A DNA stretch of 37,936 nt, taken from positions 31,185 through 69,120 of the IMG/VR virus record IMGVR_UViG_3300001460_000023, one strand, 5' to 3'. The stretch comes from a virus. The translations under genes and the position numbers were made by a program. Below the pieces are notes generated by a model. That model saw only the letters and a program-made list of their open reading frames with translations. It did not search any database and was not told the DNA's origin. This document shows, piece by piece, positions 1-37,936 of this stretch. Position 1 is the stretch's first letter; the number at the start of each line of letters is the position of its first letter.

Positions 1-140
1 CTTACATAGTTTTCACCTTCCACAATTTCAATTTTGTCTGTTGATCCTTTTGAAGACGATGGTAGTTTTTTAGCCAGTTCCTTATCCTGTTCTGCTAATG
101 ATTTACTTGTCTTGAACGCTGATCTGTCAAATTTTGCCAT
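1..140 (-). CDS. Partial protein, possible phage ssDNA-binding protein (N-terminus only)
   Basis: An open frame starts at the ATG at 140-138 and runs off the left edge, giving 46 residues that begin MAKFDRSAFKTSK. The visible part is charged and Ser/Lys-rich and ends with KIEIVEGENYV. Many phage gp32-like single-strand-binding proteins have a short charged N-terminus followed by a similar (E/K)-GxNxxR-type strand, so an SSB is my best guess, supported by the UvsY-like and polymerase genes just upstream. This is inference from a fragment; no zinc site or OB fold can be seen. It is the last gene of the replication module in this window, 67 bases after the previous stop. Confidence 0.4.
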   Translation of the reverse strand, partial: MAKFDRSAFKTSKSLAEQDKELAKKLPSSSKGSTDKIEIVEGENYV

Positions 141-207
141 AATAATAGCTGTTTTTATATATATAATTATTAATTGATTATCCTTGAGGACCATCCCCAA
201 AAATTTT

Positions 208-738
208 TTAGAATTTTTTTTCTGATCTTTTGATCATTACACTATTTATAGAACCCTCAAGTATTTCTCCCTGGAAGTCATCTGGAGTTAAATTGTCTGC
301 AAACTTATTTAACTTCATTTCCTTAGACTTAACTGCCCAATATAATGAGTCAATTTGCTCTGACTGTTTTTGAGACTTAAATAATTGCCTTTTGTGTGAC
401 TGGACCTCTGGATCTGTTATAACTGCATTGTCAACCTCTGCAATGGTAGGTTTCTTTGTCTTCTTACCATCATTTGTTGAAAGTCCCTCTCTGTAATACT
501 CTGACCTTTCTGCCTCCAGTATTTTAACTTTTAAGGCTTGCTCTCTGTATTCATTGTCTACATCTGCCTTAAGTAGACCAACCTTATTCATTAAGGTTGC
601 TATTGTTAATACCTCTCCTACCAGGTTGTCATAGTGTATCCTGGTCAAATCATCCATGTCAATCTCTGGATCAAATGGAGTACTTTTTAAATGGTAGATA
701 TTTTTACCTACCTCAATGAAATGAGTTTGCTTTTCCAT
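208..738 (-). CDS. UvsY-like recombination mediator candidate
   Basis: 176 residues, mostly predicted helical and strongly charged. The layout resembles T4 UvsY, which loads the UvsX recombinase onto gp32-coated single-stranded DNA: an N-terminal helix with a conserved Asn/Lys pattern (around LMNKVGLLKADVDNE), an EAERSEYYREG segment, then a dipeptide-rich linker, a DPEV motif, and a final helix ending LYWAVKSKEMKLNKF that resembles the UvsY AIKSRG-type C-terminal helix. It is somewhat longer than UvsY (137 residues). It sits between the DNA polymerase gene and a possible SSB gene, which fits a recombination/replication role. The similarity is by eye and remote; a general hypothetical protein is the alternative. 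ATG start, no Shine-Dalgarno. Confidence 0.45.
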   Translation of the reverse strand: MEKQTHFIEVGKNIYHLKSTPFDPEIDMDDLTRIHYDNLVGEVLTIATLMNKVGLLKADVDNEYREQALKVKILEAERSEYYREGLSTNDGKKTKKPTIAEVDNAVITDPEVQSHKRQLFKSQKQSEQIDSLYWAVKSKEMKLNKFADNLTPDDFQGEILEGSINSVMIKRSEKKF

Positions 739-817
739 AATATCTTGTAAATTTCTACTAATGTAACGCTTTTATTTTTAAATATAATAAATAAACTTAA
801 AAATTTAAGTTATTTAT

Positions 818-3800
818 TTAAAAAACATCAATTTTAGTACTATTGTTGGACTGTAAAACATTTACTTTTTTAAACCCATCAAACCTAACTGTTCCTGAAA
901 TTATCAATATACCCAATGTAGCACCCTCAACCATTTCTTTAAACTTATACCATTGCTTTGCCCATATTAACACATATATCTCCTCATCATTGCACTCTAA
1001 CAGTATAGAGGCAAACTCTTCTTTCTTTTTAGTTTTCCTTAGAACCAGATCCTTTATAGTACCTGCCTGAATAAATGACTTGTCCAAACTTTTTTCCAAC
1101 AACATGTTTTCTGGATGGTCATATAAAGATATTATACTACCTAACTTACTTCTAAGAATCATGGTATGAAAATCAAAATGTCCAAACTTTGAAACTTCTT
1201 TTTGTTTAAGTACCCAGAACCAGGCAAACTTTGCCTCAGTTGGTAGTTTAATTCTTGCATGATCTTTTATAGACTCAAGGTCATAATATCTACTTAAAAC
1301 TGCCCTCCTGTCAACTATAGAAACAACATTGCAAATTTTATCAAAACAACCTCCCAGGATTAAGTTTTCCATAACCCTTTTATTTACAGATCTTTTTTCA
1401 ATTCTATCACAAAAATTTTCTAATGATGTAAAGTCACCAAGGTCATTTCTTGAGTCTACAATTGCCTTTGTTGCTGTAACACCAACAAATGATATTTTGT
1501 TAATTGCCCAATATATCTCATTCACTCCTGGATCTGAAATAAACTCAGTGGATGACTTATTCACACATGGAGGAACAATTGATACCCCATTTTCTAATTT
1601 TGATAACTCTGATATATACCTTTGGATTTCATCTTGCTTTGCCCACTCAAACGCTGTGGTCCAAAATTCCAATGGATGGTTTACCTTCAACCACTGTGAC
1701 ATGCAGCCAGTTATTGAATAGGCTGCTGCATGGGACTTATTAAACCCATACCCTGCAAATGCCTCAAGTTTATTCCATATAACAATGGCATCTGACTCTC
1801 CACAACCCCTTTCCATGGCTCCCTCAACAAACTTGCTCTGGTACTCCCTGATCAACTTCATCTTTTTCTTTCCCATTGCTTTCCTGATGTCATCAGCAAC
1901 AACCAGGTCAAACCCACCCAAAACCTGGACTGCCTTCATAACCTGCTCCTGGTAAATATACAAACCATAGGTATCTTTGGTAACATCTTCCAACATATAG
2001 TCAAACTCTGGCTCCTTCACTCCAAATTTAAACTTTACATAATCATTGTGTGCCTGAGATTCCATGGCTCCTGGTCTATATAAAGAGATCATATCTATCA
2101 TCTCATTTATATTTGTGGGACAAACCTCCTGAGAATAACCAGTTAGACCTCTGGAACCAAAATGGAATACATCTGATGAATGACCCTTTTGAAATAAGTC
2201 ATACATATTTATGTCTTCAAGGTCCAGGCTGTCAAATGATAAGTCAATTCCTTTATTCTTTTTAACTTTATCAAATACACCCCTAAATTTATCTAATTGA
2301 GCAATACCCAGGATGTCCTCTTTTAAAAAACCTGCATCTTCTAAATAACCACCCTCCCACTCACTGACCAAAACTCCATCAATTATCTTAACTGGCATCC
2401 AGTTATATATATTTCTGTCCCTACCATACTGATCCTTTTTTGGAAGTATCAATGTAGCACATGCATGTACAGATTGGTTTCTGACATTTTTGAGAATAAT
2501 TGGAATAGTATCTATAATATGTGGATTATCATTTACAAACTTTTTTAATTGAGGTTTCTCCAATGCCTGCTTAAATATTTGAGTTATGTCAGTATCCATA
2601 CCAGGACCCAACTCCAACATGTTTGAAATGTAATTAAGTGCTTTGCCATCCAGGTGAAATTTTTTACCTATCTCCTGAAGTGCTGACTTTAGCTTAAAAG
2701 TACCATATGTACCAACTGAACAGACATACTCCAACCCATACTTTTGCTCCATATATCTCTTAACCTCATCTCTTCTCTCCCCCTCAAAATCAGTATCAAT
2801 ATCTGGAAGAGATGTCTGAACCCTACCCTCATTTAGGAATCTTTCAAATAACAAACCATATTCAATTGGATCAACTCCTGTTACATCTAATAAGTATGAA
2901 ACTAAACATCCTGCTGCAGAACCTCTACCTATGCCTGTCAGTATATTTTTAGACTTACACCACTCAACAATGTCCCATAGGATCAAAAAATAATCAATTA
3001 CTCCACCCTTTGAGATAACCTCAATTTCGTTACCTAATCTATCCCAGTAGTCATCTTTATTGGACAAACCCTTCCTTTCCATGCCCTCCTCTAATAACCT
3101 TAAGAACAACTCATCATTTGACTCTTTGCCATCATGCTCAAATAAGGGAAGATGTCTGGCTCCTGTTTCTATCTCAAACTCAGCATTGTCAGAGATCCAC
3201 ATGGATGAGTCAATGCCAGTATAAAAAATATCAAAAAGTCTTTCATCCTCCTCTCCAAATAAATTTGCCCACTGCATAAATACTTCATCCAGGGACTTCA
3301 TGTGCTGATCCTTTGACTGACTCTGGAACTTTACTCCTCCAATGGTATTAAGTATCTTTTTTACATGTGAGTACTCCTGGTCAAGGTAAAATGCATCATT
3401 TATAAGTATTGGATCTATATGTTCTGTAAAATTGTCTATATAATTTTTTAATGATAATAGCCTGGCTTTGTCCTTTTCATAACCCTTAAACTTAGTGGTA
3501 TCAAATTGGTAAAAAACTTTATCAAATGATCCTTTAATAAGTTTAACTCTGTCACTGCTCAAATATGTATCTGGTCCAAAAACAAAAACCAATCCTTTGC
3601 TATACTCAGTAAGTTCACTTTCTGATATTTTCTTATTGGTTTCATTGTCAACATTTATAATCTTGTTTATATACAGTAAATTAAACCAACCCTCTTCACT
3701 CAGTACATATAGCTTTGCATTGTACTGGTAAAAAGAGTCATCCTCTACAGATATACTTTCTCCAAGAATAAAATCAATTCCTGCACCCTTACACTCCTGT

Positions 3801-4258
3801 TGAAAAGGAAGTGTGCCTGCCAGGGTATTGTGCTCACATATACCCAGTGAATTAAAGCCATTAAATTTTGCCTTTTTAATCCAGTCACTATACTCTCCTG
3901 ATCCATTACATATCTCATACCTACCCCTTAATCCTAAAAAAGAAAAGTCAACCTCTCCAAGTTCAGACTTCCTGGCACCTATATATTTAAGTAAATTAAA
4001 ATCTGGACTTTCAAATTTTTCTATGGAGGTATAGTAAAAATTATTACCAAACTTAAAACAGAAATTTTTACAGTTTATTTTAGAAACAAATTGAAATTCA
4101 CTATTAGTTACATTAAGGTTGAAGTCACCTGTTATAACCCTATCTCCAGGATCTAAAAAATAAAACTGATCCTCTCCTATAGTAAACAGCCTATCATCAA
4201 GAAAATTTGCGTTTAGTCCATTGTTGTCTATCCACTGGTGAAGTAGTTGTGTATTCAT
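818..4258 (-). CDS. dnaE: DNA polymerase III alpha subunit (DnaE/C-family replicative polymerase)
   Basis: 1146 residues. Family-C polymerase that would copy the phage genome at the fork. An N-terminal extension of about 100 residues precedes a PHP-like domain (about 105-290) in which the usual HxH metal motif reads LGLRGRYE, so the domain is probably catalytically dead; GICEHNTLAG (139-148) marks the next PHP strand. The palm carries GIGRGSAAG (442-450) and the catalytic PDIDTDF (485-491, Asp486/488/490), with a third likely Asp at 648 in KEDILG. The fingers include YQEQVM (769-774) and GYGFNKSHAAAYS (836-848). The last 110 residues look like an OB fold. No proofreading domain is fused; a DnaQ-type gene lies at 9228-9863. 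It follows a 75-base gap with a promoter candidate. Confidence 0.95.
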   Translation of the reverse strand: MNTQLLHQWIDNNGLNANFLDDRLFTIGEDQFYFLDPGDRVITGDFNLNVTNSEFQFVSKINCKNFCFKFGNNFYYTSIEKFESPDFNLLKYIGARKSELGEVDFSFLGLRGRYEICNGSGEYSDWIKKAKFNGFNSLGICEHNTLAGTLPFQQECKGAGIDFILGESISVEDDSFYQYNAKLYVLSEEGWFNLLYINKIINVDNETNKKISESELTEYSKGLVFVFGPDTYLSSDRVKLIKGSFDKVFYQFDTTKFKGYEKDKARLLSLKNYIDNFTEHIDPILINDAFYLDQEYSHVKKILNTIGGVKFQSQSKDQHMKSLDEVFMQWANLFGEEDERLFDIFYTGIDSSMWISDNAEFEIETGARHLPLFEHDGKESNDELFLRLLEEGMERKGLSNKDDYWDRLGNEIEVISKGGVIDYFLILWDIVEWCKSKNILTGIGRGSAAGCLVSYLLDVTGVDPIEYGLLFERFLNEGRVQTSLPDIDTDFEGERRDEVKRYMEQKYGLEYVCSVGTYGTFKLKSALQEIGKKFHLDGKALNYISNMLELGPGMDTDITQIFKQALEKPQLKKFVNDNPHIIDTIPIILKNVRNQSVHACATLILPKKDQYGRDRNIYNWMPVKIIDGVLVSEWEGGYLEDAGFLKEDILGIAQLDKFRGVFDKVKKNKGIDLSFDSLDLEDINMYDLFQKGHSSDVFHFGSRGLTGYSQEVCPTNINEMIDMISLYRPGAMESQAHNDYVKFKFGVKEPEFDYMLEDVTKDTYGLYIYQEQVMKAVQVLGGFDLVVADDIRKAMGKKKMKLIREYQSKFVEGAMERGCGESDAIVIWNKLEAFAGYGFNKSHAAAYSITGCMSQWLKVNHPLEFWTTAFEWAKQDEIQRYISELSKLENGVSIVPPCVNKSSTEFISDPGVNEIYWAINKISFVGVTATKAIVDSRNDLGDFTSLENFCDRIEKRSVNKRVMENLILGGCFDKICNVVSIVDRRAVLSRYYDLESIKDHARIKLPTEAKFAWFWVLKQKEVSKFGHFDFHTMILRSKLGSIISLYDHPENMLLEKSLDKSFIQAGTIKDLVLRKTKKKEEFASILLECNDEEIYVLIWAKQWYKFKEMVEGATLGILIISGTVRFDGFKKVNVLQSNNSTKIDVF

Positions 4259-4290
4259 TAATGTTTAAGTTTGTGGTAAAAAATATCTTA

Positions 4291-4320
4291 CAAATATAAG
4301 ATTTATATCTGTAAGTAAAA
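4291..4320 (-). promoter_or_regulatory. Candidate Bacteroidota-type promoter before the polymerase gene
   Basis: On the minus strand TATATTTG (4298-4291) matches the Bacteroidota -7 consensus TAnnTTTG exactly. TTTT lies 18 bases upstream at 4320-4317, an imperfect match to the -33 TTTG. The polymerase ATG is 32 bases downstream. The -7 element overlaps a small hairpin (ATCTTA/TAAGAT, loop TATTTG) followed by TTTTTT, so a weak terminator for the gene upstream is an alternative reading. Confidence 0.35.
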
Positions 4321-4333
4321 ACTTTAAATGTGA

Positions 4334-4813
4334 CTAAACTACCCTTGAGGCTGACTCCATCTTAAATTGCCTGGTCTCAGAGTCTCCTTTTATTTTAATG
4401 TGAACAATGGAGTTATCCCTGTCTATTGAGGATAGTTTTCCCACCTTTATCTCTCCATTTTCATTAACCTTAAAGTCAGTGCCACTCCAATAATAATAGT
4501 GAAAATCCCTTTCATAAAACTCCTCCTTATTGTCTGCATCTTTATAGTGAAAGTCAGGATAACCTATATCACCATAAACGCTTTTATAAAATGACAATCT
4601 TACCAGGTCATTTGTAAAAAGGGAAGGAAGTCCATCTTTCATGCAAATATTTTGGATCTTATCTTTTTTTCCCTCCAGGACCCTTAGTAAATAATCCCTG
4701 TCTTTCTTTTTTGGATAAATTTTCTTTCTTAACTCAGCAACCACATACTCTGTTTGCAATACATCCAGGTACTCAAGTCTTGATAGCCTGCCTGTCTTTT
4801 TTCCATTTGTCAT
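4334..4813 (-). CDS. Unknown protein in replication cluster
   Basis: 159 residues, not recognised. The N-terminal half is basic (KKIYPKKKDRDY, EGKKDK) and likely helical; the C-terminal half is rich in Tyr, Phe and Asp and looks like beta strands (around residues 95-155), ending in an alternating hydrophobic stretch. No Cys/His cluster, no nucleotide-binding loop, no membrane segment or signal peptide. It lies between the primase and polymerase genes, so a replication accessory role (for example a polymerase- or primase-associated factor) is possible by position alone. ATG start; 37 bases separate it from the primase stop codon, and 75 bases with a promoter candidate follow it. Confidence 0.65.
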   Translation of the reverse strand: MTNGKKTGRLSRLEYLDVLQTEYVVAELRKKIYPKKKDRDYLLRVLEGKKDKIQNICMKDGLPSLFTNDLVRLSFYKSVYGDIGYPDFHYKDADNKEEFYERDFHYYYWSGTDFKVNENGEIKVGKLSSIDRDNSIVHIKIKGDSETRQFKMESASRVV

Positions 4814-4850
4814 CCCAATCCTTATTTATTGTATTTGTTAAAAATAATAA

Positions 4851-5879
4851 TTATAAGTCTCTTTTTTGAATTTTACTTTGGGAAAATTGTACAGGGGACT
4901 TATAATTAATTAAACTGTCCAATATTTCCTCCTGAGTCATGTCTCCTGGGTCCTTGTCTTCAGGACATGAACACACACCTATTTTATCAAATGTAAACTC
5001 CAGGTCCAGTCCATATTTTGAACTGCTGTCAACTGCATCTGGATCATACATTATCATTATAGTTTTCACACCTCTATCCTTGGCTGCATCAACTTGCTCT
5101 GGACTAAATTTTTTACCCCAAGTGCAACACACAACCAAACCCAAATCACTTATAAGACTCCCCATTTGAATCTCAATGTTTATCTTATCAAAAAGTCCCT
5201 CAACTATGATTATACCTTTATGTATTCCTGGGAAATGGTCCTCTATGCCATAAAGTATTTTACTGAAGTCAGTATCTGCTGAGTTTATATACCTCAATAC
5301 AAGAGGAGTCTTGGTGCCATTTTTACTATTTTTTGACTTAATATTTTTATTTAGAATATCAATTTCAGACTTTTCCTTTAAACTCCTGGATACATAGCCT
5401 CTGGACTCTCCTGCCACTACTATTTTAAATACTATATAGTCCTTAAATTTTTTAGTTAGCTTTGTTATTCCAATTGGATACTTTTTAAACTGGGCATCAG
5501 TAAAGCCTCTACCCTTTAAATAATCATGACTCTCTATTCTCCTCCAACCTGCAGGAGGTGAAATTTTTGGCAACTCCTCATACTCTTCACTGTCTAACTC
5601 CATAAATGGATTTGTGATATTTTCAAAAACATCTGTTTCCTTCCAACCATCTTTGTCCTTTATTAGATCAGTTCTGTCAAGAAATGCAAGTAACTTAAAT
5701 ATATTGCCAGACTCACCACAATGCTTTCCCCTAAAACACCCATAAAGGTGATTCTCTTCCAGGGAGATCCCAAACTCATCCTCACCACACCAGGGACATG
5801 TACCATAAAGATTCTTACCTTTATGATCAGGTTGACAATTGTCAATCAGTGACTCTATTATTTCCTGTGAAAACTTCAA
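4851..5879 (-). CDS. DnaG-type DNA primase (CHC2 zinc finger plus Toprim)
   Basis: 342 residues. It would synthesise RNA primers for the phage fork. The N-terminus has a CHC2-type zinc finger: CPWC (Cys28, Cys31), then GCFRGKHC (Cys48, Cys54), followed by GNIFKLL as in DnaG. The Toprim core is visible as IIIVEGLFDK (Glu227) and IMIMYDPDAVD (Asp279, Asp281), with DKDPGDMTQEE (310-317) after it. No helicase domain is fused; the helicase gene is immediately upstream. The start codon is TTG at 5879-5877. An in-frame TAG sits directly before it and the next Met is residue 93, beyond the zinc finger, so TTG is nearly forced. Only 7 bases separate it from the helicase stop. Shorter than bacterial DnaG (about 600), as is usual in phages. 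Confidence 0.9.
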   Translation of the reverse strand: MKFSQEIIESLIDNCQPDHKGKNLYGTCPWCGEDEFGISLEENHLYGCFRGKHCGESGNIFKLLAFLDRTDLIKDKDGWKETDVFENITNPFMELDSEEYEELPKISPPAGWRRIESHDYLKGRGFTDAQFKKYPIGITKLTKKFKDYIVFKIVVAGESRGYVSRSLKEKSEIDILNKNIKSKNSKNGTKTPLVLRYINSADTDFSKILYGIEDHFPGIHKGIIIVEGLFDKINIEIQMGSLISDLGLVVCCTWGKKFSPEQVDAAKDRGVKTIMIMYDPDAVDSSSKYGLDLEFTFDKIGVCSCPEDKDPGDMTQEEILDSLINYKSPVQFSQSKIQKRDL

Positions 5880-5886
5880 CTATAAA

Positions 5887-7233
5887 TTATTTAGGTTTAT
5901 AAAACTCCTTTGTTGTTTTTAGCCTGTCATAAAATTTCTCATAGTCATAGTTTTGATATATATGAATTAACTGACCAGATTTATATTTTCTGATCTTATC
6001 CATATACAATCTCATTATGCCTTTCTTCTTTTCATCTGGAGTCTGGTTCATTGTAATAAAAAATGAAAATGGGTCCACCAGGTTCTTACCTTGAGATGTA
6101 TTGAATCTTGTCATGTAGTACTCTGGTTTATCAAGTAGTGACTGATCAATACCATGTGCCTGGGTACAGGTTACTATCCTGGTATCAAACTCAACTGCAA
6201 TGTTTTTCATTTTTTGTGCTATTGCCTCTCTCCTGGCTTTTTCCTGCTCAACCTTATATGACCTACCATCTCCAGGATCTAATTTTTCCAAATAATCTAT
6301 TAAAACCAAGTCAATTTTACCATTTGTCTTTTCCAACTCGATTATTGACTCTCTTACATCTGACATGGATGCAGTTCCAAACTGCTCATATGCCTCAACA
6401 TATATTTCACCACCCAAATGCTTAAGGTTACTTATTGTTTTGTCTATCCTTACCTTTTGTATGTCAGTAACTGCACCCTCTTCTAAAGAATGCAATAGTA
6501 CTCCAGACCAGGTTGCATCATATAAGTCCAGTGCCTCACTTTTGGTTCCCTCTGCCTGGAAATGTGCAACCCTATACCCTAATCTGGCTGCATTAACTCC
6601 TATCCATTTTAATACTTTTGATTTACCAACTCCAGACTGTGACAATAAACATGCAATATCACCTGCAGATATGCCTCCCCTGGTTCTATAGTCCAACTCA
6701 TCAATTCCAAACGGAATCCTAAAATTATTTACATTTGCTGACTCATCTCTTGGAACCCTGGAGATCATCCTTTTCTCAAAGTCTCCAAACACCTTATCAA
6801 AGTAATGTGATTTAATTGAAAACCCTGTAAGGTCCTCTGCAAACTCTTCCATGGCTTTATAAGCCTTATCCTCCTCACCAGAGGAAAAGATCTGGTACAA
6901 CTCATCATATGCTGTTCTAAACTTAGCATTTTTGATGTACTTCTCCAACTGATCTATTAAAGGATCTCTTTCTGGCATTCCAACATCTTTCATGTTTGAA
7001 AGAAGGTTGAGCACCTCTGCACTGTCAGCAAACATCTGACCCAATATTCCTATTGTTGGAAGTGCTGTATGTACCTTATAATGGTTCTGGATACCTTGCC
7101 AAAGTGACTTATAGTGCTTACTTGGCAAATATGTTGGCTTTAAGTGAGCAATTCCTGTCTCCAGGACAGAACTACTTGCCAAACAACTTTTGAAAAACTC
7201 CAATAAGAAGTCTTCATTTAACAATCTTGACAT
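5887..7233 (-). CDS. DnaB-type replicative DNA helicase
   Basis: 448 residues. Hexameric 5'-3' helicase expected to unwind the fork and stimulate the adjacent primase. Residues 1-110 are a helical DnaB N-terminal-like domain; the RecA core starts near residue 175 (PFGIDELDYRTRGG). Walker A is SQSGVGKSK (198-206, Lys204), followed by VAHFQAEGTKSE (222-233), the position of the catalytic Glu motif. Walker B is IDLVLIDYLEKL (307-318, Asp313), and TRIVTCTQAHG (351-361) is the following sensor strand with its polar Gln. Length is close to bacterial DnaB (about 470). ATG start, preceded by AAAAAAGATTGTAA with no Shine-Dalgarno sequence. It lies between the terminase and primase genes in the same operon. 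Confidence 0.93.
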   Translation of the reverse strand: MSRLLNEDFLLEFFKSCLASSSVLETGIAHLKPTYLPSKHYKSLWQGIQNHYKVHTALPTIGILGQMFADSAEVLNLLSNMKDVGMPERDPLIDQLEKYIKNAKFRTAYDELYQIFSSGEEDKAYKAMEEFAEDLTGFSIKSHYFDKVFGDFEKRMISRVPRDESANVNNFRIPFGIDELDYRTRGGISAGDIACLLSQSGVGKSKVLKWIGVNAARLGYRVAHFQAEGTKSEALDLYDATWSGVLLHSLEEGAVTDIQKVRIDKTISNLKHLGGEIYVEAYEQFGTASMSDVRESIIELEKTNGKIDLVLIDYLEKLDPGDGRSYKVEQEKARREAIAQKMKNIAVEFDTRIVTCTQAHGIDQSLLDKPEYYMTRFNTSQGKNLVDPFSFFITMNQTPDEKKKGIMRLYMDKIRKYKSGQLIHIYQNYDYEKFYDRLKTTKEFYKPK

Positions 7234-7271
7234 TTACAATCTTTTTTCAATTTTGGTAAAAATATATTTTT

Positions 7272-8924
7272 TTAAAGGAATGACCAATTAAAAGATCCAA
7301 TTTTTGTAGCTTTTATTGCAATCCACAAACTCATTGGACAGTCATCATGTGCTCCAACACCCTGGATCTTACCCTTACTGTCATCCCATGTAAAAGTAGA
7401 CAGTTCCTGTACCAGGATGTCTGTAAGATCCTCACTCATCTTGTTACCTCTTGGTATATGAATCCTTCCTTGTTCAAATAATGCTGCTAAGTTTGGAATA
7501 CCCTGGTGAAGATCATATTTGTTTTTTGATGAGGTTGTTTGCCCCTGGGCAGGAACACCTTGATCATTTAACATTTGGACAAATATTTTCTGCATACCAT
7601 TATCCTCAACCAACAATACATCTGGCTTGAAGTCCTGGTACATTTTTTTAATTGCCCCAACTTGCTCATCATATGTGGCACCCTGCCTTCTCCAAATGTC
7701 CAGGATGTGATAGTGGTCCCTCTCATCCAAACCTACTGCTGTGAATACTGAAAAGTCAGCACCAATATTTGCTGATATAGCAAAATCACAACCTATAACA
7801 ACCTTCTTAAATTTTTCTCTGGAAGAGTGTATGTTTTTAATTATACTGGTATTGTGATTAAAACATTCTTTAATCACTGGGTATGGAAATAATGATGATG
7901 CTGTAGAAATGGGTCTAACCAGTATCTCTCTTGAGAAAACAACACTTCCATACATTTGTCTTTTTTCCAACAAAGATTCAAATGAGTGCCTTTCCTGCCA
8001 TAGTGCCCTACCGTTTGGAAATATTCCTGGATACTCAAACATCCTGAACAGACTTGACTTTTTCAACTCAGCATATAGATCATCTTTTCTGAATGGAGTA
8101 CCTACAACCACAATTTGACCTCCTGGTTCCAGTAAGTTCATTGTTACTGAGAAAAAATGATCTATGTACTTTTTGTTTTGCTCCATTGAGTAAAGGACCT
8201 GATCATTAAGGTAGTCATCACATATTATGTAATTTGGATGAAAACCCCTCATCTTACTACCAACTGACTTTGCAGAAAGAATGGCACCATTTTTACACTT
8301 TATGCCCTCTGCTGCCCATCCATCACTTCTTTTATCTGGCATGAGTACTGACCTAAGAATATCATTCTCCTCTATCTCTTCCTTTACCTTTCCCAAAAGG
8401 TGATTTGCAAGTTTGTATTCATTGGTTATGATCATACCTTCTTTACAAAAAGCCAGGTCCTTTGGTGCCTTTTTAAGGGAAGTGTTTTTCATGTACCTGT
8501 ACATTTTCCAGAGAGGAAATACTTTTGAAAAGTAGAAAGACTTACCATGACCCCTGGCTGCCTCTATTCCAAGATGAGGATATATTTGTGCCAGGTTCCC
8601 CCACTCTAAATGATGCCAGTTAATATCAAAGTCTGGCATTGTTGCAAGAATAAAATAACTCAAACTTGCTTTTCTTAAGGTATCCTCCAAAACCTCAACC
8701 AGTGGATCAAGACTTTCTATTTTTGATGGATCCACTCTCCTGTTTGGCATATTCAAAATAGAATGTGCCTCCTCAAACATTATCTTAAGTATTCTATCAA
8801 CATCAGCCTCATCACCAGACATCAATATCTTCATGGCATGTTCATCCATGTTTGATATTATGTCCTCATTAAATGATATTATGTCCTCTGCCTGCTTTAC
8901 TGTGTACTTATCACTTAGCAACAT
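7272..8924 (-). CDS. terL: Terminase large subunit (packaging ATPase/nuclease)
   Basis: 550 residues. Motor and nuclease that cut concatemers and pump DNA into the prohead. The N-terminal ATPase has Walker A AARGHGKSF (122-130, Lys128), Walker B NYIICDDY (231-238) and a coupling-like motif IVVVGTPFRKDD (271-282). The C-terminal RNase H-like nuclease shows VIGCDFA (377-382, Asp380), GADFSV (388-393, Asp390), LLVEDNG (437-443) and GAHDDCP (524-530, Asp527/528), the expected acidic cluster. Length is typical for TerL. It overlaps the preceding small gene by 14 bases. Unusually, it lies among replication genes and not beside head genes. No intein or frameshift is visible. Confidence 0.93.
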   Translation of the reverse strand: MLLSDKYTVKQAEDIISFNEDIISNMDEHAMKILMSGDEADVDRILKIMFEEAHSILNMPNRRVDPSKIESLDPLVEVLEDTLRKASLSYFILATMPDFDINWHHLEWGNLAQIYPHLGIEAARGHGKSFYFSKVFPLWKMYRYMKNTSLKKAPKDLAFCKEGMIITNEYKLANHLLGKVKEEIEENDILRSVLMPDKRSDGWAAEGIKCKNGAILSAKSVGSKMRGFHPNYIICDDYLNDQVLYSMEQNKKYIDHFFSVTMNLLEPGGQIVVVGTPFRKDDLYAELKKSSLFRMFEYPGIFPNGRALWQERHSFESLLEKRQMYGSVVFSREILVRPISTASSLFPYPVIKECFNHNTSIIKNIHSSREKFKKVVIGCDFAISANIGADFSVFTAVGLDERDHYHILDIWRRQGATYDEQVGAIKKMYQDFKPDVLLVEDNGMQKIFVQMLNDQGVPAQGQTTSSKNKYDLHQGIPNLAALFEQGRIHIPRGNKMSEDLTDILVQELSTFTWDDSKGKIQGVGAHDDCPMSLWIAIKATKIGSFNWSFL

Positions 8925-9225
8925 CCTCTTCCTTATCTTGTTCTATTTGTTTAAAAACTTTTTCTATCTCAGCCATTGAAACCCTATACCTTTCTATACC
9001 CTTAATAGTTTTTGACCTGATAAACTTACACAAAAATAAAATTCTTACAATGTATATTAACTTTTCAGTGGAGTCATTTTTGAAAACACCACTCAACTGA
9101 TTAAATGTAAACCACTCTCTGCCAAACACACCTCTCATTTGCCTTACTATCTCCAGGACTGTCTCCTGGTTCTCTTTCTTTTTGAAAAACTCTGTCAGTT
9201 CATCATTTCTTAAGTCCTCTTTCAT
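8911..9225 (-). CDS. Small winged-helix-like protein, candidate terminase small subunit
   Basis: 104 residues, charged at both ends. The middle (about 35-85) reads as helices followed by a beta hairpin (EWFTFNQLSGVF, then FIRSKTIKGIERYRVS), a plausible winged-helix DNA-binding fold. Its stop overlaps the TerL start by 14 bases, suggesting translational coupling, and small terminases commonly precede TerL. However, T4-type small subunits are longer and coiled-coil rich, so a transcription regulator is an equally fair alternative. I see no sequence motif that settles it. Confidence 0.6.
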   Translation of the reverse strand: MKEDLRNDELTEFFKKKENQETVLEIVRQMRGVFGREWFTFNQLSGVFKNDSTEKLIYIVRILFLCKFIRSKTIKGIERYRVSMAEIEKVFKQIEQDKEEDVAK

Positions 9226-9227
9226 AA

Positions 9228-9863
9228 TTAAAAATTAAACGTATCTCTGTAGTTATGTTGATCATTATTTGTAGATATTTCACCTGCACCCCTGAGCCTT
9301 TTTAAGTAAGACTTGAGCAATTCAGTGTTTGCAGCAACATCATTTATTGCCCTATGTGCATCTATGATCTCAACCCCCTCCCTTTCACAGGCAACGGTTA
9401 AATTGTGTTTCATAGAAGGATCTGTCCATATGTGCCTGGACATCCACATTGTATCCATAAACTCATGCTCATTGACAGTTTTAAATAGGTCCTTCTTATA
9501 TGTTTTAAACAAATTATCCAAGAATGGTATGTCAAATGAAATTATGTTATGTCCACATAAAATTGGTTTCTTTCTACCAGTTCCTATTGACTTAAAAAAC
9601 TTCACCATTTCATTACAAACCTGCCTGGCTGCTTTACCAGTATTAATCATGTCCATGGTTATTCCTGTTATGTCAAATGCCTCCTGCTCATACTCCAATC
9701 CATATGGTTGAACAAATGTACTGTACCTGTCAATCTCTTCCAGGGTAACCCCATCTATTGCAAGCATAGCTACCTCTGTTATTGCATGCTTAGAAGAGTC
9801 TAACCCACCTGTCTCAAGGTCAAAAATTATATAATTTTGACCGTTTACTATCTTTTTATTCAT
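9228..9863 (-). CDS. DnaQ-type 3'-5' exonuclease (proofreading-subunit-like)
   Basis: 211 residues. DEDDh exonuclease: Exo I IIFDLETGG (12-20, Asp15 and Glu17), Exo II GHNIISFDIPFL (104-115, Asp111), Exo III DAHRAINDV (168-176, His170 and Asp175). All catalytic residues are present, so it should remove 3' mismatched nucleotides. The family-C polymerase encoded at 818-4258 has no exonuclease domain, so this is probably its proofreading partner, like epsilon of bacterial Pol III; a stand-alone repair nuclease is the alternative. Length matches the epsilon catalytic domain. Two bases separate its stop from the next ATG. Confidence 0.92.
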   Translation of the reverse strand: MNKKIVNGQNYIIFDLETGGLDSSKHAITEVAMLAIDGVTLEEIDRYSTFVQPYGLEYEQEAFDITGITMDMINTGKAARQVCNEMVKFFKSIGTGRKKPILCGHNIISFDIPFLDNLFKTYKKDLFKTVNEHEFMDTMWMSRHIWTDPSMKHNLTVACEREGVEIIDAHRAINDVAANTELLKSYLKRLRGAGEISTNNDQHNYRDTFNF

Positions 9864-9866
9864 TTT

Positions 9867-10106
9867 CTAATTTTCAGATAACTCTATTATTCTAATCAAT
9901 TTAATACCAACCTTTGGATAGTCAACCTGCCTTAACTTAAATAAGCCATAAGATAGTGGTATTGAGCCTCTTTTTACATATCCATATGCATCCTGTGCTG
10001 TGAACTCCTTACCACTTTCCTTACTACCAAATTTTTCATTTAGCCAACCCACAAATTTATCCAAGGTCATGTCTTTCCCTTCTGTTAATTCTATTTTATT
10101 TTTCAT
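9867..10106 (-). CDS. Small unknown protein, possible helix-turn-helix
   Basis: 79 residues. A helical N-terminus (DKFVGWLNEKFG) precedes FTAQDAYGYVKRGSIPLSYG (39-58), which could be a helix-turn-helix, then a beta-like C-terminus (VGIKLIRIIEL). Not recognised with confidence. It starts by a TAATG overlap with the previous stop and ends 3 bases before the exonuclease start, so it is embedded in the operon. A small DNA-binding or regulatory protein is possible but unproven. Confidence 0.6.
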   Translation of the reverse strand: MKNKIELTEGKDMTLDKFVGWLNEKFGSKESGKEFTAQDAYGYVKRGSIPLSYGLFKLRQVDYPKVGIKLIRIIELSEN

Positions 10107-10600
10107 TACAAAAATCTTATGTTAGTGAACTCCTTTAGTTTATCCTCCAAAACTTGAAGGTCCAGGTCTCTATCAATAGGATTACAATATGTTAGTTCCT
10201 TGTTCCCATTGATAAGACTTGTATTGTCTGTCTTATTGACTATAATCTTATACTCAGGTCTAACCCTTTCATAATTATAGTCATCAATTGTCTCAAAACT
10301 AAAAAGAGTCTGTACTTTTAAACTGGATCCATTAACTCTAACAAAGTCAATTTTTGCTGACTTATTTTTGTCAGGATTCTGTTCCAGGTCATCAGACAGT
10401 TGAGAAAGTTCCTGAATAAGATCTTCATCTGGCATATTTTTCCACCCCTTAATAACCTTAATCAATTTAGAGTTGACATCCATATCTTTTAGGATCTCTA
10501 TTAAACTCTTGATTATTTTGGCATCTACACTTGAAATAGGGTATATTCCACCTTCACTAATTAGATCATAACACTCTGAACTCTCTTTTAAGCCTTTCAT
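10106..10600 (-). CDS. Unknown protein
   Basis: 164 residues, acidic and mostly helical in the first 85 (VDAKIIKSLIEILKDMD, then LIQELSQLSDDLEQN), followed by a beta-rich half with alternating hydrophobics (KIDFVRVNGSSLKVQTLF). I do not recognise the family. It begins with an ATGA overlap on the HNH gene and ends in a TAATG overlap with the next gene, so it is translationally coupled on both sides. No metal-binding cluster, P-loop or membrane segment. Confidence 0.65.
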   Translation of the reverse strand: MKGLKESSECYDLISEGGIYPISSVDAKIIKSLIEILKDMDVNSKLIKVIKGWKNMPDEDLIQELSQLSDDLEQNPDKNKSAKIDFVRVNGSSLKVQTLFSFETIDDYNYERVRPEYKIIVNKTDNTSLINGNKELTYCNPIDRDLDLQVLEDKLKEFTNIRFL

Positions 10601-11037
10601 TTATTTTCTGATTTGTTAATTAACAAATTGTAATACTCTGGATCTTCATCCATTATGTACTTCATATTTGAATTAAAGTCATTCATTAATTTCTTTTTTT
10701 TCCAGTCAGAACCATCCCATATATCATGACACTTTCTACAGTGCCAGGTTATGTTTTCTGGATCTGAAATAAGATCCTCTCTTTTGGACCTGGGAATTAT
10801 ATGTGAGTTTGGAGATGCCCCTGTAGATCCACAACCCCTACACTCTGAACTCTCATTTTTAACCTTGTTACGCTTTACCTGGATGTACTCAGACAAAGTT
10901 GCCTTCATCTTTACACTCACAGGATTTAATTTGCTTTTTTTTAAAGTAGAGGTTCCTGGACTCAGTGGACCTGAAGACTTAAGTGCAGTATTTGACTTAA
11001 GTGAAACCTTTGAAACCAACTGTTTTCCTTTTTTCAA
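10597..11037 (-). CDS. HNH-family endonuclease
   Basis: 146 residues. A Lys/Ser-rich N-terminus of about 60 residues leads into a zinc-ribbon HNH module: CRGCG (Cys66, Cys69), SHIIPRS (His79 as likely catalytic base), ENI (Asn95) and HCRKCHD (Cys100, Cys103, His104). HNH proteins nick or cut DNA; in phages they act in packaging, recombination or homing. Inside a replication operon and separated by three genes from the terminase, a packaging or recombination role is more likely than homing, but this is inference. The start is TTG at 11037-11035, overlapping the previous stop as TTGA; no in-frame ATG occurs before residue 44, so TTG (or the preceding ATT) must be used. Confidence 0.82.
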   Translation of the reverse strand: MKKGKQLVSKVSLKSNTALKSSGPLSPGTSTLKKSKLNPVSVKMKATLSEYIQVKRNKVKNESSECRGCGSTGASPNSHIIPRSKREDLISDPENITWHCRKCHDIWDGSDWKKKKLMNDFNSNMKYIMDEDPEYYNLLINKSENK

Positions 11038-11642
11038 AATGCCTGCCCTTTACTAAAATTAACAAACCTCTTTATATAAAGAGTCCTATTCCTTTGCTTT
11101 AACTCATCAATACATTCATCCTTACTGTCACATGACATGCATAGTTTGCTTTTTTCATCACACAGAGTTGTAGAAAGAATACAGTTTAAAAATCCATCTG
11201 GAGTATTATAAAACCGTTTTCTCTCAACCTCCTCATGGTATGGAGTCTCCTCAATTTCAGTAGGTCCTTCCAGGATTTCCATAACTTGGAATAAACTTGG
11301 AATACTTCTTTGCTTTAATAATTCACTACCGTATAAAAATCTATATTGGTCAATTTTATCATTCCACCTGCACACCATTTTCTTTCCAATTATCCAATTT
11401 AAAGGAACTGTCTTCCTGGTTATTTCCATAGTCAGGTAGTAATTGTAAGTGTAGCAAAAATAATCGTATAGAAAATTTAAACCCAAGGACTGTCTTCTTA
11501 TGCCTTTCTTTTCAAAGAGACATAAAAATTTATCTATAGTTTTATCTGAAGAGGTTGTTTTTTTATAATTGAACCTATCAATACCATAGAATGCTTTTGT
11601 AAAAATTTCATATAACTTGTATATTTCTGAATTTATTTTCAA
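11034..11642 (-). CDS. Cys-cluster protein, first gene of the replication operon
   Basis: 202 residues, not recognised. Aromatic-rich (many Tyr, Phe, Trp) and basic. Near the C-terminus five cysteines at 154, 161, 168, 171 and 177 (CDEKSKLCMSCDSKDEC) form a likely zinc-binding or Fe-S site. There is no nucleotide-binding motif. As the first gene after the terminator/promoter junction and coupled to the HNH gene by a 4-base overlap, it may be an early DNA-binding factor. The start is TTG at 11642-11640: an in-frame TAA lies two codons upstream and the first internal Met is residue 72, so TTG or the adjacent ATT is required. Confidence 0.75.
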   Translation of the reverse strand: MKINSEIYKLYEIFTKAFYGIDRFNYKKTTSSDKTIDKFLCLFEKKGIRRQSLGLNFLYDYFCYTYNYYLTMEITRKTVPLNWIIGKKMVCRWNDKIDQYRFLYGSELLKQRSIPSLFQVMEILEGPTEIEETPYHEEVERKRFYNTPDGFLNCILSTTLCDEKSKLCMSCDSKDECIDELKQRNRTLYIKRFVNFSKGQAF

Positions 11643-11661
11643 AATTTATAAGTTTAGACCT

Positions 11662-11691
11662 TAAATGTAAGCATAAAAAACGTACATCAAA
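11662..11691 (-). promoter_or_regulatory. Promoter of the replication module (Bacteroidota type)
   Basis: On the minus strand TTTG (11691-11688) is followed by an 18-base spacer and TACATTTA (11669-11662), one mismatch from the Bacteroidota pair TTTG / TAnnTTTG. The TTTG is formed by the end of the terminator's T-tract, so termination of the virion operon and initiation of the replication operon are fused. The first start codon is 19 bases downstream. Confidence 0.5.
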
Positions 11692-11719
11692 AAAAATAGG
11701 TCAACTAAATTGACCTATT
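11689..11719 (-). terminator. Rho-independent terminator of the virion operon
   Basis: A perfect 10-base-pair inverted repeat, AATAGGTCAA (11695-11704) and TTGACCTATT (11710-11719), with a 5-base loop. On the minus strand it runs straight into eight T (11696-11689, two of them in the stem). On the plus strand no T-tract follows, so it acts only on leftward transcription. It separates the tail genes from the replication genes. Confidence 0.85.
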
Positions 11720-11745
11720 ATAAAAAACATTATTTTAAATATTGC

Positions 11746-12297
11746 TTATGTCCAGTCCAGGACTATATCAACATGACCACTTGATGGAAGTTCTGTGGAT
11801 GCCTGGTGATCTGTGTATAACTGATCACATGAAAAGTTATCTTTAACATTGTCTAAAATAGTCCTTCTAAACCATAAACCAAGGTAGGAGTTATTTGTAA
11901 ATGATGATGAAAGTAACACCTGGTTTGACACTCCATCTGCCTCTGTAAATGCACCTGAATATGGAGTACCTCTAAATGAAGTTATTTTTTCCATATAGAC
12001 ATGACCACTTGCATCTGGAGTAACCGTTACTGCAGCTACCTCAAACTTGCAATAAGTTCCTGCAGGAATAGTAAAGTATAAATTAAGATTTGTTACTGTA
12101 CTACCTGTATCATTTTTAAGTATCAATGCCTTGGTCTCTCTTAACTTTTTATCAATGGTATATTTTGAAATGTCACCAAATAAGTTATTAGCCAAATCGT
12201 TTGGAGTTGCTGTTGAAGAGATAAAACCTCCCAGAGACTTTTCTGGATCTGGCTGTGCCTCATTATTTTCATTTGCTCCTGTATAGTATATTTTCAT
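11746..12297 (-). CDS. Putative virion structural protein, last gene of tail module
   Basis: 183 residues, beta-rich and Ser/Thr/Gly-rich with acidic composition. Reads as a compact beta sandwich (LILKNDTGSTVTNLNLYFTI, then YCKFEVAAVTVTPDASGHVY). The ending HVDIVLDWT is a regular strand as in phage decoration or fibre-tip proteins. No signal peptide or enzyme motif. It follows the collar-type fibre gene by 3 bases and is followed by the terminator, so it is probably a fibre-associated or baseplate-peripheral protein. Family not recognised. Confidence 0.7.
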   Translation of the reverse strand: MKIYYTGANENNEAQPDPEKSLGGFISSTATPNDLANNLFGDISKYTIDKKLRETKALILKNDTGSTVTNLNLYFTIPAGTYCKFEVAAVTVTPDASGHVYMEKITSFRGTPYSGAFTEADGVSNQVLLSSSFTNNSYLGLWFRRTILDNVKDNFSCDQLYTDHQASTELPSSGHVDIVLDWT

Positions 12298-12300
12298 TTT

Positions 12301-14820
12301 TTATGACTGTTTAATTCTTTGAACAAACCCTAAAACCATATACTCTGGTCTACTTTCATGGTGATCTATTGCATCTTTCCCATCAAGTTGTACCAATGGT
12401 TCAAACTCTGTTTTACCACTTATAATTCTGGTATCTCCAAAGTCTGTCTTTCCTGCATAGTTATGCTGATGACTTGATCCTGCACTTCCTGTAAAGTTAT
12501 CGGTTGTTGTATCATAGTTCTCTCCTTTTACAAAAACCCGACTATCACCTCCAGAGTTTTTTGAAACATCAAAACCTGGATGGGTATGCTCTGACTTGGT
12601 ATCATTTGTAGTTACACCTGAAAAATTATGTTTGTGGTCAGGACCCTGCAATGAACCTGCTTGGTGCCTGTGCCTTTGAATACCTGACTGTTTACCTGTT
12701 AGTAATACAGAATGTGTTCCAAAGGTATCTCCAACATTATCAAACTCTGCTGTCAGATAAGTTCCATAACTTGAACCTCTTGGAGTACCATAATTTGCAC
12801 CTCCAATAAACCTTTGCCTTAAGTCCTGAGTCCCATTTGACCCATTACAAAGTGCCCAACCTTGGTGCCTGGTACCTAATATTGCTTTACCTGAAGAAAA
12901 GTCTGCCATATCAACATTAGATAGCATCTTTATGTCTCCCAACTTATCTGTCAAGCCATTTACCTCATAAACCTCCCAGGCTGAACCATTAAATGTACAC
13001 CTAAGAACAATTGATTTACCTGTCAAATGAGGAAAGTCCATCTCATCTACAGAAAAGGTTCTAATTACAGTACCTGGAGTAAAGTAGGCAGTAAAGTCAT
13101 CATTTACAGTGAGACTGAAACCTGCATCATTAATACCTACATCAAATATAAAAGTGAATGAGTTTCCAATTAGTGCCCCTGCTTTTTTAAGACCTATTAT
13201 GTGGTTTACTGTCATTCCACCACCACCTCTGACACCTTTACATCTTTGTACTGACTGATCAAGACCAACCTCAAACGTGTTTCCTGGTGCCCCATTATCC
13301 AACTCAAAAGTTCCATACCCAAACACATCACCTGTTTTAAGAGATGCAGTGAATAATTTGTAAGAACTTGCATCTTGCAGTACTGGAATAAACCCTGCAG
13401 GATTTGAACTTGTATAAACAGACCTTACTGGACTTGAAATAAGGTCACCGTTATCATCAAACTGTACCTCATTGTAAAAACCATTTGCAGTATCTGATGG
13501 AATGTCTAACCACTGAGTTGACTCACCAGACTTATGGTACCTGTATTGTATAACATACTTGTATCCATTTGATGGGACTGGTAAATTTAGGTGACCATAA
13601 CCACATGAAGATGGAAAAGAAACCTGCAAGTCTACTACATTAACAACACCTCCATCACCTATAGCCTTAATTTCCACCTCATCAACTGAGGGAGAAATAG
13701 TCAACTCATCACCAACGGTTAGTTTGCTTGGATCATGTGACTTAAGAAAACACTTAATATCTGATCCTACAAGTGTGGAATCGTATATTTCACTATATGA
13801 CCCATCCTTATAATAAACCCTCCAACCATTTAACTCATCATCTGAAAATTGACTTGTAGTTTTATACTTACCTGAATCTATTGATCCTGAAAATGTTATA
13901 GTCCTTGCCTGTGAATCTGAGGTCCAAACATTACTTCTTAAACCCCAACCAACATTTACAATATTTTTATCCCTGGCTGTAGACTTTTCAGAATACTTTA
14001 CCCACTCAACCCCAATTAAAGGATTGGCTGCTTTTATTATATTATTTAACTTAAACTCTGCTGAAGACTTCCAGAACTCTGTTCTTTTATCTTCAATGGA
14101 TACCGTACCACCTACATTTTGACACCTGGCTATAAAAAACTCCAAACCATCTGACTTGGTAGGTGCAGTGTTTAAAGATGGCTCTGCTACCAGTGATAAG
14201 GTGCAACCATCATATTTAAAAGGATACTTTTCACTTGCCAGTGGAACTGCTCCAGGAGTGAATGTTCCAACTACCTGGTATGTTAAGTTAGTTTCTGCAA
14301 TAAAGGATCCATCCAACAATACTGTGCTATCATTAAGGACCTCTACAACCTCATACTCCAGTGGATTCACTGATGACCCTGGAAATGAGATCTTACTTGC
14401 AAAGTTTGGTGCCCCTCTTAGGACATCTGTAAAAACAGTACCTGATCCAGTTAGATTTCCGTTTGCATCTACACTGACAGTACCAATTTCATTTGTTTTA
14501 TAACTGTGGGAAATTTTTACCCAGTAAAAAGCACTGTCATTTGGAACTACAACATCACCCACAACATCCTGAACAATTATCTGTGCAGCATTATTAATAG
14601 CAAATGACTTGGTTGCTATCTTTATTTTTCCTGACCCAAGGACATCCTGCTCTACCCTAAAATTGCTACCATTAGCATCTGCCTCATACCTCAAAACACC
14701 AAATGATCCTGAGTTTTTGACCATAAGTTCTCTAAACCCATCCTGGTCCAGGAATTTTATAAGCCTATTAAGTTCTGCTTTTCCAAGAAATAGATCAGTG
14801 TTATTATTTAATATTGCCAT
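12301..14820 (-). CDS. Tail fibre with tail-collar domain and histidine-rich metal-binding tip
   Basis: 839 residues. The N-terminal half is beta-rich and may attach to the baseplate. The C-terminus has the phage tail-collar signature GWALCNGSNGTQDLRQRFIG (654-673), as in T4 gp12-like short fibres. The tip carries four HxH motifs: HRH (717-719), HKH (729-731), HTH (745-747), HQH (784-786), and ends RPEYMVLGFVQRI, matching the usual ESRPPY-VLGY-type collar ending. In T4 gp37/gp12 trimers, HxH motifs bind metal ions along the fibre tip; I infer the same here. Likely role: receptor binding during irreversible attachment. ATG start; 9 bases after the preceding gene. Confidence 0.87.
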   Translation of the reverse strand: MAILNNNTDLFLGKAELNRLIKFLDQDGFRELMVKNSGSFGVLRYEADANGSNFRVEQDVLGSGKIKIATKSFAINNAAQIIVQDVVGDVVVPNDSAFYWVKISHSYKTNEIGTVSVDANGNLTGSGTVFTDVLRGAPNFASKISFPGSSVNPLEYEVVEVLNDSTVLLDGSFIAETNLTYQVVGTFTPGAVPLASEKYPFKYDGCTLSLVAEPSLNTAPTKSDGLEFFIARCQNVGGTVSIEDKRTEFWKSSAEFKLNNIIKAANPLIGVEWVKYSEKSTARDKNIVNVGWGLRSNVWTSDSQARTITFSGSIDSGKYKTTSQFSDDELNGWRVYYKDGSYSEIYDSTLVGSDIKCFLKSHDPSKLTVGDELTISPSVDEVEIKAIGDGGVVNVVDLQVSFPSSCGYGHLNLPVPSNGYKYVIQYRYHKSGESTQWLDIPSDTANGFYNEVQFDDNGDLISSPVRSVYTSSNPAGFIPVLQDASSYKLFTASLKTGDVFGYGTFELDNGAPGNTFEVGLDQSVQRCKGVRGGGGMTVNHIIGLKKAGALIGNSFTFIFDVGINDAGFSLTVNDDFTAYFTPGTVIRTFSVDEMDFPHLTGKSIVLRCTFNGSAWEVYEVNGLTDKLGDIKMLSNVDMADFSSGKAILGTRHQGWALCNGSNGTQDLRQRFIGGANYGTPRGSSYGTYLTAEFDNVGDTFGTHSVLLTGKQSGIQRHRHQAGSLQGPDHKHNFSGVTTNDTKSEHTHPGFDVSKNSGGDSRVFVKGENYDTTTDNFTGSAGSSHQHNYAGKTDFGDTRIISGKTEFEPLVQLDGKDAIDHHESRPEYMVLGFVQRIKQS

Positions 14821-14829
14821 TTTATATTT

Positions 14830-16797
14830 TTATTTACAGTTGAATATCCAGGTACCTCCTTCATAAATATAAGTATTTTTACCCATAGTTACATAGGTAA
14901 CATTTCCTTGAGAATTGTCAGTATCTGTCCATGTACTTAATGCTGTATATTCTTTAAGTGTTATATTTTTTGTAACCTGGTTTAAAAATAAGTACCTATC
15001 TCCAATATTAAGATTTGATGTCAAAGGAGATGTTATTATGTCATCTGAGGTTAACTTAAGTGCTGTTGAGTCCTCCACATTTGTAGGTTCACATGGATTT
15101 GTAAACCTGAAGTCAAGTGCTGTGTTATATGGTATGAGAAACTCTCTGGTCACATCAACCACCTTGTCATTGTCATAATTCTGATTATTGTTGGTACCTT
15201 TTGTTTTTATGAAATTAGATCCCTGGACAAATCCAGTACTGTAGCAAGTACTCAATGGTCTCACTTTAAAATCATAAATTTTTATTGCCCCAGAAACATC
15301 ACTCTCACTTCCATTATCCAATAAAACAATTGGAGAAATGTAACACACATCCTTTTCATTAAATTGTAAATGTTGAGGAGGTAGGTTGTTGAAGTTTGGA
15401 AGTCCTGGAGGAGGAAAGACAACTAAAAAGTTAAAATCCTTTGTTACCTCAACCCTATAATCAGCCATTGCTGCATGAGATGGCTTTTTGTACTCAGTTC
15501 CATAAATTATACCTCTTACCAGGTAATATTTATCATTTCTACCTAACTTATGCTTTGTAAAAAAATAGTTGTAGTCAAACTCATGAAACACCTGCTTAAA
15601 TGAATTTGTTACCACATTGCCATTTATGTCATAACCAACAATACCAAATGTAAGGAGATCATCAAGGTCCTCCTGCTTAACCTGGAAGGTTATTTCATAA
15701 TCCCATTTTTTATCTACTTTTATTAATTTTGAAAAGTTTGAGTCATACTGTATTCCACCAACTTGTCCTGCAGGTATTGCATTAATCTGCATTACTTTTT
15801 TAGCTGAATCTGTTACAATTGAAATGTTACCTGGAGATGTCAATGGATACTTTGCCAAATCAACAACATCCTCTGTTTTCTCATATGCCTTTGTAAGATT
15901 AGAGTCTGAATAATTACCCCTGTACATTGGAGATGCCTGGTTTACAACCCAACCATGTTTGTAATTAAACACCTTTGAAAAATAAAAGTCACCACACTTT
16001 GTAGAATTATAGCAAAGGAGTCTTAATAACTCCCCATCAACACTTCTACTGTCCAGAACCTTATCCTTTATGATCTCATAGGTACCTCTGTGCCTCATTT
16101 CATCATAGGTATTATTCATGATGTATGTAAGTTCACCTATAGTCTCAGATCCACAAAAATAAAATGTTTGAGTCTCCAGATACTGCTTAAGTATTTCATA
16201 ATTTGAAGTAACATCTGAAAGTTCAAACTTCCTGGCATAGCACACAATATATGCAAAATATTGAGTTATTGACTTCCAGAACTCAACAAAGTCCTGGTCC
16301 TGGTTGTTTTGATTTCCATCATCACCCCTATCAAAGTATCTTGGAAGTATGCCCTCTTTATATATTTTCTCCAGGACATTTATCATCCAGGATAGTACAC
16401 ATAAGTCTGTACACTTTATTCCTAACTGAGCAAACACTGAATTATTAAATGCCTGACCACAATTTACATCTGAATAGGACCCATTTACCTCAACCTCTTT
16501 GAACTCAAGGTCACCTGTTGTATCTGATCCAATCCTTTTGTACCTATACTCTATTAAAAAAGTAATTGTGGGAGTTACTGATATGGATGATATATTTGAG
16601 TTTGTTAAAGGAACCCAGGGAGAGTAGTTAACTCCATCAACTGAATACCTAAACTCTTTTTCAAAAAATCGAGTACCAGTTACCCCAATTAAAGTATCTG
16701 TAAATGAGGCTAAGGTGACCAATCCAATGATTGGTACCCCTGCCTTAATTACTATTATATCCCCAATTTCTGATGCCCTATTTTCAACTATTGCCAT
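14830..16797 (-). CDS. Putative baseplate/fibre-connector structural protein
   Basis: 655 residues. The N-terminal 115 residues are a beta domain (FRYSVDGVNYSPWVPLTNSN). Residues about 120-290 are helical and Cys/aromatic-rich (ILPRYFDRGDD, FVEFWKSITQYFAYIVCYAR, YEILKQYLETQTFYFCG), reminiscent of tail protein I-type linkers between baseplate and fibres. The C-terminal 350 residues are beta-rich and end in a small fibre-like domain (YEGGTWIFNC). Ten or more cysteines are unusual for a tail protein. Its place just upstream of the collar fibre fits a fibre-attachment role. The start overlaps the preceding stop (TAATG). Assignment rests on context. Confidence 0.72.
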   Translation of the reverse strand: MAIVENRASEIGDIIVIKAGVPIIGLVTLASFTDTLIGVTGTRFFEKEFRYSVDGVNYSPWVPLTNSNISSISVTPTITFLIEYRYKRIGSDTTGDLEFKEVEVNGSYSDVNCGQAFNNSVFAQLGIKCTDLCVLSWMINVLEKIYKEGILPRYFDRGDDGNQNNQDQDFVEFWKSITQYFAYIVCYARKFELSDVTSNYEILKQYLETQTFYFCGSETIGELTYIMNNTYDEMRHRGTYEIIKDKVLDSRSVDGELLRLLCYNSTKCGDFYFSKVFNYKHGWVVNQASPMYRGNYSDSNLTKAYEKTEDVVDLAKYPLTSPGNISIVTDSAKKVMQINAIPAGQVGGIQYDSNFSKLIKVDKKWDYEITFQVKQEDLDDLLTFGIVGYDINGNVVTNSFKQVFHEFDYNYFFTKHKLGRNDKYYLVRGIIYGTEYKKPSHAAMADYRVEVTKDFNFLVVFPPPGLPNFNNLPPQHLQFNEKDVCYISPIVLLDNGSESDVSGAIKIYDFKVRPLSTCYSTGFVQGSNFIKTKGTNNNQNYDNDKVVDVTREFLIPYNTALDFRFTNPCEPTNVEDSTALKLTSDDIITSPLTSNLNIGDRYLFLNQVTKNITLKEYTALSTWTDTDNSQGNVTYVTMGKNTYIYEGGTWIFNCK

Positions 16798-17318
16798 TAA
16801 TCATCTAAGTTTGTAAGTATGCCCATTTCCTCCAATGCAAGGATCTGTCCTGATGTAAAGTACTTAGATAAAACCTCAAATAAAGGTTTTTGTCCTTCCC
16901 CCTCTACACTTACAATCTTAGTCCTGGCATTTACTGCCATTACCTTTATGTCAATTTTAGTTAACCTCAACTCTTGATGCTTTTCACTAAACTCTGAAAA
17001 GTCCAAATCTGGTTTCATGACAAACCCCTCTATTGTAGGAGAAACCTGCAATCCTTTTGACTGAGCCTCTACAATTTTATCTGCAGTTTCTTTCTTTAAC
17101 TCAAACTTTCCTTTTTCATCAACCACCAAGTACTCATTGAAAAGTTGCTGCTCAGACTCTGAAAACTCAGTTAGTGCAATGTCAAACTTTTTATGTGCCC
17201 TGGATATTTCAAATGAAATTGGATTCATTTCCTGTAACTGTGCTAACAAATTAACACACCCAGACAATTGAACATTTGGGAACCCTTCTTTTTCGATCTT
17301 TTGTACCATTTCTACCAT
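16797..17318 (-). CDS. Unknown small tail-module protein
   Basis: 173 residues, acidic, helix-rich at the N-terminus. Pattern: a leucine-rich helix (GCVNLLAQLQEM), an AHKKFDIALTEF helix, then EYLVVDEKGKFELKKE and a long stretch ending LTKIDIKVMAVNA. This resembles small phage proteins of the DUF1617 kind found near tail genes, but the match is weak. A second Met at residue 4 is an alternative start. The gene is separated from the adhesin by 77 bases that contain a promoter candidate, so it may begin a transcription subunit with the two fibre genes downstream. Confidence 0.65.
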   Translation of the reverse strand: MVEMVQKIEKEGFPNVQLSGCVNLLAQLQEMNPISFEISRAHKKFDIALTEFSESEQQLFNEYLVVDEKGKFELKKETADKIVEAQSKGLQVSPTIEGFVMKPDLDFSEFSEKHQELRLTKIDIKVMAVNARTKIVSVEGEGQKPLFEVLSKYFTSGQILALEEMGILTNLDD

Positions 17319-17358
17319 ACTATTTTTCTATTAAAAATTAATTGTTTTTGCTAATATA

Positions 17359-17386
17359 CAAAAGTAAATTGAGTATAACGCTTAAA
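17359..17386 (-). promoter_or_regulatory. Weak candidate promoter in the tail module
   Basis: In the 77-base gap 17319-17395, TACTTTTG (17366-17359, minus strand) fits TAnnTTTG. Upstream TTTA (17386-17383) is separated by only 16 bases, shorter than usual. The gap also holds AAGCGTTA (17384-17377), an octamer repeated in the gap at 739-817. The next ATG is 41 bases downstream. Confidence 0.3.
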
Positions 17387-17395
17387 CTTATATTT

Positions 17396-18409
17396 TTAAA
17401 CTATTATTATTCTCCTGTTAGCTGCAGGTGCAGTTACACTAACTGTAAATTGGAAATTTTGAGTTGCTGCCCCTGTAGTTGCAACACTTCCTGTTTCATT
17501 AGTAGTACCTTGACTTAAACCATTTTTTGCCCTAACATAAACAGTTAAATTTGTTATTGTTCCTGAAGGACTTTGAGGTAAAGTTAAGCTATTGCTATAA
17601 GAACTACCAGAAGTTAAAGTTGCCTCAAATGAACTTGGAATGGTAAAAACTACATTTGCAGTTAAGTCTGATCCATTAATAGTAAAAGTAGTAGTTGACT
17701 CTGCAGAAGGTCCATTCCCAAATACATAAGACATTCCACTTACTGAAGAAGGACTAACTGAAAATGATGGAGTTGTTGCCACAAACTCAAGCACCTCTAA
17801 AGTAGTGTTACTAAGTTTATTTCCTACTCCTGTTTGTGCAGTTGTAATTGCCACTACAGATCCTGCAGATAATGACTGAGTAGAAAGACCAACCCCTACT
17901 TTACCAGTAATTGATTGAACATTTCTTTTAGTTAAAGCCTGACCACCTATTGTCCAACCTGACTGAGTTATGTTTGTAGTAGTAACTCCCATTAATAGCA
18001 TTCTTGAGTTTGCTGCTATTCCTGTTCTTGTTCTTGAGTGAGGTACATTTGCCACATCATTGTTTCCAATTTGCCCAGGAGAAGGCTGTGCTCCTGTGAA
18101 TGAATAAACATGTGTTGCCAATGGATTCCATGCCTGTCCTGTAAAGGTTACCTTAACCTGGTTTGATCCTGTGGCAGGATTGGCTAATACAAAGTATCCA
18201 TATTTGTTAGTACCTCCATTATAGTACAAACTTGCAGTTAGCTGAACATTATTATACTTAATGTTACTTATCTGATTAGACTTATTATGAGCCACTGCTA
18301 TAACAAGGAATCCATTAGATCCAGTATTTTGACTATGATTAAAAGTAACTATTCCACTGTTACCTGCAGTTGTTTTATTTATTGTTTTTTGACCTGCAAA
18401 AAGTGCCAT
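17396..18409 (-). CDS. Adhesin-like virion protein with a Bacteroidota-type Ig-like domain
   Basis: 337 residues. Residues 1-210 form a Gly/Asn/Thr-rich beta domain (VTFNHSQNTGSNGFLVIAVA and later strands) like lectin-type or jelly-roll fibre heads. Residues 214-327 are a separate Ig-like domain: FSVSPSSVSGMSYVFGNGPS, then FTINGSDLTANVVFTIPSSF, YSNSLTL, LTVYVRAKNGLSQGTTNE. That pattern (SxSG-Y--GNGPS, F-VSG-LT-NI-I--P--FE, IYVR-K-GLS-G-YNE) is common in secreted Bacteroidota proteins. There is no signal peptide, as expected for a virion protein. Likely role: binding a host surface glycan or protein. The C-terminal RRIIIV is unusual. One base separates it from the preceding stop. Confidence 0.78.
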   Translation of the reverse strand: MALFAGQKTINKTTAGNSGIVTFNHSQNTGSNGFLVIAVAHNKSNQISNIKYNNVQLTASLYYNGGTNKYGYFVLANPATGSNQVKVTFTGQAWNPLATHVYSFTGAQPSPGQIGNNDVANVPHSRTRTGIAANSRMLLMGVTTTNITQSGWTIGGQALTKRNVQSITGKVGVGLSTQSLSAGSVVAITTAQTGVGNKLSNTTLEVLEFVATTPSFSVSPSSVSGMSYVFGNGPSAESTTTFTINGSDLTANVVFTIPSSFEATLTSGSSYSNSLTLPQSPSGTITNLTVYVRAKNGLSQGTTNETGSVATTGAATQNFQFTVSVTAPAANRRIIIV

Positions 18410-18410
18410 A

Positions 18411-18701
18411 TTATAATTGGTTTATATTTGTTACCTCTACTCCTTTAAGGTCCTCCTCATCATAAACCTCTGTATTGGCTATATATACATACTCAAGATT
18501 ATTTTCAATAAAAAATGTTGAAATGTCAATTTCACCTGACACCAAACCCTCTATGTTGCTTTCAATATAAGCACCCATAGATGAATCATATGTATCATTT
18601 ATTTCATCTTTCAAAGAAAAATCTACTGTATAACCAACTTCAGTAAATTGATATTCTCCTGGACCAGGACCCAATGTTATTTTATTTATTACTGCATACA
18701 T
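18411..18701 (-). CDS. Small acidic unknown protein
   Basis: 96 residues, strongly acidic with many Glu/Asp and Ile/Val (EINDTYDSSMGAYIESNIEG, then YIANTEVYDEEDLKGVEVTN). Not recognised. No Cys or membrane segment. It is packed between the giant fibre and adhesin genes with one base on each side, which suggests a fibre chaperone or a small virion component; this is positional inference only. Confidence 0.6.
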   Translation of the reverse strand: MYAVINKITLGPGPGEYQFTEVGYTVDFSLKDEINDTYDSSMGAYIESNIEGLVSGEIDISTFFIENNLEYVYIANTEVYDEEDLKGVEVTNINQL

Positions 18702-18702
18702 A

Positions 18703-21700
18703 TTATTCTGTATAAGTTATTGTCATTTTTATAGCTGATGGAGACCCTCCCTTAGCACTTGCCTGAAAATGTATGTAGTTAGCTGCATTACATGATGCAT
18801 CAGCAAAACTTGTTAGTGTTTGTTTTGTTGTTGTTGCCTGTACATCACTTGTAAACAAGTCAGTTGCCTGGTTACTACTATGTCCAATATTAAAGTCAAT
18901 TGTTCCTGACCCAATTATTTCAACCACTACTTTGGTTATTGTAATTGCCACACCTGGTTCCCACATACCTATGTCATCTGTAGCTGTAGGATCTTCCAGG
19001 TATAAAGACTTTGTAAGTTCATCACCATCTTGCCATAAGGCATAACCAGTGGTAGAAACACACCTAAGATACTTACCTACTGCCTGGCTTGAATCGTCTA
19101 ATTGTAAGGCATAATTTGCACCTGCTCTCTTTGCAATAAACCTACCACCAACATAAGTTGCATTACTCTGGGCAGCTAATGACTCTGCTACACCTACGAC
19201 ACCGTATGCTGTATTTGTACCAGTAATATTTGCCCTGAAGATACCTCCTGCATTCTTTAATGATGTACTTCCGTTTAATACTGTCAATGTATTTGAAGAC
19301 ACATCCTGTGCCTCTCCAACAAATGCATATGCCACTCCATTTGCTGAAGGATTTGTTGTCCTTGACCAAATACCATAGTTTGAATTATTGTTATTGTTAC
19401 TATTTACTAATGCCTGAATTGCATTAGAAAGTCCACTTGTATTTGTATTTGTTGCATAAAGTGAGCCACTATTTGTAGTTCCTGTAACCATAATTGCTGC
19501 ATCATTTGATCCTGATAGTGCAGCACCTATAGACACTTTTGTTCCATTGTCATAAAAAGATCCAGTTCCCAATACATTTGTTCCTGTAAACCTTGCAGAC
19601 CTTCCTGATGCACCACTTCCACTAAGATCTGCAGTTAAATCACCTCCTCCACTTAAGTTAAGACCTGTGCCAATACTTAATTGCTCTACATCTCCAGAAC
19701 TTGCACTATATCTTCCAAGAATACTCGAAGTATTTACATTTTGCATTTTAGCAAAAGTAACTACATCATTGTCTATTGTCCAGGTATCTGAACCTGTACC
19801 AGACACTGTAATATCTCCCTTATCTCCATTGGCTAAACCTGATGCTGTTAAGGCATACCTTCCATCTGCAAAACCTTTATCAATAAGAGATCTATCTGTA
19901 AAAGATCCACCATAATTTGCAGCATATTGAATACCTTCAGTTACACTTGAGGTATCTTCAAAAGTAGTGGACCCATTTGTTCCAGTTACCCCTGTAATTT
20001 TAAAAATTCCTGCTCCTGATGTTAATTTTATTTCATCTGTAGTGTTTAGTCTTATATTTTCAAAGAGTCTTCTTGTACTGGCAGTTGCCAAACCATGACC
20101 CAAGGTAAGAGTATCTTTTCCACCAACAAGTATGTCATCACCTGAATGAATATACAAAGTACCATCTGTTTTTTTGTATTCAATAACCCCATAGCTATTA
20201 AGTCCACCTGTGGTAGTAAAGTTTACAAATTGAAGACCAATATTTCCACCAAAATCTCTGTGCTCACTAACTGTAGATGAACCAGTATTGAATTTAGTTT
20301 GTTGTATAAGGTTTGAGCCTCCATTTCCTGTTCCAGTTGCTCCACCAAAAATCAACTTACCTCCTGTCTCTTCAAATTGTACAATGTCATTTTGAGTAGC
20401 TTTTAAAACTTGGAACTTGGCTCCATTCCAAGTAACACTTGAACTTGATGCCAGTGTATCTGAGTCAGTAAAGTATGCTAATTGATTTGCTGATCCTGAT
20501 CCATTTACAAAGTTTACATCATTTGTGATCTCAGATCCAAGTAATTTTCTCCAGGATGCTGTTGTTGCTGAATCTGCTGCTAATACATGTCCTGTAGTTA
20601 ATCCTGCTAAGTCTAACAAGTTAACCTCTGCTGCTGTAGCTGTCACATCTGTTACATCTGCCAAAACAACATCTGCCCACTGACCCTGACCTACTGTAGT
20701 AACATTCTTGAAAAATCTTCCTGTAGTACCTTCATTTCCATCAATCAACTGTAAAGAGTAGTGTGCTCCAGATCCTGAGTTTGACACTTGAAACTTACCT
20801 CCAATATTGACACCTGCTGATGAGGCTACTGCCTTACCGTAAATACCAATGCTTTGAGTTGTACTTCCCCCTGTGGTAACAAGACCATAAATACCTATTG
20901 CATCATATGCACCTCCACTTCCTACTGATGATAACACCCCATAGTTTTCTGATCCTGCACTATTTGCAAAATTGTTAACGCTTAAGGCTGTTGTTTTTGA
21001 TGATCCTGGATCATTTATATGTAGTCCTGATCCTGCTACAGTTGCACCAAATAATGATGCATTTGAGCCATCAAAAATGAAGTTGGCACTTGAAGTAAGT
21101 GTATCTGAATCTGACCAATAAGCCACCTGGTTTAAAGTACCAGACCCATCAATTGCATTTGCAACCTCAGATATGTCTATTGTTCCCCAAAGTAAGTCAG
21201 TACCATCTGACTTAAGGTATTGACTTGCTGTTCCTTTTGCTAACCTATCCCATTTTGCAGTACTTCCCTTACCAACAATAAGATCACCTCTTTGGACCAC
21301 TGCTGCTTGAGTATCTGGATGTGTTACACCATCAAGTAAGTTATGTGATGCTCCTGCAGATATTACTGAAAGGAGTACTTTTTTATGGTCATTTGCTGAT
21401 GCATCCCACACCATTACAAAGTCAGTGGTTCCAACTGGAGTTGAGTCTATTACTAAATCATTTATAGTTCCCCATGATCCTGCTCCAGATCCATCTGTAG
21501 TCATAAAGTATGTAGCCACAGATCCTGTTCCCAGGTTAAGTCCACTTAAATATGCAGTTCCAAACATTGCATCACCTGGAGTCCCTGAAAACACCTCTGC
21601 TGTGTTTGTTGCCTCTTTTATATAGGTAAACCTTCCAAGTGAGTCATCATGACCAAAAAAGCCAACTTTTGCTCCTCCTGAATTATATTTAAACTCAACA

Positions 21701-24540
21701 CCTCTGTCCTTGGCATCATTTACTGCATCATCACCTATAGTAAAAACTGGATCCTTTACGGTTACTGTAGTACTATTTACTGTTGTTGTTGTTCCACCTA
21801 CAACCAAGTCCCCAGTTACTGTAAGAGTTGTACCATCCCAGGTAAAATTTGCATCACCTTCAAGTTGAGTAGTAGAAACACCACTATACACTGCTACCTG
21901 GTTCTCGACACCTGCTCCTGTAAGTCCTGGGTCCTGGTTTAATTTATATTCAGTCCCATCTGACTTAAGAAAGTATATGTCATTGTCTGGTTTCACAAAT
22001 ACCTTTCCATAAGTTGAGGTAGCTGTAACTGTAGAACCTATGCTTTTTAATGACATTGCCCCTCCAACGGTGAGTGTTTCATTTGCCACTGTCTCACCAA
22101 CACCAACTTTACCACCATTAAAATACAATAGTGAGTTTATGAAAGTACTTGGTGCAGAGGCATCAACCAAACCAAAGGTTAACTCATCATCTGAAAAACC
22201 TCCAGTTGCTGAATTATTTTTTGCAACAAATTTAAAACCTCCAATATTAGTTAGTCCTGTACCAAATAATGATGAGTTTGTAATAACAAGACCTCCCTGG
22301 TTTGACACTGACTCATGTGATTGAACTATAAAGCTATCACCTGCAGTGGTTCCAGTTGTTTGGAATAATGCCCCTGTACCAACATGAAAGTCACTTAACT
22401 GAGTATCAACTGCTGTACCTGTGTACCCTGCCTTAGCAAGGTTAAATCCAAACTTACCTGCTTGATCAACGGTAAGCCTTAAGTTTGACTCACTATAGCT
22501 AAGACCTCCAGTAAATAACCTAAATGGAGAGGTTGTTCCCCTTGCATATATATTTATTGCTCCTGGTACACCATCTGAAATAAGATGTACTGCTTTTTCA
22601 AAGTATTTTTGCTCTCCTGCCCAGGTACCAGATCCAACTGATCCTGTTGCTGATGAGATTAAACTCCCTATTGTATAATCAGTACCAGAGTCTAAGGATG
22701 CCACTTGTATAAATGACTTGGCATTTGTTCCTGTATTGTCTTGTCTGGCTACAATACCCTTTTGTGCATCGACATCTGAAAGTACATGAAGTCTGTCTGT
22801 ACTTGTCTCTGCACCAATACTTACATTTCCAGTGGAATGTATTCTCATTGCCTCAGAAATGGTATTTGCTGCTGCAGTACCAAATATTAAATCTGCTGAT
22901 GCACTTGAACCTACTCTGGTATGGTATAAAGCACCCATGTATGCCAAATTCTTTACAGTACCACCTGTATCTTTTCCTCTAAAAACAACAACTGAACTGT
23001 TATTTGCAGTTAAGTCTTCATTTTCAAGTACCAGGGAATTATTTAGTGCAGGAGTTGCATAAACATATGGAGTGTTATTGCTCATGGTACCTCTTATGGA
23101 CCCATCTGCATTTGCCAAACCTCCACCATACTTAACATGTAAGTGAGAACTTACTGATGTATGTGGACCAACTGCCAAACCACCTCCTGTAGATAAAAAT
23201 GTTGAAAGTCTTACAGAGTTAGAAGATATTTCAATGTTTCTACCTACAAGACTTGTACTTAACCTGGCACCTGAATTACTTACAGAAATATCAAAATTGT
23301 AATTGGATGTAGCTGCAGTATTAAAGGTTATGAAACCTGATGAAATAGGATCATTGCTGATCTCAACCATTTTTGTAGGAGTCTGCACCCCAAAACCTGA
23401 CTTTCCTCCTGCTGTAAGTATTGCATAGTTGGCTGTTGTTCCATTCTGTGCAGATACAATTAAACCTGTGTTTGTTGCTGAGTTTGTTGCAAGGTTGTAA
23501 AAAGTACCTGCATACTGATCTGTAGTTATACCAGTACCCTTAACATAAGCCTGTACTGCAGACCTGTTTTGTATAAAGTCTGCAGGAGTTACTGTGCCCC
23601 CATTTGACTGTAATATAAAAGCACCTGCAATGTTAGCACCTGCTACATCTGCAGCCACAGTGGATGAACCCATTACCCCAATTGCTTTTGTTGGAGTTGC
23701 TGATGATGCAGTTACTGCTCCCCAGGAACCTACCTGGATACCTTCACTGTTTTTACTTTCAAAGTAGGCACCATATGCATTTTTTGATACTGATCCTCCA
23801 TCTGCAATACCATATGCAGAATAGTTACTTGCACCTCCACTGGCTCCAAAACTACTTCCATAATTTATGCCTGATGCAGTTCCATTTGCCTCACCATATA
23901 CACCAATACCACTTGTAGTATTTGCTGACTTACCAGATAGTGCCACTGCTTTTGTTCCCTCTGAATTAAATAGAACTGATCCATTTATTACACCTGCACC
24001 TGCTGTAGTTCCACTGTCAAGTAGAACTCCCTCAGTCAAGGAATTTCCTGCACCCCATCTTACAACCCTTCCTGCTGTACCAGTACCCAACAATAAAGTT
24101 CCACTTACATCTGGCAATGTCCAGGTCCTGGACCCAGTTGTGCTTGCTGAAGTTAAATTACCTCCAGACCCTACAGAAAAATTTAAAGTATCACCATTAC
24201 TAATAACAATGTCAGTTCCTCCAGTAATATTTGCTCCTGTAAGTACTCCTGCCAATGTTCCTCCTGCTCCTGATACTGCAGAATCAACATACTGCTTTGT
24301 AGCTGCATGTAAATTTGCTGTTGGATTTGCATGCAATGTAACAAAACCTGTTACCGTTCCACCTGCAATTGGCAAATAGACACCTACTCCATCAAATGAC
24401 TTCCAGGTTGTTGTTCCAATGTCATAGTACTTTAATATTTTTTGACCAACATTGTCATCATACCACATCATTTTTGTATTTGATGGTGCAGTAGTTCCAA
24501 TGTGTATTGCTGAAATTTGTCCTAAATTAGTTGTTGGCAT
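18703..24540 (-). CDS. Giant modular tail fibre protein
   Basis: 1945 residues, dominated by Gly, Ser, Thr, Ala and Asn. The N-terminus (GQISAIHIGTTAP, then PIAGGTVTGFVTLHANPTA and AATKQYVDSA, about 57-87) matches the usual start of tail fibres. The body is built of repeated units: a module of the form NQVAYWSDSDTLTSSANF is seen five times, and each is generally followed by an IGVYG-A...GG-F type segment ending in W. The last 100 residues are a beta-sandwich tip (ITKVVVEIIGSGTIDFNIG to MTITYTE). No peptidase S74 chaperone domain. It is probably a long trimeric fibre for host recognition. Downstream small genes may help assembly. Confidence 0.85.
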   Translation of the reverse strand: MPTTNLGQISAIHIGTTAPSNTKMMWYDDNVGQKILKYYDIGTTTWKSFDGVGVYLPIAGGTVTGFVTLHANPTANLHAATKQYVDSAVSGAGGTLAGVLTGANITGGTDIVISNGDTLNFSVGSGGNLTSASTTGSRTWTLPDVSGTLLLGTGTAGRVVRWGAGNSLTEGVLLDSGTTAGAGVINGSVLFNSEGTKAVALSGKSANTTSGIGVYGEANGTASGINYGSSFGASGGASNYSAYGIADGGSVSKNAYGAYFESKNSEGIQVGSWGAVTASSATPTKAIGVMGSSTVAADVAGANIAGAFILQSNGGTVTPADFIQNRSAVQAYVKGTGITTDQYAGTFYNLATNSATNTGLIVSAQNGTTANYAILTAGGKSGFGVQTPTKMVEISNDPISSGFITFNTAATSNYNFDISVSNSGARLSTSLVGRNIEISSNSVRLSTFLSTGGGLAVGPHTSVSSHLHVKYGGGLANADGSIRGTMSNNTPYVYATPALNNSLVLENEDLTANNSSVVVFRGKDTGGTVKNLAYMGALYHTRVGSSASADLIFGTAAANTISEAMRIHSTGNVSIGAETSTDRLHVLSDVDAQKGIVARQDNTGTNAKSFIQVASLDSGTDYTIGSLISSATGSVGSGTWAGEQKYFEKAVHLISDGVPGAINIYARGTTSPFRLFTGGLSYSESNLRLTVDQAGKFGFNLAKAGYTGTAVDTQLSDFHVGTGALFQTTGTTAGDSFIVQSHESVSNQGGLVITNSSLFGTGLTNIGGFKFVAKNNSATGGFSDDELTFGLVDASAPSTFINSLLYFNGGKVGVGETVANETLTVGGAMSLKSIGSTVTATSTYGKVFVKPDNDIYFLKSDGTEYKLNQDPGLTGAGVENQVAVYSGVSTTQLEGDANFTWDGTTLTVTGDLVVGGTTTTVNSTTVTVKDPVFTIGDDAVNDAKDRGVEFKYNSGGAKVGFFGHDDSLGRFTYIKEATNTAEVFSGTPGDAMFGTAYLSGLNLGTGSVATYFMTTDGSGAGSWGTINDLVIDSTPVGTTDFVMVWDASANDHKKVLLSVISAGASHNLLDGVTHPDTQAAVVQRGDLIVGKGSTAKWDRLAKGTASQYLKSDGTDLLWGTIDISEVANAIDGSGTLNQVAYWSDSDTLTSSANFIFDGSNASLFGATVAGSGLHINDPGSSKTTALSVNNFANSAGSENYGVLSSVGSGGAYDAIGIYGLVTTGGSTTQSIGIYGKAVASSAGVNIGGKFQVSNSGSGAHYSLQLIDGNEGTTGRFFKNVTTVGQGQWADVVLADVTDVTATAAEVNLLDLAGLTTGHVLAADSATTASWRKLLGSEITNDVNFVNGSGSANQLAYFTDSDTLASSSSVTWNGAKFQVLKATQNDIVQFEETGGKLIFGGATGTGNGGSNLIQQTKFNTGSSTVSEHRDFGGNIGLQFVNFTTTGGLNSYGVIEYKKTDGTLYIHSGDDILVGGKDTLTLGHGLATASTRRLFENIRLNTTDEIKLTSGAGIFKITGVTGTNGSTTFEDTSSVTEGIQYAANYGGSFTDRSLIDKGFADGRYALTASGLANGDKGDITVSGTGSDTWTIDNDVVTFAKMQNVNTSSILGRYSASSGDVEQLSIGTGLNLSGGGDLTADLSGSGASGRSARFTGTNVLGTGSFYDNGTKVSIGAALSGSNDAAIMVTGTTNSGSLYATNTNTSGLSNAIQALVNSNNNNNSNYGIWSRTTNPSANGVAYAFVGEAQDVSSNTLTVLNGSTSLKNAGGIFRANITGTNTAYGVVGVAESLAAQSNATYVGGRFIAKRAGANYALQLDDSSQAVGKYLRCVSTTGYALWQDGDELTKSLYLEDPTATDDIGMWEPGVAITITKVVVEIIGSGTIDFNIGHSSNQATDLFTSDVQATTTKQTLTSFADASCNAANYIHFQASAKGGSPSAIKMTITYTE
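19525..19599 (-). repeat. Fibre repeat module, copy 5
   Basis: Encodes SARFTGTNVLGTGSFYDNG and following residues. It is the most divergent copy of the NQVAYW-type module but keeps the spacing of aromatic, Leu and DG/NG positions. Confidence 0.5.
20405..20487 (-). repeat. Fibre repeat module, copy 4
   Basis: Encodes NQLAYFTDSDTLASSSSVTW followed by NG. It shares SDTL-SS with copy 3, so these two are the most recently related. Confidence 0.7.
21046..21132 (-). repeat. Fibre repeat module, copy 3
   Basis: Encodes NQVAYWSDSDTLTSSANFIF followed by DG. This is the reference copy for the repeat, with N-Q-hydrophobic-A-aromatic and a terminal DG turn. Confidence 0.7.
21807..21903 (-). repeat. Fibre repeat module, copy 2
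   Basis: Encodes NQVAVYSGVSTTQLEGDANF, then WDGTTLTVTGDL. It has a two-residue longer loop than copy 3. Confidence 0.65.
24001..24072 (-). repeat. Fibre repeat module, copy 1
   Basis: Encodes GRVVRWGAGNSLTEGVLLDS near residues 157-180. It is related to the other copies by the RVVRW/NQVAYW start and the following Leu-rich turn, but lacks the DG. Confidence 0.5.
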
Positions 24541-24553
24541 GTCTATATTTTTA

Positions 24554-24859
24554 TCAAGTAGTAAACTGTAATTGTCCTGTTGAATTATCTATGGCAAAAC
24601 CTGATGCTCCTGGACCATCTGCAATAAGGTTTCCATCACTGTCTAAATAAAAGTTCATTGTTGAGGTTGCATCTTGTTTTATACCACCCTCTCCCTCTAT
24701 AAAACCAACGGTCTCAACTGTCTGAATGCTTTCTGAAATGAAGGCTAATATAACACCAGAGGACAGTGAACCATCAATGTAGGTTGTCGTTATTGTGATT
24801 AAAGATCCTGTAACTGATGAAGTAGTGTAAGTTGGTATTATTTTAGTCTCAACTGCCAT
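24554..24859 (-). CDS. Small Thr-rich virion-associated protein
   Basis: 101 residues, very rich in Thr, Ser, Ile and Gly, with strand-like patterns (SVTGSLITITTTYIDGSLSS; MNFYLDSDGNLIADGP). The C-terminal FYLDSDGNLIADGPGASGFA resembles short repeats found in fibre or baseplate proteins. No enzyme motif. It lies between Baseplate_J and the giant fibre (1-base gap upstream, 13 bases downstream), so it may join the fibre to the baseplate. Function not established. Confidence 0.65.
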   Translation of the reverse strand: MAVETKIIPTYTTSSVTGSLITITTTYIDGSLSSGVILAFISESIQTVETVGFIEGEGGIKQDATSTMNFYLDSDGNLIADGPGASGFAIDNSTGQLQFTT

Positions 24860-24860
24860 A

Positions 24861-26060
24861 TTATATAGTCTTTAATATTGTTTGCTGAAATGATGAGTCT
24901 GGATCACTTGGAAAAAAGTTTGGATTCAATGATCCTGCTACATTACTTATTACATTTCCAGATAGATCCAACATAAGAAAACTTCTAATTCTTGGAAGTT
25001 TATTTTTGGCAATTATAACATCTTTCCCTGGAATAAACTTTGTATCTGGAACTGCTTTGACACCTGTTGTATTTTTTGCTATTGATAGCAATTCATCCCA
25101 CTCAACTTTTTTGTCTGCAGTCCAGAATCTAAAATCAAGATATTTACTAAATCTGATCTGAATTTCTTTTCTTATGTCATCTGGATTAAATGATGGAAGT
25201 AACTCAACCCTAAAAGTAATATCTATAGGTTGAAAGTCCATGTTTCTCAACTCAATAAGAGAGGATGTTGTACCGTATGGTTTAAGATCTGAAATTGATA
25301 GATATTTGGATGCTCTGGTTTCAATGTCGTTTAACTCTGAGGTTGTTAGTCCTATTCCGTTTTGAGTTGCTATTGCCAAAACAACCTGGCTGTGTGCATT
25401 GGTTCCCTGGTAAAAAACTCTAAGAACATTATTGTTTATCTTACCAAATACTTGAGTTAATTTTGAAATTGTACCTGTAGCTGCTAAATTGGACCCCTCT
25501 TTTATTCTTTTCTTGAAGGTATCATCAGCCTCATTGTCCCTACCACCAAAACACCCATACTCATTAACAGTATAGCTGTGACCTGTTGGAGTTGGAGAAA
25601 CTGAGTCAATAGATAATGGATCTACGTTTGTATTTGATCCACTGGTCTGACTTCTAATTTTAACATATGCATACCCGTTTACACCAATCACCACTGTAGA
25701 CTCTATGTCAAATACTATTCCATCCCTTCCTGTAAAAGTATTTAGTCCTGCAGTATATGTTGTACCAGGAAGACCAACCACTCTCACAAAAGTTGAACTC
25801 TGAGATGAACCAAACCTGGCTGACACCCCTCTTGATTGTGCAATTTGATCTAACTGTATGCCATATGCAGAATCAACTAAAATATGTGCCTCAACCAAGG
25901 CAATGTCTTTTATTGCTTTCTGACCAATCTTTGCCATAGCAAAGGTTATTCCACTCAATACGCTATTGTCAGAGATCTTATTTACTTTGGTTGTGTTGTT
26001 AAGTATAGTCTCTGCTGCAATTTGTTTAAGTTCACTTATAGTTGACAGTCTTACATTCAT
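24861..26060 (-). CDS. Baseplate J-like protein (wedge component)
   Basis: 399 residues. Baseplate_J family, the P2 gpJ / T4 gp6 type wedge protein that forms the ring around the hub and relays the signal for sheath contraction. The family signature GGRDNEADDTFKKRIKE (172-188) is clear, preceded by a beta domain with GLPGTTYTAGLNTFTGRDG (96-114) and an N-terminal helical part (DSAYGIQLDQIAQSRGV). The C-terminal half is the usual alpha/beta domain. Length fits gpJ-like proteins (300-400). ATG start with A/T-rich leader; 36 bases after the previous stop. Confidence 0.9.
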   Translation of the reverse strand: MNVRLSTISELKQIAAETILNNTTKVNKISDNSVLSGITFAMAKIGQKAIKDIALVEAHILVDSAYGIQLDQIAQSRGVSARFGSSQSSTFVRVVGLPGTTYTAGLNTFTGRDGIVFDIESTVVIGVNGYAYVKIRSQTSGSNTNVDPLSIDSVSPTPTGHSYTVNEYGCFGGRDNEADDTFKKRIKEGSNLAATGTISKLTQVFGKINNNVLRVFYQGTNAHSQVVLAIATQNGIGLTTSELNDIETRASKYLSISDLKPYGTTSSLIELRNMDFQPIDITFRVELLPSFNPDDIRKEIQIRFSKYLDFRFWTADKKVEWDELLSIAKNTTGVKAVPDTKFIPGKDVIIAKNKLPRIRSFLMLDLSGNVISNVAGSLNPNFFPSDPDSSFQQTILKTI

Positions 26061-26096
26061 AAGACTAAATATATGAAAAATAATCCAATTACAAGA

Positions 26097-27023
26097 TTAA
26101 AACACCGTATCTAAATTAAATAACTCACCACTTTTTGAGGTGATTTCCAACTCAACAAACACTCCATCCTGGACCTTTTCTATTGAAGTTAGATTCCAGT
26201 CTGAAATAGTATCATCACCATTAAAAATCTCAGTTAATTGTCTTATTAAAATAGGATAAGATACAGAATTTATATTTTGACCTGCAGCCAAGTTTTTGTT
26301 AAGTCCATCCTCAATAAATTCAGGATTGTCTCCTTTTTTTAAATTTACCAGGATATTTACTGTCTGCATGAATGCATCATCACCAGACAAAACTTTAAGA
26401 TCATTGTCATCCCAGGTTATTTTTTTTAAAACATCCTTACCCTTAATTGTCTCTCTACTCAGTATGTCAACCACTGAGTTAACCTCAAAGGACTGGGAGT
26501 TTGAAGTAGTTACATTTAGCTTTGTGCCTCCTTCAGGAGTATATGCCTCCTCCCTTAAGTCATTCCTTATTGCTATGTCATACCAACTTTGATGCTCATC
26601 TGCAAACCCTAAAGTTGATCCTGTCATCATTTCAATGGTTTGCCTTTGTTTAAGAATTACATCAGTTTCAACTTTTGAGATAGCATGACCATTTGTTGTT
26701 GAACTCCTGGACCACTTTGGAGTATTTAAAATTGTTACAAGTGTTAATTTTATATTATCAACCAGTTCAAGTAGGTCCCAAAAGTCATTGGTTTTAAAAC
26801 CATTTCTGTTTGAATTTATAACCTGATCAAGAACCTGGGACTCATTTATCAAATTGTTTAAAAACTTTAATTGAGATGAAGGCACCATTGGTGAAGTTCC
26901 AGAGTAGTACCCTATTATGGGACTTAAATTATCTGAAATAAATATGTCATATGCCAGGAGGTATTTTTCCAAATCATACCTTGTTATGTCTTTAAACTTT
27001 TCTAATAAATTGCTATCAACCAT
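26097..27023 (-). CDS. Putative baseplate wedge protein (possible gp25-like C-terminus)
   Basis: 308 residues. The first 170 residues are helical with an SPMVPSSQLKFLNNLINES stretch. Residues about 205-305 (DDAFMQTVNILVNLKKGDNP, then LIRQLTEIFNGDD and VFVELEITSKSG) resemble the GpW/gp25-like wedge fold that normally accompanies Baseplate_J. The gene directly precedes Baseplate_J, as gp25-type genes usually do. The N-terminal helical half is not part of gp25, so this would be a fusion or a divergent relative. Moderate confidence from position, low from sequence. Confidence 0.72.
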   Translation of the reverse strand: MVDSNLLEKFKDITRYDLEKYLLAYDIFISDNLSPIIGYYSGTSPMVPSSQLKFLNNLINESQVLDQVINSNRNGFKTNDFWDLLELVDNIKLTLVTILNTPKWSRSSTTNGHAISKVETDVILKQRQTIEMMTGSTLGFADEHQSWYDIAIRNDLREEAYTPEGGTKLNVTTSNSQSFEVNSVVDILSRETIKGKDVLKKITWDDNDLKVLSGDDAFMQTVNILVNLKKGDNPEFIEDGLNKNLAAGQNINSVSYPILIRQLTEIFNGDDTISDWNLTSIEKVQDGVFVELEITSKSGELFNLDTVF

Positions 27024-27025
27024 GG

Positions 27026-27868
27026 CTATGAAATTCTAAATGATGTTACTGAGTTTACTGTATCCTTGAAAAAATCCCTGGTCTTGGAGGCAAGAGTATT
27101 TATATTTTTTGCACTATTTTCACTTATAGCCACTTTTGCTCCTTTGGCAAAGATGTTTGCTCCCTGCTGTAACTTTGATAGGACAAGCATTGTCTGAAGT
27201 GAACTTATTCTCTTTTTTGGTCTGACATCTCCAATTGTAGCAATTGTTGTTAAACTAAGGCTATACTGCCAAACCCTATTGCTACTACCTTCATCCATAG
27301 TCAAAGAAAAACTTTCCTTCTCAACTAAGTGTGCCTCTCCAAGTGTTGGATTATGAAAGTAAAGCCTATGTGGTTGACCCTTATAATCTACAGTTACTGA
27401 CTTTTTTAAAATACCCTGCATTATTTTTGTGCAGCCATAACCAGTTTTTACTGACCTACTGAAAGGAATTAATGCCCTTGCAACCGTTCCTGCTGTAATA
27501 CCTTTGGAATTTTTAAGTAACTTTATACCCAGTGCCTTAAAGTCTACCAATGCACTTCCTATAAGGACCTTAAATGTTCTACCAAAGTCACCATTTATTG
27601 ATACTGTCTCAGGTATAAAGTTATTTGTAGAAAGTATTGAAATACCACCTGCAGTTTTCTTTATGTTTGTAAGTTCTGGCTCTGACTTGGATATATTTTG
27701 AGGCATAACAGGAAATAAAAAATAATCTACAGTATCACCATCAGAATCAACTAACTCCAAACCCATCATGTAAACCTCAAAGTCCTTTGGAAATAATGCT
27801 CCAAGAGCCTCCCTACCTATGTTATCAATAAAGTTTCTATACCTTCTATTTGCCTCCTCTTTGGTCAT
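27026..27868 (-). CDS. Baseplate/tail-tube-initiator-like protein
   Basis: 280 residues. The segment YFLFPVMPQNISKSEPELTN with IPETVSINGDFGRTFKV (about 49-103) is the start of many phage baseplate proteins that cap the tail tube (the LysM-less equivalents of T4 gp48/gp54). GYGCTKIMQGIL is mid-protein and the C-terminus is helical and basic. Its place between the hub genes and the wedge genes supports a tube-initiator or hub-wedge adaptor role. No enzymatic residues. Two bases separate it from the next start. Confidence 0.7.
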   Translation of the reverse strand: MTKEEANRRYRNFIDNIGREALGALFPKDFEVYMMGLELVDSDGDTVDYFLFPVMPQNISKSEPELTNIKKTAGGISILSTNNFIPETVSINGDFGRTFKVLIGSALVDFKALGIKLLKNSKGITAGTVARALIPFSRSVKTGYGCTKIMQGILKKSVTVDYKGQPHRLYFHNPTLGEAHLVEKESFSLTMDEGSSNRVWQYSLSLTTIATIGDVRPKKRISSLQTMLVLSKLQQGANIFAKGAKVAISENSAKNINTLASKTRDFFKDTVNSVTSFRIS

Positions 27869-27874
27869 CTTATT

Positions 27875-28366
27875 TTAAATTATTGGTTCTATGTCCCTGT
27901 ATGTAATTGTCACCTCCTCTCCAGATAGTATGGCATCCCTAATAACTGGATATATTTTTTCATATGCAACCCTACTTGCTCCTCCTGAATAGGTTGCAAA
28001 ACTTGCTGAGGTATTGGGCAGATAACATCCTGCAGTGTGTTTTTCTGTATTTCCTGGATGAATTAATATATACTGAAAAGACATATTTGGAGTTACAACC
28101 TTCCAATTTGGAGAGTTGTGAACACATAACATACCCTTATACCATCCAGGCTTTTTATCCTTATACCTTGCAGTTTCTCTGGCATGGTAACCACCCTCTG
28201 ATCTCAGAGATAGTTTGTAAGTTCCTTCAGGAACTCTGGTCTCACTCATTACCTTTTCTTTTCTCTCTTCATCTTCTATACCAAAACACTTTGATACCCC
28301 ATCAATCTGCATTATACTCATGGATGCATTACCATTGTCTGCAAACCTTAATATTTCAATTTTCAT
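27875..28366 (-). CDS. DUF5675-family protein in the baseplate cluster
   Basis: 163 residues. Shows the DUF5675 layout: a short strand pair and acidic linker, VPEGTYKLSLRSEGG (45-59), then YILIHPGNTEKHTAGCYLP (99-117). The conserved His103 and Cys114 in IHPGN...AGC recall the His/Cys arrangement of L,D-transpeptidase-like folds, so a peptidoglycan-acting role has some plausibility, but the family's function is not known to me. It lies among hub genes, where tail lysozymes are often encoded. No signal peptide. Confidence 0.75.
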   Translation of the reverse strand: MKIEILRFADNGNASMSIMQIDGVSKCFGIEDEERKEKVMSETRVPEGTYKLSLRSEGGYHARETARYKDKKPGWYKGMLCVHNSPNWKVVTPNMSFQYILIHPGNTEKHTAGCYLPNTSASFATYSGGASRVAYEKIYPVIRDAILSGEEVTITYRDIEPII

Positions 28367-28387
28367 AATTACTAAATTTAATAATTT

Positions 28388-28639
28388 TTAACTTAAGGTC
28401 CCAGTCCCTGGTCCAGTTGTTACTCCTGATCCTACAAATGCAGGAGTAACTGCAGTTGTAACTGGTATTCCTGGAGTCACAGTAACTGTTGCTGACTTTA
28501 TTGCTGTTTCAATAACTCCTGCAAGATTATTTGCAAAGTCACTTATTTGCTTTTGAGACTCATCTGTTATGTCAGATCCAGTTGTTTCTACCATAAAAGC
28601 CTCTATTTGTGCAGCTATTGCTGCTTTTATTATTGGCAT
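28388..28639 (-). CDS. Small unknown baseplate-region protein
   Basis: 83 residues. The first 50 residues are an amphipathic helix region (AAIAAQIEAFMVETTGSDIT, DFANNLAGVIETAIKSA). The rest is Val/Thr/Pro/Gly-rich and ends VTTGPGTGTLS. Similar short proteins with GTG endings occur in many tailed phages beside hub genes. A small hub-associated or spike-tip protein is possible. No PAAR motif visible. Confidence 0.65.
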   Translation of the reverse strand: MPIIKAAIAAQIEAFMVETTGSDITDESQKQISDFANNLAGVIETAIKSATVTVTPGIPVTTAVTPAFVGSGVTTGPGTGTLS

Positions 28640-28640
28640 G

Positions 28641-29546
28641 TTATTGTATTTTTAAGTATTTACTAAATATTTTTGTTGTGTTTGTTTTTAATGCAAGCAA
28701 TTGTGCTGCATTTAGCAATGGACTTGGACCTATTGAAGTTGTAACTGTAGTTTTCCCAAGTTCATCCAGGATAGAATGAAACATTGCCTCTGTCTCCTCT
28801 GCTATTGTAGCTGTAACTGTAGCATCACCCATCTCAAAACTCTCCTCCTCTATTTTGTAGCCACTTGTACCCTCTTTAATCCTGGACTCTATAGTTTCAA
28901 AGGTCATGTCAGAGAAAGTCTCTATATTTTCAATAGCATCCTTAACTACCCTCCTGTCTGATACAAATGACTTTGTAGATATGGCATCTGATACATTTAG
29001 GTCAAATGAGCCACTAACGGTCACTTTAAACTCTCCTTGATCCAATGCGTTTCCAACATTAATAAGTAACTTGCCAGACTCCCTTTCAAATCCTGTTACG
29101 TTTATTAAAATTTCACCTCTTTTACCAGTTCCAACTATTGAAACCACACCTTTTTTACCCTCTCTAATAAAAGAAAACTCATTCTCTGATATGAGAGGAA
29201 TTTCCTCTGGATTATTCAACTTTGAAACAATTACTGCCTTATTGTAAACTGGAACATTTACCCAAAAAACTGATGACCCTAAAGTATCTGAAGTTTCTGG
29301 AAATTTAAGTCTTTCCATAACCTCTGAGTCAACATCTACATTATGCATTATGTCCAGGTTTCCTCTCCCCATTATACTTACAGAGGTTGTTCTATAACAT
29401 GACTCTACAAATGCATCTCGATCCTCAACATTTGATGGAATTATAACCCTTCCAGTTCCACAATAGTACCTGGTATTAGATATACCAACTCTTTTCTGTG
29501 GGAAAGTCCCTGGATCTGTACTAAACTTATAATAATTATCTTTCAT
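28641..29546 (-). CDS. Putative baseplate spike/hub accessory protein
   Basis: 301 residues. The mid-section (about 125-190) is a run of alternating short strands (VVSIVGTGKRGEILINVTG, LLINVGNALDQGEFKVTVSG, SFDLNVSD), like the beta-helical stalk of gpV/gp5-type spikes, though shorter. Helical segments follow and the C-terminus is SPLLNAAQLLALKTNT. No lysozyme motif. It directly follows the large hub gene with no gap (stop and start adjacent). Spike or spike-chaperone is inferred; general structural protein is the alternative. Confidence 0.68.
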   Translation of the reverse strand: MKDNYYKFSTDPGTFPQKRVGISNTRYYCGTGRVIIPSNVEDRDAFVESCYRTTSVSIMGRGNLDIMHNVDVDSEVMERLKFPETSDTLGSSVFWVNVPVYNKAVIVSKLNNPEEIPLISENEFSFIREGKKGVVSIVGTGKRGEILINVTGFERESGKLLINVGNALDQGEFKVTVSGSFDLNVSDAISTKSFVSDRRVVKDAIENIETFSDMTFETIESRIKEGTSGYKIEEESFEMGDATVTATIAEETEAMFHSILDELGKTTVTTSIGPSPLLNAAQLLALKTNTTKIFSKYLKIQ

Positions 29547-32375
29547 CTATACAAAATTATTAAACTTTGACCCATCCTCTATTGGTCCAATATAAGGTTG
29601 CATTGGATCAACTCCTGAAAATTGTTGCCTTTTCATAAAAAAATTAAATACTTCTTTAATTACCTTATTTACTGTTTTTGGATTAATTGTTGGTTTTTTC
29701 TTTCCATCTATTGCCAGTTGTTCTCTTGCAAACTCCATTATAAGATCTGTATCAATTATGTTAAAGTATGTAAGAGGGACTATACTACCATCACTTATTT
29801 CTATTTCAACCTCTCCACTTACATATTTTTCAACCATACCCCTGCTTACCTTTAACATAGTAACCCTGTCAATTGTTGCCCCTGTATGCATGAAGTCATT
29901 TGTTACTTCGTCTACATAAAAAATTTCTCTTGTAGGTAAGTACCTTATCCAGGTGCCTCTTTTAAACCTACGGTCACCATTTATAACAATAGTTCCCTCT
30001 CTTGTAAAAGGAAGGTATGCATGTGAGTCAATTAAGTATTTAAGGTCCAGTAGGACTTGCTCCAGTAGATAATTAGCATCATCCCCTTCTTTTTCATGTA
30101 TCCTGCCCATCCATGATATGTAATTTGAAACCACTGTGAACTTATTACTTCCAAATATTTTTGCATACTCCTCAAAGAGCACTATTGGAATTTTTGAAAA
30201 TAAGGAGTTTGTATTTCCAAAATTTACTGACTGTGGATCTATTTCATACCAACTGTAAGCCTCTGTTGAAAATGACAAATTTTCATTAATTACATCCACA
30301 TCATCAATTACCATCTGACCCAACAAACCAGTATTAATAAAGTCCCGTATTTTAGCCTGGTCAAATGGAGGCTCTCTCACTATAAAATTAAACTTATCTC
30401 CATAGGTATCTGTATAAAACTCAACAAAAGGTTTCTGGCAGAACTTAAAGAACTGATTAATAAGGGACCCATCTGGCTGAGACATGCTTGAATCTGCAAT
30501 TGTCCTGTGCCTTACCCCTTCATCAATTACCAACTCTACTATTTGCCATATACCTTTTGGATTCGGTTTTATGATTGCTACCTGGTCTGTAGTTTTTTGT
30601 AAAGTCACATAGTCTATTGCAGCACAAATTGCCCTGGCAAGATAAGGTGACTGTGGATAGGTTTCCCTCTGTGCTTTAGTAAGTCCTTTTATAAAAAGGG
30701 AAGAACCTGAAATTTCAAAATTAGTAGTACTTTCAACCCTTATTCCAGTTGAACTTACTTTGGTTTGAGGTTGTGAATTTATTCTTGAAGGATCAGCAAG
30801 ATTACTTAGTTCACCTCTAACCTTGTAACTGTCCCAGGATACAAATTTTTTCTCAAGGTCAATTATTTCGGTTGCAAAGTCAATGATATTATTAAAGTTT
30901 TTTAGCTGAGTTGCAGCATTGTGGATAACTGGTATTGCTCTGAGGATGCCTGCCTCAGCTAAGAGACCATAAATCTTCAACTCCAATTTTTTTAGGTTAC
31001 CTGGTTTACGGTTATCCTTAGCTGTAGTATTTGTGACACCCAAACCTAAACTGGCATCTGATCCATACCCTGCAGAAAATAATTTATCTGGAGTTACTTC
31101 TATATTTGATACAACATTTATTAAAAAAGTAAGTGCATCCTCTATAGTATTGTACCTGGCAAAAGAAAGGTCAGCATAGGCACCATTGAATGCATTTCTT
31201 TGAATTATCTGACCCTCTTCTCCTAAAAAGTTTTCTTTAAAGAATAACAAAGGCTGTAAGTATGCACCATCATCAATGATAAGTTTTGATAAATCTCTTC
31301 CATTAATTGTGGTCAAAACATCTGTAGCCTCAAAATTTGAAACCTGAGAACAATTATCAACCAACCCTATCATGTCGTAAACATTTCCTGGTAACTCATA
31401 TGGAGATACAATATCTGACCCTCTTGCAGCCTCCTGAGACCTGGAGTCAATTTCTGAATCAAGTGTTTCCATCCTAATCCAGACCACATCATTGCTGTTT
31501 ATTGCTGTATGAAAAAAGAATGAGTTTCTCCTCAACTCTCCCCTTTCAACTTTATTTAAGGACCCCTTACTTACATAATTACCATTTGGCTTTCTAATAA
31601 TTGAATCCTCATCAACACCCCACATATCTCCATTATAATTTGTCATTATTGGAGGAAGTGTTATTGTAAAAGTACCACCTGTAGGTCCCACACTGGTTTG
31701 ACATGTCTCTACAAATTTTGATATGTCAAGTATAGTTCCCTCCAGGTCCTGGTCCAGAGGTCCATCTGACATTGCCCTTAGCCAGATCCATACTGAAATT
31801 GTTGGATGTTCTTTTTTTACTGCCCCTCTATTTGGATCTGAATACTTTTGGTAACCTGGATCTCTTAACAGAGAGGATAGTTGATTACCAACAAAGGCAG
31901 TTGTGCTCCTTTCCTGAGAAACAGTATTCTTACCTTTCATTGCAACAATTTCTCTTCTTAGCTTTTCGCTTGGAACTGCCAATACAGTGTTTACCTTTAA
32001 GGGACCTGACCATTTAACCTCAGTAGCAAATCCATTTAGAATGATAACCATGGCATCACCAAACTCATTCTTGTACTCTCTCCTTTCATCTGAGTCATAC
32101 ATGCTGTATATTCTTTCCAGATTACACTGCTCAAAATCTTTGGCATTGTTTTCCCTGCCAGGAACTGTAACAGTTCCAGTCTGACTGTTAACGGTTACAG
32201 TGACATTCCTATCTCCCTCTGTTCTCCTTCTCTCCAAATCTGTAGGAGTGTACTTTAAAAAATCACTTTCTGGCATTCCAGTTATGGCTTTTGGACCATC
32301 AAGGAACTCAGATACCGTTTTTAAATCAGATTCATAGTGAACATAAAGAACATATTTACTTGTTAAGTCTGGCAT
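29547..32375 (-). CDS. Large baseplate hub protein (gp27/gpD-like)
   Basis: 942 residues, the second-longest tail gene after the fibre. Beta-rich N-terminal half with VIILNGFATEVKWSGPLKVN; later segments resemble hub proteins: IWQIVELVIDEGVRHRTIAD, FFKFCQKPFVEFYTDTYGDK, FNFIVREPPFD. The C-terminal third has RFKRGTWIRYLPTREIFYVD, a hub-type beta domain, then an Ile/Lys-rich tail. Position after the tape measure and before the wedge genes agrees. The long length suggests an insertion compared with typical hub proteins (300-400 residues). ATG start with AAAAAAAATAA leader, no Shine-Dalgarno. Confidence 0.8.
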   Translation of the reverse strand: MPDLTSKYVLYVHYESDLKTVSEFLDGPKAITGMPESDFLKYTPTDLERRRTEGDRNVTVTVNSQTGTVTVPGRENNAKDFEQCNLERIYSMYDSDERREYKNEFGDAMVIILNGFATEVKWSGPLKVNTVLAVPSEKLRREIVAMKGKNTVSQERSTTAFVGNQLSSLLRDPGYQKYSDPNRGAVKKEHPTISVWIWLRAMSDGPLDQDLEGTILDISKFVETCQTSVGPTGGTFTITLPPIMTNYNGDMWGVDEDSIIRKPNGNYVSKGSLNKVERGELRRNSFFFHTAINSNDVVWIRMETLDSEIDSRSQEAARGSDIVSPYELPGNVYDMIGLVDNCSQVSNFEATDVLTTINGRDLSKLIIDDGAYLQPLLFFKENFLGEEGQIIQRNAFNGAYADLSFARYNTIEDALTFLINVVSNIEVTPDKLFSAGYGSDASLGLGVTNTTAKDNRKPGNLKKLELKIYGLLAEAGILRAIPVIHNAATQLKNFNNIIDFATEIIDLEKKFVSWDSYKVRGELSNLADPSRINSQPQTKVSSTGIRVESTTNFEISGSSLFIKGLTKAQRETYPQSPYLARAICAAIDYVTLQKTTDQVAIIKPNPKGIWQIVELVIDEGVRHRTIADSSMSQPDGSLINQFFKFCQKPFVEFYTDTYGDKFNFIVREPPFDQAKIRDFINTGLLGQMVIDDVDVINENLSFSTEAYSWYEIDPQSVNFGNTNSLFSKIPIVLFEEYAKIFGSNKFTVVSNYISWMGRIHEKEGDDANYLLEQVLLDLKYLIDSHAYLPFTREGTIVINGDRRFKRGTWIRYLPTREIFYVDEVTNDFMHTGATIDRVTMLKVSRGMVEKYVSGEVEIEISDGSIVPLTYFNIIDTDLIMEFAREQLAIDGKKKPTINPKTVNKVIKEVFNFFMKRQQFSGVDPMQPYIGPIEDGSKFNNFV

Positions 32376-32400
32376 TTATTTTTTTTATTTTATTATATTT

Positions 32401-34188
32401 TTAAAATGGTACATATGGAAAAAGAGGTCCTGCCCCTCCTGCTGCAGATAGTCCTGTTTTTAACCAGTCTGGTATCTTAATAGTTGACATAGTTTCACCA
32501 AAATCTTTCATTGTTGTAATAAGGTCACTTATATTTTTCCCCAAATCCTTCATACCTTCAGAAACATTTGCGTTTTGTCTTTTTAATTCATTTAAACCAA
32601 AGTCAGCACTCTTTGCCCTGTTTTTTGCATCAGATCCCATTTGCCTATTAACTTCATTCTCAGCCTCTTGTGGAGACATTTCATTGTTTAGTAGCTTTTC
32701 TGCCATTGTAACACTCTCTATTCCAAATAATGACTGGATGCTCCTAACCTGGTTAAGTCTACCACCACCCATTCCTTTTACCTTATTTATAGTCTTCTCA
32801 TAAAGTTCTCCATCACCTGCTGCCAGACCTTTTTCTTTTTCTTTCAAAAGTTCCAGTGGTGACATATCTGGAAACAACTGTCTAAGGTTTAACATAGAAA
32901 ATGCCTCTGACTCTTGAGTTGTTGACTGCCTCATTGCCTGATCAACTGACTGTACTATTTGACCCAGGATTCTTGGATCTGAAAACGCTTTGTCTGAGGC
33001 TGCTATTTGCTGTACAATTTTGGTATTTACTCCAGTATCAATACTCCCTAATACTTGAAATTGTTTTTGTGCAAGTGTTTTTTGAAGTTCAATAAATTCT
33101 GACATGAATGCCTCTTCGGTCCCTGCTGCTCTACCTCCCTTGAATAGTTGGTCAGCAATTTCAATCATACCACCACCACCTTGCATTCTACCAAAACCTG
33201 CAAATGTGGCACCCTCCATACCCAGTCCTCTGTCAATGGCTACTGCATCATTTATTCCTTGTTTATTAAGATACCTGGAACCACCTTCCCTAATTGCAGG
33301 AAGTAGCATTTGCTCAATTGCCTCATCAAGACTAACATCAAACCCACTAAGAGCCATGTTACCTGCTCCTGACTGACCCAACCTTGCGTTTATACCCTTT
33401 CTCCCCTTTACATTCTCAACTGGTGATCCTGTTAATCTGGATAAGTTTCCCAAGTTTTCATCTCTTGCAGGATCAGCAACCATGGATACAAGACCTGCAA
33501 TAATACCTGCAATGGTCATACCCTTTGCGAGTTTAGCTGCACCCCTTGCTCTGGCTCTGGCTGCTTGCTTTGCTGCCTGCTTTCCACCAAAGTCTGCACC
33601 CATTCTTACAAAATTGTCCTCTTTAAAAGAAGACATAGCATCCCTCATGAAACCTCCACCACCTGATCCATCAACATCTCTACCTGACAGTTGTTCGTTT
33701 TGATAAGATGAACTAAGGACCTCAAATGCATCTCTGCCATCATCCTTAGTACCTACTATACCCTGTAACCTCGATAAATTTTCTTGAACATTTTCTTTAT
33801 TGGCTCCAATCTCTTCTCTTGAAGACTGAAGTATTGCAAGGTATATGTCTTTTAGAAGATCAACCTGCTGTTTGTTTTCCTTATCTGCTGAGGCTATATC
33901 CCTAAGTTCACCTTTTGCAGATTCCTTTCCCTCCTCTGTGGAGGCAGTACTTAGCTTTCTTTCTGCTGCAATTTGGGCACCTTCTCTTTCAAGCCTGTTT
34001 CTCCTTTCAAGTGCTGAGACCTGCTCATTTAAGTTTCTTATAAGTTCCTTTGAGTTTGCTGAGTACTCCTGGGCATCTCTGATCATGTCTCTTGCCAACT
34101 CTTTGGCATCTGACCTTACTCTTGAGAACTCACTTCTTACACCGTTTCCCTCAGCACTAACTTTTATTTTCCTTTCTACTGTAGACAT
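32401..34188 (-). CDS. Tail tape measure protein
   Basis: 595 residues. Coiled-coil-prone N-terminus (SEFSRVRSDAKELARDMIRD; LNEQVSALERRNRLEREGAQ) to about residue 145. A Gly/Ala-rich hydrophobic stretch, KQAARARARGAAKLAKGMTI through AGIIAGLVSM (203-236), is the typical membrane-active segment. The remainder is helical and glycine-rich (GRMQGGGGMIEIADQLF; KGMGGGRLNQVRS). It follows the two chaperone-position genes. By the usual 1.5 angstrom per residue rule the tail would be roughly 90 nm long, a medium contractile tail (inference). No lysozyme domain. Two bases separate it from the previous gene... start ATG at 34188. Confidence 0.85.
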   Translation of the reverse strand: MSTVERKIKVSAEGNGVRSEFSRVRSDAKELARDMIRDAQEYSANSKELIRNLNEQVSALERRNRLEREGAQIAAERKLSTASTEEGKESAKGELRDIASADKENKQQVDLLKDIYLAILQSSREEIGANKENVQENLSRLQGIVGTKDDGRDAFEVLSSSYQNEQLSGRDVDGSGGGGFMRDAMSSFKEDNFVRMGADFGGKQAAKQAARARARGAAKLAKGMTIAGIIAGLVSMVADPARDENLGNLSRLTGSPVENVKGRKGINARLGQSGAGNMALSGFDVSLDEAIEQMLLPAIREGGSRYLNKQGINDAVAIDRGLGMEGATFAGFGRMQGGGGMIEIADQLFKGGRAAGTEEAFMSEFIELQKTLAQKQFQVLGSIDTGVNTKIVQQIAASDKAFSDPRILGQIVQSVDQAMRQSTTQESEAFSMLNLRQLFPDMSPLELLKEKEKGLAAGDGELYEKTINKVKGMGGGRLNQVRSIQSLFGIESVTMAEKLLNNEMSPQEAENEVNRQMGSDAKNRAKSADFGLNELKRQNANVSEGMKDLGKNISDLITTMKDFGETMSTIKIPDWLKTGLSAAGGAGPLFPYVPF

Positions 34189-34189
34189 A

Positions 34190-34537
34190 TTAAACCTTTA
34201 TGTTGTCAAACAAATCATCAAACTCCTCACTTGATAAACTATCCTCTGAATCAGATAAAAAGTTTCCACCACCAGGCACATACTTATCATCAATCCCTGG
34301 ATTGTCTGATATTGTTTTTACAAAGTGGTTATCCAAGTCCTCTTTTTCTTTTTCCAGATCTTTCTGAAGTTCTGCAAAAAATTTGAACTCTTCAATCTCC
34401 AGGACCATATCCACAGGACACATTTTTCTGTGCTCTGGTGAAAATAAAGAAACCTTATGCCTTTCTCTCCAGGCATGATCATAAGGATGATCAAGATTCC
34501 ACTTCTTTATTACATCTAAGAAGTTTCCCTTTGTCAT
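34190..34537 (-). CDS. Small protein in the tail-assembly-chaperone position (2)
   Basis: 115 residues, acidic. Contains LDHPYDHAWRERHKVSLFSP followed by EHRKMCPVDMVLEIEEFKFF, then a Glu/Asp-rich end. The HPYD-WR--H pattern recurs in small phage proteins just upstream of tape measures. It is probably part of the tail chaperone system, but the classic programmed frameshift from the previous gene is not available here (stops lie in the way). It starts 11 bases after the 136-residue gene and its stop is adjacent to the tape-measure ATG. Confidence 0.7.
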   Translation of the reverse strand: MTKGNFLDVIKKWNLDHPYDHAWRERHKVSLFSPEHRKMCPVDMVLEIEEFKFFAELQKDLEKEKEDLDNHFVKTISDNPGIDDKYVPGGGNFLSDSEDSLSSEEFDDLFDNIKV

Positions 34538-34548
34538 ATTTACGATCT

Positions 34549-34959
34549 CTATACCTTACTAATTTTTTTACTTTTAGCTTTGACTGTTTCAGGTTCCACC
34601 TCTTCCTCCTCAAAGTTTCCCTGTGCCAGGTTCTCATATTTTTTCCAAAAAGGAATAAACTGATCCTTATACACAGACAATAATTCTATTGCATCTATTG
34701 CATCTATTTTTGTTAAGTCAACCTTTGCATCCTTTAATATGTTTGGGCAAAGAGTTGAAAAGTAAGCTATCATATCAATATAGTCCAGTGCTCTTAGCAT
34801 ACTAACCATATTTGACTGTAGCATGTCTCCATACTTTCCGTTTGACAGTGTAATTTTCAAACTTTCTATTTGAATTAACTCACCTACTGTTGGAAAGTTA
34901 ACCTCATAACTGTTTTTTTTGATCTTTAATTTTGTTGATCTTTCAATTCCTAAATCCAT
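34549..34959 (-). CDS. Small protein in the tail-assembly-chaperone position (1)
   Basis: 136 residues. N-terminal beta strands (RSTKLKIKKNSYEVNFPTVG), a helical middle (IDMIAYFSTLCPNILKDAKV) and a Lys/Glu-rich tail ending KKISKV. Such a gene between tail tube and tape measure is the usual place for the gpG-like chaperone that coats the tape measure before tube assembly. ATG start directly after the 34985-35022 terminator, so its expression depends on readthrough or on a promoter I cannot identify. Confidence 0.72.
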   Translation of the reverse strand: MDLGIERSTKLKIKKNSYEVNFPTVGELIQIESLKITLSNGKYGDMLQSNMVSMLRALDYIDMIAYFSTLCPNILKDAKVDLTKIDAIDAIELLSVYKDQFIPFWKKYENLAQGNFEEEEVEPETVKAKSKKISKV

Positions 34960-34984
34960 CTTGTTCTATTTTACTATTTGCTAT

Positions 34985-35022
34985 AAAAAAATAAATGGCA
35001 TCCATATTTTGAATGCCATTTA
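34985..35022 (-). terminator. Rho-independent terminator after the tail tube gene
   Basis: Inverted repeat TAAATGGCAT (34992-35001) and ATGCCATTTA (35013-35022), 10 base pairs with an 11-base loop; on the minus strand it is followed by seven T (34991-34985). It sits 42 bases after the tube stop codon. It could lower expression of the downstream tail genes relative to the abundant sheath and tube. Confidence 0.8.
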
Positions 35023-35064
35023 AAGATAACTATTTTTTTGTATTTCTCACTTGATGCCTTCTTT

Positions 35065-35610
35065 TTATGTGAAGATAATTGGTTGAGTGTAGGCAAATTC
35101 TTGGTTTCTACCAGAAAGACCGTTCTCTGTTATTTCAAATGAGTCTCTCTCTAAATGAACACCCTTAACCTGAGCAAACATTGGTTGAGTATTTACATCT
35201 GACTCCTTTTGACCTGTTGTTGCATCAGTAAAGTCATGTATTTTTTTATAAATATCAAGAGTTATACCCTCTCCCTCTAAGGCTATGTGCTCCATTAATG
35301 CATTAACTGAAGTAACCCTTCTAATAACACCCTGGTTACCACCAGTTGTTGGTCCAGATCCTATCCCTGCTGTAGCTGCAGTATTATCAAAGATACCTGC
35401 CACACCATCAGACTCAAAATCTATTGAATAGAATGCACATGATACTGTTCCACTCCACTCCAATGCAGGAAGTTCTGAAGGATGTAACCTTCCAATACCT
35501 TGGACCTTACCCCTACTTATGTTTTCATTTACACTTATATTTTTCATCTTACCAATCACTGAACCGTTTAGTTTTATGATTGCCAGTGCACCTGTTAATA
35601 CTTGAGCCAT
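35065..35610 (-). CDS. Tail tube protein
   Basis: 181 residues. Forms the inner tube of the contractile tail through which DNA passes. Beta-rich: ALAIIKLNGSVIGKMKNISV, then a GRLHPSELPALEWSG segment and VSCAFYSIDF, the pattern of gp19/XkdM-like tubes, with EITENGLSGRNQEFAYTQP near the C-terminus. The length (about 180) is typical. It lies directly downstream of the sheath gene, as in most myophages. It starts with ATG after a leader of TAAATTTAAAATAATTACAAG with no Shine-Dalgarno. Confidence 0.83.
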   Translation of the reverse strand: MAQVLTGALAIIKLNGSVIGKMKNISVNENISRGKVQGIGRLHPSELPALEWSGTVSCAFYSIDFESDGVAGIFDNTAATAGIGSGPTTGGNQGVIRRVTSVNALMEHIALEGEGITLDIYKKIHDFTDATTGQKESDVNTQPMFAQVKGVHLERDSFEITENGLSGRNQEFAYTQPIIFT

Positions 35611-35647
35611 CTTGTAATTATTTTAAATTTAAACTTAACTATCTTTT

Positions 35648-37645
35648 TTAAAATCCTAAGTAAACCGTACCAGTAAAGAACAATTTAGTTATCTCAGTAT
35701 TTAATACCACATCATATGTAGTCTTATATGCATCCTGGTCAATAACCGTAACTACATTTCTAAATCCAAGTATTAAATTGTCTGCTGAAGGTTCTGCAGT
35801 TCTGTCCTGCAAATATGAAGTAACAAACGCTGTTACATCTCCTGCAGATATTGTGTTTCTATTTGATCCAAGAGGATTCTTAAGTAACCTTTTTGAATTA
35901 ATAACTATCTCAGTATTTAATTGAGAAATAAGTCTCTTAAATTGTATTGAGTGAGATGTTGCATCTGGATTAAGCAAGAACTGGTTATCTTGTAAAGAGT
36001 TTATACCCTGAAGTACCTCAAGTCTGGCTCCATCATTTATGGTAACCAAAACTCCATTGTCAAGTGACTGGTTCTGTTCTTTAATATTAAGAACATGTAA
36101 GTCTCCATCAAATGCTATAGTTTTGAAAGTAATTGGAATCTGAGGTGATAAACCTGCAATCCTTCCAAGTGTTGCTGCTGCTTTATGTAAAGATGTTTTT
36201 TCTATGAATCCATCTGGAGATGATGTTGTGTTTTTCTTAACTCCTCCATGGACCACTACCACTCTATCATTGTCATAATACTGTGCTATGTCAATTGATC
36301 CATTTACAACTCCAGGTGCAAATTTATCTGCCTTTCTACCACCACCTACAACTATCATCTTATAACCAAACGTATCCTGGTTAACAATATGTGCTGCCAA
36401 TTTACCATTGTCAGTACTCTTGGCATTGTCTTCATACTGATCAGCCAAGATCCAAGAATAATTTAATGACTGTGCTGCCAATAATACCTCATCCAATTTT
36501 GTTGTACTGTACACTTCAGTACCTCCAGAAAACTTATTTATTCCTGCATTTGCAGTATTATCTGCTGTGGTTACTACTCCAGTACCTACAACCGTTTTGG
36601 ACTTTAATTTAAAAAATGCACCAAACACCACATTTGTTTCCATCCAGGCATGCAATGTTGCAATATTGTTGAACTCTGGAGATGTTGCCAGTAAAATGGC
36701 TGCTGTCTTAGACTCTTCAATACCATCATAGTGGTATCCATTTTCATCTGCACCCTTATAAGATCCTCTGAATAATTTTACTTGAAATTTTGTAGCATCA
36801 TTAATGCCAACTGACATAACAATACCTGCTCCTCTTGTAAGTTTTGTACCATCAACTCCTCCTGCAAATGTTGCTGCTGTTCCTGTAGCTGAACCTGTTA
36901 CAGTATATGCTGTAGAAATACCATTGAAGTCTGATGCACCCTCAAGTGCCACTGGCTGTCTTGATGTAACTGTTATGTTTGCACCTGATGCCACTGCAGT
37001 GTACCCTGAAGATCCTGCATTAATTCCATCTGCAATTGCTGATGCTGTTAAACTTATAGACAGTGGAGTTGCAGGAACTGTGTAAGCAAATATGTCTGTT
37101 GATCCATTTTTTGGATCTGTTACAGTTAATGTATGTGTGTTTCCAGTTGCTCCAACTGCAGTCACTATAAATGCTGTAGTAGTGGTTGAAAGGATTTCAT
37201 TACCTTCAACTCCATTTCCTGAAATACCTTCATTTTTATACTGGATTACTGCAGTACCACCATTTGAACCACCTCCTGAATAAGTTATGGTTGCCTCTGC
37301 AGCTACGGTTGTTGCTGCTCTTGCATATAGCAAAGATGATGCCCCTGGACTTACTCCAGGACCATTTGGTTGAAATATCTTCTCAGAAATGTCCCAAAGA
37401 ATACCACCTCCAACTGCATCCCTAAATTCTTTTAGTGTAGAGGAAGAGTATATTGCATTTGTTCCTGATGCAAGTGTACCTGAGATACCTGATCCTGCTC
37501 CAAAACCTGAACCACTACCAGTATCTATAATCAATACATTTCCAAATGCATTTGCTGATGCAGGATTGTTAACACTTGCTGTAAACTGTGAGTATGTTCC
37601 TGGCAATGATGCCACACTATTATTGAAGTTGAATTTTGTTGCCAT
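35648..37645 (-). CDS. Tail sheath protein
   Basis: 665 residues. Contractile sheath that shortens during infection. The N-terminus has the sheath strand pattern (NVLIIDTGSGSGFGA). A large insertion at about 160-262 (TLTVTDPKNGSTDIFAYTVP; ASAIADGINAGSSGYTAVAS; GANITVTS) is the beta domain found in many phage sheath and other virion proteins. The core follows: WILADQYEDN, FGYKMIVVGGG, NDRVVVVHGGV. The C-terminal half (TSLHKAAATLGRIAGLSPQI; RRNT-like GSNRNTISAGDVTAFVTSYL; ITKLFFTGTVYLGF) is the sheath C-terminal domain. The gene precedes the tube gene by 37 bases, the standard order. Confidence 0.92.
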   Translation of the reverse strand: MATKFNFNNSVASLPGTYSQFTASVNNPASANAFGNVLIIDTGSGSGFGAGSGISGTLASGTNAIYSSSTLKEFRDAVGGGILWDISEKIFQPNGPGVSPGASSLLYARAATTVAAEATITYSGGGSNGGTAVIQYKNEGISGNGVEGNEILSTTTTAFIVTAVGATGNTHTLTVTDPKNGSTDIFAYTVPATPLSISLTASAIADGINAGSSGYTAVASGANITVTSRQPVALEGASDFNGISTAYTVTGSATGTAATFAGGVDGTKLTRGAGIVMSVGINDATKFQVKLFRGSYKGADENGYHYDGIEESKTAAILLATSPEFNNIATLHAWMETNVVFGAFFKLKSKTVVGTGVVTTADNTANAGINKFSGGTEVYSTTKLDEVLLAAQSLNYSWILADQYEDNAKSTDNGKLAAHIVNQDTFGYKMIVVGGGRKADKFAPGVVNGSIDIAQYYDNDRVVVVHGGVKKNTTSSPDGFIEKTSLHKAAATLGRIAGLSPQIPITFKTIAFDGDLHVLNIKEQNQSLDNGVLVTINDGARLEVLQGINSLQDNQFLLNPDATSHSIQFKRLISQLNTEIVINSKRLLKNPLGSNRNTISAGDVTAFVTSYLQDRTAEPSADNLILGFRNVVTVIDQDAYKTTYDVVLNTEITKLFFTGTVYLGF

Positions 37646-37695
37646 AATAATTTTAATATCTTATGTATCTATTTATTAAATATAATGAAAATTTA

Positions 37696-37923
37696 TCATA
37701 TTAAACCCTCTGTTTCAAATAACTTTTTCCACTCTTCTTTTGTTTTTTTACCGTACCCCTTAAACTTTAAATTTGCAACAAAGGCAATTGCACCATCACC
37801 TGCTGTTAAATTACAATACTCTATATGACTAAATAAAGTTTTAACCTTTTCCTTTTTAGGTTCGTCTTTTTTTATCTCAGTTTTTTTTGTTGAGGTTTTT
37901 TTTGTTGTTTTTTTAGCTGCCAT
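37696..37923 (-). CDS. Small Lys-rich protein
   Basis: 75 residues. The N-terminal third is almost all Lys, Thr and Ala (AAKKTTKKTSTKKTEIKK), an intrinsically disordered basic tail. The rest (about 27-75) is a small folded-looking part, LTAGDGAIAFVANLKFKGYG, then KTKEEWKKLFETEG. Not recognised; a basic DNA-binding, neck or head-completion accessory is possible by position before the sheath gene. ATG start at 37923 near the right edge, so its own upstream signals are outside the window. Confidence 0.65.
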   Translation of the reverse strand: MAAKKTTKKTSTKKTEIKKDEPKKEKVKTLFSHIEYCNLTAGDGAIAFVANLKFKGYGKKTKEEWKKLFETEGLI

Positions 37924-37936
37924 TTTATTTTTTTTT

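Follow-up and report, generated by a model that had tools for sequence, protein, structure and literature searches.

The DNA analysed here, referred to as the window, is a stretch of 37,936 nt (positions 31185-69120 of the record IMGVR_UViG_3300001460_000023). The whole record, named G000 below, has 69,120 bases and is a fragment of a phage genome, not a complete genome. The genes recognised in the window, all on the minus strand, comprise a DNA polymerase III alpha-like protein of 1146 aa (818..4258; PF07733, phrog_405), a DNA primase-like protein (4851..5879; phrog_47, E 1e-25), a DnaB-like helicase (5887..7233; PF03796, phrog_19), the terminase large subunit on which the family tree is based (7272..8924; PF17289, phrog_38), an RNase T-type exonuclease corresponding to a DNA polymerase exonuclease subunit (9228..9863; PF00929, phrog_192), a tail fibre-like protein (12301..14820; phrog_8469) and a baseplate J-like protein (24861..26060; PF04865, phrog_6). 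The latter places the phage among the contractile-tailed phages, and a weak tail-sheath match (35648..37645; phrog_1480, E 7e-4) is consistent with a myovirus. No tRNA genes or Rfam RNAs were found in the record, and a nucleotide search of the phage collection found no near relative. Relatives were found with the polymerase III alpha-like protein as query, whose nearest records are Bacteroidota phages, and the tail fibre-like protein is, among named records, common only to Bacteroidota phages (MA9V-3 and DAC16-type phages by tblastn). The Bacteroidota -7 promoter motif TAnnTTTG occurs upstream of genes 11 times on the coding strand and 4 times on the other, with a shuffle mean of 2.5 and none of 300 shuffles reaching the observed count. 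Thus, by its nearest relatives and its promoter motif, this is a Bacteroidota-infecting phage, and the window is part of a contractile-tailed and apparently virulent one.

The whole window (1..37936, without strand) is evenly depleted of CpG, with 88 CG and an observed/expected ratio (o/e) of 0.074, identical to that of the whole record (154 CG); about 93% of the CG steps expected from base composition are missing, and the o/e of GpC in the window is 0.87. The preliminary description had counted four CG in bases 1-1740, at about 57, 118, 766 and 1652, and had seen the loss continuing throughout with arginine written almost wholly as AGA/AGG. On recounting, the four CG lie at 57, 117, 767 and 1652 against 44.8 expected, every 2-kb bin of the window falls between 0.018 and 0.141, and AGA/AGG make up 98.0% of the arginine codons (CGN 15/732); the ratio near 1 that it had named as counter-evidence is not seen in the 69,120-base record. 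The loss extends over codon positions 1-2 (0.041), positions 2-3 (0.046) and codon boundaries (0.107). In four-fold codons the third base is C in 0.8% of cases if G comes next and in 12-13% if A, C or T does; in two-fold codons the values are 3.2% before G and 37-41% before the other bases. A synonymous shuffle keeping both the proteins and the codon usage gave a mean of 811 CpG (minimum 758), compared with 139 observed, and therefore codon usage, another way in which the finding might have dissolved, does not explain the loss. The depletion is extreme and present on both strands, codon boundaries included. Intergenic DNA is less depleted than coding DNA in this phage (0.30 vs 0.069) and in DAC16 (0.66 vs 0.085), an excess for which promoter motifs account only in part.

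The remaining CpGs are not randomly placed. The residual ACG/CGT contexts already noticed in the preliminary description can be sharpened to the hexamer WACGST, which holds 67 of the 154 CpGs of the record (7.5 expected) and has 42 sites in the window, one of them an AACGGT on the coding strand within the terminase gene (8010..8015, minus strand; record coordinate 39194). This context is near neutral, many other CpG contexts stand at 0.05-0.24, neither zero nor one, and CpG flanked by G or C on both sides (S-CG-S) is wholly absent, CCGG, GCGC and CCGC/GCGG being found at none of about 322 expected sites. The spared contexts vary by lineage, with WACGST in G000 and TCCGGG in G001 and crAss001. 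Since WACGST is spared in either orientation (31 and 36 sites) and whatever the codon phase, it is not an mRNA signal, and selection at the mRNA level was rejected on this ground and because asymmetric words are gone from both strands.

Restriction-site avoidance in its classical form, in which specific words of 4-6 bases are gone although many are predicted, is also seen in G000. Nine words are at zero where the synonymous shuffle expects 17-111 of each, including GGCC (42), CTAG (111), CCAGC (48), GAAGC (72), AGCTC (63), GTATAC (17), GAATTC (17) and GATATC (19), and AGCYC is wholly missing. These words resemble ordinary type II restriction targets, and their loss, a finding separate from that on CpG, looks like the usual disappearance of restriction sites. 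CpG itself does not show such an absolute loss, given the 154 CpGs left, the near-neutral WACGST and a CpG-normal tail module in G184, a crAss-like contig related to crAss001. The toleration of this module indicates that CpG is not lethal per site. Of the causes suggested in the preliminary description, evasion of a CpG-specific enzyme agrees best with the evidence. A classical enzyme cutting at every CpG is nevertheless unlikely for the same reasons, and no CpG-directed enzyme was identified.

Identical depletion in relatives of the same GC content, which would also have weakened the case, is not what the comparison gave: within the same myovirus family, phages of similar GC have CpG o/e values anywhere between 0.07 and 1.5, and at least five changes between low and normal CpG are forced on the terminase tree. 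DAC16 and SJC03 of Bacteroides (0.10 and 0.14) are CpG-poor like G000, whereas MA9V-3 of Chryseobacterium is near normal (0.78-0.80). All three have a homologous polymerase, and DAC16 also shares terminase and tail genes, but protein identity to G000 in polymerase and terminase is only 30-37%. The crAss-like phages crAss001 and DAC15, unrelated to G000, are at 0.02-0.04, and the tRNA genes of crAss001 retain more CpG (0.23). Siphoviruses of Bacteroides, in turn, are at 1.2-1.4. SJC14, B40-8 and B124-14 (1.16-1.40) share host species or genus with low-CpG phages, and crAss002 stands at 0.64; the pressure therefore does not reach every phage infecting these hosts, and the exceptions call for an explanation.

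The hosts sampled do not have a CpG-poor composition, contrary to another suggestion of the preliminary description: 80 Bacteroidota genomes, represented by one 16-18 kb stretch each, gave 0.54-1.48, and a B. thetaiotaomicron plasmid gave 1.17, while the phages of this species span 0.02-1.40. A phage-encoded CpG methyltransferase, likewise proposed there, found no support in a search of more than 40 related or comparison phages. No C5-methyltransferase (PF00145) was found in G000, where absence from a fragment is in itself no proof, nor in the complete DAC16, DAC15, crAss001 or other low-CpG relatives, and G003, alone in the family in carrying one, is only mildly depleted (0.47). Two other traits were also discarded. 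The 7-deazaguanine DNA modification genes folE/queD, considered as a protection that would let a phage keep CpG, occur in 12 of 32 phages with no relation to CpG (the carriers L143 and L176 are at 0.23 and 0.15, the non-carrier L131 at 1.5), and an integrase, considered as the dividing trait, was found in none of the 11 phages searched, among which were CpG-rich siphoviruses.

In order to account for these observations, we tentatively favour, at somewhat less than even confidence, a lineage-specific, long and cumulative selection against CpG in Bacteroidota phage DNA, exerted by a context-dependent process on the host side; the source of this selection is probably a process of the Bacteroidota host. 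Such a process would recognise double-stranded phage DNA that is unprotected, with a strength depending on context, so that each CpG carries a slight cost; it might be restriction-like or silencing-like, yet no single site would be lethal. Virulent phages of large size without other protection would then shed CpG via synonymous change, and because synonymous change removes CpG, the use of AGA/AGG for arginine would follow. A wider claim, which is possible but doubtful, is that large virulent Bacteroidota phages, gut crAss-like ones included, have adapted convergently, through near-complete purging, to an as yet undescribed CpG-sensing host pressure acting on DNA; the contexts preferred by this pressure would then be legible from the remaining CpGs (WACGST in G000; TCCGGG in G001 and crAss001).

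The methyl-CpG decay named in the preliminary description, in which a host cytosine methyltransferase would mark phage CpGs and deamination would convert them over time to TpG/CpA, is disfavoured and we regard it as unlikely. TpG/CpA does exceed expectation in the window (rho 1.27), and third-base A after C is raised in the G000 phage (0.60 vs 0.33), as would be expected from decay of the opposite strand; however, CC/GG rises as much (1.28), as loss of CG alone yields, and in crAss001 and DAC15 it is T, not A, that takes the place of a G lost after C. Where C was lost before G, T was not the preferred substitute in any of five low-CpG genomes: its change was +57 in crAss001, -4 in DAC15, +108 in G000, -362 in DAC16 and -165 in G001, against +287, +121, +317, +53 and +418, respectively, predicted by pure C-to-T decay, a test confounded by neighbour preferences that vary among non-depleted controls too. 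The sampled hosts show no such decay, and the known flank preferences of methyltransferases are less sharp than the sparing of WACGST and the absence of S-CG-S. The sum of many ordinary restriction-modification specificities, by which the CpG-containing sites of a host population would forbid almost every CpG word, comes next and is also rather improbable. The nine lost words, the empty CCGG, GCGC and CCGC/GCGG, and the near-neutral remainder with contexts varying by lineage agree with it, but other low-CpG relatives keep the common palindromes (in L139, CTAG 79/85 and GATC 165/141), DAC15 lacks almost no other word yet has CpG at 0.02, and the many intermediate contexts are neither forbidden nor free. 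A mutational bias other than methylation, arising for instance from phage replication or nucleotide pools, is decidedly improbable. It would fit the equally low coding and intergenic DNA of crAss001 and DAC15 (0.016-0.038) and the newly acquired module of G184 as not yet depleted; against it, homologous DNA polymerase III alpha occurs in phages with CpG from 0.06 to 1.3, every G000 gene matched in both G001 and DAC16 also has a counterpart in at least one CpG-normal relative, so that gene content gave no other marker, and the WACGST-sparing rule is hard to derive from a polymerase. A phage-made CpG-directed nuclease, destroying host DNA while the phage is protected by its own lack of CpG, in analogy with T4, whose endonucleases attack DNA containing unmodified cytosine, is very unlikely: it would explain the independence from host composition and the unaffected siphoviruses on the same host, but residual CpGs would still be cut, no such gene was common to the low-CpG phages and absent from the others in the comparison made, and the candidate marker GP88 is confined to 2 of 41 phages, G000 and G001 (66% identity). 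Finally, matching to a CpG-poor, AGA/AGG-using host is disfavoured and the least likely of all, since despite a published phage-host CpG correlation of r = 0.74 over phage-host pairs (PMC12132194), codon-boundary CpGs are depleted with codon usage fixed, the sampled hosts are not CpG-poor, and AGA/AGG account for a share of 0.36 of arginine in the plasmid of B. thetaiotaomicron vs 0.985 in its phage DAC15.

Low CpG is usually regarded as characteristic of vertebrate genomes or vertebrate viruses. In the present study it was seen in bacteriophages, where it arose repeatedly and in crAss-like lineages as well, with only 1-10% of the expected CpG left, while sister phages and hosts keep theirs. 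If selection is the cause, Bacteroidota would hold unrecognised means of detecting foreign DNA by its CpG or of putting such DNA at a disadvantage. Under a mutational cause, too, CpG content could serve as a practical clock, in which fresh modules show as CpG-normal islands. The trait might also mislead composition-based host prediction. A search of the available literature for reports that phages of Bacteroides or crAss-like phages are depleted of CpG found nothing relevant. In a survey of 7,011 phage genomes the lowest density was 4 CpG/kb, and its Bacteroidota phages had 1,203-2,126 CpGs per genome (PMC12132194); with 2.2/kb in G000, 1.3/kb in DAC16 and 0.8/kb in DAC15, genomes of this type seem not to have been included. 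The loss is thus unusual for a tailed phage, as the preliminary description held, when measured against published genomes, but it recurs among virulent Bacteroidota phages.

The suppression of CpG in vertebrate genomes and viruses, through methyl-CpG decay or ZAP, resembles the present case in being extreme and independent of codons. We know of no bacterial counterpart of ZAP, and the phages studied here differ in being double-stranded DNA phages of bacteria, depleted more deeply (0.02-0.10) and on both strands, with TpG not the preferred replacement. The restriction-site avoidance of virulent phages (Rusinov et al. 2018, PMC6286503) shares with G000 the complete loss of short words from a dsDNA phage. 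In G000, however, asymmetric words (CCAGC, GAAGC) are also gone from both strands, and a dinucleotide has been purged whatever its context, with few exceptions, so that little but not nothing of it remains, and independently of the avoidance of other words.

CpG stands at an observed/expected ratio (o/e) of 0.074 both in the window (bases 31185-69120 of the record) and in the whole 69,120-base record, with no bin near normal along either, versus 0.87 for GpC. The four CpGs that the preliminary description counted in bases 1-1,740 are present, though two of the positions it gives are off by one base; its claim of an extreme depletion throughout is borne out, also by the whole-record count, and arginine is indeed written almost wholly as AGA/AGG (98.0% of 732 codons). 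Codon usage does not account for the depletion: the count of 139 CpGs compares with a mean of 811 and a minimum of 758 in synonymous shuffles keeping protein and codon usage, and the depletion reaches codon boundaries (o/e 0.107; 0.041 and 0.046 within codons), a place at which the choice of codons would not by itself impose it. In two-fold codons the third base is C in 3.2% of cases before G versus 37-41% before A, C or T. The arginine content of 3.6% differs little from the 3.6-4.7% of higher-CpG relatives (L003, L013, L015 and the Chryseobacterium phage MA9V-3). With 2.2 CpG per kb this phage falls under the lowest value, 4 CpG/kb, of a survey of 7,011 phages (PMC12132194), as do two Bacteroides phages, its relative DAC16 (1.3) and the crAss-like DAC15 (0.8).

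Nearly all genes lie on the minus strand. The window encodes DNA polymerase III alpha, primase, DnaB helicase, terminase, exonuclease, baseplate J and, by a weak match, a tail sheath, and the record outside it portal, RecA, thymidylate synthase, RNase H and an SMC-like ATPase; a search for an integrase in this phage found none. Since the closest named records belong to phages of Chryseobacterium, Cellulophaga, Tenacibaculum and Bacteroides, and TAnnTTTG, the -7 motif of Bacteroidota, is over-represented upstream of genes (11 vs 2.5), the host is most likely a Bacteroidota. A GP88-family protein (PF17338; L001:13342-13932) is 66% identical to its copy in the CpG-poor relative G001, the top identity of all genes compared between the two, and occurs in no other of 41 phages. 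A 198-aa protein (L001:12195-12791), without Pfam or NCBIfam match, bears an HxD...H pattern and by eye may resemble a 2-oxoglutarate/Fe(II) oxygenase. The thymidylate synthase is enlarged here (L002:13075-14130, 351 aa) and in MA9V-3 (L005:16754-17878, 374 aa; 33% identity), a form that the comparison turned up in none of the other relatives.

Low CpG is a labile, lineage-specific trait. Among 49 related viral contigs gathered by a terminase profile, CpG runs from 0.07 to 1.5 at a GC of 0.24-0.46; the terminase tree calls for 8 changes in the low-CpG state, of which well-supported branches make 5 or more unavoidable, and sister lineages stand far apart (L149 0.20 vs L153 1.01). The nearest terminase relative (L128/G009, 54% identity) has CpG near 1. 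Furthermore, the phenomenon is larger than the preliminary description supposed, since unrelated virulent phages of Bacteroidota show it as well. crAss001 and DAC15, of a phage order unrelated to this phage, show CpG of 0.016-0.038, equally low in coding and intergenic DNA, and the tRNA genes of crAss001 retain more (0.23), which structural constraint would lead one to expect. CpG is 0.013-0.44 in 29 crAss-like loci found by capsid protein, about 0.49 in the marine relative phi14:2 and 0.64 in crAss002. The crAss-like contig G184 (L296-L300), up to 97% identical to crAss001, is CpG-poor except around 78-80 kb, where a tail region without crAss001 homology holds 51 CpGs in 2 kb (o/e 0.76). This island likely marks a recently acquired module, and may otherwise be an assembly chimera; evidently CpG-normal DNA can be acquired by a CpG-poor phage, and the island thus makes per-site lethality of CpG unlikely and a slow, cumulative purge probable.

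The residual CpGs are far from random. In the whole record 67 of 154 fall within WACGST (observed/expected AACGGT 30/39, TACGGT 22/35, AACGCT 10/17, TACGCT 5/15), in both orientations, in all codon phases and scattered along the record, and CpG flanked by G/C on both sides (CCGG, GCGC, CCGC/GCGG) occurs 0 times versus about 322 expected. The contexts spared differ in other lineages: CCCGGA (16/21) and ATCGAT (28/74) in G001 and AACGTC (9/10) in DAC16; the first of these, written as TCCGGG (9/about 48), is the commonest residual one in crAss001 outside tRNA genes too. Such dependence on context, in both orientations, is the behaviour of something reading double-stranded sequence. The intergenic DNA of this phage (12 CpGs vs 40.5 expected, 0.30) and of DAC16 (0.66) has lost less of its CpG than the coding DNA has. 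DAC16 intergenic regions (L011, L012, L007) carry a repeated promoter-like sequence, TTTCGTACCTTTGCAGCGTAAAA, with its CpGs kept, and many of the DAC16 intergenic CpGs, but not all, sit in repeated promoter sequence (TTTCGTACCTTTGC).

Evasion-type selection fits best, and we hold selection against CpG in phage DNA, its agent left open, as a tentative reading with a probability somewhat short of even. The less depleted intergenic CpG does not fit it, nor do CpG-normal siphoviruses on the same hosts, which call for an explanation; the B. fragilis phages B40-8 and B124-14 stand at 1.16 and 1.22. Among the phages compared, no correspondence with CpG emerged for C5-methyltransferase, deazaguanine genes, integrase, GP88 or overall gene content. 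Of the causes proposed earlier, evasion of a CpG-specific enzyme comes nearest, though a simple CpG-cutting enzyme is unlikely; a phage-encoded CpG methyltransferase as the cause is not supported. Methyl-CpG decay, also suggested earlier, is disfavoured: under such decay T should take the place of third-position C lost before G, but in five low-CpG genomes the observed change in T (+57, -4, +108, -362, -165) falls short of that predicted (+287, +121, +317, +53, +418), in a test confounded by neighbour preferences and with non-depleted controls that vary too. Third-position G lost after C gives mostly T, not A, in crAss001 and DAC15; in this phage, on the contrary, A is raised, which speaks for decay. 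A CpG-poor host finds no support, as 80 Bacteroidota genomes, each sampled by a single stretch of 16-18 kb, show CpG of 0.54-1.48, median 1.0, and host-composition matching cannot yield the phage spread of 0.02-1.40 on B. thetaiotaomicron, the host most directly examinable (plasmid 1.17; phages DAC15 0.02, DAC16 0.10, SJC03 0.14, SJC14 1.40).

These Bacteroidota phages break the published phage-host CpG correlation (r 0.74; PMC12132194). Nine words, CTAG, GGCC, CCAGC, GAAGC, AGCCC, AGCTC, GTATAC, GAATTC and GATATC, each expected 17-111 times from the synonymous shuffle, are wholly absent from the record, the asymmetric ones from both strands, which looks like the loss of several restriction sites, asymmetric ones included. 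AGCT remains only as TAGCT/AGCTA. The CpG-normal relative G011 (L123-L126) displays strong multi-site avoidance without CpG loss (GATC 0/388, CATG 0/194, CTAG 0/135 expected); CCAGG is missing from G001 (0/165), and low-CpG relatives such as L139 do not avoid the usual palindromes. Restriction-site avoidance is known for virulent phages (PMC6286503), and the nine-word loss matches it with true zeros, whereas CpG differs, being low but not zero. Since CpG is non-zero and L139 keeps its palindromes, CpG loss and restriction-site loss are two phenomena and should not be merged.
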